From assembly GCA_014871385.1 (NCBI GenBank), contig CM026427.1, forward strand, positions 10,044,430-10,108,429: 64,000 bases of DNA, given 5' to 3'. How positions within the stretch are numbered: the first letter of the stretch is position 1; every line of letters starts with the position of its first letter. The translations under genes were made by a program, and so were the position numbers. Shown here one piece after another: positions 1 through 64,000 of this stretch. The notes under the pieces were generated by a model, which had not been told where the DNA came from, did not search any database, and saw only the letters and a list, made by a program, of their open reading frames with translations. The DNA is from Ceratodon purpureus (lineage: Eukaryota > Streptophyta > Bryopsida > Pseudoditrichales > Ditrichaceae).

Positions 1-253
1 GTTCTCCAACCGAGACGCAACGAAACCCAAACCCTAAAACTCCCCGACTCCACTCCCACCCAAAAAACCGACAAAAAAAACACCTAAAAACATTCAAAAA
101 CACAAAACCCCACAAAAATAAAAACACTGCAACCACTCCGTCAAAACCCCTCCCTCCAAAACCCACATCCTCCCAATCAAATGTTCTACAAAGAGGAAAG
201 AAACCAGCCCATCAGAAACCCCAACCACGGAATCTGTCCTAAGAAATGGGAAC

Positions 254-508
254 TCACATGTCGAGGGTTCTCTGGAGACACGCAGTGAGATTTGGAAGCG
301 GAAACTGGGTGAGGAGAAACGGACAATGTGAGAAGAAGAGGAGGTGGGGCGGTGAGAGAGGGTGTGAGCTTACCGGAGAGCGTGATGGAAGCGCGAGTCG
401 GATCGAGAGCGTGACGGCGGAGCGCGATGCGAAGTCGGAGACGGCGCTCTTCGTGACGAGCCTCCTCATGGCTTCTCCTCTCCGTGCCCTCATCTGGATG
501 AGAATCAT
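254..508 (-). CDS. First exon of a gene leaving the left edge; likely organelle-targeted protein
   Basis: A minus-strand open frame begins at the ATG at 508 (in-frame alternatives at 493 and 469) and meets a good splice donor, TCTCCG|GTAAGC, so the coding exon ends at 374; codons between 373 and 254 are probably intron. The exon gives 45 residues rich in Arg, Ser, Ala and Val with no acidic residue until Glu12 (MRRLVTKSAVSDFASRSAV after the third Met), the look of a mitochondrial presequence. The rest of the gene lies outside the window, so no function can be given. The overlapping plus-strand frame at 246-515 is the antisense shadow. Confidence 0.5.
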   Translation of the reverse strand: MILIQMRARRGEAMRRLVTKSAVSDFASRSAVTLSIRLALPSRSPVSSHPLSPPHLLFFSHCPFLLTQFPLPNLTACLQRTLDM

Positions 509-515
509 TGGGTGA

Positions 516-1765
516 ATGAAGTTGGGATGAACCTAGGATGAACTTACTCGTACTTTATGAGTGGTGTTTGGTCTCTCATAACTATTTTATGACATTTAGC
601 ACAGGATGCTAGCTCCCACATAAATGTTGGCCACTTTTGCTACCTAGTGCATATATTGCATACGATAACTCCTTGATATATTGTAATATCCTTCAGATAG
701 TAGGGTGGTACCATGATGATATCCGTGGAAATTCATATCATGAATTTGCTACATATTTATGGTATAATGTAAATTTTACTTGAAATGTATTTTTTTTCAT
801 GGAGACTTAACAATCTCATTATTTTTGTAGCAAGTCACTTTTGGGATTGCATTGTGGTGAATGAATTTTGGATGAATCTAATATGGAGTCGGTCTTCTAG
901 TGATTTTTGGAAGGGAAAAATGAGAAGTTTCGGATGATCTAAGGACAGACACGATTTAGGTGGATGAATCTACTTTGGGTGTGGAGATTTGAATTAATAA
1001 TGTTCATGGTAGCATACTAACGTGGATGATGTGGTGGTGTTGGACTATATTAGGCGCACCTAAAATTGTTGACCTTTATTTAGCAATTCAAAATTTCCTT
1101 AAAAAATATTATAATCTTCAAAATAGGATTTCATGAGGAATGCAAAAAATTTGTATCCTGAAATTTGTAATTCTCAATTTTATAGAAAATCTCAAAGTGT
1201 AAAGTACTCTCTGACCTATTTCTAACTAAAAAATTCCTATGAGCAATAATAGTGGTCTTCAATTTTGCTTACCATTGAACCGAAAACCGTATTTTATGAT
1301 TGTGAGAGTTCACCCACTAGCAAGGTGATCAATAAGCAAATCAGTCCTCCAAATGAGGACTGATAATTCGCTTTTAGAGATTCTAAAGGTTGGTGGGATC
1401 ATACTGGGGGTGGTGGTTTTGAGGGCTATGGTGATTTTAGGTGCGTCTACCATGGCTTGTTATTAGAAGTGTGCATCTACCATAGCTCGTTATTAGAAGT
1501 GAACAGTGATGAAGGGTTTTAACTCTAGACATTCAACAGTCACATCTCACACGCCTAGTACTTGTTCAATGATGCCTTACTAGTGAACAGGATGGATGGT
1601 CTACTTTCCATTCTAGAAAGGAAATTTTTCCTAAATTTACAATAGTTTTGGATGAAGTTGGCTTGAATTTAAGTTGAATGGTTTGGGAAAAAAAATTCAA
1701 ATACAAGAAATATGAAGCTATAAAAAAACTTTTAATAATTTTTTTAAATTATATGTAATATTATA
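516..1765. other. AT-rich intergenic DNA, no gene seen
   Basis: Many stops in all frames and no recognisable repeat apart from low-complexity A/T runs. It is the probable promoter side of the gene whose first exon is at 374-508. Confidence 0.6.
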
Positions 1766-1867
1766 CTTCCACTATTCCATAATGGCTGGTACACAGGGTT
1801 TTTCAAATCTACCTGTTGAACTAGATTTGAGAGAACGTATGTGCCAGCCATCATTAGATAGAGGGAG
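1766..1867. mobile_element. Stowaway-like MITE (Tc1/mariner type)
   Basis: A 102-bp element flanked by TA on both sides (1764-1765 and 1868-1869). Its ends are imperfect inverted repeats: the left end reads CTTCCACTATTCCATAATGG, and the reverse complement of the right end starts CTCCCTCTATCTAATGATGG. The CTCCCTC start and TA target duplication are the Stowaway signature. It has no coding capacity. Confidence 0.65.
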
Positions 1868-2025
1868 TACCACTTTGCTTATTTTGAAAACTTGTTTGGA
1901 ATAATAATTAATTTAATTATTTATATATTTAGCAATCAAGCAAATGTTTGAAGGTAATTTTTATGTGATTATTATTTTGGATATAAAAAAAAATTAAAAA
2001 TGCCAATTTTAATTGTCTTATCTAA

Positions 2026-2278
2026 TTAACCCTTAATTGACATATGGGACCAATATGGTCCTCGAGGGAGGCTTTCGCAGCTTTTGATCTCAACGGTGGC
2101 ATTTTTTGAGATTTTATCCGATGTGATTGATTTTTTTTTGCATTGGGTACATAATCAAGTTACTTCGACATTCACCGTTTCGGATTTTCAAAATTGTTTC
2201 ATTATATATGCAGAAATATGGCAAAAAGCCAATGAGGTTGCATTATTCTCCAAAACAAGGATGTCAATTAAGGGTTAA
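2026..2278. mobile_element. 253-bp MITE with 18-bp perfect inverted ends; TTAA borders
   Basis: TTAACCCTTAATTGACAT at 2026-2043 is exactly mirrored by ATGTCAATTAAGGGTTAA at 2261-2278. If the outer TTAA is read as target duplication, the ends are CCCTTAATTGACAT, as expected for a piggyBac-type insertion. If only TTA/TAA is the duplication, a PIF/Harbinger origin fits equally well. The interior is non-coding; frames at 2084-2357 lie inside or overlap it and have no ATG-led coding signal. Confidence 0.6.
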
Positions 2279-3668
2279 GCAAAATAAGACCATGTCTTAC
2301 TTACAAAGTAGAGGACCATATTCTCAAGTGGGCCCAATTGGAGACTCAATAATTTAGGACCGAATTCCAAAAATTTCCAACATGATTTTCTAAAGCATCT
2401 AGGGAGTTACCACATGGCATAGTGGACAAATTTGGGGTTATCATTGCTCAAAATAAGACTTTCATAGAGATAACATTTTGATTTTTATTGTCTAGGATGA
2501 GGATGCAAAGAATGTGTGATTAATTTTTTGTCGATTTAAAAAATAGCCCACTTAAAGGGCCAATTTATAACAAAGACATTGTATTTAGTGCTTCTTGAGA
2601 ACAATTTTGAGTGACAACATGGTTTTAATCACAAAATTCTACAAACATTTTTATGCATAGAGATGGTTGTTTACTAGAGTAAAAATAGTAGTTTTTGTGG
2701 TAGAGAAAAAATAATAATAGGGTGATTAGTGGGAGCACATGTCAGTAGCAATGGATAAAATAGTGCAAGAAACTTAGGGATTTGTTAGTAGTCAAGAGAT
2801 AGTAGAAGAATTATAGCTTTTAAGCTAGCCTTTACGGATTTCAATATCACATTTGAGCACACAATAATGGTTATGGAGAGAATTTAGAAGTGGATTTAGG
2901 CTTTAACCAGCACATGACATAATTTGAACATGGATGAAGACGGAAATATAGAAACCTAATCATTCACGCTAATACATTTAATGTTTCATTATTTGTAATA
3001 TAATATATATATACATCATTAATTTAAAACTGGATGTCATATAATATTCAATATATAGTAATAATTTATTATAAGGTCAGTCATTCTTAAAATTATAGGA
3101 GTGGTAGTCATGGTTTGTAAGCCTAACTCCTCCATAGTATCTAAATTCATTAGATTTACACTATTCATTAAATTATAATTAATGAATATATAATTATATA
3201 TTTTATAAACATATTATCAATTATCAATTTCAATAACTAAACAATAAACTTAACATTGTTATTAAATATTATAACATATACGTATGTTTAGTGACATTGA
3301 TAATTGAATAACATAACAATATAGAATAAATACTCTAATTAAATTTTTGTGCGAGCCAATGACGGAAATAGAGTGAAACAAAACCTAATAAATGTGGAAA
3401 ATTAAACTAATAGGGGCAGTTTCAATTCAAAAACAGACGGATTCCTACAGGATTTCGCACGAATGTGTATCCTAGGATAAACAAAGCAATGCCCTTCCTT
3501 CCAGGCTCCAGAAGGCGGCAGTGTGTCAATATGAAACTACAATAGCTGTCATATCTGATTCATGGAAAAATTTCAACTTGCCGCAAAAACTACATGGAAA
3601 AATATCACCCTATCATGGCTGGTCCAGAAATAGTGTACGTAGCAATCAGCCTCGTTGAAGGGTCAAAA
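2279..3668. other. AT-rich intergenic DNA, no gene seen
   Basis: Very AT-rich (especially 2990-3340, with short runs of AT dinucleotides). No open frame of interest and no clear terminal repeats. Confidence 0.6.
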
Positions 3669-5317
3669 TCAATCGGTACTACCACTGTTGCTACTACCAC
3701 TACTACCCGCTGGCTCATTAATTTTCTTTCCATACATCGCATATAATGCAACCTTTATGTCATCATTCTCGCCACCTTTCGTGCGTTCCTTGGCACTAGA
3801 TCTCACATCCATGTTGAGTTTAAGCCTGCCCAACTCCGCAACATGGCGGAATTCCTGCAACCACAAAGCAATGTATTAAACTAAAAACAACAAATAGGTA
3901 TGGAAAACTAAGAAGTTAAGAAAGTAAAAAATTTACATACCTTTGAAAACTCAGAATCAAGTATTATACCATAGTACTTTAAGAAAGCTGCCTTCCCATC
4001 TTTCGTGGCAATATCACCAAATGGATGGCTGGTTGCGTTTCGTGTGGTCCGAACGTAAGAGTGAGCGATCCATTCATGCAATATTGCAACTAAATTCTCC
4101 TTGTTCCTTAAAAAAGTGATTGCATTAGAAATTTTAGAGTCTTCTCCTTCGACATAAGACTCATTCTCCTCACCTGCATCCTGCAGACTTGAGGACGACC
4201 GAGGAGGCGGAGACGCCGAGCTGTTCCTCGCATTGCCGCATATGCATGAAGCTATGCCGATGCTGCTCACGTAGATCGTTCATGCCCCTGCAGCGATAAG
4301 GGTAGAGTGTAGGGAAGCAGCAAGACAGAGTGTAGCCGAACCAAGGGTAGCGACATGAGTCGAGGTCGTTGCGCACCGGCACTCGCCAGCGCTCCAACAC
4401 ACATATTCCCTCATCCAGTGTTGACCAAAAAATGCCAGTCAATTTGTTTTTTAGGTAGCATAGCTTCTCTTTGTCACTTCTTCGAATTGCCATGCCACCG
4501 GTGACTGCATCGTTGAGCATTAGAATAGCCTCGGCAAATACGCCAAAGCTGATATTGCCCACTCAACCTTTCAAACAAAACCGAGAATTAATAATCAAAA
4601 ATACAAAATCCAAGCAATGAACTTTAAACAAAACTATCAATTAAAAAATTAATTACCTGAAATAGCACTAGCAATTGGCCAATTTTGACGTTTTGCAGCA
4701 ACTATTACAATTTCCGTGCAATCAAAAACAACATTTTAGAAAATTTCGAAAAAAAATTAGAAGACATTAACACAAAAAGAAAACAAATAATCTAGAAAAA
4801 CAAAGGAAACTTACGATGCTTCATCAACAACATCTGCATTCTGAGGCATGTTGCACATATTCTTCAAAATACTGCTGAAGTCCTTCTCCAACAATTTGAA
4901 GGCCTCGGCGCATACAACAGGCTCTGATAGACCCAGCCCTAAGAAAGCCAATGTTGATAAACGCTGTTGTAGCTCCTGTTCTTGCTGCTGTTGCTGCTGT
5001 ACCTGTTGCTTTAGCTTGGATAACTCCGATGACACATCCTCAAGGGTAAAGAGTCTCCCAACTTTACCCTTGTCATCAACATTGGTTGCAACAATGCAAT
5101 CACGGTTCTCGAGTGCAGGATCTCCAATTTGACGTTTCGTATTCGATAATCGGAATACATAATCACCCTCAGAAAGGAGGTTGGGATCTTCAGTGTTCGA
5201 AGTCACATCTTCCACCCAGTCGACAACTGAGCGCACCTTCATCAAGCGCCTCCTCTTCCCACCTTCACAATCTTCATGAATGTTTGTACCACCTTCCACC
5301 TCAATGAGAACATCCAT
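3669..5317 (-). CDS. Unrecognised multi-exon gene, perhaps decayed
   Basis: Four coding blocks lie in order on the minus strand. Block 1 starts at the ATG at 5317 and runs to a donor at 4815 (GCATC|GTAAGT); it includes KRRRL, a Gln run (KQQVQQQQQQEQELQQRL, likely coiled coil) and an acidic N-terminus. A small open block lies near 4662-4706, block 2 at about 4562-4187, and block 3 at about 4270-3941. The block 3 to block 4 junction is clean: TCAAAG|GTATGT to TTGCAG|GAATTC, in phase, ending at 3669 with a Ser/Gly-rich tail. The joints 1-2 and 2-3 could not be made in phase with obvious sites, so the gene may be broken or spliced in a way I could not see. The family is not recognised. A domesticated or transposon-borne DNA-binding protein is possible (basic patch plus coiled coil), but nothing proves it. 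Confidence 0.4.
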
Positions 5318-6363
5318 CGCCTAAATTGAAAACAGAAGCACAAGAAAAAACAAATCACAATCTCTACATTTGGAATTTGTAAGAGGGGACATTGTAGGTT
5401 CATTCGGTGTGAATTTGAAGAGAACGTCCACCTTCACTCCAGCAACCTCACCTTCTTTAACACTTGTCATTTTTCTATGGATGTCTCAAATCCTAAAGAA
5501 AGCAATATATGAGTATAGATATTACCTTCTACGCATAGTTAGAGAAAAAAAATGAGGGTGGTATGACTTAATTTTTGTCCTTACTTGAGCCAATTCCAGT
5601 CAAGAAAACAATAAGAAAACAACCTCTTCTAGATTCTTATTTATGGAGACGGCAGATTTTTGACATTTACAGACTTTTGTTAAGGGACTAGTGGAAGTAT
5701 TAGCTAAAAAAAGAAAAAATATATGCAGAAAAAAATAGAAAAAGAGAGCCAGTAAAGGACAAGGGAAGCAACAAAATGAATTATAACAAAGAAAAAGCAA
5801 GATTCACTGGTAGACTGTAGTAGAAGTGACGTTCTTAACCGACTGAAAAACATGAAAATTGTTACTTTTATTTGTCTCTTGTGACGAACTTGACTGACAA
5901 GCACCACTTTAATTTGTCTGTTGTGGCGATCCTGACTCATGAGCACCTCTAACCCTAGTCAGGAGCGACACATTTGCTACTAGTGATTGCGCATCTCAGA
6001 GAGTACAAAAGAAACTTGAGAAACAACTTTAAAGAACAAGAAAAAAATGTGACACATGCCGGTTGGAGCCGTGTGGAGGGTAGAGCCAAAGCAAACATCT
6101 CCAACAATTCCAATAGGCACTTCTAATGGACCTCCACATGCAGACCATGCTAATGGGATCACTATTTACATCAAAGGTGCGGCGGGTGGCATGAGCGTAT
6201 CTTTAAACTTAGGGCGTACTTATTACTAAACAATGTGCATTGCACGTTTTCAAGGCGACATTCATAGACCTCCTAGCTGTGGTTACAAAGACAATCTTAG
6301 TGAAAAAACATGCACACAAGCAAGTATTATGACTATCTTGGGGCTGTAGGCAAAACCACTACA
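5318..6363. other. Intergenic DNA upstream of the 5317 gene, no gene seen
   Basis: Holds A-rich low-complexity DNA around 5700-5800 and two related ~50-bp segments around 5865-5950 (ATTTGTCT.TTGTGRCGA repeated). No supported coding region. Confidence 0.5.
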
Positions 6364-6546
6364 CTAGGGGAGATCACTTCCAAATATTACGTAACAACGT
6401 GCGAACAAAGATAGGGTCCAAATAAATCTTTGAAAATAATTTTTATTACTAATTATAGTAAGAATTATTTTTAATTTTTAGGGTACTTTTAAATACCCTT
6501 TGTTCACATGTGATACTCAAAAGATACAAAGAGTGATCTCCCCGAG
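6364..6546. mobile_element. hAT-type MITE with perfect 8-bp target duplication
   Basis: The 8-bp direct repeat CCACTACA borders the element at 6356-6363 and 6547-6554. The inverted ends are CTAGGGGAGATCACT on the left and, as reverse complement of the right, CTCGGGGAGATCACT. A second inverted pair (GAACAAAGATAGGGT near 6397 and ACCCTTTGTTC near 6496) makes the whole element fold back on itself. The 8-bp duplication points to the hAT superfamily. It is non-autonomous, with no coding. Confidence 0.75.
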
Positions 6547-6554
6547 CCACTACA

Positions 6555-9361
6555 TCATTTGGAGCCTTTCCCGTAGGTTGCAATGGCACAACTATCTCCA
6601 CTCAATTGCTTAAGTCTAATCCAAAACCTACAAATAGTTTATTCCCATCGCCATTCAACGTCATTCTATCCACTTGTATATAACAATGTCGCTTCATAGT
6701 TGAGTCTTACATAGGAAGGAAGAAGAGGCGAATGGAAATTTGAGGAGAGGAGAAGATAACAAGGAAGACAAGATCTAAGAAGAGGGATTGATGAGGCAAG
6801 CTAGCGGTTGGCGGTGCAAATATTGCAACGAGCATCATTCACCATGCTGGTAAGCGTGGTCAAAGGCTCAGACATGGTAGTTCTAGCAATTTGAAATGTA
6901 TTACCACATGCTACCTTTAGGGTTGTGCAAGTCAAAATTTGGGGTAAGGAGTGGATGATTTTAACCTCTAAAGTTGAAAGGCATCAAAACTGCCAAAATC
7001 CTTCAAAACTAGCCTCTTTCAATATAAGATGTAAGTTTTCAAGTTTTGATGTATTTTCGGGGATGAAATTGTAAGATTTAGTACTTTACTTGTAAATGTA
7101 CATGTACCTCAAATCTTAGATTTAAAATCTTTATCATTTATGAAATCATAATGATCAAAGTTCAAAAAAAAGTTTTTTTCTTTTGTTGCAAAATGGGTTT
7201 GAAGTGTTTTGTGAGCCAAAAAAAAAAACAACTTCAAAACCAAATTTGAGCTAAGGCTCTTTAAATTCATGTTTCTAGATGGATTTGGAATATGTCCATG
7301 CACTTTTTACCCTTATACGACCTATAAAACCTAAAGAAATGCTTGAATTTTCACATGCAAGTATGCTGAAATTCAAATTCAAAGGCCAGTCTTTGATAAT
7401 TAAAAAGGCATATAAAGAAATATCCGATTGAAAATGTGAGCGGTCAGATCATGCCTAAACAATTTATTTACATGTACAAAAAATCAAAACTTGAAAAAAT
7501 TGAATCTCAATTTTTGGTGAATTTTTGAAGTTTCTGTGATCTAATTAATTTTGGGCAGGTTTTGAGGATAAATTAGTATAGACTGCAGTTTTGGGCAGAT
7601 TTCAGCATGCCCTAATAGTCTTTTCAAACTTTGACTACAAATATCTTCCAAAGTATGAGGAATTTTGAAGCATGAATGGTCTTGTTGAAAAACTCCATGA
7701 TGTGCAAAAATTCGACTTCATACAATCTATATTTTAGTATTTGAGAGCTTGGCCAAAGTCAAATCGACCTTGGTAGGGTTCTTTTTTACTTTAGAGGTTA
7801 AACACAACCATAGGTGCTATCACAGATAGGCACAAATTTTCTTGAAACCTACCTACAAAACTAATGAATTCATGCATGTGTTAAAGGTATATGTTGAACA
7901 TTGACAAGCTCTTCATTTGCTCGGGTTTGAAATATTCTATCCTTAACGTACAAAATCCAACCTCTAAATTTTACACCAACCTTGTGCCCAACAAGGTGGC
8001 CACTTTAGGCTACACAACTTATAAATTCATAAGAAATTCTCTAAGACATACCCAAACATTTTGTTATTTTATGGCACACCTTTGCACCAGCTTTGCAAAA
8101 CATCCTAGATTTACAAACTTTTTGTTTGACAACGTGAACTATGCAAAACCCGAAATTTAGTCAGAAACATGGACCTCTACATTAGAGAACCAAGGGTCTG
8201 CAAGAGAATTACTGTAGTTTGTTCAGGCATGTCCCATAAGTGAATCTTCAATAGTATGATACGTCACAGTATCCGCTGGGATCACGCACTTACAAATGCC
8301 TCCCAGAAGGCTTTGTGGATCAGGACCAATCTGCACTTACTATGGTATATATGCTGGTCATGAAATTCAAGAAAGGCATTAAAACAAGGCTTCATCCACA
8401 CTGGGCACAATCATTTTAATATTCTCAGGGTGTGCCTAACTTAATTGGCTGTGCCGGGATAAATGTCATTCCAAGCACCCTTTGCAAGCACCCAGCAAGT
8501 CCTTTTGGGAAGGTCCCTTCGAGTTGCAGCTCAATTGAGCTGTCCAAGGGGGCCTTCAGGAGCACCATGTCATTAATGTGGGTAGGCAAGGTCTTCTCAT
8601 TTTGATTTCCTTTCCATTTTGCCAGCCCAGCTGCTCTTGGCAATTACTTTTGCACTCAAATTTCTTATTTTTAAGGTTGATTAAACCATGAATGGCATGT
8701 ATGGGATAATGGGACTGTGGAACTGAAAATTTGACTTAATGTCATCTTCATTAATCATGTTCTCATTTTCTCTGCAGTAAACTGATAATAAGTGGAAATA
8801 AATGGACAAAATAATAATTAGAAGTACACCCAACTAATTGAATATGGAGTTACGTGTTAATATGTTACACCTCTTATTTTGTTCATTTTGCAACCAAACC
8901 GGTTAGTGCAGTGCTTGATGTGCACTCCAATTACAGATCCAAGAAATCTCAGCACTCCATGATATTGGTAAAACATGTCAATGAGACATGCAAACTCTTT
9001 GTCGTGAGTATTGGACATCTTTGTATTGCAAATTTCAAGAGAATCTTTGTATGTCTTCAAAAAGTGTCTCCAGTCAATGTGGCATGTCTTGCATGGTTAT
9101 CATCTACTGCATTCTTATAACTGTTAACTCCCTAGAATTAATATTACTACCTTAATTATAAACATGTCCATTTCAATTGCCACAACCTACACTCATGATG
9201 CATTTCACACGACAAAAAATACAAGATGAGTGCTGATTCAAAGGCTCTTCCTTACCTTCAAAACTCAGGTTCAAACGGAGCAATCAATCATGGATAAAGT
9301 ATTACACTACCTAATGGGTCCTCATCACAAACTAACTAAATTCCAAGTAAAACTCGCTTCT
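6555..9361. other. AT-rich intergenic DNA, no gene seen
   Basis: Long stretch with short random frames only (the longest begin at non-ATG codons). No terminal repeats or tandem arrays were recognised. The frame at 7891-8160 has coding-like length but no domain or splice context and is not called. Confidence 0.5.
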
Positions 9362-9902
9362 TCAAAGCTCCAAGTCTAGCTTACAAACAGTGACCCAGAA
9401 GATCATGGCATGAGACAGCACTGTGCACACAACAACGTGGCATGCAGCGATGAAAGAATTCATCTCACAGCTTCTGCGTGAATCTCTTAACGTAGATACT
9501 ATATTTCTACCCGCTGTCAGCCTCCACACTTTAGGATATAGTTGATAAATATATTTCCACAAAGGGACATCTGCAGTGGCTTGCAAGAGCAGACGAAAAG
9601 GTGCATCGACAGCAGCTGGAAACAAGTCCCGGAATTTCATACCACCAGCTGCCGACGAGTCGCCTTCGATGTGAGTTTAGCAAGATTAAAATAACATTAA
9701 TTAGCCATAAACCAATGACCACAATCAACAACTGGAACGGCGACTGCAGCTGGTGAGTCTCTTCAAACACTGCTTCCGTCGACAACGCCGACGTTCTTCT
9801 AGTCATGGAAGTGATCTCTTGATGAAGAATCCACACAGCTTGCGTGTTGTGAGTCAGGTTCGGTTGCATGGATCTATGGCTGATTCTCCCATTCAACCTC
9901 AT
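9362..9902 (-). CDS. Possible small gene, divergent from the GDU-like gene
   Basis: Two overlapping minus-strand frames look more coding-like than chance. The upstream one starts at an ATG at 9902 and reads a polar stretch followed by a hydrophobic run (FQLLIVVIGLWLINVILILL). The downstream one reads GDSSAAGGMKFRDLF onward to a stop at 9362. A short AT-rich intron with acceptor CATCGAAG|GCGAC (near 9668) could join them, using donor ATTG|GTTTATG in the right phase; the hydrophobic run would then be mostly intron. No family recognised. It could equally be non-coding. Confidence 0.25.
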
Positions 9903-9935
9903 CTCGCCAACCGATACCAGACTGCAAGCGAATGA

Positions 9936-10898
9936 CTAGTCAAGGCAGGGATCATCCCAACTGGGCTTTGGTAGATCAGGTTCTGTTTTGCAGGTTGTAT
10001 GTGGAGTTGGAAATGTGTGTACGATAGTTATCGATGGCTGGGCCACAGGGGCCCACGGATTTGCTCGATAGTTTAATGCAAGCGCCTCTAGAATTACGTG
10101 TTTCTGTGATCAGCAGGTACGGCGGTGCGAGACACGCTTGGTTTGGGCAAGGCCGCGTCTAGAGTGGTTTGTGAGGCGCAGGTGACGGCATCCGGGTTAG
10201 ATAGTAGTGCCGCTCTGGTGATTATACACATGCTAGGCTTATGATCATAAGTTGGAATTGTTGGGAGTAATTGTGTGTGGGCTCAGAGCACACGGAGCTC
10301 TAGTTTTCGGTGCAGGGTTGAGGGTGCGGGAAGCTGACTGGCAGGAGCTAGAGACGTTGAAATATGGGGGATGGCACTTGTACTGTTGCCGGGATCTAGG
10401 TCTTGATGAGCTGATGTACTGTTACGTAACAGTCAGGTGGAAAGTGTTGTGTGTTGGTAACGGATTGACGTCTAGGTGGAGCTTTTTGGAGCAATTCAGA
10501 TACGTTGATCATCTGCAATTAGGATGTGCGAGCTCTCGAAGTTACCGTAACTGAAGGAGTTGCACGAATTTCTTAATGACGAGCATTTCCGTGTTAGTGG
10601 CAAATCGGCGACGTGACGACAAAGCGATTAGACTCGTGTGATCGACTTGTTCTCTGTTTTTGCAATCGGGTTTGGGGATTGGATCGGGTTCCAAGTGAAG
10701 TTCTTCACGGGGATTGGCTTTGGCAGAGGATTCTCCGCTTGGGGATGTAAGCGACAACGGAAGGATACCGACTTATGTTACGCACGATTCACATGGCTGA
10801 CCCTCCATAACTTCAATCTGGAGAAGATTAAATCAATAATCGTGATAGGATACCTATCAATTTTTCTTCTGGTTTGTGTTTTCGCGGTGTCAAGTGCA
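9936..10898. other. Upstream/5'UTR region of the GDU-like gene
   Basis: Moderately GC-rich DNA between the divergent candidate at 9902 and the ATG at 10899. The open frame at 10252-10554 starts at a TTG and shows no domain. The frame in phase with the membrane protein extends back to 10638 without an ATG; it includes a hydrophobic run (IIVIGYLSIFLLVCVFAVSS) just before the chosen Met. This could be a signal anchor if an upstream exon supplies the start. Confidence 0.4.
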
Positions 10899-11666
10899 AT
10901 GGAAGCTCGAATAACGTCATTTGAGTGGAAACGGCCTGCACTCGAAGGCAGGGCCCTTCTCGGCACCCATGCGGCTCCGGAGAATACAGATCAAGCGCCG
11001 CCGCCTCTCATCAGCCCAGTGTCGCCCAAGCACATGAAAGCGAATTACTCTATGGTGGCGACCTTAACCATCCTCATGGTTATAGCAGTCGGCGCCATTT
11101 TTTGCTGCTGTTATCAATGGGAGACACGATTGCGAGGGCAAAGCGAGGCTCAGAGTCCAGGCCATTCAGAGCTAGCCGGAGGCACACGGTCGTCATCAAA
11201 CCCTCTGCAAGACTCGGTAAGCCCTTCGAGGACAAGGATGAACTCAAATCCCTGCACCTCTAGTAATTTGTTCGGCTAGAAACCAAACCAACTACTTCTA
11301 ATTCGACTAAGTCAAATTACCCTCGACATCGCCACAATTACACCATAGCTGAGTTCAAACATGATATCCTTCGAGATGCTGCTAGGCTGTGTAAGCAGAG
11401 GCATAATTTCTTCCGTAGCAGCAGAGAAAACATCGCTCTAATCCTAAGCATCATTGTTTGAACTGCAGGTTCCATCAATCTCGGTGATAATGCCCGGAGA
11501 AGACATACCTCGGTACGTGGCCTGGGCAGCCCCACAAGGATTCCCTATTGCTTCTACCACGCCAGAAGCTAGAGCTCAACCCGAAGCGAACCAACATGTC
11601 GAGAAAACCGGTCACAACACCGTCGTGGCTCCCAATTCGTGGATCCCTAGCAGAGTCTCAGGTTGA
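10899..11666 (+). CDS. GLUTAMINE DUMPER-like single-pass membrane protein (VIMAG-type motif)
   Basis: Two exons: 10899-11216, donor GACTCG|GTAAGC, and 11469-11666 after acceptor CTGCAG|GTTCC, joined in phase 0 to give 171 residues. The N-terminal part is Pro-rich (APPPLISPVSPKH). One membrane helix follows at about residues 51-70 (YSMVATLTILMVIAVGAIF, then CCC), then a cytoplasmic Ser-rich linker, and at the start of exon 2 the motif VIMPGEDIPRYVA. This matches in order and spacing the plant GDU proteins, which have one helix followed by VIMAGxDxPRYLA. GDU proteins act at the plasma membrane with the E3 ligase LOG2 to raise amino-acid export. Seen here: the architecture and motif, with Pro in place of the motif's Ala. 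Inferred: the same role. The start is the only ATG in frame; an upstream exon is possible. Confidence 0.7.
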
Positions 11667-13729
11667 CATCCACGGCGCGATTTGGTGAAACAAGGGGAAG
11701 ATTTCGGCCTGTCTTGATAGTATCATATCCTGTCTGTGCTGTGCACAAGCTGAGTGCAAATATTTCTAGAGGCTGCAAAAATTATGGAGAACATGTCAAA
11801 TTTCCTTGCGAGTGATTGATGCAATCGGAACCGCAACTCTACAGAAGTTAAGGATGAGGTGATTTACAGCGCTGGAACTAGACGATCCTCATGTACTTAT
11901 GCAATATTTGTTAATGAAATGCGAGCAGCAAATTTTGAATCAATATGCGCTAGCTATTCCTGTGCAGCCCAAGATTAAAGAGTAGAGTCTATCAGATCAG
12001 AGATTCACAACATTTGCATTTGGCAAATTACTAAGAACTAAATTACTAAGAATGGTGAAGGTTGGTGATTTAAGTGGCATTTCATCTGTCAAGAGCACAA
12101 TACTGGATAGGAAAAAACGAAAAAAACCATGGCTGTAAAACTATGAACCGCGAGATTAACTATGAATATGCAGAAACAGGATCCAGCAGCGGGTTAATAG
12201 CAGGCTGACCCCAAATTACTGTGTGCAAGTGTTCACTTTGCAGTTCACTTAATTCTGTCTGCAGCGTCCGAAACTCAGACTGTGCTTATCGCATGTTTGG
12301 CACAGTAGGAGGCAAGAGACAGTAAGGTATTTGTTCTTTTCTGTTGTGGGCTTCAACTTGTATTGAACTGACTTAGATTCGACGACTTGGACTCGGCGAC
12401 TTGATCTAAAAGTTAGTCATGCCCAATTGCCTGGACAATCAGAGAATGTTGATTCCAAGAAAATTGCCAGATTCAACGCACGTGATTGAGTTTTTCGACA
12501 TAAAATCCTTCAAACAACATATAAGTCAGAATCCGACGGCATAAAATCAGGATACTGCAGTGAAATTGTAATACAGGAATCCCAGAGAGCGAGCCTTAAA
12601 ATCTCTGTCGTCTCTTAGAATGGTTACAACCTTGGACAGTCTATTATCGCATGAAATCTGATAACTAACTTAACCTAACCAACGCTCATGCTGGATCCTC
12701 AGGATGCTTCACAGGGAATAAGATAGTTGCCCTTATCATCAAACTGTTGCAAAAAATCAACAAGTTTAGACCATGCACCGCTTTTCAACTGTCATTCTTC
12801 AGCCACAACTCGAATAAATCCTAATCAAGTGAAGCGAATCAGCTGCTGAGCCCATCCTCCTCCAGGATTTCTGGTATTATATGGAATTTTTCCAAGCGTC
12901 AGGCCCAAAGTCTCCACGTTACAAATGATAAAAGTTCCCAAATCATACAGATGCTTAGGAATGTGCAACCATAGCAACACTAGTCCATTTGACACTGATC
13001 TCTTTCGGTAGCACGTGTCGTCTCTTATTTGAACCGATGCAATCCTTGCAACTCCTTGCTGGTGTTGAGAGCAGCTCAAAATGCTTATTCTCGTTCTCAT
13101 CTGTATCCCTTTTCAACTCCACAGAGTCTGCACAGTATGTTGAATTATTTCGGTCTCGCCACCTTTTGCACTGATTAGCCGTCCTTTTAGACTAGTGATA
13201 AAGAAGATAGTCGGCTTTCGTTCTTATCTCTGAGGAGTACACATAACACGAATAGGCAGACAAAATCTTTTTTGGAAGGCTAGCTCGGGAGCAGAATGTG
13301 TTGGAACGGCATAGTTCATCGCATTATTTGAGATTTTATCTCATTGTTCGGGAGGGCAGCAACGTATGACAAGTTCGCTTTGACGATTCTCGAAGTTTCA
13401 TCTTCGCTCTCTTCGTGGGGAGGTTGCACCCACCTGAGGCCTCTTCCTAGGTGAGTTCTCAGTTGTAACTTATGTCTCAAGCATCGACTTGAATTGAAAA
13501 TTCTGCTCCCAAGTTCGTTAAACATCTTGCACAATTTAATTTAGATTCTTTACTAAGATGTCTTCTTGCCCGGGTCTGAGGTTTTTTTAACGGAGTATGA
13601 AGTGTTGTGCAGCTACCAAGGGAGGTATCCGGGCGGTGTCGGCATACAAGCACATCTTGTATATTAGTGCACATTGCAAAGAATTCCGCCACGAGGAACC
13701 TTCCACAAGCTGTGTCTTAAGGTGGTGAA
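11667..13729. other. Intergenic DNA, no gene seen
   Basis: Mixed-composition DNA with only short shadow frames. The stretch just before 13730 should hold the promoter and 5'UTR of the small WRKY-N gene, but no TATA-like box or other site could be assigned with confidence. Confidence 0.5.
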
Positions 13730-14032
13730 ATGGAGCCAGACTTTGCCATTAGGCACATGTTTAGCGGAAAATGTGACACCACCGAGTGTGCGGAGAAGGT
13801 TGAAGCAATGTTGAGCACGGCCATCCTGCATCAAGAGGATGTATGGAACATGCTCGTGGAAAATGCACCTGAAGGAGCAGTTTCCGTCGATCCTCTCACA
13901 GGGGAGACGTCCACGGTAGCAGTTGATCCCAAGGTCTTGAAGGCGATGAAGCAGAAGCTCGAGAACGCCATAGATTGGTGTCAGCTGGCGCAAACGCGAC
14001 TCAAGAGCCTTGTGTCCAACCAAGCCCAGTGA
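13730..14032 (+). CDS. Small stand-alone WRKY N-terminal-domain protein, 100 aa
   Basis: A single-exon frame from ATG 13730 to TGA 14032. Residues ~17-95 match the N-terminal domain of the WRKY gene at 33512 and the small protein at 18004. Shared features are EKVEAMLSTAI, then QEDVWNML, a variable loop, and KLENAIDWCQLAQTRLK. The pattern is two amphipathic helices, the second with an invariant W-C pair. The protein stops three to seven residues after this domain; no WRKY heptad or zinc finger lies downstream before 18 kb. A competitor or dimerisation partner of the WRKY protein is a fair inference but not shown. The GAA/GAG, AAG-rich codon use and conservation with two paralogs argue that it is real coding sequence. 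Confidence 0.7.
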   Translation: MEPDFAIRHMFSGKCDTTECAEKVEAMLSTAILHQEDVWNMLVENAPEGAVSVDPLTGETSTVAVDPKVLKAMKQKLENAIDWCQLAQTRLKSLVSNQAQ

Positions 14033-16496
14033 ATAACCTCATCACCTTCACGGCTGCCATCACAATGCACACGTCAATCGAGGTTGACATCAAAGGTTTC
14101 AGCCTCACTTAGTCCCACACTCTTACAAAAATGCAAGCTCAACTAGTCATTTTTATGACTTCTGTTTATAAGAATCAAGCTCAATTTGCAGTGGCAATTA
14201 TGTACATCAGTTCATCTCCGAACGGATACCCAAGATGGCTGGCATAGTAGAAGTTCTACTTAGTACATATCAGATGCCAATCCTAACTGAGGTAGACACT
14301 CTGCAAAGTCTAGAAGCAAACGAGAGCCAAGCCTACCATATAGTGAAAGACGATAAAGGCATTGCTTGCCACAAGAATCTAGATGTGTAGCACTTGCTAT
14401 GCATACTGGAAAATGTTAACTTGAAATTTTTATTTGTAAGGTTTGAAGTGTGCAACAGTTGGGACATGATTTGCTCGTGTGCAAGTCAGACAAAGTCACA
14501 GCTCCTAGTAATTGAGAACAGGCAATGCATTCTCGAATCTCTGTAATCGTCCTCTTGTGGCATCGATTCTTAATGCAGAGTTCTAAATAAAAGCTTGAAA
14601 TGTGTACAATCTTAAGCTTCGCTTGAATGCACAGCTGGCTACGGCTTGTTAAAATCAACTTTTTATTACACAGACAACGAGAGATCATAGCTCAGCTTCA
14701 ACTTCGTTTTCAAATGTCCATGATTTCATATGTCCATGATGGGATGTATACATGATTTGGAAAGAAGGGATTCATGCAATTTAAGCGGGTATGAAGGTGA
14801 CCCAAGTGCCCCACGTTGCACAGATGTGTTGCATTTGCTTTGTGCTCTTGCTCTGTAACACAGAATGCGAACTGCTCTTCCTCTTCAAAGTTATATCCTT
14901 GTTACAGTTGTTCATATTACTGGAGCTTATACATATGTGAAGGTGGCTTGAAAACTGTTCAATGCTGGACAAATACCTTGAGTGACATACACACTGGAGC
15001 AGCAGATCTACAGCTTTGCAATGCCAACCTCACTCTCGTTCGATCTGCAGCCTTGGTGTACACTCAAAGTTTTATTGAGTGCATGCTTCTCCGAAGTATG
15101 GGGTAACATGATTCCAGTTTCCGATCAATAATGTGCAGAAAGAGTCAGAATTTTCAAAGCGAACGTTGAATTCATTGACTGCTAAGGCTAAAATTTACCA
15201 CACCTATGCTAGTTCACAGCATTGAACGAAGTAAACAAGTACCTCGGGATAAATTATGAGTGGTAAAGAAGCCACGAATAAGGGATCGCAGCCCCCACGA
15301 ACTGGTTACTGGAGCTGTAACATTATGTTTGTATTTTTTTTTTCTCATGGAAAGGCTAAGAAAGTAAGCTGTGGCTGCAGGGTGGTATTATGAGTGGACA
15401 TTGAAATAGTGTTGATTCTTGGGTTTCCAATGCAAGAAAATGGTACCTCCAGAATAATAATCATGTCATGGGAATAGGTTCTCACACCTACCACTCCATT
15501 GACTTGGGCCACTTGATATCACCAACACATACTGAAAGGAAAGTCAACCCAGTGAATACACTGAGTTTGTCATGAAATCACTTGATTCTTCTTGACACTG
15601 GCCCAAATTTCAAAAATTATAATACAGTATTACTTTAGCAACTCCCTATTGTTTTGGAATTATCACCAAATTACAACAGCCTTCTGATGTTAATTAGAAT
15701 TTTGGTACCACATCTGATGGTCTTTCATTTGAAATGGGCTTTGTTGGAATGGTTGGAATGAATCTCTTGTGTAACATGGTTCATGCTAGGCTAGCAGCTG
15801 AAGCAGTTTCAGCGAAACAGAAGGTAGCACTGAAACCAGTGCCGCCCAAGTTCCGGAGTGGTTTTAGAGGTACATAAACCGATAATGATAGCACTATATT
15901 CTGGCATGCACAAGTGGATGAAAAATTGGTTTACTTACTACTATTTCTAGTTCTACAATACTTGTTTTTGATAACAAGATACCTTTATTTTACAGGAAAT
16001 TTAATACAATTCATAAAAATTTGAATTTCATTTTATCCATGATTGTCTTACCTTTGGGTTAAGTTTTTAACACCAACTCTACCATTTAACCAGGAGAAAG
16101 GCTCCAAAAGTGACGATTTCTGGTGCCGCTACCTTACTTCTTCAGTAAGGATGATTTCAATTTCATGAAAGATCAGACATAAAATGGGATGGGGCCGCTG
16201 AAAATTTTCACTATTTAAGCAGATGTCATAAAAGTTACCCTAATCACACATACCTGAATTCTCATCATCTAGGGCAATAAGATCAACTGACGAAGAGTTT
16301 CTTGTCCACCAGTTTGCACCTGATTCCTGGACCAGTACACCTCTCATTCAAATTCCTGTAGCCTTCAATAATTTCATAGATTTTACTAAGTTCTTCCTGA
16401 ATTCACAAGCCACACTTATTAAATCCCGACATGCATTGTTCGCCTCTGCAAGTGTTTCCTTCACCGCTTTCGATCTGCATCTAACAGTAAGTGTCA
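14033..16496. other. Intergenic DNA, no gene seen
   Basis: Only short frames without domains. I searched here for a WRKY heptad or C-x-C/H-x-C finger belonging to the small gene at 13730 and saw none. Confidence 0.5.
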
Positions 16497-16646
16497 AATA
16501 CCCATGCGATACTTAGGTGATATAATCTCCATACCCGTACTATACTCGGGTGATATCATCTCCATACCCGTAAGATACTTGGGTGATATTACCGAGATAC
16601 CCTTATGATACTTCGTTGATATATGAAATACCCGTTTGATACTCGG
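16497..16646. repeat. 11-bp-period array, copy 1 (13-14 units)
   Basis: The sequence divides into consecutive 11-mers: GATACTTAGGT (16508), GATATAATCTC, CATACCCGTAC, TATACTCGGGT, GATATCATCTC, CATACCCGTAA, GATACTTGGGT and so on, to about 16646. Most units carry GATA(C/T) at the start. Units also resemble each other every third one, giving a 33-bp higher order. It is the reverse-strand form of the arrays at 43399 and 49674. Because 33 bp is 11 codons, both strands stay open and yield a periodic peptide (ISPxYxTGMEx), which I take as a by-product. Confidence 0.8.
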
Positions 16647-18003
16647 GCCGCGCTGTGCTAAAGGCACTCTCTGTTCCTGTGAATGCAGAAAGCAAGGTCT
16701 ATGCATGAATCAGTTTTCATTCAAAGACTAATATTATGAGTATGAAGCACACAAATTACAGAATACAATTCACACAACAATTTTTTTATCAAAACTTCTT
16801 TGAAAAAAGACAGCAATTACAGATTGCACACAAAATGACTTATCCCCAAAGATTCGAGATTCGCCACCTCTGAAAATCATTCAAAAGCTTGTCAATACTT
16901 CTTTCTCCAAGCCACAGTGACTTCGGCATTTTTTGACATGTTATTATACACCATTCAAGACCAATATTCGTTGACATTCTAAAAAGCCAACAATGTACAT
17001 GCTTCAGAAAACATAAAAAAATAAGGAAACTAGAAACATATTCCACAGAAAAACAATTATGCAAACATAAAAAATAAGGAACCTACAAACATATTTTACA
17101 GAAAATCAATCATACACACTTGTAAAGAGTTCTATTATCAGAACGCTTGTCTCTCAGCTCTCAACAGGCAAGTTTTCCCGGAGCCCAGATGTACCGAGAA
17201 GACTTGGTTCCAGACACGGATCGACCGCCACTGCACCGAATTTCCAATTATAAAACTACACAGGAGCAACTGATTGACACAATCAAGGATGCTTTTGAAT
17301 CGATGATCACATCAGACTGATTTCTTCTCCCTTGGGCTTTTTTTTCCCCACTGTTATTGCACAAAGCAAACAGTGTGGATCTCGTCTGTGAACAAGCACT
17401 TCCTCGATCTCCATCGCCATGGCAGTGGACTGAGTGTGTCATATATATGATGCCGGTGCATCTGTACTCTGACACACATTGCAATTCCCACCTTCACAAC
17501 TGTACCTCCGGCTAGCTAGCTAGGAGCCTACGTTGGAGTGTCAGTTTTTTCTGAAGCTTCTGTGATCTGTGATGCGTTGACATGTTGCTTGAAATCAGTT
17601 TTTTAAGTCTAGATCAAGGTTTTGAGAACGTGGGTAGTGGACATCGGTCATTTTATACTCCTCTTTCTTCTGCATTGTCTCTGTTTTGCTAGATAACTGT
17701 ATCACTTCATTGGAGATGTGAAATTAATCATGTCCGTGTTGAGGCTTTTGGTACATTTTTTATCTGTAGATGTTCAGTGTGTTGCTGATGTGAGTGAGTG
17801 ATTCAAGCATTGTGAGCTGAGCTGTGACTAGTTTTGAAGGTGCTACATCCCAGTTTTTTGCTTTGTTATAAGGTTGTAGCATTGTGGTATTTCTTTGAGG
17901 TTTTGAGGACTCGTTCCGTGGTGTGGAGAGTGGAGTTCCAGATTCTGCTGAGTTGCGGGGTTTGAGTTGATAAGGTTCATTTTTTGGGAGTTTTTAGGAG
18001 TCG
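16647..18003. other. Intergenic/promoter DNA of the 18004 gene
   Basis: A-rich around 16760-17100, then GT-rich 17530-18000, which looks like 5'UTR or promoter of the following gene. No other gene seen. Confidence 0.4.
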
Positions 18004-18462
18004 ATGGAAGTCTGTAAGAGCAAGCCTGCTCCGATCGACCTCACACTGTGCATAAGCAATGGCGCTAGAAGCCCGACGAGTGAGATCACGGGTGACTCGT
18101 TTCCGCCACGCGAGGAGTACGGTGCAAAGGACGGATCAAGCGACACAGCAGAGTATGCGGAGAAGGTGGAGGCAATGCTGAGCACGGCGATAATGCAGCA
18201 GGAGGACATCTGGAACTTGCTCATGCTGAGCGTCTCCGAGGGCCTGGCTTACCATCCCGACTCGGACGGCATGTCCACGGTCGCGAAAATCTCCCCCGAG
18301 TATTTTTTCACTATGAAAGGCAAGTTAGAAAACTCCATCAACTGGTGTTCGTTAGCTCAAAGCCGGCTGAAGCGCATCATTTCCCCCGACCCTAAGCGGC
18401 TCACGCCATCACTGCAGAAATATCGACCTAGAATTGTTGATGAGAGCGAATTGAATTGTTGA
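18004..18462 (+). CDS. Small stand-alone WRKY N-terminal-domain protein, 152 aa
   Basis: A single-exon frame from ATG 18004 to TGA 18462. Residues ~1-47 are a polar leader that includes IDLTLCIS, loosely like an EAR-type LxLxL repressor motif but not matching it exactly. Residues ~48-126 are the same domain as in 13730 and 33512: EYAEKVEAMLSTAI, QEDIWNLL, then KLENSINWCSLAQSRLKRI. A basic tail of about 25 residues follows. There is no WRKY heptad or zinc finger in or just after the gene. It is closer to the 13730 protein (identical EKVEAMLSTAI) than to the full WRKY protein, so the two small genes probably arose by duplication of one another. The role is unknown; interference with WRKY dimerisation is an inference. 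Confidence 0.7.
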   Translation: MEVCKSKPAPIDLTLCISNGARSPTSEITGDSFPPREEYGAKDGSSDTAEYAEKVEAMLSTAIMQQEDIWNLLMLSVSEGLAYHPDSDGMSTVAKISPEYFFTMKGKLENSINWCSLAQSRLKRIISPDPKRLTPSLQKYRPRIVDESELNC

Positions 18463-20233
18463 ATTTTTTTTGGGGATGATTGCGACAAGCGTGTGCAATG
18501 CTGACGGCTTCGAGAGAGAACTGACAATGTGACCGATTGGCAATCACGCTTGATGGCCATCACTTTCGGTGCTGTATCACCACCTTCATGTTCAGTACAA
18601 TGAGTAGAATCTAATAGGTCAAATCAGGAAACTAGAAGTAGCATAAACTCTGCCATATTCAGCAGATGCTATCTATGGTTTTCACGCAGATCGGGTACAC
18701 ATGAAGATGGAAGGTTAGACAAGGACCAAGAAAGTGCTGCTTCATCAGTTTTGGTTGCCATTCAACAGCTGTTCTCTCTCCTGCTGTCTTGCTGATGGGA
18801 GTATATAAAAAGATTTATGTGGATACATTGACAGAGTAATAGTGATAGGTAGTTTCCATTGAAATAACAATTTGGTCCCAAACGGAGGTTTCTTTGCTTC
18901 TCAAGACGCGATGCTGGCTTGAGACAAATGTAGAGATGCCTTGGAATTAAATCCTGTTGACAGTTCACCCTGATGTTAGAATGCTGTGCACTCAAGTTGT
19001 TCTGCAGAGATGAAATTGTATGATTGGAAACTTAAGAAAGAAATGCTTTCGTTTCAGTGCCTGAATGTCACACTTGGGCACAATGTCAGCAGACTGCATT
19101 GTACACTTTCGTCGATCTCTTGCCGTATCTTTCAACATTTGCAAACAGAATACGGTTCTCTGCTCTAATGCGTGAATGGGCAGTACAACGTTTTCAGTCT
19201 GCTCGTACCCATTGTCCACTTCTGTGAAATCAAGTAGCAGTATAGTTTGCTTTAGGACACACATGATGTACGTTCCTTCGATCGTCCAGGCACATGGAAG
19301 GAAATGCCACTGAGAGTCGAAATGTAACTTCTTCCAGGTTGGAAATCTCGTCACTCATTGGCTGACTCCACACATCCGAAACAAGTGACCCATGTGCACT
19401 CTTCGGAAAATTCTGCCATCATCATAGATTGGTTCGAACTTCGCAGAAGTGTAAACTTCACAAAAAAGGCTTGATAGAATCATGGTTTAAATCAATGCTT
19501 CGTCACATTCTGCAAAAACAGGAACGTTACTATGCACAATTGAAATAGAGCACCTTCCGAACGTCACTGCTCTACCAGTCAATGCAAGGAACGACGTGAC
19601 AGCTATATCTTCAGAGTGATGTCAATTTGACGTGATTGCATAGATCATGAGACAATCAGGCAGACTCGGCGAGTCCAAAGACTGTTGAAAGAACAACAAT
19701 CAAGAACTAATCAACTTAGAAAACTTCATTGCATGTGAATTGACCAAAAAATTGAAGAGGCTACTATTATTCTGTATCAAATTGAGGATTACAGTAAATG
19801 AATATTGTTTACAATCGAATTAAGGGCTGGTAGCTCCTCTCTATTGCAATATAGGAAGAGATAAATGATCGTTATGTGCTATATTTTCGTCATAATCAAT
19901 TTCAAAAAAAGGCACAAGAATTTCTAAACTCTTCTCAGATTGGTCCCAAGTCACCTCCTAAAGAACACTTCCGAATCTGCATCCAAAAATGATCTCTCAT
20001 CATAATCTACCCTTTCGCAAGCTTCAGACAATCTAACCTCTAGAGCTAGAAGATACACAGTTGGGCTCTGCTCAAATGGATAAAAGAACTTCATAACATG
20101 AAAACGAAACCTGAAAGAAACCTCCCACCCTTCCACAGGCCAAGAATACTTTCCAAGTCTTCATCACAGTCGCTCCTAGCAAATCCAGATGAACGACTGA
20201 AGATGTCCATGCATTCTCCAACGCCTTCTTCCT
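18463..20233. other. Intergenic DNA, no gene seen
   Basis: Short shadow frames only. The interval lies between the stop of the 18004 gene and the 3' end of the minus-strand 60-aa gene, so it must hold both 3'UTRs. Confidence 0.5.
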
Positions 20234-20416
20234 TCATTGTTGGTCGACCTTCTTCTTCGGCGTCGCCGTGGCTGCAGCAGTAGCTGCTGCCATAGCAGCT
20301 CCTACCGCACCCATCTTCACACCCCCCGCTGCCTTGAACAAGGTCGCCATCTTGGCAGCAGCTGCCACCCCGGCCGCAGCTGCCGCTCGCAACACCACCG
20401 TCGGCTTCACCCCCAT
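20234..20416 (-). CDS. 60-aa Ala-rich protein with Lys-rich tail, unrecognised
   Basis: ATG at 20416, stop at 20234. The product is strongly Ala/Gly/Val-rich and weakly hydrophobic (VVLRAAAAAGVAAAAKMATL, then GAVGAAMAAATAAATA) and ends TPKKKVDQQ. This could be a small organellar or membrane-associated protein. The transcript model is supported by a good upstream splice pair: donor CACA|GTAAGC at 21338/21337 and acceptor TTTTGCAG|AATTG with exon start at 20446, 30 nt before the ATG. This puts a ~0.9-kb intron in the 5'UTR. A longer overlapping frame (20444-20091) is Cys/Gly-rich and is probably a shadow, but I cannot exclude it. No family recognised. Confidence 0.45.
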   Translation of the reverse strand: MGVKPTVVLRAAAAAGVAAAAKMATLFKAAGGVKMGAVGAAMAAATAAATATPKKKVDQQ

Positions 20417-20446
20417 TGCAAAACCGCCGATGAAACCCCTTCAATT

Positions 20447-21574
20447 CTGCAAAATCAGCGGAACACTCTCAATAACATCTTCCAACAGCAATCACACACC
20501 AACTCATAAAAACAAAAAAAAAAAACACTTCGAAGAGTCAGTTATCTGATCATCCTCACATCAACCGCCACCATCATCAACCAACCATTCACCTGCATTC
20601 TCACAACTACTCACTTCACGTGAACCCATGTTCCACCTCAAACTGGTTCCCTTATCCCCGCTAATTCACATGCAAGCAGAACGACCCCATCGAGTGAATC
20701 CACCAACCATCCAAAACAAAACCAATTCACCTCTCTCCTCACCAAACCCTAATTTCCATCTCTGCCATACAAGGATCAAAATGAAAAGAAATCACATGAA
20801 AATACTTTCCACCTGAAATTCTCTCCTCTACCATGGAACGATTCACATGAAACCAAAGACCTAACCGTCGAACGAATCCACAAATCTAACTAGTGGGTGT
20901 CAATAGCTTGGATCACCTCACTAAAAACCGGCAAATTCCATCACCCATCTCAAGACCAAGAAAATGGTACTGTAAATAAATAAATGTATCACCCAGTTTC
21001 TCCACCTTTGTAGAATTCACCAAAATCCTCCCCCAAACCATCCAACACCCACTATTGTAAACCCAATTGAAACCCCAAATTCTCCTCACAAAACCTCAGA
21101 AGAAGAATACATGTGCTCTAGAAACGAAGTAAATGAGCTTCGTTCCACCTGAATTGTGTGCTCACCTACGGAACGACTCACATGGGAACAGAGATGGAAC
21201 CGTCGAGTGAATCCACAAAGTTCGTGATTGCGAAACCAATTGCCTCAAACCCTAATGTGATCAAACCTCGGATTCTAGACAGAAAGTTGTTGTGGCTTAT
21301 TGTTGGAAGATGGGAGAGGAAGGTGAGGTTAGCTTACTGTGCGAGAGGAGCTTGGCAGCCGGGGTGACGGGATCGGAGAGTGGAGCACAATGGCTTGGAG
21401 AAGAGTGTGGCCAGAGCACAATGTGTTGGGATTGCAAACGGTGGTGTCTACGTTTCACCTGAATCAGTGTTGGAGCGAGTCTGGGATCTCGGGAGGGATA
21501 TTCGCGTGGGATTCCTTTTCGAATGTTTAGAGTGTTCCTTTAACTTTTTGGAGCTCATGTGTGAAGTTGCTTAG
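20447..21574 (-). other. 5'UTR exon and intron of the 20416 gene
   Basis: On the minus strand a non-coding exon ends at 21338 with CACA|GTAAGC. The intron down to 20447 is G/T-rich on the transcribed strand, like the first introns of other genes here (1-370, 56-57 kb). Plus-strand frames in it are shadows. Confidence 0.4.
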
Positions 21575-22574
21575 GGTGTTTAGGGTGTTTGAATGTCTTG
21601 AGGTTTCCATGGTAGGGTGCATGTGTGTGCGCTTGCCTTGGTTATGTAGGTTATGTTGGTTGTGTTCAAATTGAGTCTACTCATGTATGATAATTCGACA
21701 ATGTATCTTAAATGGCTGCGGAGGCGCTTTAATGGTTTAATCCTTGTTACTATATGATAAAGAAATTATAAAGGATTGACAGTTAATTCTTTCTAATTTT
21801 GTAGTAGCCTACCATTGAAATAGATAAGTATTTGGCCTTAAATTATTATTTTTTGGATAATGATACCACACAATCCGCTTCTGGCATTTGTTTTTGATTT
21901 TTATGTGAAATAGTTAATGAGCCCCTTATTGATGTAAGATTAATTCTACTAATTGTTTTGTTGAATGACAAAGTTAATGGAGGCAACAATATCTAAAAGT
22001 ATTTTATCATTTTTCAAATAGTTGAATAAATCGTGCAAGGTCCATTTTGAAACATATTTAGTAAAGTTATAGGTTAACAACAATTACAATGTTAAATTGA
22101 TATCGTAGCAAATTTTATTGTTTATAGTTGAAAATATTAAAATTAAATCATCAATATTTTTTTTGAAAATTATCTTTGATAAAAGTAAAAACATGTTTGA
22201 CATGTTTTGTTTTCCATTATTTGATTATGCTTAGACTTTACAACAATGGTATATGTGGAAGGATGGGACTAATATTTACAATTGGGTTATAGACTAGACT
22301 TTAATTTCTGAAGAAAAATGTTGTGATATACAAATGTAGTGAGATTCAAAACTTGAAACAAGTTTAGAATGAAAGATTTGGGATTCATTCCACAGGTACA
22401 AATTGTACCTTTTTCTTAGATGAGATGATTGTGAGTGATGTACCATTTTTGAACTAAGGGCGTTGTAAGTGAGTTAAAGTTCAACGTTTTCGTTGTTAAA
22501 CCAAAAGGAATGGTCATGTTCTACAAAAGAGCAATGATAATAAGAAGAATACTAAAGTCCATAAACAATTATCT
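21575..22574. other. AT-rich intergenic DNA
   Basis: No open frame or repeat of note; A/T-rich throughout. Confidence 0.5.
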
Positions 22575-23155
22575 GTTAGCTAATGGAAGTGTACCAATTT
22601 TTACAGCCTTTAATAATAATTCCCACTTTTGTATGCAGTGTACTCAATGACTCATAAGTTTGTTGGGTAATGGATGTGTACCAAGATTTACAGCTTGTAA
22701 TTATAATTTCCACTCTTGTATGTGGTGTCACTGAATGACTTGAGTTTGCTGGTTAATGGATGTGTACTAATATCGCAGCCAGTAATCATAATTTCCACTC
22801 TTGCATGCAATGTCACTAAATGACTTGGGTTTGCTGGCTAATGGATGTGTACCAAGTATTATAGCCTGTAATCATAATTCCCACTCTTGCATTAGCTATC
22901 ACAAATGACTCTTAAATGACTCAAGTTGGCTGGCTGATAAGTGTGTACGAACATTTACAGCCAGTTTTGATAATTCCCACTCTTGCATGTGGTGTCACTG
23001 AATCACTCAAGTTTATTGGCTAATAGATGTGTACCAACATTTACAGCCACTCTTACATGTGGTATCATTAATGACTCAAGTTTACTGGCTAATAGATGTG
23101 TACTGAGTTTTATAGCTAGTAATCATAATTCTCACACTTGCCTGTGGTGCAACAT
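22575..23155. repeat. Degenerate minisatellite, seven ~70-96-bp units
   Basis: Seven successive units each contain CTAATGGATGTGTACC (or close), TTTACAGCC, AATCATAATT, CCCACTCTTGCATGTGGTGTC and AATGACTCAAGTTTGCTGG. Unit length is mostly 84-96 bp; the sixth is shortened by an internal deletion. Units differ by about 10-25 per cent by eye, so the array is old. The frame at 22983-23207 lies within it. Confidence 0.85.
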
Positions 23156-24640
23156 GTTAAAGTTTTTAATATTGATGACAAATTATCATAAATTGATTAT
23201 TAACTAACATCAATTAATTGCTAAAAAACATATATTCCTATTCAAAATTTAAATTTAACCAATTAAAAAGTAGAAATTGCAAAAAGCTTAAAAGTTAATT
23301 CATGTTTTTCTTGTTTACATGTCATTTTTTTGGAAATAAAAAACGAATATATTATCATGTCAATACATTAATACATTAATACATTATAGAAAATGATATA
23401 ATATTCTAAGTTCCAAATCATTCTAAACTTATACTATTTTAATATTTATGAATTTAAATAACCATATATAGGAAAATCCTAGCTATATATTAAAATCATT
23501 GCAGATGAGACCATCTCTATACAAAAGCAATTAAATTCTCCTAAACTTAATAAGTATAGTGATAGACAATGCTTATACATTTTCTATAGATTTATATTTA
23601 CTTCTTTATTGCCATATATAACTATTCTACAACAATGGTCCTATACGTGCTTTTAACAAATTTCTAATCACTATTAATTTATTTATTTATTTAGTTCTAC
23701 CTTCAATTAGGAATTGTTATTGGCAAAAATTTGAAAGTGAAGGCAGACTTAGTGTTTATTTCTAGAATGTTATGCATTCACCATTTTTGTTTCATACTTA
23801 AATAATAAAAAATACAAAATTCAATATTGAGAGGAAACTTGAACAAAGACAATAAGCTTTAGCAATTCCAAAAAAAGCTAATTTTTTCTAGATTGCTACT
23901 AAAACAATGAGGTTGCTAAACTTGCGAAAGAAAAAAAATGAAAAAGTAATAAATTTTAGCCAAAATTTACAAGTATGTAGCAACTTCATGATATGATTTC
24001 CATAATATCATTATAATATCACTTTAATATCTCAAGAATATTGCAAGAGATCTTACGGTCGTAGTGTGTAATGTATGCACAAGGTAGCAAACAAAATAAA
24101 CATTTATATGGGAGGTAAACATCGTGCACTAAATATCATAAAATGGTTATGGGATAATCGGCAAGCTCGACCCGGCCATCGTTCATCAAAGGACAGAACG
24201 AAGACGAATGTCGTCCACATTAGCATGTCCTATGCAAGACGACATTCATCCACATAAAGCCACCACGTGGCACAGAACATTCGAAGTCTGAAATCATCAG
24301 ATATGGATGAGAAATATCAGCAGAAAACATCCATTACCCCATGCACGCCTTTCGGGCGTCAGTTGCCGTAGACGAGAATCGTCGATTTCAAAGAACAGCA
24401 ACTATAGAAGATCATCCAGACGTCGCAACCCGCCCACTCATTAAGAAGGTTCCCGCCCCCGCGCATGGATGAAGTTAGAGCGGAAACAGGAAACTTAAAT
24501 TCGCGCGCTCCCCTGCCCTTTCCCAAGGATGCATACCCAAAAACCGCCATCTACCAAATCGTAGATGCAAGAGGCTGAAATGTACGGAAGAATCTGCCAC
24601 TTGTTGGCCTATGGTGCTGTGGCGGCTTAGGGTATACGTC
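23156..24640. other. AT-rich intergenic DNA, then promoter of the HMGB gene
   Basis: Very AT-rich up to ~24050, no gene. From ~24150 composition rises to near 50 per cent GC towards the 5'UTR exon of the HMGB gene. Confidence 0.5.
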
Positions 24641-25506
24641 TCGGGCTCTTGTTCCTTGAGCGCCTCGAAGTGAGCGTCAGTGACCATTTGCTTTCTTCGT
24701 TTTTTACTGGAGCTAGCGTGCTGTTGTCTCCTATACGCCCGCTTCCACGCCGCAGTTCCTTCACGTTTCTGCGTCCGCTGCTCTCAGCGCTTCTCGGTGA
24801 GTACAATTTTGCTCCAGGAAACTTTTGGTTAATGTTTTTCTCGTTTTTTTGCTTGCTGATTGATGCAATTTGGAGTTAGCATTGATATCTCGTGAACTGT
24901 TAGTTCTGTCAGTGTCTTTATTGATCTGCATTCTTCTTGCTTATCGAATTGTAGCTTGAGGTTGTTTTCTTGCTCGGGGAAATCATTCTTGCTCGTTGAG
25001 GCGTTCGTTGATGTTTGATGCGATTTGGAGTTGGCATTGAGGTCGATTGAACTGTTAGTTCTGTTCGTTTTTTCGTACATTCGCGGTGCTGCATTGAATT
25101 GCAGCCAGGAGCATGCGTGGTGTTCTATTTTATGTTTTTGCTCGTTGAGCTGTGCGTTGATATTTGCTGCAATTTGGAGTCGGCATTAAGAATTCTTGAA
25201 AGTCTGTTAGTTCTGACTGTCGTTTTGCTCTACATTCGCTGTGTTCTGTTCGTACATTGAATCGTAGCCAGAAGGAGCCAGGGGCTGTGACATTGTAGGT
25301 TCGCGCTTTCTGCCCATAGCGATCATGGATTGTGTCGCCTCTGAGACTGAAATTTCAGCATGCGCTCATTTGAGTTTGATTAGGCCGTCTGCGTGATATG
25401 TAAGATTAATGTGAATGATTTTAATGATATGCGGTAGTAATTTTGGTTGTTGCTTACGGTTTGAGCCCCCGGTATTTTAGCCATCTTAGCGCCCGAGACT
25501 CAACAG
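24641..25506 (+). other. Likely 5'UTR exon and 5'UTR intron of the HMGB gene
   Basis: A donor TCTCG|GTGAGT at 24796/24797 and an acceptor CTCAACAG|GAGG at 25506/25507, 13 nt before the ATG at 25520, suggest a leader intron of ~710 bp. Inside the intron a ~120-bp motif (GTTGATG..TGATGCAATTTGGAGTTGGCATTG..CTGTTAGTTCTG) occurs three times at 24860, 25010 and 25150. The transcription start is not fixed. Confidence 0.45.
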
Positions 25507-25519
25507 GAGGCTTCCGACG

Positions 25520-27461
25520 ATGCGAGGTTTAGACTCGGCCTCGTCGAAAAAGCAAACCAATATGCATGGCGCATGGAAACGGGTCTATGTCGACCCGAGC
25601 GAGGTGCAGCGCAACGCTAGCGAAAGCGATGTTGCACTCTGGTAATTTCATCATCGCCTTGTGCGCGGAAGCTTGAGGGAAGTTTATTTGTATACACAGA
25701 GGTTTGTCTAAATTTGGTTCCTTATAATCTATTAAGAACATTCTGCTTCTTTTTTCGTGCAGCGAGAAGGACAATCCTACAGCGACTGTTGGCCACATTG
25801 TGCCCCGTTGCGACCGTAAGAAGGAGGCAAAGTCTAAGAAGATTAAGATCAGCACAGAGTGTAAGTGAAAGTTCTGATGACGCTTCTTTCAGTATTTAGA
25901 GAATCTCAATCGTCAACAGTCACAGTATAAACAGCTCTTTCTATTCTTTTATCGGTATATTTTAATTGAAGTGGAAGAGTCTTGATGCAAAACTTCTGTC
26001 TGTGCGTGTGCGGCAGCAAAGATGAAGAATGACGCTGTGAGGAGCGATGACACAATGTACAGCCTCTCGTTCCTCTGGTTACGTAGATTCCGTTTTATTG
26101 TTCTCTTGAAATATAAAATTCTTTTTCAAATACAGGATAGGCCATTTTTGTTCCTGCTTGCTTTTGAAGGCAACCCCTTTTATTAAGATCATGCAACGCT
26201 GGTCCACCTCTCTGTTAAGATCATTGCAGGTCACATTATTTCTTTTAGTTCTGTGCTGTCGATTATCATTATGTATTTGAAATGTTCCTGCCGTTGTAAT
26301 CGGATATTGATTTGTTCTCTTCGACTAGCGTAAGCTTGATGTGGACATCGGCAGATCATTTCCGGTCAGCTTCAGCGTGATATTGAATGTGCAGAAAGGG
26401 GGCGAAGCGCAAGACCGAGTCGAAAGCCAAAGGCGCTACGAAGCAGGCGAAGAAAGCTAAGGGAAAGGATCCTAATGCGCCAAAGCGGCCAGCATCGGGT
26501 TTCTTGATCTTCATGTGAGTCTTTGTCTGTCTGTTTTCTATTGCTGCACGTGATTTCTCGTTTCTGCAAGTCCTTCAATAAGTTCTGCAGGCAGATTACA
26601 ACATTTGTACCGGTCAACTTGAAATTATCTTGTACTATTATGTTTTGAAACCTCAATGTTGTATTTGCTTCTTAATCTCTGAAGGGAAACTTTCCGGAAG
26701 ACTTATAAGGAAGCTAATCCAGAATCAAAAGGTGTGGCGGCGGTGAGTAATCTTCATACCTTCAATCAGTCCGTCGAGTTTGTCATTTAGCAAGCTGTGT
26801 CTGGCTTTGAAAGTACGTCGAAGGTAAGTACTCCTTGAATGCATGTCGTCGCGCACGGCTCATTGCTAACATACTTTACATGGACGATGCAGGCTGCAAA
26901 AGCGGGTGGTGAAAAGTGGAAGCAGATGTCTGAGGAGGTCAGTTTCGAAGCATAACCTAATATGAGAAGTAATTTAACATCTACTTAAACACGTGTTATG
27001 AAGTCTCTATGTATCTAGTTTCTGACCTCTATTCGTTGTGGCCGCAGGAGAAAGCACCATACAATAAAGATGCTGGAGCTAGAAAGGCTACCTATGAGCA
27101 GGCCTTGACGAAGTACAGAAACGGCGATTCCTCAAAGGTTGACAATACTTGACAGCCCGCTGAACTTCCATCGCTTAGCATGAACGCTTGCGTCTGCATT
27201 GTTACTTCATGGCATGACTCTAATGCCAAGAAAAATTGGCTGCCTGACAGGATGACGGGGGAGAGGTGTCCGAAGCTGCTGCGGAAGATGAAGAGGTATT
27301 TGCTCTATCTTGGTGAAAGTAACAGGTGCAAATCACAACTGGAAGTTTATTGGTCTCCTTACTGCTTGGCCCTTGACTTCTAATGCATTGGCTGGTCGCT
27401 GGTATAAGTTTACCTTCTGAAACGCCTCATTTTATTTTGTCAGGAAGTTGAAGAGGAGTAA
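25520..27461 (+). CDS. HMGB-type high-mobility-group chromatin protein (one HMG box, acidic tail)
   Basis: Nine coding exons by splice sites and phase: 25520-25641, 25763-25860, 26017-26056, 26395-26514, 26685-26742, 26893-26937, 27048-27137, 27251-27295, 27444-27461; 211 residues. A Lys-rich segment (KAKGATKQAKKAKGK) leads into the box at about 112-185: DPNAPKRPASGFLIFM, KTYKEANPESKGVA, GGEKWKQMSEEEKAPY. The tail is acidic (DDGGEVSEAAAEDEEEVEEE), encoded by the last two tiny exons. HMGB proteins bind and bend DNA in chromatin without strict sequence preference. The acidic tail and basic N-flank are typical of plant HMGBs. The first ~87 residues do not resemble plant HMGBs I know, so the first three exons are less sure. 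Read-through of the exon 7 donor gives a product ending VDNT without the acidic tail, a possible second isoform. Confidence 0.85.
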
Positions 27462-29669
27462 TTCCATATCCGAAGGAGGAATGACAGTTCCTGTTTAAGT
27501 GCCAGTAACAGGTGTATATCACACCTCCAGTCTGCTTGATCAGAACCACAGCGGGCACTTCCGGTTCAAATATCTTGTGAATGTACATAGCGATTGGCTT
27601 AATCGAGCGATTTTGGCTGACAGTGGAGATTTCGACTGTCATTGAAGAAAATCTGACCTTCGTTTAGTCCGCCGGATAGTGAGAACAACTCTAATTGGCG
27701 TGTGAAGTTGTGAACAGTACCTCTTCACAATTTTAGTTGCGATCCAGATGCATATGCATGAACAAAAACATTCTCATTTCAAAAGTAAGCAATGCAGTTC
27801 TGCTTAAGCAATTTTTCTTGAAAGCCATTGATGATGGAATAAGATCCACCCCCACCAACCTTTATTTCATGCCAAGCAGTTGGCTAGCAATATCGGATGT
27901 TGTTCCTAGCTGTGTTGGACCTCTAGGTATCGTTCCAGTATTGTGCCATTGATATCTATTCTCTTGGCAGCCACCGGCTACTTTCTCCTTGGTCACTCAA
28001 TTGTGTCCATAGTCGAACACTTAACCCGTATTCAGTGTCAAATTTCCTAGCATCACTAATATCTCTGAATCTCCAGGCAGTAGCTCTTCCGTATTAGCAA
28101 CTGCATTAGCAGAAGGAAGAAGTATAGACGATGAAGGTCATATCATATGAAACAGTGACAACTTCTGCCGGTAACGCCCCTTCTAGTGCTAAGTGACCTG
28201 ACTTGACTTGACTTGACTTGACTTGACTTTCACTACACTTCCTGGCGCCATAAAACTGTATATATATGGTCCAGAAATAGTTTGTACCATGCAGAGAAGT
28301 TTACTGAAGTGGGCTAAAGTTTATTTCATTTACTCACTAGATCACGAATTTACTACAGTGGGCTAATTCCATTTCATTTAGCCTTGCTGATGCTATCTGG
28401 AGCTGTTGAAACTTGAGATCATGGAAGGTGCACCTAGATAGTTGGCGCCCGAAGTAGCACACAAAAAAGGTGTAGCATCCCTGAATTCATCACGATTTGG
28501 GCAGGATTTGCTCACTCGTCTGTGATATCGAATCAGGATAGACAGATTTTGCTTCTGTTTTACGTCGATCACCATCACAATAAATATGAGTTTCAAACCA
28601 TGATTTCTGCTGATGCTGATTTTGATCCCATAGCTTCTCATTCAGATTTGGGGTAACTGTATTAGGAGGATGCATTTTGTGGAATGCCCTCCCTTGTATT
28701 TGGACAGTGAATCAGCAGATGCAGATAGCACATATTATAGAAAACAATCTTTGGCCAGAATTTAAATTTGAAAGCGCTGACCCAAAAGGAGAACTACCAT
28801 GGCACCTTAGCAGGTTTGCTCTAAAAACATTCTTTCTAAAAACAATTTAAAAATAGAAAATTTGTGAAAACGAAAATAAACAAAAATAGAATAACAAAAT
28901 TTTGTAATATTTTGCTATTATATAGCTATTTGAGGTCAGTTTTAGCAAAAAAAAATTTCTGATAACTAAGAATCAGGAATTTCATTCTTAGAGAGGCAAA
29001 CCTTACTTTTTTCTTTTTTCTTTTTTTAATTTTTTTTAAAAAATCGTACAATAAATGGCTCTTATGCTATGGTGCTACAATAACAAGTTGCAACCCCATG
29101 TTGAAAGTAGTCGACAAATTAGTCTCTAGTTTTGATGGTTTTTTCAAAAAGGTTGCAACATTATTTATTTATTTTAGAAGGCACATTAGTGGCATCCTTA
29201 AAGTCACCATAACTTTTTTTTTAAAACTCTTTTATGTGTGGTAAATATTTAAAAGAAAGAAACAAGCATATGATAATGCAAATTTGTGGTATCCTTTAAA
29301 AGCTCAAGATGACTCTAAAGATGATTATATTGTATAATACATCTAAATTTTGCCATTTAGATTTGGACCTTTTAAAGATTATTCACTTAAAAACAATAAG
29401 AAAAAATAACATCATTTGAGATTTTATGAAAAAATTACCACATTAATATTAGTAATAATAAAATTTAAAAAGTTACAAACCTTTACTATGTCAAAAATTT
29501 GAAACAAAAATAATCAAATTGATCTCGTTTATAATGGTTAAAAACCTTAATTCATGTTAGTGAAAAGAATTCACTTTTAAAAAGGAACAATGTGTCTTCA
29601 TCCTCTTTTATAAAATCTTAAAAGACTTAATTTCCTTCCACTCCAATACCATAGTCTTCCAATTACGGT
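27462..29669. other. Intergenic DNA, no gene seen
   Basis: 3'UTR of the HMGB gene followed by DNA with shadow frames only. From ~28800 it becomes very AT-rich. Confidence 0.5.
28197..28228. repeat. (CTTGA)n microsatellite
   Basis: Six tandem copies of TTGAC/CTTGA in an unbroken run. The unit contains the W-box core TTGAC, but a microsatellite origin is the simpler reading. Confidence 0.9.
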
Positions 29670-29789
29670 CACTAGTGGAAACCATATCGCATTTGACCAA
29701 AATTTTAGGTCAAGTTGGACACAAGTTGGTCACCTGTGACCAACTTGACAAAAAAAAATTGGTCAAATGCGACACAGTTTCCACTAGTG
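29670..29789. mobile_element. 120-bp CACTA-type MITE with 3-bp target duplication
   Basis: Ends CACTAGTGGAAAC and GTTTCCACTAGTG are inverted repeats. GGT flanks both sides (29667-29669 and 29790-29792). The inside also pairs (GCATTTGACCAAAATTTT with AAAATTGGTCAAATGC), so the whole element is a hairpin. CACTA ends and a 3-bp duplication point to the En/Spm superfamily. Confidence 0.8.
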
Positions 29790-29792
29790 GGT

Positions 29793-32700
29793 AGAATCAG
29801 TATAACCAACACTGCAGACTACCCAAGACACCATTTGTTTCCAAACACTCACCAGATACCTTCAAAATTTCCCATCACTGGTGCATATGGAAGGGAACTC
29901 TACCATGATACATGTACTACTGTTGTTCGTCCCAAAAAGTTCTTTTGGAGAATTAGGTGCATCTAATGTTTGTGTATCATTTTCATGGACAAGCTGAGGA
30001 AGGGGACATCCTTGTATGGCTCAAAGTTATTGACCACTGATGACTGCATTATTGACTCCATCAGTTGACAATATTCTTCTTTATTTCCCAATCGCTCCCC
30101 TATTTTGCTTAATTATTGACAGGTGTCACAGAACAATGACCAAGCCATAGTTAGTTTGCCGCGAACGTTCCACTGTGGCAATGATATATCTAGGATGCAG
30201 TAAGTTACGGTAGGTGAAAAAGAGTATGTAGGCACTGTTGTGTGGCCAGATTGCTCGCTGGGATGTAGTCACGGTTAGGGTAATTGAATTGACTTAATTA
30301 CATATACAGCGTCTCCAGTATGTCATGCGCACAAAAGTTTGTCAAAGAAAACTGCTTGACCACCATGCAGTACAGAAAGAGGCCACTCATTGAGCAAAAT
30401 ATGATTAAACTTTTCAGTACTAAAATGTTTTAATCAGCATGATCAGGTATTGATTTCATATGGGAGTGTGCTCGAACTGGTCCTGGTATAAAAGCCTCCC
30501 CTAGCTGAGACCACCAACAAAATAACTTCAGAATTATAATTTTCTCAATATTTGCTTAGATCCAACAATCAAGTATTTATCTTGAATATTTCTTCAAGAT
30601 CTATGTATAGAAACTAAATTTGCAGTCAAAGTCTTTACCTTTTGAATGTAACGAACACTTTTAACATCATATTAATTTTTGATTTGTTTGCACTCAATAC
30701 TTCATCTTCTTGAACAAAGAACACATTGATGGAGAATATGACTCCATTAATACCAAGATGGGCTCTACACCTCCCAAATTGTGAATACTACAAGCATTTA
30801 CATATTCTGATAAGTTGCGGTTGTTTAGATACAAGGATTAGTGATCAGGCGATGGACTAATGCCAATACACCATCCACAAAAATGGGGACCCTGTAACTG
30901 CTTTGCATACCCGGACCGTGGGTTTAAAAGTTGCAAATAAAATGCATTCTATCATGTGTTCTATCATTGCAAATATTATGTACTCTGCCAACATGCATGG
31001 ACTTTATGCCTTGAAATGTGCCCCCAAAATGTGTTGCAATTATAATTTTCATAGTGCTTTTTGGTTTCTGCAATGAAGTAGAGGGCTGCAAAGCAGCAGT
31101 GCTCCCAAACCAAGCGGCTACAGTATTCATATCACTCTCTCAATGGTGACACTAGCATGGGTATTCATATCATTGAAGGAGGATGAATTTCACTTTTGTT
31201 TTTGGAAAAAAGAAAACCAACATTGGAAACTGCTTAAATTGCAAGTTTACAGGGTACTACCAGGTGTTCCTCTTCGTACTTGGTTCAGTGTGATGTCTGT
31301 ACCATTTCAGCAGAATAAAGATCCAAGTTATCTAATTCAATAAATTAGATCTAATCTCATAAATTCAATAAAAAAACCTCAACAGTAAAACCTATGTACA
31401 ACATAACCACTGTTGGCTTAAGCCTTAAGGGTATTCTAGCCTTGATCAACATTATTCTGGAAATGTCTCATATACCGTAAATAGCAGGTTCATTCACAAA
31501 TAATTCTAAAAATTGAAAATAAATTAAAATTGGAAAACAGTATTGGATTGAAAAACAAAAATATAGCAAATCATTTTATGTGATATTTGTCTATTTTTAA
31601 AGCCATATAAGTTTATTTTAATAAATTAAAAAACTAAAACTAAAAAATTTATATTTTGGAAGACAAACCTTATCCCCCCCAAAAAAATTCGTTCGAAGGT
31701 GAAAGAACCTGCTATCGACCTACGGTAATCCATACACTGCAATTCACTCTCTTAAACTTGCTACCAATTACACAAATGGAAGAGAAAAAAATTCAATTCA
31801 TATCAGGTATTCCTTCTTCCTCTAAATGTTGGTGTTTTTTGATAGTCCACCTCATCATGGAATGGGGGACGTAAATTATCGCAAGCTATCTATGCATGGC
31901 CTGATTATTGTGCAACCCTGCCTAGTGGCACTTAAAATATGGGGGCAATATCCGGAGGGAGCACGCTGACTCGGAGACCCACATGTCAACCCGGCTATCA
32001 TTGCGAATATAAAATTGCCTACATTCCTTGAAAAAACCAGCGCCTTACCAGTTTTATAAGCCACAGCAAGGCCCCAAAGTCACCCATTTTGCTAAATAAG
32101 TCCAAATGATGAGCATGGAATCTCACGTGCACGGCTCCATTAAATTCCTTTTACCATCTTCTACTTTGGCAACCTGCAGCCTGGCCCATTCACCGAGTCA
32201 TCACCATCCTTCCAAGTTCCCCCCCCCACACCATGCTTGTGTCTACCGCTCATTTGCAGGTTTGGACTGTGTCCCCCAACAACTGGGTCCTTGCAAGGAG
32301 GCCTTGTGTAACAGTTTCAATATGTGTTGGAACAACACTTCGGAGTTTGAGAAATCAGTGTGGAAGGAGTACTACAGTGGATGCATTAATTGGAGTAAGA
32401 GTCAGGTGATTAGTGTGATCGTGTTAATTTCGGAGCTGAGGGTGGAGTAGTAGATCAGTTGGTGCAGAAGATGAAGGCTAGGAAGTAGAAGCAAGGCCTG
32501 GATTGGAAGGGAGAGATTAGAGTAGGAGTGTGTAGTTGTTGATAATATGTTGAGGAGACATGGGGCAGAGAAAGCAAGGCCATGGGAGGAGAACACTGAT
32601 GTTGTTCCGGGGCACAAGGTGTAGCTAGCTAGGCTGCTTTCTAGTTACTTGTGATGGTATCTTTGTATCTGATACAAACACCAAAAGCGTGTGAAGATTG

Positions 32701-33511
32701 TAAAAGATTCTGTATAGATTGAAGCAATTAATCGGGTTTTTAGAATGATCGATCGTCAGCAGAAGCCAGGAACTTGACGATCAAGCTCGATTCATGCTAG
32801 TTGGATTCATTTGTATGCTCGATGAAGAACCGACAAGGGCAATCAAGACACAAGAAAGACAGTTACTTGTCGATGTTTGGACGTCTACATGTTTTGAAGC
32901 TATAGCATCACTTGTGCTCATTGTGGGCGTTTCTTACCGACATTGGGTGGAGATGAGGTCATCTGGTAATTCCACGATATTCTGTTCCTCTTTCTTACTA
33001 AAGATGTGCGCTGGGAGATGTGGTTGTACAAGAATTCGGTTACAGAATTATGATGTGGAACCTGAGCAGAGTCGAAGCAGTTCACCCGAGCTTATATCCG
33101 AAAGGCTGTTGGTGTTTTGCAGAGAAAGTTCCCACTGGAAATGTTTGCAAGCATCGAGCCATAGCTCCACTAAGAGGCATTTGAGTTAGTGCGTCCCAGT
33201 TCAATTCTTGCAGTACATGAGGTGAGTAACTCACTTGCAATAAATCTCGCTCTTGAGACGTGAGTACGTTGCACGTCCGGAGTGGTAATCTACCAACAGA
33301 AAATGGTAACAACTGAACACTGAGAGAGAGAGAGATTTGCTCACTGGAGAATTCCACAGAACGCAGCAGATGTTTTAGTTGTTGAGCACATTTGGAAGAA
33401 TCCGGCCTCTGGATCGGAAACAATTTTCAGAGTTTTGTTCTTAATTAGATTTCTTTCTCACTTTGAGAGTACTGTTGCTTTGAAGGCCCGGAGCCAGGTT
33501 GACGCCCAATT
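29793..33511. other. Intergenic DNA, no well-supported gene
   Basis: AT-rich to ~31900. A 114-residue frame at 32106-32450 starts with ATGATGAGC and is Cys-containing in its second half (CVPQQLGPCKEALCN), but it has no signal peptide at its N-terminus and no homolog that I recognise, so it is left as a weak candidate. A TTGAC core lies at 33500, a few bases before the WRKY gene start; WRKY genes often carry such W-box cores, but a single pentamer is weak evidence. Confidence 0.45.
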
Positions 33512-35739
33512 ATGGAGAAAGGGAATATAAGGCCAGAGATACTGAGGACGAGGGCAGGAGGGCAGTGGACCTCAGCCCAATGTATACAGAAAGTAGAGGA
33601 GATGATAAGCAGAGCTATATGTCAACAGGAAGATCTGTGGGGTATGCTTCTGATACATTCCCCTGGGAACGTACCTTTCGATGATTCCATTAGGGAGGCA
33701 AATGGGGAAGAGTCGATATCCCCTCTCCTCTTGAAAGCCCTGAAAGTGAAGCTAGAAAACTCCATGGATTGGTGTCACCTTGCGCTCTGCCGGCTCAAGG
33801 AGATCATCTCGCATTCGAGCTCTTTTCCATCACCTGCCGATTCGTCGGAGATTACAGGTCTTTCCCCGAGTCCTAGTTCCTCAACGAGACTAAAGGTGCC
33901 TTCTCCCCTAAGCGCTCTTCGTGTACCTCTGAGCAAGGAACCTCTCTCATCATACCCCTTCACCAACACTGGCAGATTGCAGAATGAGTGGAGTCCCGGC
34001 AGCTTCCTCTTCTTTAACGAAGCCTCACAGTCGATGCCCTCTAGAGCCCAAACATGTAAGCCGATCGTTTTGTCATTCTCTGATTACCTTGATGTCGTTG
34101 AAAGTTCTGTGGTTGTTGAGTGAGTTGAACATTACATGGAACTGATAAGATTTGCAGGTGACGGAGAGCAATTACAGGAGTCAGCGAGCTTGATAGTTCC
34201 GGATGGGGAGCAACAACAAGGGCACAGGTTTTTGAGATTACCTAGTTTAGGGTTGGATTCTGATTGGAACATGCTGGCAGAAGCCCAAGTTTCGGACCTG
34301 CCAGCTTCATTATCTCCAAGGGGTGCACCCGGAGCTGCACCAACTGAAGCTCATCAGAGCTCATCATCTTGCCAATTTAATCTGCCAGACGCCTCGGATA
34401 ATGGCGCAGACAATGAAGACCAAAGCCTCGTGACCAAACTTAATAGCCGTGGTCTTCGGCCAAGGTGTGGCCCCAAACGAGACAGGTGCCTGAAACTTCT
34501 TCATCTGCATTGTGAGAAAGAATGCTAAGTTTTAGGTCATCAGAACAGAATGCTAGACTCTTTGCAATGACAATCCTAAGTTGCATTCGGAATCGAAGCT
34601 AAACTCTCCCGAGGGTGACAATCCAGGGAAGAGAACGACGAGAAGAACGCCACCGTATCAGTCGTGTTCCAAGAATTGAAGCCAGGAGATGACACGAAAA
34701 AGGGCATACCTGATGATGGCCATCGAGGCTGGAAAAAATACGGCAACAAGACAATCCAAAACTCAAACTTTTGTAGGTAAGGCAACATGCACTTCATTGA
34801 CTCTCTCATTTCAATGATACTGCACATTCGAGTATAAACCCCTACATTAATTCGTGCTTAAAGATTTCATCATACAACATTCTAATAAAAGCTCCGGCGT
34901 TTTCGATTAGCCCCAGGCTTGTGACCTAAGAGATGCATACCCAAAAACCAACATCATCTACCAGTAAAGCCTTACATGTGTGTCTCCGAAGTTGATAACC
35001 ATAGCCAATGTCGATTCTTATTTGGGTACTAGGATGACGGTTTGGATATGCACACCCTAATTCAGACTAGTTCCAACTTACATGTGGCCGTGACAGAGGA
35101 TACTACAAGTGCAGCATGAAAGATTGCCGCGCGAAGAAGATGGTGCAACCCACAGACAAGAACCCGACCATCTTCGAAGTCACCTACGTGGGTAGCCACA
35201 CCTGCTCCAGCACCTCACGAAGACGCCACCGCTCCAGAGCAACCTCCAAGACAACCACCGCTCCCACGAACCTCTCTCCCCCTGACCAAGACACAAGACG
35301 ACCAGCTCCTCCATTGCCAGGAGCAGGTGACATCCTTGTACAGACCAAGATTGCCAGGCTTCTGAAAAACCAAGCCACATGCAGCACATCCATGACCGAA
35401 GCAGCTGAAACAACCACCTCAACCCAACCCAAAAGCAACGACTTAGGATCAGCAGAGAATAGAACTACATGTGAAGATCAACTGGAGGGCAAGAGCTGGC
35501 ATGAGAATCATGAGCTCTCGGATGTGATCAATGACTCCAAGGAAGTGGCCGAGGATTGTTCGGCTGATCAGGAGAATTTCGATCAGACTGAGAATTTGTA
35601 TTTGGATCAGATCAGCTCCCGAGATGAGGAGGAGTTAGGATTTCACTCATTTCAGTCGGATTCGTTGCTGTGGCAGGAGATTCTGAGTAGTAGTCATAGA
35701 GAGGGGTGGAATGATCATGAGCTGCAGGTGGAGATTTGA
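33512..35739 (+). CDS. Group III-like WRKY transcription factor, variant heptad and finger
   Basis: Four exons: 33512-34055 (CAAACAT|GTAAG), 34158-34485 (GACAG|GTGCC; 34464 also fits), 34627-34776 and 35097-35739, all phases agreeing; about 554 residues. Residues ~20-97 are the domain shared with the 13730 and 18004 proteins (QKVEEMISRAI, QQEDLWGMLL, KLENSMDWCHLALCRLKEI). The WRKY domain spans exons 3-4: PDDGHRGWKKYGNKTIQNS, then CRGYYKCSMKDCRAKK and VTYVGSHTC. The intron splits the Arg codon before GYYKC, the conserved WRKY intron site. H-x-C marks group III, but the first knuckle is C-x4-C, not C-x7-C, and the heptad is WKKYGNK, not WRKYGQK. Such changes often weaken W-box binding in known WRKYs; the effect here is inferred. 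The C-terminal ~160 residues are Ser/Thr/Pro-rich then acidic, like an activation region. The gene is tail to tail with the TNL. Confidence 0.85.
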
Positions 35740-36213
35740 TAGAGATGGAGTTGATGCTTAATTACTCTTCTGTGACTAGAGTAATGTGTTGAGATGGATA
35801 CAGTCATGTGCATTTTCAAGACGAAGCAAGTTTTTGGGAGTGTGCATGGATATTATTTTATTTTATTTTACTTTGAAAATTGTTCAAAGATGAGATCATC
35901 ATTTCAGTTGTGCATAATTGGAACTCATGCAAGAGGCTAGTTTGTTTGTACTGCCAGCACTATTGTTGTTGTGTCAGGAGATTCTGAGTTAGTAGTCACA
36001 GAGGGGTGAAGTGGGCTGTAGGTGAAGAGTTGTAGTTTCGAAGCCTGTTGAACAGTCCAGTAACTAACCCACCAGAAAAGACATGTCGGTGAGCTGGAAC
36101 AATGAAGAAACAAGGAAGAGAGGAGAATTGGTACCAGCCATCATGGGCTCAAAACTGCTCCAATGCATAAACTGTGCATCTAAAGTGTATAGTAAAGATA
36201 TCTAATTCGTAAC
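35740..36213. other. Shared 3' intergenic spacer between WRKY and TNL genes
   Basis: 474 bp between the two convergent stop codons. It contains a near copy of 27 bp of the end of the WRKY gene: GGAGATTCTGAGTAGTAGTCATAGAGAGGGGTG at 35677 recurs as GGAGATTCTGAGTTAGTAGTCACAGAGGGGTG near 35978, followed in both by GCTG(C/T)AGGTG, a small tandem duplication. Confidence 0.6.
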
Positions 36214-39200
36214 CTACTCAACATTCCTGAGTCTCTTAATTTGCTCACCCTGAATTCCACTGCCACTGCCCAACCTCAAGGCTCGTTTCTGATCAGCCAC
36301 GCCTACTTCAGAGAGGGATCCATCGTTCTGTGGCATGAGTCCACTGCTGGATGGCTCCGCATTCAACCACGATGGACCCGCATCGAGGTTGTTCGGGGAA
36401 TCCCCAGCAGCCTGCTCACCTGGGCTGCCATCGCCTTCATCGCCTTCATTGCCTGCCAGGACGCCACTTCCGCTGCCAGGTCCTGGCTTGACTTCCCAAG
36501 ATTTCCATCTGTCGTGGTAACGAAAGCCCCTTGCTATTAGCTTAGTATGAACCTCCTGCACATTCGACGCCGCTTCACTCCCACGATAGCTGAAATAGCG
36601 CAGATTCGGAAAAAGGTTTATGTTGGGAAGCGCATCCAGATTTCTGCATCTGTCAAGCACAACAGTTTCCAGTGCTGGCATGGGTCCGCTCACGATCAAA
36701 CTCGTCAAATTGAGACACCTTCCTATGTAAAGCTCTTTCAAGGAGGGGAATTTCCTCAAATCGGGTAGCTCTAATTTAATCGTGGATCCCCCGCATAGCA
36801 AAGTCTCCAGGTGCTTATGGTTGGCGTGGCAGTGCACAACAAATTGTGGGCAGCTGGAATCTGTGGTGCCCTGGTAATCCAGTCTCAGCCACCTCAGTCG
36901 TGGAAAATGGCTCAGATCAGGCAGCTCCACTGCGCCAGACCACACCCACTCTAATGTCTTTAAGCGAGGAAGAGTCCAATCGCAGTACAAATCCACCGGG
37001 GTGTCAAACCACTGCATTGAACTTCGCACACCATCCCAACCTTTCCTACGTCTTCTGCATTTTTCAATCCTAAGCGACTCCAATATCATTTTCCTGCCCA
37101 TGTGAGGTAATATCTCATATGAGCAATTTTCCAAATGCAGACTCTTCAACGCGGTCAGTTTACTTAGATTGGTCAGCTCATGATCGACATGAGCAATTTT
37201 AAGTGTTGAAACAGACCCCAACATAGCCAGGTTTAGGGCACTAGTTCCTAACACTCCAGAACTCGGCTTAAAATTATCCCAGATCGCGCACCCACCAATA
37301 ACCTTCACTTCGTCTAACTCCGACAGCTTCCGAAGATTGGGCACGTCGTGCAGCACCAGACATTTGACTCTAAGTACCCGCAAAGCGACTAAATCGCCCA
37401 GGCCAGGAATGCACTTCAACTCCCCACATTCACTCAAATCCAGTACTTCCAGTTTTGGAAAGTTGCTCATGTCTGGCAACTCATTCAACGATCGGTTACC
37501 ACGGAGCTCTCGCAAGGAAACTAAGCTCCCTAAACCTGGCACTGTTTTCAGCAAATAGCACCTCTGGATGTCCAACTTCCGCAGCTTTCTTAGCTTCTGA
37601 AGATTGGGCAACTCTTCTAGCTTACAACAGCCACTTAAGAGAAGTGCCTCCAAACCATCCACATCACCCACACCCACACAGCTCTTCAGCTCACCACAGT
37701 TCACAAGATCCAAGAATCGTAGGTCGGTCATCATTGCGCTGAAGCCTGATATGCTCACCATGCCAGCGAATTGAACACTGACCTCTTGCAAATACCCCAG
37801 TCGCTGTAAATCCAGCGTCGTCGAAGCTTTAACATTAACTCTATGGTGGCTCGACAATTGCAAAATCCGGAGGTTTGTGAGGCAGGCGATTTCTCCAACT
37901 GCACTCAAGGATTCATCACGAACATTCAGCCATGTAAGTACCACAAGATTGGTGAGCTGGCCAATTCCAAAGACTTTGAGACCTCTTGTGGAATTGAGGT
38001 CGTCCGTGTCCCAGGGAGCTTTCCACAAGCCGCCATTCATTTCGATGAGACGCGGGAAAGTAATCTCCAAGCTTTTCAGTCTTCCCAATGGTCTCAAGTC
38101 AAGCACTTCGTTCGCAACAGATACTTTCTCCAATCTCAACACCGTAACTTTGGAGCAATGCGTGAAGTTTAGACACATCACTCTACTACCCTGGATGCGA
38201 ATCCGACGCAAATTCTCCCAACCACCACCATGCATGCAAGAGTCCGCAGCTCTTCGACCTCCCACCTTGAACTCACACACCCAATGAGAACTTTCGTCCT
38301 CACCACGTTTTGTTTCCATCACTGCAAACTCCCGCCACAAATCGTGCATACCTATTTGTGTAGTAACATCGCCAAATTCTTCCAGCAGTGATCTCTTCGT
38401 TAACTCTTCCAACTGTAAGACATCACAAACCTCCAATCATGAATATTACAGTATTGTACTGTAGTACCTCCCGTACTTGAATGCAATTTGAACACGGTTT
38501 TTTCAAAGTTGTCAATCAGACAGATCCCATAACCAACAAAGCAAACGACTGTAGCAAGAATCTCATCCACGGATTGAGCAGAATCCACACTATTAGCACT
38601 GAGAAAGACTCACCCGCTTCTTCAGCTCTTCCGTGCTTAATCCATGCACCATCCTCAGCCATTCAAAGACATTGTACCAAGTTGTCCATTCATCGAAGAT
38701 GTGCAAGATGTCGAAGTCGGCATAAGGATCGATAATGCCGCGGTTCCTCCAGTTCTTGTAATTAGCTCCAGTGTCAAACAGGGCCACATCCATGAACAAC
38801 ATCTTCAGCTCATACTTCAATGTGTCAAAACTTCTCCTCAAAACGGAAAACACAGGGTTCTCTAGCTCTTGTTATTGGTTGAACACATCCTCCTCTTCCA
38901 ACTGTGATTTCCAGTCCCCAGGATGTCTTCCTACCAGCTGAGTACCCAGGACCTTTAGTGTCAGCGGATGGTAATGCTTTGAACCCTTTCCATCACCTTT
39001 CCCAAAATGACATCGGTTTATGCACTGCACAACAACTCCCTCCTCAACTTCATCCTTGGGTTCAGCATGGTACAATAACAAAGCCCTGGCCTCATCTCTC
39101 ACCAGTTCTGGCATTGCAAGACAGCTGCCACTTACTATGCCGAGGTTCTCCAGTTCACCAAGTGCACGGGCAGTCACCAGCACAATGCTGCCTTGGCCAT

Positions 39201-40711
39201 ATTCAAGTCTCAGATATTTCAGAGCCTCCTCACATAGTTTTGAGTTCCTCGACACATTGTCAATTGCCAACAAGACCTTGTGTGATGTCATGAGATGCTT
39301 CAACCGACTCCAGCACTGCAGTCCACCATTAACACATTATTGACCCAGTTGTGTGCACGAAGACACTTTGGAAGATACTCTTCAGAAAGAAATTGTCATA
39401 TGATGAACCAATCAATCTGGAGTTAAAGTGTACTTATACCTCATCCAGGTTTCCACTTTGCAAGAACTCAATGTTGGTATCGGTCAGCCGCTTCAGAACC
39501 TCTCGCACCCTTTCTATCTCACTTGTATCACCCCCGAACTCTACGTGACAAACTCTGCCATCAAACTCCATGGAAAGGTCTTTGCACAGGGACTTGCAAG
39601 CTGTAGTCTTGCCAATTCCGCCAACACCATACAAACCTACTACTTGCACTCCCTTCTTTGATGTAGAAATTTGTGTAATTTTCACTTGAATAACCTATTA
39701 AAATCCAAAAAATTAAATACATGAAAATCCAAGTCAAAAGGCCATTTCCAGTCAAAGATGTAACGTTTCAAAAATACTCCATTTTTCCAAAATGAATTCT
39801 AAAATTATTTAAATTCTTTATTCAGAATCTATGTAAAATCAAACAATTTTTTTTCAAGATTTCTAGTATTTAGTGCTTTTAGATGCGCTTGAATAACAAT
39901 TAATTATTTGTCATCACCTTGCTCAAACGAGACCTGCCTTGCACATGTGAATCATCCCACACATGAAATGCGGGAACTATCTTGCATATTTCCTTCACAA
40001 TCTTTTTCCGAAATTTCACCTCACTATCTACACAGTTGAATACAAGCCCATTCAATGGTCTTAAAGATCTTAAACTACTCTCCCACTTTGATAGATCTAT
40101 ATTTCTCAAGTCGTTAGATATCCTCCACACCTCCCACTTTGATTTCCATTCCGTTAGCTTCTGATCATTTGAGAGGTCTCCAGGTGAGATACCAAGAAAT
40201 ATGGGCATTATTTTCCTCCCACATTCCACCATTCTCACCACTTCAAACATAGGCCAATGTGACCTCGTGAAGAACTCCTCCGAAAGAACCACCACTCCAA
40301 CTTGGCAATGATCAATAGCCCTGAAGATGAGGTTTGGGAAGTTATCTCCAATTGGCAGGCTATCCCTATCCTTGTCGAAGAAAGGATGTCGATCCACTCT
40401 CCTCAAATCTATGTCCAACTGCTCCACAAATCCTTTCTGTGCCCCACTGTGACACAAAAACACCTTCTGTTTGAGATCCGGATCCCTGGTCACGAAGAAG
40501 ACAACCAGAATTGAAGTTTATTAAGAATGGGAACACAGGCAACGACAGTGCAGGGAGAGGTCATTATTATACAACAAATAATCAAACAGTTCACAAATAT
40601 CGAAGCGAATCCATATCCTCCTACTGTGAGTTATGCAGGTGAGCATCAATTGATGGTACAAATCAAAGTTTAAAATACTTACATGGGCGCTGTGGCATCG
40701 TGCAGAGACAT
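36214..40711 (-). CDS. TIR-NB-ARC-LRR immune receptor with one in-frame stop
   Basis: Five exons on the minus strand, all in phase: 40711-40683 (MSLHDATAP), 40485-39918 (TIR), 39694-39440 (P-loop), 39315-38614 (rest of NB-ARC), 38412-36214 (MHD and LRR); ~1250 codons. The TIR begins KQKVFLCHSGAQKGF and keeps a Glu in SHWPMFEVV. NB-ARC motifs: P-loop GVGGIGKTT, kinase-2 LLAIDNV, GSIVLVTAR, PLTLKVLG, LFMDVALF, then MHDLWREF. About 18 LRRs follow, then a Gly/Ser/Asp-rich tail. A TAA at 38874-38872 interrupts exon 4 between PLTLKVLG and LFMDVALF; coding continues in the same frame on the far side. As read, the product is a 431-residue TIR-NB protein, otherwise the gene is a young pseudogene or the base is an error. 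TIR domains cleave NAD+ in known TNLs. The intact LRR frame suggests recent loss, if loss it is. Confidence 0.85.
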
Positions 40712-43398
40712 GGCTTCAAATCAAGCAAGTCTTAATGCTGGTAGTGCACTTAATAAATTCATCTAAAGGAAGTTACACTGCTCAGTAGGACTTCACCCAC
40801 GACACAGCATCGAATTGCAAGAACTTGGAATCAATGCTGCAACCGAACACAAAAAACTGTAGCAATTTCAGGAATAATTAACTGAGTCGGTAGAAGAAAA
40901 TTTGGTCAAGTTGCAAAAAATAATTATGAGGAGTTGTAAAAAGCTAACCTTGATGCATCAACAACAAATGTCTAAAGAATTACACACTAATGACAAGTCA
41001 AAAGGATCATATAGACTAATCTGAATCCCAGAACTCACCATGCTCCGAAGTTGAACCGAGGACAAACCAAGCCTGACTCCGATAAGTGAAGTGGGATATA
41101 CACAAGTCGACTACGACAACAACAGTGAGGTCATGTGTTGATACTACGTGCTCAGAGGCCTGAAGTGAAAGAGACGTAGAGTGAAGTAGAGAGGACTGAT
41201 CATTGCTCCCGCCGCAAGTGCAAACACAGTGAAACAACTCACAGCCTCGTCTAAGTAAGACTCTGCCAGCCGAACCCTAAGCATCACCCAAGATGGTCAC
41301 ACTGTTCATCCAGATACTCAGGTCCGGAGCCTCAGATTGGTGCAGACACTCAAGCTCGGCGGATCAGACTGGTTTTTGTCGGTAAACATTGAGACAAGAT
41401 ATCTTCATCGTGCTAATCGAGCGCTCAGAACCCTGAAATGCCAAAGATCCGACAGCTTCGATACAGTCTGCAGGAAGAGAGAATGCTTTGCTAGCCGGAT
41501 CACGATGGCCCGTCCTCTTGCCCTGAAACCGGGAACTTAGAAACATGCGGAAACTATTGCGGCAAGATGAAGGTCCAGCACGTAGAACGAAGTAGAGAAG
41601 ACACATCATAACTTTCGCAAGTGCAAACACAGTGAATCAACCCACAGTTGGTGACGAGCCTCGTTGCAGGTGGCTCTGGTCTGCTGGTCGAACCTTAGTA
41701 TCACCGGGATGGTCGCACTGTTGTTCCGTGTATTCTGTTCTAAAGAGTCGGATAAGGACTTATGATCAACAATCACCGTAGCGTCTGGAGTAATGAAGCT
41801 TCTGTAGCTCATCGTTGTTTCGCATGATATGAATCCTAGATTGCTTTGTTCTGTGACAGAAATGACGGCATTTTGTTCCGACTCCTTCGCGCTCCTAATT
41901 CGCCCCGCCAACTTCTAACTTCATCTCTGAAGAAAACAGTCATCGTAATCCTAGTTCCCAAGGGAGCCAGGCCGTGCCAAGTTCCGACCATTCTCTCTTG
42001 CCGACGTTATTTTTGAGTATCGTTTGGATTGGCTAATTGCCAGTGTTACCACTGAAATTTGGAGGTTTTTTGTCCTATAACATTTCCAAAGCAAACTTCT
42101 TTCAGTAAGGGCAACTAACACCACTGCATAGTTCTGACAGAATGCATTCGCTCCTCTCAGCACCCATGAATGAAAACAATTATGGTGCGCATTGCCAAAG
42201 ATTTCAGAATTGCATATCTGTCATTAGCGTTTGGGAACTAGCTAGTGCATACACAATAATTGTTATCTGTTCATGTGACTGAACATCTAACCCTTCGGTG
42301 TGAAGGATAAATATTCAGAGTTCACCCTTCACTATGGACTTCTCGTTGGCACCAAATTGAAGAATTGCTAAACTACGAATTCTTAAATAACAATTCAACC
42401 TACAATAAAATCAGCGCCTATATTACAATCATCTCTGCTATTCTGTCAAGAATTTCAATAAGCAAGCTAAGGACTCTCCGAACACATGTCATCCTTGTGC
42501 AGCTCCAGCATCCGCTTTGTTAGTTTGTGAAGCCCTGTCATCATACAATACAAACTATTACAACACAGATATGTAGATATGCAGTGCGTTGCTATGAATC
42601 GTAAGAGACTAGAAATGGATAAAAAGAAAATGCATTAGAGTTAGATAATTGAGCACGTGTAGAAATTGCACAACCTGAAGCAAAAGCAGTCACAAAGTTT
42701 ACTGTTCCCTATCAATCGTTTGGGCAACTCCGAAATCAAGTTCAACCTGTCAACATAGCTCTTTCAACACATTGGTATGCACTGCCAAAAGTCCAGGAAC
42801 ATTTTGGGAGATTCCGAACAGCTACTGACGTGGGTCCACACTTGAATATCACGATAGTTTTCATGAACCGCGTCCATGCCTAACATCGATATTGCTCCTA
42901 GTGATAACATCTTCATTGGTGAACTTCCGATACATATCTGTAAACAAGGAAACAACAATCATAATATAAAAATATGAGTTAGTCTCGAGCAATCCAGTAT
43001 ACATATATGTTCAATGTATATTAGATGTTCCAGGTAATTCTTTCCTACAGTATGCAACTAAAATTGATAGGCAATTACACATTAACAAAATATACATAAT
43101 GAAAGTACTATGGCTTTTCAAAGTTCTCCAATGGTTGATAAAATTTTCATGCATAGAAATTCCATGTTAAATGAAAAAATAGACTTGATAATCATCGTAT
43201 AAAAAGATCAAACAGGACATTTAAATACGCTCAAATCATATATAGAATTGTATCATATGATAGAAGAAGCTATTTATTTTGAAAAAGAAATGTAGTAGTG
43301 GAACGTGATCTCCTCCAAAGCTCTTCTTCCAAAGTGAAGGCGCAATCAGAAACGCTTATTAGGTGTCGCATTCTCCAAGTCGTCCAGTCCACGTCCTC
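40712..43398. other. Upstream region of the TNL, no other gene supported
   Basis: Includes an imperfect direct repeat (see 41175-41740). The frame at 41606-41911 (minus) is open over 100 codons but overlaps the repeat and shows no domain. 42700-43270 is AT-rich. Confidence 0.45.
41175..41740. repeat. Imperfect direct duplication, ~140-bp units ~410 bp apart
   Basis: Unit 1 (~41175-41325) and unit 2 (~41585-41740) share GAAGTAGAGA, GCAAGTGCAAACACAGTGAA, CAAC(T/C)CACAG, CGAACC(C)TTAGTATCACC and GATGGTC(A/G)CACTGTT in the same order. They lie 0.5-1 kb upstream of the TNL first coding exon, perhaps in its promoter or leader. Confidence 0.7.
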
Positions 43399-43497
43399 AG
43401 TATCACGCGGGTATAACCCAGACATTACACCACTATAACAAGAGTATCTCCCGAATATCACCCTAGTATCTACCGAATATCACCCGCGTATCACCTG
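43399..43497. repeat. 11-bp-period array, copy 2 (9 units)
   Basis: Nine consecutive 11-mers with no slippage: AGTATCACGCG, GGTATAACCCA, GACATTACACC, ACTATAACAAG, AGTATCTCCCG, AATATCACCCT, AGTATCTACCG, AATATCACCCG, CGTATCACCTG. The consensus is close to AGTATCACCCG. It ends 842 bp before the OTU gene start. Confidence 0.85.
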
Positions 43498-43655
43498 GAC
43501 ATGAACTGCACACATTGAACTCCTTGGGTGCTGCGTTGCAACCAATGCCGCACTCTGGTGCAAACAATCTGTCAACAACCACCAGCAACAGCAACACACA
43601 CCAGATTAGACTCATTCCACCACTCTCATGACCAGTCCAAGGCACTGTAGTCTAC

Positions 43656-43699
43656 AATCTCACACCAGGATCACTCCAGTATCACTCCAGTATCACACT
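43656..43699. repeat. 11-bp-period array, copy 3 (4 units)
   Basis: Units AATCTCACACC, AGGATCACTCC, AGTATCACTCC, AGTATCACACT, in the same strand sense as the array at 43399 and 160 bp from it. The DNA between them is not periodic, so it is a separate short array. Confidence 0.75.
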
Positions 43700-44338
43700 G
43701 GTGCATGGGATGCAAGGGAGTACACAGCACAAGCACAGCAATCCAGCACAAGAAACGCCACACATCAGTTGGGTCATGTTCATGAGCAATTCAGCTTCGG
43801 TGATCAGCTGGGATGGCGGATTCTGATTTTAGAGCGGATTGATTTAGGTTGTGTTGAGTTTGGGTTTTGGGTTAAGTTGGGTTTTTGAGGAATGTGGGGA
43901 ATTTGGGTTTTGTTTCTGGATGATTGAATGCTGGCCTCGTGGGGTGGTGGATTAGGGAGCTGGATGCGATCAGGGGAGAGCCTGCCGGTTGGGTTTAGTT
44001 TGGGTTTTGGGTTTAGGGTTTAGGGTTTTGGAGGATTTGATTGTGAGCATGAGATTTGGGTTTTGGAGATTTGTGCACTTGGAGTGTGTTTGGTGATCGG
44101 ATTTGGAATGGTTGAAGTACTTGGGGAAGAGGTTTAGATTGGGTGTTTTGGGAGTGAAGGTAATTGCGACCGTGAGATTATTTATGTGGGACAATTCCAT
44201 TGAGGAATTTGGGAGAAATTGGAGGAGACCCATTTAGGATGCTCTGGCATTAGAAGCTCGTTTCCTGGGTAACATAATTTTTGGTGCTAGTGACGAACGG
44301 GATATCGTTGGAAGTATAAGACAGGCATTCGATCGGCT
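43700..44338 (+). promoter_or_regulatory. Promoter/leader of the OTU gene with telobox-like TTTAGGG repeats
   Basis: A T/G-rich block at 43850-44110 includes GGGTTTAGGGTTTAGGGTTTT at 44010-44030 (given here as the TTTAGGG unit repeated), the plant telomere unit. The reverse complement AAACCCTAA is the telobox found near start sites of many plant housekeeping genes. No TATA box was assigned. Confidence 0.4.
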
Positions 44339-47170
44339 ATGGGTCAGAAACGTCCACCTCTGAAGCTGAAAGTTATCCGAAATAAGGTATTCTGTTTCTG
44401 TTTTATCTTTTCAAACGTGTATGTTTTGAATTGATATTCTACGAATTTGGGAGCAATTTGTGTACGTATGTTTGTGGACCTGCGGTTTCTTAGAGGTACC
44501 TGTTTCAATCTGTGTTCTATATTAAATCGTGGCTCTCGTGATCAGGATAAAACGAAGGAGATTGCAAGTCTTAACCAGCAATTGGGGTTGTTGGATCTTA
44601 AAGTAGTTCAAGTTACAGCTGATGGCAACTGTTTTTTCAGGTACATGTTACGTGTAGTTGATTCAAGAGTTCTTAGTTATTGTATGCTGGTATGCAGAAC
44701 GACGTTAACATTGATTAAGTTTAGGTACTTAACGATACGGAGTATGTCTTTTTGACAGAGCTGTTTCGGAACAGTTAGAGGGTGACGAGGAGGAGCATTC
44801 TAAGTACCGGAAAATGGTTGTGGATTACTTACAGGTGGGAATCCTTAGTCTCTTACTCTGGCTGCCTTGTCAGATGTTGTGTTTTGCACGCATGAGAATT
44901 AGCCTTTTTATTATGTTGTTTTATATGATAAGCACATTAGTTTATGCAAATGGTTATGAGCTATTGAGCTATGATAGACCTTAGCATTTTAATGACTATC
45001 AAATTTTATAATCGCTCTGGCTGGTCTTGATGTCTGGAGTCGTTGTATAGTACAAGTCTAATCTAGTGTGCCACAATTTCTCAAATACAGGAACACCGAG
45101 AAGATTTTGAGCCATTTGTGGAGGATGAAGTTCCATTTGATGACTACTTGAAGAATATGCGAGAAGAAACTACATGGGCAGGCCACATGGAGATTCAAGC
45201 CACATCACTAGTCACCCGTACTAATATCTGTATCCATCAGGTATATGGTTCATCTTGGAATGAATCTTGTATGGTTATTGTTTGCATATTTATTGTGAAT
45301 CTAGAGACTCACATGCTTTAAAAAATGTCTTCTCATAATCTGTTTTCATTAGTTATATATAGAAAGATGCATATATAATAATGGCTGCTGTTCATAGAAG
45401 AATTACAATTGGACGATTTGTTTGCAGCTGAAGACACCCAGGTGGCATTTTCGGAATTTCAACACCGCAGATGCGAAAACTATTCACCTGTATGTTATCA
45501 TTCTGATTGTTCATTATTATGTTCTTAAAATATTTTAATATTTTTTATTTTTGTGAGAAGAAATATTCAAGCATATCCTAGGGCACATTCTGCATATATA
45601 CTTGGCAAGTTGATCAGTCTGAAAGCTGCGAGTCTTTGTATTGAGTTCCTTATTGTGAAAATGTTCTGGTGGCAGGTCGTATCACGATGGTGAGCATTAC
45701 AACAGTGTGCGGAGACAGGATGACCCTGGAGATGGCCCAGCTAAACCTATCATTATTGAGGTAAGAAGACGATAATTATAGTTCAAACTTGAAGATTCGA
45801 TAGGGTATTCGGGATGGTTTCTTAAGGTTTCATTTGTTCCGTAGTGATCTCATAGTGATAAATGATTTGTGATCAATTCTAATTTTATCTTTGCATTGCA
45901 TATTTCACCTTTGATCACAAATAAGCTCGTGGCTAACACTTTCGTGTTTAAAGGGTGATGCTACTCCTGCCACTAAGCCACCACCAACTAAGTCACTTGT
46001 AAAAGACAAGAGTAGGGATGTGGAGGCAGCAGCTATCAAAAGAGTTATGGGAGGTAGTGGCTGTACAAATGAGACTCGAGCAAGAGAAGTAAGTAAAAGT
46101 AAACTGTACCAACATATATTTGTCACCATAGATATTCATGTAGAAGTGCAATTTTATCAGAAGTAGTTCATATCAGAAGGCCGTTTCAATGCACATGTAT
46201 TTTTTTTGCTTTGAAGGTCTTTTCCTTAAGTCAAAAATGTCTGCAGGTTTTGCGTGACGTGCATGGTGACGCTGATGCTGCTATAGAGTACTTAATTGCA
46301 GAATTAGCCAGCGGTGATGCTAGCTCCACCGGCTCAGACGAAAGTGATCCTGGCTCTTCAGCAGCCACCGGTCCGTGTTCCTCTTCCCCCAGTCATGTAT
46401 TCTTTCGTAATGCATATTTAAAATTTAAAACCTTAGAACCTTGGCTGCAAACAGTTATTGCATCTGCAGTCACAAACACATGCTGATCACAGTTGGAAAC
46501 AGCACTTTTCATATTGAAGTATTTTGATTGGGGTCTAAATATTGTCTAGGACCGAACAGGTGATCAAAGTAGAGTCTCTGAAAAATCGACATCCGATGAA
46601 AGGACTGAATCGAAAAGATCGTTAATCTCTTGCACTGCCAGTGAGAATGGAGGAGGGAATGCCAATTCAAACGGCTTGTCTGCATCTTCTCAGGTGCCGT
46701 TTCATTCTACTTCATATTGCTTTTAGTTTGCCAAGACTTCGTTGTGTGCATTGTTGTCAACTGGGAAAATGTAAGTTGAGACTGACGTGGATGTCGCATT
46801 ATGGCAGAGTGTGGATCGGAACAAACCATGCCCTTGTGGCTCCAAAAGAAAGTACAAGTCTTGCTGTGGCACCTCAAAAACTCGGATAACTCCAACTCAC
46901 TTGTCCAGGTTTGCCATCCGAACTTCATCCCATTGATTTCATTTAGTCACCAGTGGAAGGTCGTGGATTTTGTTATTAGAAGTAGTGAGTGTTTGGGTTC
47001 ATGTTTGGTTGAAGTGGGTTTTTGGTGGTGTTTTTGGGTGAAGTGCGGAAGAGAACCTTTCAAACAAAGTTCGAAAACAAAAGCAGAAGATTAGTAAAGG
47101 CCACCACACAGGTGACGACGAAGTCTCTCGTGCACCCGTCAACTTTGACATGGGAGCTCTTTGCCTTTAA
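44339..47170 (+). CDS. OTU-family deubiquitinase with UBA and SEC-C motifs (plant OTU7/OTUD3 type)
   Basis: Eleven exons in phase: 44339-44386, 44546-44640, 44759-44834, 45091-45240, 45428-45489, 45676-45760, 45954-46088, 46247-46370, 46560-46693, 46808-46908, 47044-47170; 378 residues. The OTU catalytic core has DGNCFFRA (Asp, Cys nucleophile) at ~42-49, an ATSL..TNICIHQ strand, and SYHDGEHYNSV with the catalytic His at ~146. A UBA-like helix bundle follows (AAAIKRVM then VLRDVHGDADAAIEYLIAEL). A SEC-C zinc motif (PCPCGSKRKYKSCCG) is next. The end DMGALCL closely matches the conserved end of plant homologs as I recall them. The enzyme should cleave ubiquitin chains; plant members act in nucleus and cytosol. 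Joints at exons 8-9 (G|GTCCGT donor) and 10-11 are the least certain but give the known domain order. Confidence 0.9.
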
Positions 47171-47892
47171 CGGATTTTGTCACAGTTTGGTCGCAGTTTT
47201 GACACAATTTTTTCTCGATTTTCCACATTCATGTGTATTAATCCAGGATTTAGTTTCAGTTGGTGTTCGTTCCCTGCATAGCGAGAGATCTACTGAATTC
47301 AGATTCGCGAGCCATTTTTTATTGCCATTGTTGGCAGTTATTATACCACCGGGAGACCTCCGGGTACAGTCGGGTTAGTAGGATTAACGTACTGGACACT
47401 ATTTCTGTTAGTTTAGGCCATGGAGCATACTTGCAAAGAACGGTTTCTTTTAAAATATCCATAGATAGAACTGTGAGTGAGAAGCTTAAATCTATTTTTA
47501 AATCCGAAAAGGACTTATTCTGAATTTTCTATGAATTTTTGAAATATAGTTTTATAGATCCCCGTATTTGTTAGTAGATTCATCCATTCTCATGCACATG
47601 TCATCTAAGTTTGACCACAGAGGAACCACTTTTAGGCCTCTTGGGACTTGAAGGATTATGCATGGATGTGGATTGGGGACTACCTAAACATATGAAAAAG
47701 ATGCTTTTACACATACATATAGTTTTAGAGGCTAACATATAGAGCATAAGCTTAATATATTAGTGAATCAAGGGCAATTGCTTTAATCCCAGCAGCGCTC
47801 TCCAAAATTTTCATTATACAAAGTGTCCAGCTCCATTCTGTACAATTACAATGATCCTACCAACATGTACACTCTGAATCAGAACCCATTGT
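47171..47892. other. Convergent 3' spacer between OTU and LEA genes
   Basis: Holds the OTU 3'UTR on the plus strand and the LEA 3'UTR on the minus strand. No gene. A 47440-47610 segment resembles 59220-59420: AGAACTG/AGAACATC..GAAGCTTAAATCT then TTTGTTAGTAGATT and CATGCRCA (weak, dispersed repeat). Confidence 0.45.
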
Positions 47893-48991
47893 TTACAGAC
47901 GGTCGGCTGTCTCCTTCGCATCCTTCTTCACATCCTCGGCAGAATTCTGCACTGCTCCAGTTCCATAATCGAAGTTCTGCTGGACATTGCCAATCGCATT
48001 GCCTGCAGCGTTGCTTGCCTTCTCCTGCAGCAGAGTAACCATCCTCACAGTGAATACAAAATCTGACAATAAATGATACACAAAGCTTTCTCTACTTAAT
48101 TAACTGGTTAGTAATGGGTTCAGAAATCGTGGTTAGATCATAGTACGGTAATCAGTTTCTATACTGTTCAATACTTACTATGTTGCACAAAACTTGCTAT
48201 GAACATCAGCTAGGTTACTCCCCAGTAAATGGGACATGTATCTAGATGCTCATACGGAAATATTCATTACTTCGGCAATCTAATGCTTGCCAAAATGGGA
48301 TTTGGAGTTTCGAAACACACTACGTATTCATTTTTAGAGATATTCATGTTTAGAGATTACTTCCTAAACTGCCAAAGTTTGAAGAAACTGCCAATCTAGT
48401 GAATAACTCCATTCATGAGGCTCTGGAATCAGACTTGTTAGGGCATTCTGCTGTTGATCGACAACAAATGACGAGAATGAAGTTCTGGAATTGTTGGCAA
48501 ATAGCTTGGAGATTAGGATTTACCAGCACGTTCTGGCCATCGCTGAAATCGGTGGCGGCCTCCAAGGTGTCGCTGGTCGAGGTTTTCACTTCGTCACCAA
48601 CTTCCTGAGCCTTGACGCCACCTTCGTCGACCTTCCCAGCAGCCGCGTCGATAGCCTCTTGGGTCTTGGCGGCCATATCCCGGCCGACGTCCTTCACGGT
48701 GTCCTGTACCTCGCCGATCTTCTCAGACACTAGGTTGCCGAAGTTTCCCGCGTTCTGGCTGGCGTCGGATTTCACTCCGTCAAAGAACTTGTCGATTCTC
48801 TCAGGGTTGCCTGCAGCGCGGACAAGAGCGCTGCTCCTAGCTGGCCGGGCGGTGGTGATGGTGTTGCCCTTCGTCAGGCGCATGGGTCCGAACTGGACGG
48901 CGCTTGAGCTCAGGGTTCTTGCATTTGGAGTGCTTGTCAAGTTAGCAGTCTGCATCACTGCTGCAGCGTTCACGGTCGCCATAGCTGCCAT
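47893..48991 (-). CDS. Chloroplast-targeted LEA-like stress protein
   Basis: Two exons: 48991-48524 (GTGCTG|GTAAAT) and 48024-47893 (CTGCAG|GAGAAG), phase 0, giving 199 residues. The first ~60 residues are Ala/Ser/Thr/Arg-rich with almost no acidic residue and end at SALVRAA, a chloroplast transit peptide with a VRA-type cleavage site. The mature part is very hydrophilic, Lys/Asp/Ala-rich and predicted helical with LEA group 3/4-like stretches (EKIGEVQDTVKDVGRDMAAK, TQEAIDAAAGKVDEGG, EKASNAAGNAIGNVQQNF). Such proteins protect membranes and enzymes during drying, fitting a desiccation-prone moss. An 11-bp-period array lies ~0.7 kb upstream. The ATG at 48991 is followed by a second at 48982; either works. 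Confidence 0.8.
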
Positions 48992-49600
48992 TGTTTAAGT
49001 AAACCCCAAAAAAACGAATAATCTGCATCAAACGACAAAACCCAGATCAAGTAAGTTCTCATCTCGCTAAACGTTCAGAAAATTCTCCATGTACAGCACA
49101 TTCATGCAAACTCCAAAAACCATGTCTCACTTTCACTGCATGGTGAACACTCCAAATTTTCTTATTTTCTCATACATCCGAAGACTACCCAGATACAGAA
49201 TGTAGAAACTAACGACATCGAAGCAGTCACAGCAACCACTCACCTATCCTAACATTCGCAAGATACATATATAGTGGCAGAAAAAAAAGACGAAACGGTA
49301 GAACTTCAGTTAATTCAACTTAAGACTACAAAAACTGATCCTACATTATCCTCTATGGATGGCATTCCCAACATGGTGACTCTCATGACATGAAGAGCGG
49401 AACTTACACATGCACCGAATGCAAAAAGATCCGACAACATACCTGAAATATGGTTATGAGCTAGGATCAAATTCAAAAAAAATCTCCACGCAAATGCACA
49501 AGGTTGAGATCGAATTGCAGTGCTCAGGATGACAAGAGCGCATGCAGGCAATATATTGGGCAGGAATTGGGGACAACGGAGACGTGGGCGAACGATGGGA
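48992..49600. other. Promoter side of the LEA gene
   Basis: No gene seen. C/A-rich around 49020-49260 on the plus strand. The frames at 49315-49866 are shadows of the 11-bp array and its flanking repeats. Confidence 0.45.
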
Positions 49601-49601
49601 T

Positions 49602-49868
49602 TTCCAAGTGGCCGGAGAATGCAAAAGTGCAGTGGTGTGGTGTTGGTGCATGGCAGCCCCACGAAAACCGCTGGAGTATCGCTCGAGTATCGCTCGAGTA
49701 TCGAAGTGATATCGCCGCAGTATTGTCCGAGTATGCCCCGAGTATCACCTCGATGGAGTATGGTCCAAAAGTGGGTTTTGGAAAGAAAAGGGAACTGTTT
49801 GTTTCCAAGTGGCTGGAGACGGGAGAAGTGTCGTGGTGTGCAGCAGTGGTGTATGTGCATGGCCACCC
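49602..49868. repeat. 11-bp-period array, copy 4, between ~60-bp direct repeats
   Basis: The core, 49674-49761, is eight 11-mers: GAGTATCGCTC twice, GAGTATCGAAG, TGATATCGCCG, CAGTATTGTCC, GAGTATGCCCC, GAGTATCACCT, CGATGGAGTAT. On either side lies an imperfect direct repeat: TTTCCAAGTGGCCGGAGAA.. to GTGCATGGCAGCCCCA (49601-49661) and TTTCCAAGTGGCTGGAGAC.. to GTGCATGGCCACCC (49802-49868). Both contain GTG-rich text (AGTGGTGT). This is the most complete copy and may show the true unit of the element. Confidence 0.85.
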
Positions 49869-52800
49869 TACGGTCTCATGCGACTAACTTGCTGCGCCAT
49901 GCTCCCAGATTTGTACAAGCGATGAGATGGGGGTTTGTTCCATCTGCCGATGCACAACACTTGGCTTGTTTCGTTGCGGTCCGTTTTCTCTTCCAATCGG
50001 ATAAGACTACTTCCATCGTCTCTGGCTCTCCTTTGGTCGTTGGTAATCTGAAATCAATCAACAATTATGAGCTACTAATTTGTGAAATAGAGTGGACGAG
50101 GATTTGATTAGGACTCATCGCTACCATGGCCATGACCTTGCTAACTTACTAGAAGAAGGTCCATACACAGTTTAGCTTTAGCTTGAAGAAGCTCTGAAAA
50201 CTTTTTTCAATGGCGCCGAAGTTTGAGGCTTCAATGAGTGAATTGTTGATTTTTTGTGACGCATCCATGGTGACTCGAATTGTGGTACTGAAGACAATGC
50301 AAATTTCTGGAGTGACATTAGTAGAACAATCTTCGGTGACTTGTCTTTTTTATGATTCTTGCTAGTTGTGGACCATTTAGGAATATCACTCCAGTCTGTA
50401 TTCACTTAGTATTTGCAATGGTGTGATAACAGATCTCTAGTGAACATTGAAATGGGTAGTATGCTACGGTGTACGCAGAACATCAACACAATATAGTTTA
50501 TGTTGCTTGGAACTCTAGGTAATGTGGCACCGTATATATCCTTCCCACCCACATGTTTTTCTGAGGATGATTTCTATGTTGCAATTGTGCCCAAGGACGT
50601 GATTCTCGACAGGTTGCACGTTGCAATGACATGTTAATTTCAGTTGTATGCAAGCATCATCAGGTGGTGGACTGTCGAATATCTGGGATTACAAGGAGAT
50701 AGCTTGATCGAGCTTGGATGCTATAGACTAATTAGAAGAAGAAAAATGAAAACATGAAAACCTAGGTTCAGGTTCTGAATTGCGAGCTGAAGCATGTTTA
50801 CATTTATCTGAATTACACAACAACAAGCCTTCCAAATAGGAGTACGGTAAGTAGAAGGTAGTAGATTTGTCTTCATCTTTGGCACAAGGAACATCTCAAG
50901 TATGACTTGTACAATTGGTTATTCCAAATTTGACATCTTCATTTTTTCTAGGAGCTCAAGTGACTTCTTCAAAGTGCAATTAAATATCTTAAGAAATTTT
51001 GTAACATAGGTAGCAAATCCAACGCTTTAATTCATATTTTAAGTCATTGAAGAAGGTGGTAAGTTAAAACTTGTCCAGACCTCGGTATCCTTTCCACCAT
51101 TGGAGACAGTGAACCAGTTTGTAATTAAGCCCAGTGCTTACTACATCGGTGCCGGCACCAAATTATGTGAAAGATCCTGTGAACATCCATTGGATATATA
51201 TTTGCGGAATGGACAGCAGCTTGCAGAGCTTCGGCACTCCAGGCTAACCTGCATATCTGAAATCCTTCAACTGAAACCTTGATTGATCATCGCTGAAGAC
51301 AAAAAAGATTAAGCTTAAGATGATAAACCACGCTGCACCTATTGATCACCTTATGTCCAGTGATAAGAAAGTTCAAGATTGACGATAATTTAGTGCCCAG
51401 TACAATACTGAGGTTAAATAACGTCCTGTAACTCGACCTTCAAAATGTTTAACCTTGTCCTCAACTGAAAAAAGGAGTGAACAGATCACTCATAAGACAT
51501 CCTCTGCAGCGGATTGCACATCGTCACATGTACGTTTTGGCTTCTCTATCACTGTCACTAGTACTTTCTATGAAGAATCACACCACTGTGGATCAAGATC
51601 TGGCTCATTCGCTACTGTGAAAAGTTTAATACAACGTGAAGATAACCCACAAGTTAGTTGTACGTAGCCTACTAAATACAGTTCAAAGCGCTTCTCAATC
51701 ATCAAAGGTCATTGTGCTAAGATGTACGACAACAAAGTAGATCACAGCTTTATGAAGCAAAAGTATTCGTGCTCGGTTTTACATCCTAACCCGACACACT
51801 CAAAATGAGATTCCGCTTTCTTTTCAAACACTTTAATATCATTTTTTGATCCTGCAACTTGCATGCACGATTCAAGTCCCGGCAGCTGGAATTACTCCAG
51901 AGTTAGAAACTCGGATCCCAGGCCCAACCAACTACTACGCCAAAGTTATGCAAACAGGATCATCTCTGTTTAATCAACACTCGAATCAATCAGTACTTCA
52001 CCGCATCACGTCCGAACTCCTGTAGCCAGGTTCGTAAAATGAGACGCGTGATCGTACACCTTCGGAATCATTATTCATGTCAGCTAAAATGCGGTATTGA
52101 AGTCCGTGTGAGGCGCGCGAGGATCATTAGATGCCTCCATAATTTAATGAACGAAGTACACTGCAAAAGTTTGGTTTAGCCTTTCTTGCAACTGGAACGT
52201 GATTTCATTTGGCTAAAGAAATATATTAAAATTAATGGTTCAGCCGGGCCAAAGTACAGAAAAGTTTACTGCGATGATTCTGCAATGAGATGATATCGTC
52301 TTTTAAAGCCTAGGTCGAACTGCAGTGATGGTTTTGTTTTGTTTTGTTTTTGTTTTTTTTTTTTGTCCTTGAAGCAATATCCATTGCAAGGAGGATAAAA
52401 CACAGGCCCTCATCGGGGTACAGTGAAAGTTTTGAGTGTTGACATAGCCCTGCTAGTTTGCAGTCTGTCTGTTTCTTCTTTTTAAGCTAACTGGGCATTT
52501 TTTTTCCTTTTTGTTTCTAGAAAACAAAGTTAACAAAGCTGTTAGACTACAGTACTGTGATGACCCATTCTACCAATTATTTATCAAAGGTGTGAGTTCA
52601 TTAAAGGATGCTATCCGTTGGGTTGACAATTCATGAGAGATAAAATTGGAAGGGACGACCCGGTGCATGTGATCCGGGATTCCGGTCCGCCTGTCGTCCG
52701 CTTCCGGCGTCCGGAGTGTAGTGTACAGTGGCACACGTCACCACTTACAGCAAAATGCCAAAGTGGTTCGCCATAAATTGCGCCTCTACAGGAGCAGCAG

Positions 52801-53527
52801 ATGCTTGAAGCCTTGAGTACGAGTTCTGTGATGCCCCATTTTGTTTCCAAATAAAATAAATAAAATAGTGTGAATATGGTATGTTTGGTTCGGTATTTCA
52901 CCTCACCGCATCTGTTGCTGCGGTGATTCCTCCAACAACGGAGGCCGGATTCACGCAACGTCTCCGAATTCCGGACTTGGTTCTTCATTGTGCTGAGGAT
53001 CCGAATGTGAACGCATCATCTGGAGGGGGAAGTACCATGCGCAACAGTGGCCTCACTGTTGGGGTTCTAAAGAAAGGATTTGCAGTTCCGAGTACATGTG
53101 CGTGACACAGCGTTCGATGCAAAGTGCAGCATCTGTAAGCAGAAATTGTGGGAGAGAATCAAAGATTGCAGGATCAGGGATGTGGTGTAGTATAGCAGGA
53201 AATAATCTAGTCATTTGGAACTTATATACTAGAGGATTACAAAAGGATTATAAATTGGTCATTGAATCAATGAAAATATTCGGAACACAGGCTAATTCTC
53301 GGACTGCAGCTGGCGCAGTCGATCTGACCTAATTTACAGTCTATCTTAGAAGATGGAGAATGTTACTTTGAGGAACCGTCGTCAACAACGGAAGACTCCA
53401 AAGCTAGCATGAATGCTCTTTCAAGAGAGAATGCGAGAGAAAGCATTCGCATTGCAGAGATTTGGAGCATGGTCATGTCGCGGTGAGGTTCCTTGGATTA
53501 CATAAAATGTCGCCATGAATGGTAGGC
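49869..53527. other. Intergenic DNA, no gene seen
   Basis: About 3.6 kb with only short or non-ATG frames. A T-rich (GTTTT)n run lies at 52328-52364. Nothing coding is supported. Confidence 0.5.
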
Positions 53528-55803
53528 CTAGTCATGCAGCATATTGCATTTGCATAACTTTCTGGAACAACTAGGTGCCTTCCAAAGGGAGGTGAAGTTC
53601 ACTGGCTGATTCTTCCACGACAAATTGACGCAATTCGTATTGTGAGAGTAAGAGATGCCATAATGCTCGGATCCGGTGTTCTGCAGCAGCACGGAAACCG
53701 TCTTCTTCGTGTCCTCGCTTATACACATGGGCGCGAATCCCACCCGACGTATTCGACTCATCCAATTGTCGTGGCGGTCATTGCGCTCAATCCTTTCCGC
53801 CCCCTCGCAAGCAATGCCGTTGAGCATTATCATCGCTCCCTCGTACTCAACAATTTGTTGTGCCTCTGGCTCCCTTCCCTTGAAAGCCTTGTGTGTGGAT
53901 TCAAAGAACACCCACCAAAAGGCAACAACCTCTTTGAACCGCGTCAGGAAATTCTCCGAAAGCATGTCCACATCATTTTCGCTGATCACCAGTACACTTG
54001 GCCGCAATGTGGCCATAAATTCCAGAAAGGCGTCACGAGGGCAAAGCTGGCTGGGGTTCGGATTGTGATGAGATTTCGGAGACACCAGATTTGATAGCCT
54101 ATGCAAACGAAACTGACAGCAGACCGCCAAAACCTGTTTTCACAAATCACGAAAGACTCAATGTCAAAATCCTGGGTATCCTAAAATGGAGATCAGCTCA
54201 AGGAGATATCTGTGTCAAGAATTATCGGTCGAAATTCTAGAACGCGAGATTTAGGGTTACATGTTGCGTCTCTTACCTCGCCGTCGTGAAGTTTCAGGTC
54301 TTCCTTCTTAATGGATTCGAGAGGACCCACAAACATTTCGAGCTCGCAGTTCAGACCGAGAACCTTAGCAAAGGTTTCCAGTCGACTCATAAAATCTGCC
54401 GACTCCTTGTCTACTTGGTTGTTTAACATCTTCGCGTCTGCATTTTGATGTCTGATGGTGGTGATCCTCAACTTCGATGGAGGCCCACCTTGCCGATTAG
54501 CGAGCGCGTCGATGAGGATAGGCCACTGTAAGCCTTTGATGATGCCTACATCTACAATATGCAGGTGGCTCTTCCCTGCAAAAACCTCCAGGAGCGTCTC
54601 GTTGGTCACCGTGTACGCGACTTGGTGCCACAAATTGAATTCATGGAAGGTCACCAAAGCGCGGTGCACTGCCTTGGGACCCAGAGTCTTCTCTTGGTGA
54701 TGGAAAGGCCTCATCCACGTCGCAGCTGCCTCTTTCCCTCCCGTGATTTTGCAGAAGAGCGCCTTGAGGCCGTAAGCTGCGAGTCTCTGATTCCCATCGC
54801 CCGTGAACGATGCCAACTCGTTCAACACCCACATGAGATGCTGCGTACGCCCTATGTTCCTGCTGGCTATGGCAGCGGCGCAGAGGTTCAGGAGCTGCTC
54901 GGCCCATCGCGAGTCGCCAGGAATTTGACGAACTTCCATGGGTTGGAGCACATCAATTGGCCCGTGCCCCCACGCAAGCCTCTCCATCTCTTCGCGCTTT
55001 GCTTCATCTGGAATTATGACCGTCGACTCTGATTTATGAAGCCACTCGTACATCATCTTCTCTCGTGCAGCGTGACCTGCCCCCATTTGAGCCATCTCGT
55101 GAGCCACCTTATACAATTCAGCGGAGTTACTTGAATAAGAGCTCGACCTGCGCTTCTTGTACGGAACGATCTCCTGGAGAGAGTCTTCATCGGATTCGTC
55201 TCCCAAGCTGATGCTCGTGACGCCGTCGGACAAAATCTCTATGGCCAGCTCGACAGAGTCAGCCTCGCTGCTCACGAATTCCAGCTCTTGCTCATCCTCG
55301 GCGTCACGGTGCCCTGATGAATCTCCAGTTTCCTGGACCGTGAAGTGTGCAGAATCGCCATTGGAAGTGGGAATTGCATCTGCGTGTGGTTGATGATGTG
55401 TTCTCATGAGAGGGAGCTGCAGCATGTCTGCTGCACTTATGCTTACCGTCTGCCCTTCACTGTGAGGATCCTCCACCTCCCGCAAGTATCGTGCAAGGTC
55501 ATGGTCTAATTGAGAGCGGCTTTGAGAAAGCACTGTGGGCGCCTCTATCCCGGACCAAAGATTCACATCGTAGCCCACACCCGTCTCGTCCTCATCGGCA
55601 AGCCTAAACCTATAGGGATCGTCAAGGCCCACTCCTGCCGCTTCTTGAGCATCAATAGAGTCATCGAACCAATGCGTCAAACCCTGACCTTCCCAGTCAA
55701 TGTTCGGCGCGAATGTACTCTCGTGGGCGTTCGTTGTTGGCGGGATGCCGAAGAGGTCATCGTCGTCTAGGAATATGTTGACAGATTCTTCCTTGTGATC
55801 CAT
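53528..55803 (-). CDS. GRAS-domain transcriptional regulator
   Basis: Two exons: 55803-54277 (GACGGCGAG|GTAAGA) and 54133-53528 (AACAG|GTTTTG), phase 0, 710 residues. The junction rebuilds the classic GRAS text LHDGEVLAVCCQFRLHRLSN. Residues 1-280 are an acidic, Ser-rich variable region with KKRR near 216. LHRI: AEQLLNLCAAAIASRN from ~301. VHIID: LHIVDVGIIKGLQWPILIDA from ~414, followed by a second Leu-rich stretch. PFYRE-like: RFKEVVAFWWVFFES. RVER: ERIERNDRHDNWMSRIRRVG. SAW: VNLSWKNQPVNFTSLWK, near the C-terminus. Subfamily unsure: PPSKLRITTI and the ..TSLWK end recall the NSP1/SCL29 and SCL32 groups rather than DELLA, as the DELLA motif is absent. GRAS proteins act in the nucleus with DNA-binding partners. 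The same-strand stop after 54193 is within the intron. Confidence 0.9.
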
Positions 55804-57109
55804 TGTCTACTTCAGAAACGCATTTGCCAGTCTGAACTTACTCTACATTCAGCAAATCATGCCAGCAAATGTCCCACCTCAGCGACGTTCATAACACCGA
55901 ACTTCCAAACGTCCAAGTCCGCCTTTAGGCAATCCGAATTCTGCCACGGTTAAGGCGAAACGTCTTAGTACATTGTACAAAGAAAGAATACGTTTCAGCG
56001 ATAAAATGATCCTGCTCACGAGCATACACTCTATCTAGAAACATTATCAATTCTACAGATTATGCCTCCTTAATCCGGCAACTGAAGATCAAGGTTCAGA
56101 AACCCCAAACCCTAGAGGCTAGAGCTAGCAGCTTTCAAATCATTCATGGATCCACACAACTGTATTCAGGATTCGGCACTGGCAAGCCTAAAAAAGGCAT
56201 TCATGAAGACATTGGTTGTGACAAGACACTAGCGACGAATAATTGAGAATCTAGCAATCATAAACAAACCAGGACAAGGAATGATTCCAGAAGCCAACCC
56301 CGATCTAGGCCTGAGTTTGATGCAAGACATCAAAGTAACAAATGTATCAAGTAGTGCGCGGCACATGTATAGAGATTGTAACAAAGAGAAGACCCCCAAA
56401 AGTGACGGGAAAACAAAAAACTGTCAACAGCATGGTATGCAAAAAAAAACGTAGAAAACCTGTGCCAGAACTTGAGACATCAAAAAATGCCGCCGCAGGA
56501 GCACCTCGTTCACTCTCCCGACGCCTACGCTGCCGACAGAAATCAGAACATGCTCACCAATGCCTCGAATCTCAAACCCTTCGCACGACTCGTTCAATGA
56601 GCTCTCACGCCCCACTCCCTCACAACCTCACCATACCATATCATCGCCTACTTCGCAAACACACTCGCACCAATTCTCCACAACCCCACTATTCCATCCA
56701 ATCCTATCCAGTAGTAAACCATTCTAACCAAACGGAGCCTCATCAACAGACCCCTCTATCAACCATGATCCTCAAACCTCACCTCCCTCCATACCAATCA
56801 TCACTTCCACTCAATCCCCCCACCTCTCTCCCACTCTCAGAAAACTCCCTTAAACCTTCACCTCCAACAACTTAGCACTCACCTCCACATCCTCAAAACC
56901 ACTACTTTCGACGCAACCAGTCGCTTCAAACCACTCAAGATCACAGTCAATCATGCCAACTTCACACCGATCCCTCCCACAAGATGCGATCGAATCTAAC
57001 ACCTTGTCCACTCATCATCAAACAACTTACAAACATCTAGTAACAGTCTCGGAGTCACAACCACGGCTCCGAAGCTCCCAACCTTTCAACCCATCTCATC
57101 TCAGGGAGA
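55804..57109. other. Promoter of the GRAS gene and intron-like DNA
   Basis: 55804-56200 should carry the GRAS promoter. 56340-57100 is C/A-rich on the plus strand (G/T-rich on the minus), like first introns of other genes here. A minus frame around 56424-56615 ending in GGCACAG|GTTTTC is coding-like but could not be joined to anything. Confidence 0.35.
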
Positions 57110-57690
57110 TTACGACTCAGTTTCAAACCGTTCTAGAAAACCAGACTGATTCAGATTCATCAAGAGTGCTAGCTGGTCCAGTAAGTTACCTCCGGAAGTG
57201 AGGAGAGAGAGGCAGTCTGATTGCTGTGGCGCAGGCAGCCTGGGCCCAGGCAGTCGGCAGGAGAAGGCTAGCCTTGCGAGGCTGCTGCTCAACAGTCTTT
57301 GTTTGGAAGCTATTTCCAGCGCTGCTAATCTGCTCCAAGGCTCCTGCTCCTCCGTCACCATGACACAGGTCTCCGGATGTCGCCCCCTTTCGCTGAGTTC
57401 TCGCTACACATGTATTGATGACAGACAAGTTGACACCATCCCAAACTCCCACAGTCACCATTCAACAGTGTTTCCGCAAAGTGTTGAATATTGCCCTTGA
57501 AAGTAAGGGTAAAAAAGCAGCCTTGCACTTGATCGAAGTTGCCAACCAAAAAAGGATTAAAAAATCGACCTTTAAAACATGCACTTCCGGAGGCTCTTTT
57601 GGTTCTCCGGAAATAGATCAGTTTCCCAAACTCATCCGGATTCGCGTTCGCTGCCTTTCGGCCCCACTTTTGCACCACTTTCTCCGCCAT
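57110..57690 (-). CDS. Candidate 5' part of an unrecognised minus-strand gene
   Basis: Two ATG-led stretches look coding. One starts at 57690 after a purine-rich leader (GAGAGAGATAGAGAGAG) and reads MAEKVVQKWGRKAANANP, then KLIYFRRTKRASG, to a weak donor AAAG|GTCGAT at 57570. The other starts at 57361 and reads MVTEEQEPWSRLAALEIA to a strong donor TCCGGAG|GTAACT near 57187. They may be alternative first exons of one gene, or only one is real. No family recognised; downstream exons were not found before the GRAS gene, which leaves room for a short gene only. Confidence 0.35.
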
Positions 57691-57750
57691 CGGATCTCAG
57701 ACTCTCTCTATCTCTCTTGCTCTCAATCGGAGTCTGCAAAAGCATACTAG

Positions 57751-60273
57751 GCTAGTCTAGATAGATATCTTCAACAATACTATCATGACTTGGTTGATTC
57801 CGGAATCGTCCCCGCTTCTGTCGCATGTTTCGAAGCTTGTGTGTATGTGAAAGGGTGGGTTGTGTAATTTTATAATGGTGCAATCGGAATCAGAATCATG
57901 ATCTTTTTTTTCGTGATCTTGTTGTGGTGATCTTCTCGCATGGTGAGTTGAAAGTTAATAAGTGTTTTGTATGGTTACTCTTTTGCAATGAAATTCCGTT
58001 TCATTTGTTTCCAAAAAAAATAAAAATTAATAAGTGAATCAGTTATGTTCTATGTTGTTGTTGTTGTTAGAAGTGGTTTTTTTGTTTATGATTCATGAGC
58101 GGAACTGTGTTGTTTAGGATGTGTGGTTACTGCACCTCATTAACCGATGTTATGTACATGTAGAATTGGGAGGGTGAAATGTAGCCAGTGTGTGCAGAAA
58201 CGTAGACTTCATGGGTGCTTCTCTTGAACTCCCACTATGGGTGTATAAAGGGTGTGGAATCACAACCCTAAGGTGAAAATAATGGGAGACCCGTAATCAA
58301 AAGTTGACATCTGAAATTATAGGGATTTTTGAAATAAAGAAAATGTTGGATGCAAGGTAAATGATTTGAAGTCTAGTGGTAATGGCACATCGTGGCCTTT
58401 TTTTTTAAAGAAGACTGCGAAAGGTGTTCAAACCAAAGGCCCAGCATGTGGCGGTACAAGACATTGCGCCTCCAAGTAATTCCAAAATCAACATTTGGAA
58501 TCTTGGATTAACTTGTGATTCACTACTAGACCACCGCTCTCCGCTTTGTAGGTTTATATACTCATAGTGGAGGTTTAACAACATAAGCAAGCCTTTTTAA
58601 ATAGCAAAACATTGCAAAATTGCATTCAAAATTATATTTAAAGAAAGAGTTGCTACTTTTTGCCACCAATGCTTCTAAAATCTGAACAAATTTACCAAAA
58701 AAATGAAATCTAGATGATTCGTATATCTTGGATGAAATCTAGAGTACAATATAGATGACAATGTTTTCTATTGCTACACTTCCGACACTTAACAATTGTT
58801 TACAGCTTAAATAAAATGGGAAAAGAGGGGCTGGTTCATAGGATGAGGAAGGAAGTGAGTACAAATGGGTTATTATTGATGTTGAATTTTTTTTCAATTA
58901 ATGTTTGAGAGATGCCCCCGATACCAGGGGATACTCAGGCGCTCATCCAGTGAAATGGAGAAGAGGGCTGCTTGTAGCTAAGTTTGAAAATTGTAAAGCC
59001 TATTGAAGCTTTCCTTGCAGAAGTTAAAATGAAAGAATTCTCTTTTGTATAGCTTCAAGATTGATCTTTCTAGATGGGCAGCGGTATCAACTTTTGATGA
59101 AGGTGCGCATAGTTTTAAAGAATGTGGCCCCATGATCCCAGATTCAGTGCAAGGAAAGTTTGAAAGGAAATGCAGTCTGGGAAATTCTGGAAGGGCCCAT
59201 TGGCTCTGTAAAAGGTTTAGGACACTATTCCCTAAGTTCAAATCGTTCAGCATAACTGTACTTGCAAATATGAAAAGTATCTATGGATAGAACATCAAGT
59301 CTGTTTTGGTATTTATAAGAAATGTCCTATTGGATTTTTGCAATGAATTATTGACTTGAACTTTTGTAGACTTTTGTATTTGTTAGTAGATTAACCAATT
59401 TTCATGCGCACATCATTCATCGATAACTTTTTTAATACTATTATATCTATTTTCTAATTGAGTACATAGATGATTGGATTGAGAATTAAGGCATACACAC
59501 CCATGACCGATAATGAACCCATGACTGATATGTAGGCTTCCTCATTGCAGAGCAATGGAAAACCAATGACCGATAATTGATGAACACTAGAATTAGGATG
59601 CATCCTCCAATAGAATGCCTTTGTGAGAGTTATGGACATGTTGTTGTTCACTACTCTTGTTGTTGTCGGTCATTGGTACACCTATATGTCAGCATGGGTC
59701 AGTGCCACTTTTGAACAAAAAAAAAATTGCAGTAATTTGAATTTTACTAAATTAATTTTGAAAAAATGCTCATTTTTCATGAACCATATGATACTACGCA
59801 CGAAAAATAACTCCTTATTGAAAATCCAAGAATTACTATGCTAAAATGCTTAAGTTATTGGTCATAGGCGTGTATACCTTAACCCCTCCTTGATTGTGAC
59901 CATTTCTCACCAAAACATTTCAAAAATTATCATTTCTAAAGTAAAAGTGAAAAACCAAATATGAAGTTTTTTTTGTTTTTTTTTTCCATTTCTAATTGTA
60001 AGATCTTATCTTAAACTTCTACACAATATTACGCTAAGAAAATCAATAAATTTGAGTACATGGATGAGAAATTCATGGAACTATTAGAAGTAAGAAACAT
60101 TATCTTTTTTTATACTTTCCATATAAGATTAGCATGCTTTGACTTCTCTTTGTGTTTATATTTTGTACTACAGAAGTTAAAGGATTTATACTGATGGCTG
60201 CAAGGCATAGAATGTGTGTGCAAGTAGAGTGACTATATCCAGGCCAGAATTCATGGCAAACTTCATTACCTTA
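57751..60273. other. AT-rich intergenic DNA, no gene seen
   Basis: Short frames only. A small (TTG)n run lies at 58058. AT-rich around 58600-58900 and 59700-60200. Confidence 0.55.
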
Positions 60274-60483
60274 AGTGTTACCAGGGTTGTTCATGGGACA
60301 TAAGGACCGGTCCGTCCGTCCGGTCCGCTCGTCCGTCCGTTAAGGGTCATGGGAGGTCCGTTTGACCAAGACTTACGGTTGACCATCCAAATGGTGAAAT
60401 GGGAGTTACCTTGGCCACCTAGGATGCCACGCGTCTGACATGTCACCAAATATTCCACATATAGAGTTGACACGGGGATGACG

Positions 60484-60800
60484 TGGCTAAGAGGAAGGGC
60501 GCCAACGCCTAGGGGGAGGGGGGCGCCAGCATCTTGGGGGGGGGGGGGGGGGCGCGAGCTTCTGAGGGGGGGGGCCAGAGCTTCTAAGGGGGGGGGGGGC
60601 GCGAGCTTCTGAGGGGGGGGGGGAGGGCAAGTGCTTCAAGGAGGGGGGGCCAACGCTTCTAGGAGGGATGGGGGGGGCCAGAGCTTCTTGGGGGGGGGGG
60701 GGCGGGGGCGCAAGCTTCTTGGAGGGGGGCTAGAGCTTCCGGGAGGGGGGGCCAGAGCTTCTTGGAGGGGAGGCCAGAGCTTCCGGGAGGGGGGGCGCGA
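60484..60800. repeat. G-rich array, left arm of the foldback element
   Basis: Repeated units of about 20-30 bp with AGAGCTTC or CGAGCTTC followed by G runs of 5 to 18. The counterpart is the C-rich array at 62805-63215. Such runs can form G-quadruplexes. Frames through it give Gly/Arg- or Pro/Leu-rich artefacts. Confidence 0.85.
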
Positions 60801-61002
60801 GGTTATGGGTTTAAGGTGATTCTGGAGAACGGGGCATACAATTAATATTTTATTTTTTTCCGTTCCATTACAAAAATAGCAATAAAATTTTATTCTCCAC
60901 AAGAATACATAGCTGTCAAAAAAAGATTTATTACGATTTTGCAAACGTGTAAACAAAGCCATATAGGCAATCAAAATGTTACATATGCAATTCACTATGG
61001 TA

Positions 61003-61239
61003 CTACAATGTGCCTCTAAAACAACTATCGGGAGCTTTGAAGTTGTAAGGGGGACTCATCAAATCATCCACAACTCTTGCAAGTGATAGCCTCATCGTGG
61101 GGTCTTCGTTAAGCAAGCCATTCAACTTCGTTGAGAATGCAATCATTGACATTGTATCCTTGAAGAGGTATGGGCATTGTTCGTCCCTCCATATCATCTT
61201 TGCCAAATAGCCTACCAAAAATGCATTAGATTGCTCCAT
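61003..61239 (-). pseudogene. Captured gene fragment, left-arm copy (kinase C-terminus-like)
   Basis: 78 codons from an ATG in GGATGGAGCAATC to a stop: MEQSNAFLVGYLAK, then NEDPTMRLSLARVVDDLMSP, PYNFKAPDSC. The N-E-D-P-x-x-R-x-S-x-x-x-V-x-D-L pattern is like the end of subdomain XI of plant protein kinases, so a kinase fragment is the best guess, at low confidence. It is identical in protein to the copy at 62367-62603. It lacks all catalytic motifs. Confidence 0.4.
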
Positions 61240-62366
61240 CCTGGAACTCTAAATTTTATATTATAATCCCCTTTCTCTTCCAATATTAATGTTTCATCTC
61301 TTAATGTTTTGTGCATACCTCCCTCTGTAATGATTCATTTATTTATTTCTCTTCCAACCTTGTTCCACTCTATACTATTTTTTATTTTTTTTTCCCTTTA
61401 TCTTTCAATATTAATATTTGTTTTTTTATTTAACTCTTCCATTTATTTTTAATTGTATATTAGAGCATTGTTTGTTTCTTCCGTACTAAATTGATTAATT
61501 ATTCAAATTTTTATTTCTCTTCCAACCTTCTTCCATCCCATGCTATTGATTTTATATTATCCCTTTCTCTTCTGATTTTAATGTTTGTTTTTTTGTTTTT
61601 TTTTTAATCTCTACCATTTATTTTTAATTCTATGTTAATTCATTGTTTATTTCTGGCATACTTCCTTTCATAATTATTTATTTCTCTTCCAACCTTGTTC
61701 CACTCTATACTATTTTTTATTTATTTTTATCTCTTCTATTTATTTTTAAACATAAAATGAAAAATAAATGGAAGAAATGAAAATAGATCGAATTTTAATA
61801 TTGAAAAAGAGATAAAAATAAAGAAAAAATAGTATAGAGTGGAACAAGGTTGGAAGAGAAATAAATAATTATGAAAGGAAGTATGCCAGAAACAAACAAT
61901 GAATTAACATAGAATTAAAAATATTTAGATAATTAATTGATTTAGTACGGAAGAAACAAACAATGAATTAACATAGAATTAAAAATAAATGGTAGAGATT
62001 AAAAAAAAAACAAAAAAACAAACATTAAAATCAGAAGAGAAAGGGATAATATAAAATCAATAGCATGGGATGGAAGAAGGTTGGAAGAGAAATAAAAATT
62101 TGAATAATTAATCAATTTAGTACGGAAGAAACAAACAATGCTCTAATATACAATTAAAAATAAATGGAAGAGTTAAATAAAAAAACAAATATTAATATTG
62201 AAAGATAAAGGGAAAAAAAAATAAAAAATAGTATAGAGTGGAACAAGGTTGGAAGAGAAATAAATAAATGAATCATTACAGAGGGAGGTATGCACAAAAC
62301 ATTAAGAGATGAAACATTAATATTGGAAGAGAAAGGGGATTATAATATAAAATTTAGAGTTCCAGG

Positions 62367-62603
62367 ATGGAGCAATCTAATGCATTTTTGGTAGGCTATT
62401 TGGCAAAGATGATATGGAGGGACGAACAATGCCCATACCTCTTCAAGGATACAATGTCAATGATTGCATTCTCAACGAAGTTGAATGGCTTGCTTAACGA
62501 AGACCCCACGATGAGGCTATCACTTGCAAGAGTTGTGGATGATTTGATGAGTCCCCCTTACAACTTCAAAGCTCCCGATAGTTGTTTTAGAGGCACATTG
62601 TAG
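62367..62603 (+). pseudogene. Captured gene fragment, right-arm copy
   Basis: Inverted, identical copy of the 61003-61239 fragment. Two copies in opposite orientation mean that any read-through transcript of the element would fold into a long double-stranded RNA covering this fragment, a natural source of small RNAs against the parent gene (inference). Confidence 0.4.
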
Positions 62604-62804
62604 TACCATAGTGAATTGCATATGTAACATTTTGATTGCCTATATGGCTTTGTTTACACGTTTGCAAAATCGTAATAAATCTTTTTTTGACAGCTATGTA
62701 TTCTTGTGGAGAATAAAATTTTATTGCTATTTTTGTAATGGAACGGAAAAAAATAAAATATTAATTGTATGCCCCGTTCTCCAGAATCACCTTAAACCCA
62801 TAAC

Positions 62805-63094
62805 CTCGCGCCCCCCCTCCCGGAAGCTCTGGCCTCCCCTCCAAGAAGCTCTGGCCCCCCCTCCCGGAAGCTCTGGCCTCCCCTCCAAGAAGCTCTGGCC
62901 CCCCCTCCCAGAAGCTCTAGCCCCCCTCCAAGAAGCTTGCGCCCCCCTCCAAGAAGCTTGCGCCCCCGCCCCCCCCCCCCCCAAGAAGCTCTGGCCCCCC
63001 CATCCCTCCTAGAAGCGTTGGCCCCCCCTCCTTGAAGCACTTGCCCTCCCCCCCCCCCTCAGAAGCTCGCGCCCCCCCCCCCTAGAAGCTCGCG

Positions 63095-63131
<37 letters not shown>

Positions 63132-63215
63132 CCAAGAAGCTCGCGCCCCTCCAAGAAGCTCTGGCCCCCCCTCCCAAAAGCTCTGGCCTCCTTCTCAGAA
63201 GCTCGCGCCCCCTTT
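62805..63215. repeat. C-rich array with a 36-base C run, right arm
   Basis: Units around GAAGCTCTGG or GAAGCTCGCG separated by C runs. An unbroken run of 36 C lies at 63095-63130. It is longer than its mirror at 60484-60800, so the array has grown in this arm or shrunk in the other. Confidence 0.85.
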
Positions 63216-63456
63216 GAACCCGCTCGCGCACCCCTTTGCATATGTTGAATTCCCCCTCATCGTTTGTTGTCCATGTCATCAATATGTTTCCCCTATAGGT
63301 AAGTTGTAAAAAAAAAAAACTAACCCAGTAATTTTCCTCCTCCCCTCAATGTCCGATTATGTCCGGGGACCGACCGGTCCGTCCGTCCGTCCGTCCGTCC
63401 GTCCATGTCCGGAAATTTTGCCCATGTCCGTCCGATAAGACAACCCTGAGTATTAC

Positions 63457-64000
63457 ATGGAAATTGTGGACGTCTAAAATTAGCAAGTTTATGTTTTTTT
63501 TTATATATGTTTTTTTCTTCAAAATTCCAAATGAAGTGTGATATCTATGATTAAAACAACCACTTAGTCATACATGCATTGGGCTGCATTGCCATAATTA
63601 CATCTTCTTCACAATATGTGCCCTTTAGGATGTAGATGTTTGGTATTTTGCCTCCATCAGCATTGATGCATAACAAAATTGAGAAGTCTTCTTCTTTTTA
63701 TCTCGTTCTATGGTATGCAAAATTTAAATCCAACTTTGGCTAAGACAGTAGCTCCCCCATTTCTTTGAGCTAGCACCGCACTTTCATCACAATTCCATAT
63801 GTATAAAAGGGGAGTGGGGGAGGGACTTGAAGGTACTGTATAGGTTTTCCGGATTTTCATAAAGGGTAGTAAGTGTACTTTGGCACAAGCTCCTTGCTCT
63901 TGCAGCTTGTAGTGGTTCACTTTTTTTAGATGCTAGTTCAATGTGGTGTTTATGCTTGAAGTTCTTCAACCAGCCCTTCTAAGGAACCCCCACATTACTC
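63457..64000. other. Intergenic DNA at the right edge, no gene seen
   Basis: AT-rich flank of the hAT element. The two minus frames near 63708-63969 have no domain and are not called. Confidence 0.5.

What the first reader, a model, noticed from the sequence alone, without database searches (positions are those of the whole stretch)
16497..49868. Dispersed arrays with an exact 11-bp period (core AGTATCACCCG)
Four arrays (16497-16646, 43399-43497, 43656-43699, 49674-49761) break cleanly into 11-mers around AGTATC, despite being otherwise diverged. The phase holds while the letters change, which ordinary satellite decay does not favour. Three of the four sit 0.7-1.5 kb upstream of a gene start (18004, OTU, LEA). 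Eleven base pairs is close to one DNA turn, so identical contacts would face the same side. Possible readings: protein-binding ladder, nucleosome-positioning DNA, or the core of a small mobile repeat.
Basis: partly seen in the sequence, partly recalled or inferred. Interest (0 to 1): 0.85.

Follow-up and report, generated by a model that had tools for sequence, protein, structure and literature searches.

The report
Eleven-base promoter ladders in a moss
A moss-like genome carries hundreds of short DNA ladders that repeat the site TGATAC every 11 bases with changing letters in between; many sit in gene-start-like regions and others ride inside two families of small jumping genes, which suggests a binding platform for an unknown protein.

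Summary
The four arrays are 11-bp ladders of GATAC (other strand GTATC); of nine periods tested only 11 scores in the window. Genome-wide the strict ladder has 364+325 hits, against 88+16 for the reversed pattern and 19+17 at 10-bp spacing. The host is a 362-Mb genome with one 110.5-Mb contig, which fits the moss Ceratodon purpureus (inferred).

I classified 63 ladder loci. Two classes are old hAT-like MITEs: A (27 loci, ~230 bp) and B (8, ~310 bp), with inverted ends and 8-bp target duplications in part of the copies. Class C ladders sit near a flip of strand skew from C/A-rich to G/T-rich (25 of 29 positive, p=1e-4). Unselected Ras-family genes often show that flip upstream of their coding match, so I read it as the transcription start. 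Spacers are unrelated between arrays while the core is kept.

Best reading: helically phased binding-site ladders in a minority of promoters, shared with (or seeded by) hAT MITEs. Binding is not shown. Nucleosome positioning is unsupported; the mobile-repeat reading holds for A and B only.

The parts
16497..16622 (+). Ladder of 12 units, GATAC on + strand, about 1.4 kb upstream of the ORF at 18004; class C by flanks, but no skew flip at this array
   Evidence: flank search: besides itself one 200-bp match (95%, C13) that ends before the array
43400..43492 (-). Ladder of 9 units, GATAC on - strand, upstream of the OTU gene; class C
   Evidence: besides itself one 97-bp match (75%) covering only the array, at C2:23.92 Mb, which is a ladder
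43657..43694 (-). Second ladder of 4 units in the same upstream region
49676..49746 (-). Ladder of 7 units, GATAC on - strand, about 0.7 kb upstream of the LEA-like ORF (-); class C
   Evidence: no other match in the genome
49601..49663 (+). Left copy of a direct repeat (72% over 71 aligned columns) that flanks the 49676 ladder; right copy at 49802-49872
49802..49872 (+). Right copy of the same direct repeat
23850..24170 (-). Copy of the class B hAT-like MITE (query used); holds the ladder 24005-24042
24005..24042 (-). Ladder of 4 units inside the class B MITE
574..833 (+). Second class B copy with a decayed ladder (696-722)
45067..45318 (+). OTU-domain exon downstream of the 43.4-43.7 kb ladders
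   Evidence: Pfam PF02338 E 1.5e-9
48413..48991 (-).
18004..18462 (+). ORF downstream of the 16497 ladder; 450 bp of G/T-rich sequence precede its ATG; no Pfam hit

Best explanation
The ladders are homotypic arrays of one recognition site, TGATACY, set one DNA turn apart (11 bp) so that all copies face one side of the helix. Most likely a sequence-specific protein with a short site binds them side by side and opens or marks the promoter; spacer letters do not matter, so they drift and are now and then homogenised by local duplication. Two old hAT-like MITE families carry the same ladder inside and may have spread it or captured it. Shown: the ladders, the exact spacing, the MITE structure, the skew position, spacer independence. 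Inferred: that the flip is the transcription start, that a protein binds, and that binding is selected.
For: Spacing: 364+325 genome hits at 11 bp, control 88+16; 19+17 at 10 bp, control 14+20. At 12 bp 141+63, control 273+42; most of the first 100 rows listed are (GATATA)n runs. Extended consensus ladder 106+97, control 3+0. Core versus spacer in 30 class C arrays (191 units): core identity 0.81 within and 0.80 between arrays; spacer 0.45 within and 0.35 between, 0.35 being expected from column composition. Position: skew jump +0.41 mean in 29 class C loci, 25 positive (p=1e-4); all window positions 0.00, positions in 18 Ras loci 0.00, class A -0.08 (26 loci), class B +0.09 (8 loci); 0 of 20,000 random sets reach it against either background. 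Against positions of GC 0.42 or more, p=4e-8, rough because these positions overlap. The strongest jump within 900 bp lies within 300 bp of the array in 14 of 17 loci with long flanks, 5.7 expected. By eye about 15 of 24 Ras-family loci show a like flip upstream of the coding match. Families over their cut-off near class C ladders: mitochondrial carrier, subtilase, amine oxidase (3 of 10 ORFs), OTU and DUF2045 (2 of 10 ORFs). The three window regions are single-copy.
Against: Loci were chosen by a perfect GATAY core, which inflates core conservation; in the next, unchosen unit (27 loci) the commonest base reaches 0.52-0.78 in core columns and 0.37-0.70 in spacer columns, a milder contrast. Ladders are absent from all 24 unselected Ras loci (79.6 kb), so this is no general promoter element. 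Four of 29 class C loci have no positive jump, the window's 16497 array among them, and in 5 of 17 long-flank loci the jump at the array centre itself is zero or below. About 9 of 24 Ras loci do not clearly show the negative-to-positive change. At L080 the one gene-like hit (plastocyanin-like, under cut-off) lies on the upstream side of the ladder. Orientation to the gene is not fixed: 7 same, 3 opposite among ten starts read by eye. Spacers are somewhat more alike within than between arrays, as local slippage would give. Unit order scored slightly above permutations (2.50 v 2.43; 1 of 100 reach it), so weak common descent is not excluded. No expression, chromatin or binding data and no second species were available.
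Confidence: 0.5

Rival explanations
1. All ladders descend from hAT-like transposons: the ladder is the transposase-binding region, and class C ladders are remnants of elements that inserted in open promoter chromatin and whose ends have decayed.
For: Two separate MITE families with hAT-type ends hold the ladder. Class A: 8-bp target duplications with at most one mismatch in 8 of the 15 loci whose ends are clear, among 27 examined. Class B: exact 8-bp duplications in 2 of 12 loci, L110 and L114. A hAT transposase binds a short subterminal motif (Herves, PMC3143072, abstract and passages). hAT transposase genes are abundant here: 150 of 874 candidates scored, 150 matches. One class C locus, L050, shows an exact 8-bp duplication with ends differing at 4 of 14.
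Against: A scan for inverted ends plus 8-bp duplication gave a row in only 3 of 29 class C regions (L050, L065, the 16497 array), each with ends differing at 4 of 14; chance was not computed. Flanks of the three window regions are single-copy. Class C spacers are unrelated between arrays. Class A insertions do not sit at the skew flip. End-side pieces of two hAT transposase genes hold no ladder of three or more units, but their true ends were not found.
Confidence: 0.25
2. Neutral minisatellite: an 11-mer that arose by slippage, multiplies easily in promoter DNA and has no function.
For: Some arrays are homogeneous (L025, L045, L054, L062), and ladders inside class A copies grow from about 4 to 9-11 units (L002, L073). 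Spacers are more alike within arrays than between.
Against: Independent slippage would not produce the same heptamer at unrelated loci with unrelated spacers and a fixed 11-bp step.
Confidence: 0.2
3. Structural DNA signal: nucleosome positioning, or a replication origin, since origins also show an upward skew jump.
For: The skew pattern of an origin is similar in shape (recall); the period is near one helical turn.
Against: The step is 11 bp, with 10-bp spacing at background; the flip is about 1 kb in scale and a like flip is seen at gene loci without ladders.
Confidence: 0.05

Closest known systems
Homotypic clusters of transcription-factor sites
   Same: Several copies of one short site in a promoter-like region, core kept, spacers free
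   Different: Spacing is a fixed 11 bp over 3-14 units and the same ladder is inside two MITE families; no factor is known
hAT-superfamily MITEs; hAT transposases bind short subterminal motifs
   Same: Classes A and B: inverted ends beginning CA-TG, 8-bp duplications in part of the copies, tens of copies, too short to code for a transposase
   Different: The repeated motif is a phased ladder in the interior; no autonomous partner was linked; class C shows no such marks except three weak rows among 29 regions
GARP-family sites (for example LUX, GATWCG)
   Same: Share the GATAC core (motif from recall; papers holding GATWCG with LUX ARRHYTHMO seen only as a search listing)
   Different: Here the site is TGATACY, mostly C or T and not G after GATAC, and it is arrayed
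Minisatellites
   Same: Head-to-tail units, some local homogenisation
   Different: Spacers unrelated across loci while the core is shared

Membership tests
hAT-like MITE (class A) | Terminal inverted repeats of hAT type | tested here: met
   Ends close to CAATGTTTGGGAAG and CAATGATCGGGGAG in 15 of 27 loci at up to 6 mismatches; 12 of 27 unclear; alignment of 8 loci. That such ends are hAT-type is from recall
hAT-like MITE (class A) | 8-bp target-site duplication | tested here: met
   At most 1 mismatch in 8 of 15 loci with clear ends (two of the eight, L066 and L067, are near-duplicates); the other 7 differ at 2-7 bases
hAT-like MITE (class A) | Multicopy and dispersed | tested here: met
   41 matches from 40 scored of 208 candidates, over contigs C1-C13
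hAT-like MITE (class B) | Inverted ends plus 8-bp duplication | tested here: met
   2 of 12 loci with exact duplication and ends differing at 2 of 14; not seen in the other 10; 47 matches from 40 scored of 92 candidates
hAT-like MITE (A, B) | Autonomous element with the same ends | tested here: inconclusive
   Ends of two hAT genes not located in the pieces fetched
   Rows in 3 of 29 regions, ends 4 of 14 different; flanks single-copy in the three window regions searched; no shared flanks among class C loci by the 100-bp criterion, L007 and L045 set aside
Homotypic binding-site cluster | Repeated site kept while spacers vary | tested here: met
   milder in units not used for selection
Homotypic binding-site cluster | Located in promoters | tested here: met
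   By proxy only: skew flip and some nearby genes
Homotypic binding-site cluster | Bound by a factor and affects expression | not testable with these tools
   No expression or binding data held
Minisatellite | Tandem units of one sequence | tested here: inconclusive
   Tandem yes; units alike only in some arrays
Nucleosome-positioning DNA | About 10-bp dinucleotide period | tested here: not met
   Only the GATAY core was tested: 10-bp spacing at background

The most novel reading that the evidence does not exclude
A host protein, possibly a domesticated hAT transposase, polymerises along TGATACY ladders with one subunit per DNA turn and defines a class of divergent promoters in this moss; the same ladder in two hAT-like MITE families shows where the platform came from, or that MITEs mimic it.
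Probability: 0.15. Interest if true: 0.85.

Novelty: new variant of a known kind. Interest (0 to 1): 0.58.

Why it matters
If the ladder is a binding platform, it is a promoter element with an unusually strict geometry that can be found by sequence alone, and it links promoter architecture to two transposon families in one genome. About 450 strict ladders (extrapolated: 689 hits at 100 listed rows per 66 clusters) give a ready list for DAP-seq or footprinting. Even if it proves neutral, classes A and B are two hAT-like MITE families of this genome, and the skew flip is a possible mark of gene starts in it.

Tried and rejected
Ordered common ancestor for class C: not supported as the main origin; top ten pair scores as in permutations, mean slightly above (1 of 100 reach it). 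Shared flank motifs of class C: none beyond shuffles that I would defend. Transposon ends around class C: rows in 3 of 29 regions (a first scan of part of the loci was). Fixed orientation to the gene: 7 to 3, not significant. Ladders as a general promoter element: rejected, 0 of 24 Ras loci. In those loci even periods 8 to 16 did give 8 to 17 hits at the lowest threshold and period 9 gave 2; by the scoring a TA-dinucleotide run would do that, but I did not look at the cause (a check for three GATA-type strings found none). Autonomous hAT with ladder ends: inconclusive. Literature: no paper on 11-bp promoter repeats in moss (one unrelated paper) nor on GATAC repeats in moss promoters (two unrelated papers). 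Searches were seen as listings with starts of abstracts; passages were seen in PMC8000587 and PMC3143072.

Rows dropped or moved: one search listed 100 of 689 hits, which I grouped by hand into 66 clusters (C1 and the first half of C2); 60 were fetched. Not fetched for the classification: C1:17158380, C1:19998603, C2:3357093 (fetched later as L117), C2:8044997, C2:12762598, C2:13218405. With L001-L003 this makes 63 loci: A 27, B 8, C 27, one unclassified (L028). L007 and L045 were linked to A by the automatic grouping but moved to C by eye, as the likeness is the ladder; L038 was added to B by eye. L007 is left out of the skew and core tests, and the near-duplicate L067 out of the class A skew test. 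Six of 24 Ras loci were left out of the position background as overlapping. A 215-bp length for class A in my notes is replaced by about 230 bp (211-286 bp in the 15 loci with clear ends).
Full report
What was claimed and what is there. The four arrays exist at the coordinates given and are periodic at 11 bp far beyond shuffles. A comb scan at nine periods finds arrays only at 11. There is a fifth ladder at 24005-24042. Positions 7 and 8 of the unit hold about 0.1 bit, 9 and 10 about 0.25, the core 0.9-1.7 bits (the core was part of the selection).

Host. The window lies on contig C7 of a 362.5-Mb genome in 151 contigs; C6 is 110,524,308 bases long, and the nine other lengths that tools showed run from 16.7 to 29.0 Mb. 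A review gives Ceratodon purpureus a genome of 360 Mb with U and V chromosomes each above 100 Mb (PMC8000587, passages). I infer this moss or a close relative; it is not proven.

Genome-wide. The strict three-step ladder has 364 forward and 325 reverse hits; the same pattern read backwards gives 88 and 16. With 10-bp steps there are 19 and 17, control 14 and 20. With 12-bp steps there are 141 and 63, control 273 and 42; most of the first 100 rows listed are (GATATA)n runs. The extended consensus has 106 and 97, control 3 and 0. The 100 rows listed fall into 66 clusters, so 689 hits mean roughly 450 ladders (extrapolated). The window, with 9 strict hits in four of its five ladders, is an outlier.

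Three settings. I compared 63 ladder loci (60 of the 66 clusters, plus L001-L003) by flank similarity, with three assignments changed by eye. Class A, 27 loci, is a repeat of about 230 bp with ends close to CAATGTTTGGGAAG / CAATGATCGGGGAG. In the 15 loci whose ends are clear, 8 have an 8-bp target duplication with at most one mismatch and 7 do not; in 12 loci the ends are unclear. A genome search lists 41 matches from 40 scored of 208 candidates, 77-85% alike apart from the query itself. Its ladder has about 4 units and has grown to 9-11 in L002 and L073. Class B, 8 loci and two copies in the window, is about 310 bp with ends CAGTGRTCCCARAA, exact 8-bp duplications at L110 and L114 (2 of 12 scanned), and some copies are palindromes (L106, L108, L109). 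By these marks both are hAT-like MITEs; no autonomous partner was tied to them. Class C, 27 loci with L007, has flanks unlike each other. A scan of 29 class C regions for inverted ends plus 8-bp duplications gives rows in three, all weak.

Where class C sits. Oriented by the GATAC strand, flanks of 29 class C loci (26 plus three window regions) are C- and A-rich before the ladder and G- and T-rich after it, out to about 1 kb. The jump averages +0.41, positive in 25 of 29 (p=1e-4); window positions and positions in 18 Ras loci average 0.00, class A -0.08, class B +0.09; 0 of 20,000 random sets reach it against either background. Because an upward flip looks the same from both strands, this says nothing about orientation. 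In 14 of 17 loci with long flanks the strongest flip within 900 bp lies within 300 bp of the ladder, 5.7 expected; at the array centre itself 5 of 17 have no positive jump, so the ladder is near the flip rather than exactly on it. To learn what the flip means I took 24 loci of Ras-family matches, not chosen for ladders and partly overlapping: by eye about 15 go from negative to positive on the upstream side of the coding match, the others are unclear or lack the negative part. I therefore read the flip as the transcription start with divergent initiation. None of these 24 loci holds a ladder, so ladders mark a minority of promoters. Named families over cut-off near class C ladders: mitochondrial carrier (L075), subtilase (L078), amine oxidase (L081), OTU (window) and DUF2045 (L077); 15 of the 20 ORFs sent to Pfam had no hit over cut-off. 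Of ten loci where I could read a nearby gene start by eye, seven have GATAC on the gene's strand (L025, L074, L075, L078, L079, and the window arrays at 16497 and 49676) and three do not (L027, L081, and the 43.4-kb arrays).

Core against spacer. In 30 class C arrays (191 units) the core is as alike between arrays (0.80) as within (0.81); spacers are 0.45 alike within and 0.35 between, the latter equal to chance from column composition. In the next unit, which was not selected, core columns agree at 0.52-0.78 and spacer columns at 0.37-0.70, so the contrast is weaker there. Unit order is not clearly shared between arrays. This argues against class C as decayed copies of one element and for a site that is kept while its surroundings drift, with some local duplication.

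Mechanism. I put most weight on a protein that recognises TGATACY and binds side by side along one face of the helix at a subset of promoters. The hAT-derived reading is the main rival: a hAT transposase binds a short subterminal motif (PMC3143072, abstract and passages), and a ladder inside two hAT-like MITE families would fit a transposase platform, later used by the host. A neutral minisatellite explains the homogeneous arrays but not the common heptamer at unrelated places. The GATAC core is also part of GARP-type sites such as LUX's GATWCG (recall; listing only), which gives a candidate family, no more.

Limits. No second species, no expression, no chromatin, and a cap on genome letters that stopped an unbiased genome sample. 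The transcription-start reading is a proxy. Searches of the paper library found nothing on such ladders in mosses, within that library and those terms only.

Noticed in passing
L082-L105 and window gene starts: Stretches upstream of coding sequence are often strongly G- and T-rich, with the opposite skew further upstream. A study of GC skew at plant gene starts (PMC555766, start of abstract only) measures skew as (C-G)/(C+G); from recall Arabidopsis is C-rich there, the other way round.
   Followed up: partly
L106, L108, L109: Class B MITE copies folded into palindromes of about 560-600 bp, 75-85% self-complementary.
   Followed up: partly
Genome: Many hAT transposase matches share the same 1032-residue open frame with equal or near-equal scores on many contigs, with many hits on the 110-Mb contig C6: looks like a recent burst.
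   Followed up: no
loci L005, L021: A class A subfamily with the unit series CCTACAT, CCTAGGT, CCCATGT, CTTAGGT recurs almost unchanged on several contigs including C6, so it probably moved more recently.
   Followed up: no
C2:3377694-3377950 and C6:30903297-30903349: A few ladders of the same GATAC core with a 12-bp step.
   Followed up: no
window 49601-49663 and 49802-49872: A direct repeat of about 70 bp flanks the 49676 ladder on both sides.
   Followed up: partly
window 60497-60798 and 62810-63214: G-rich and C-rich minisatellites with units of about 22-25 bp around AGCTTCT / AGAAGCT, about 2 kb apart.
   Followed up: no
window 16252-16451: 200 bp just before the 16497 ladder is duplicated at 95% on C13.
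   Followed up: no
L050 (C1:23241433): Class C ladder inside an exact 8-bp duplication with weak inverted ends (4 of 14 differ); a possible insertion.
   Followed up: no
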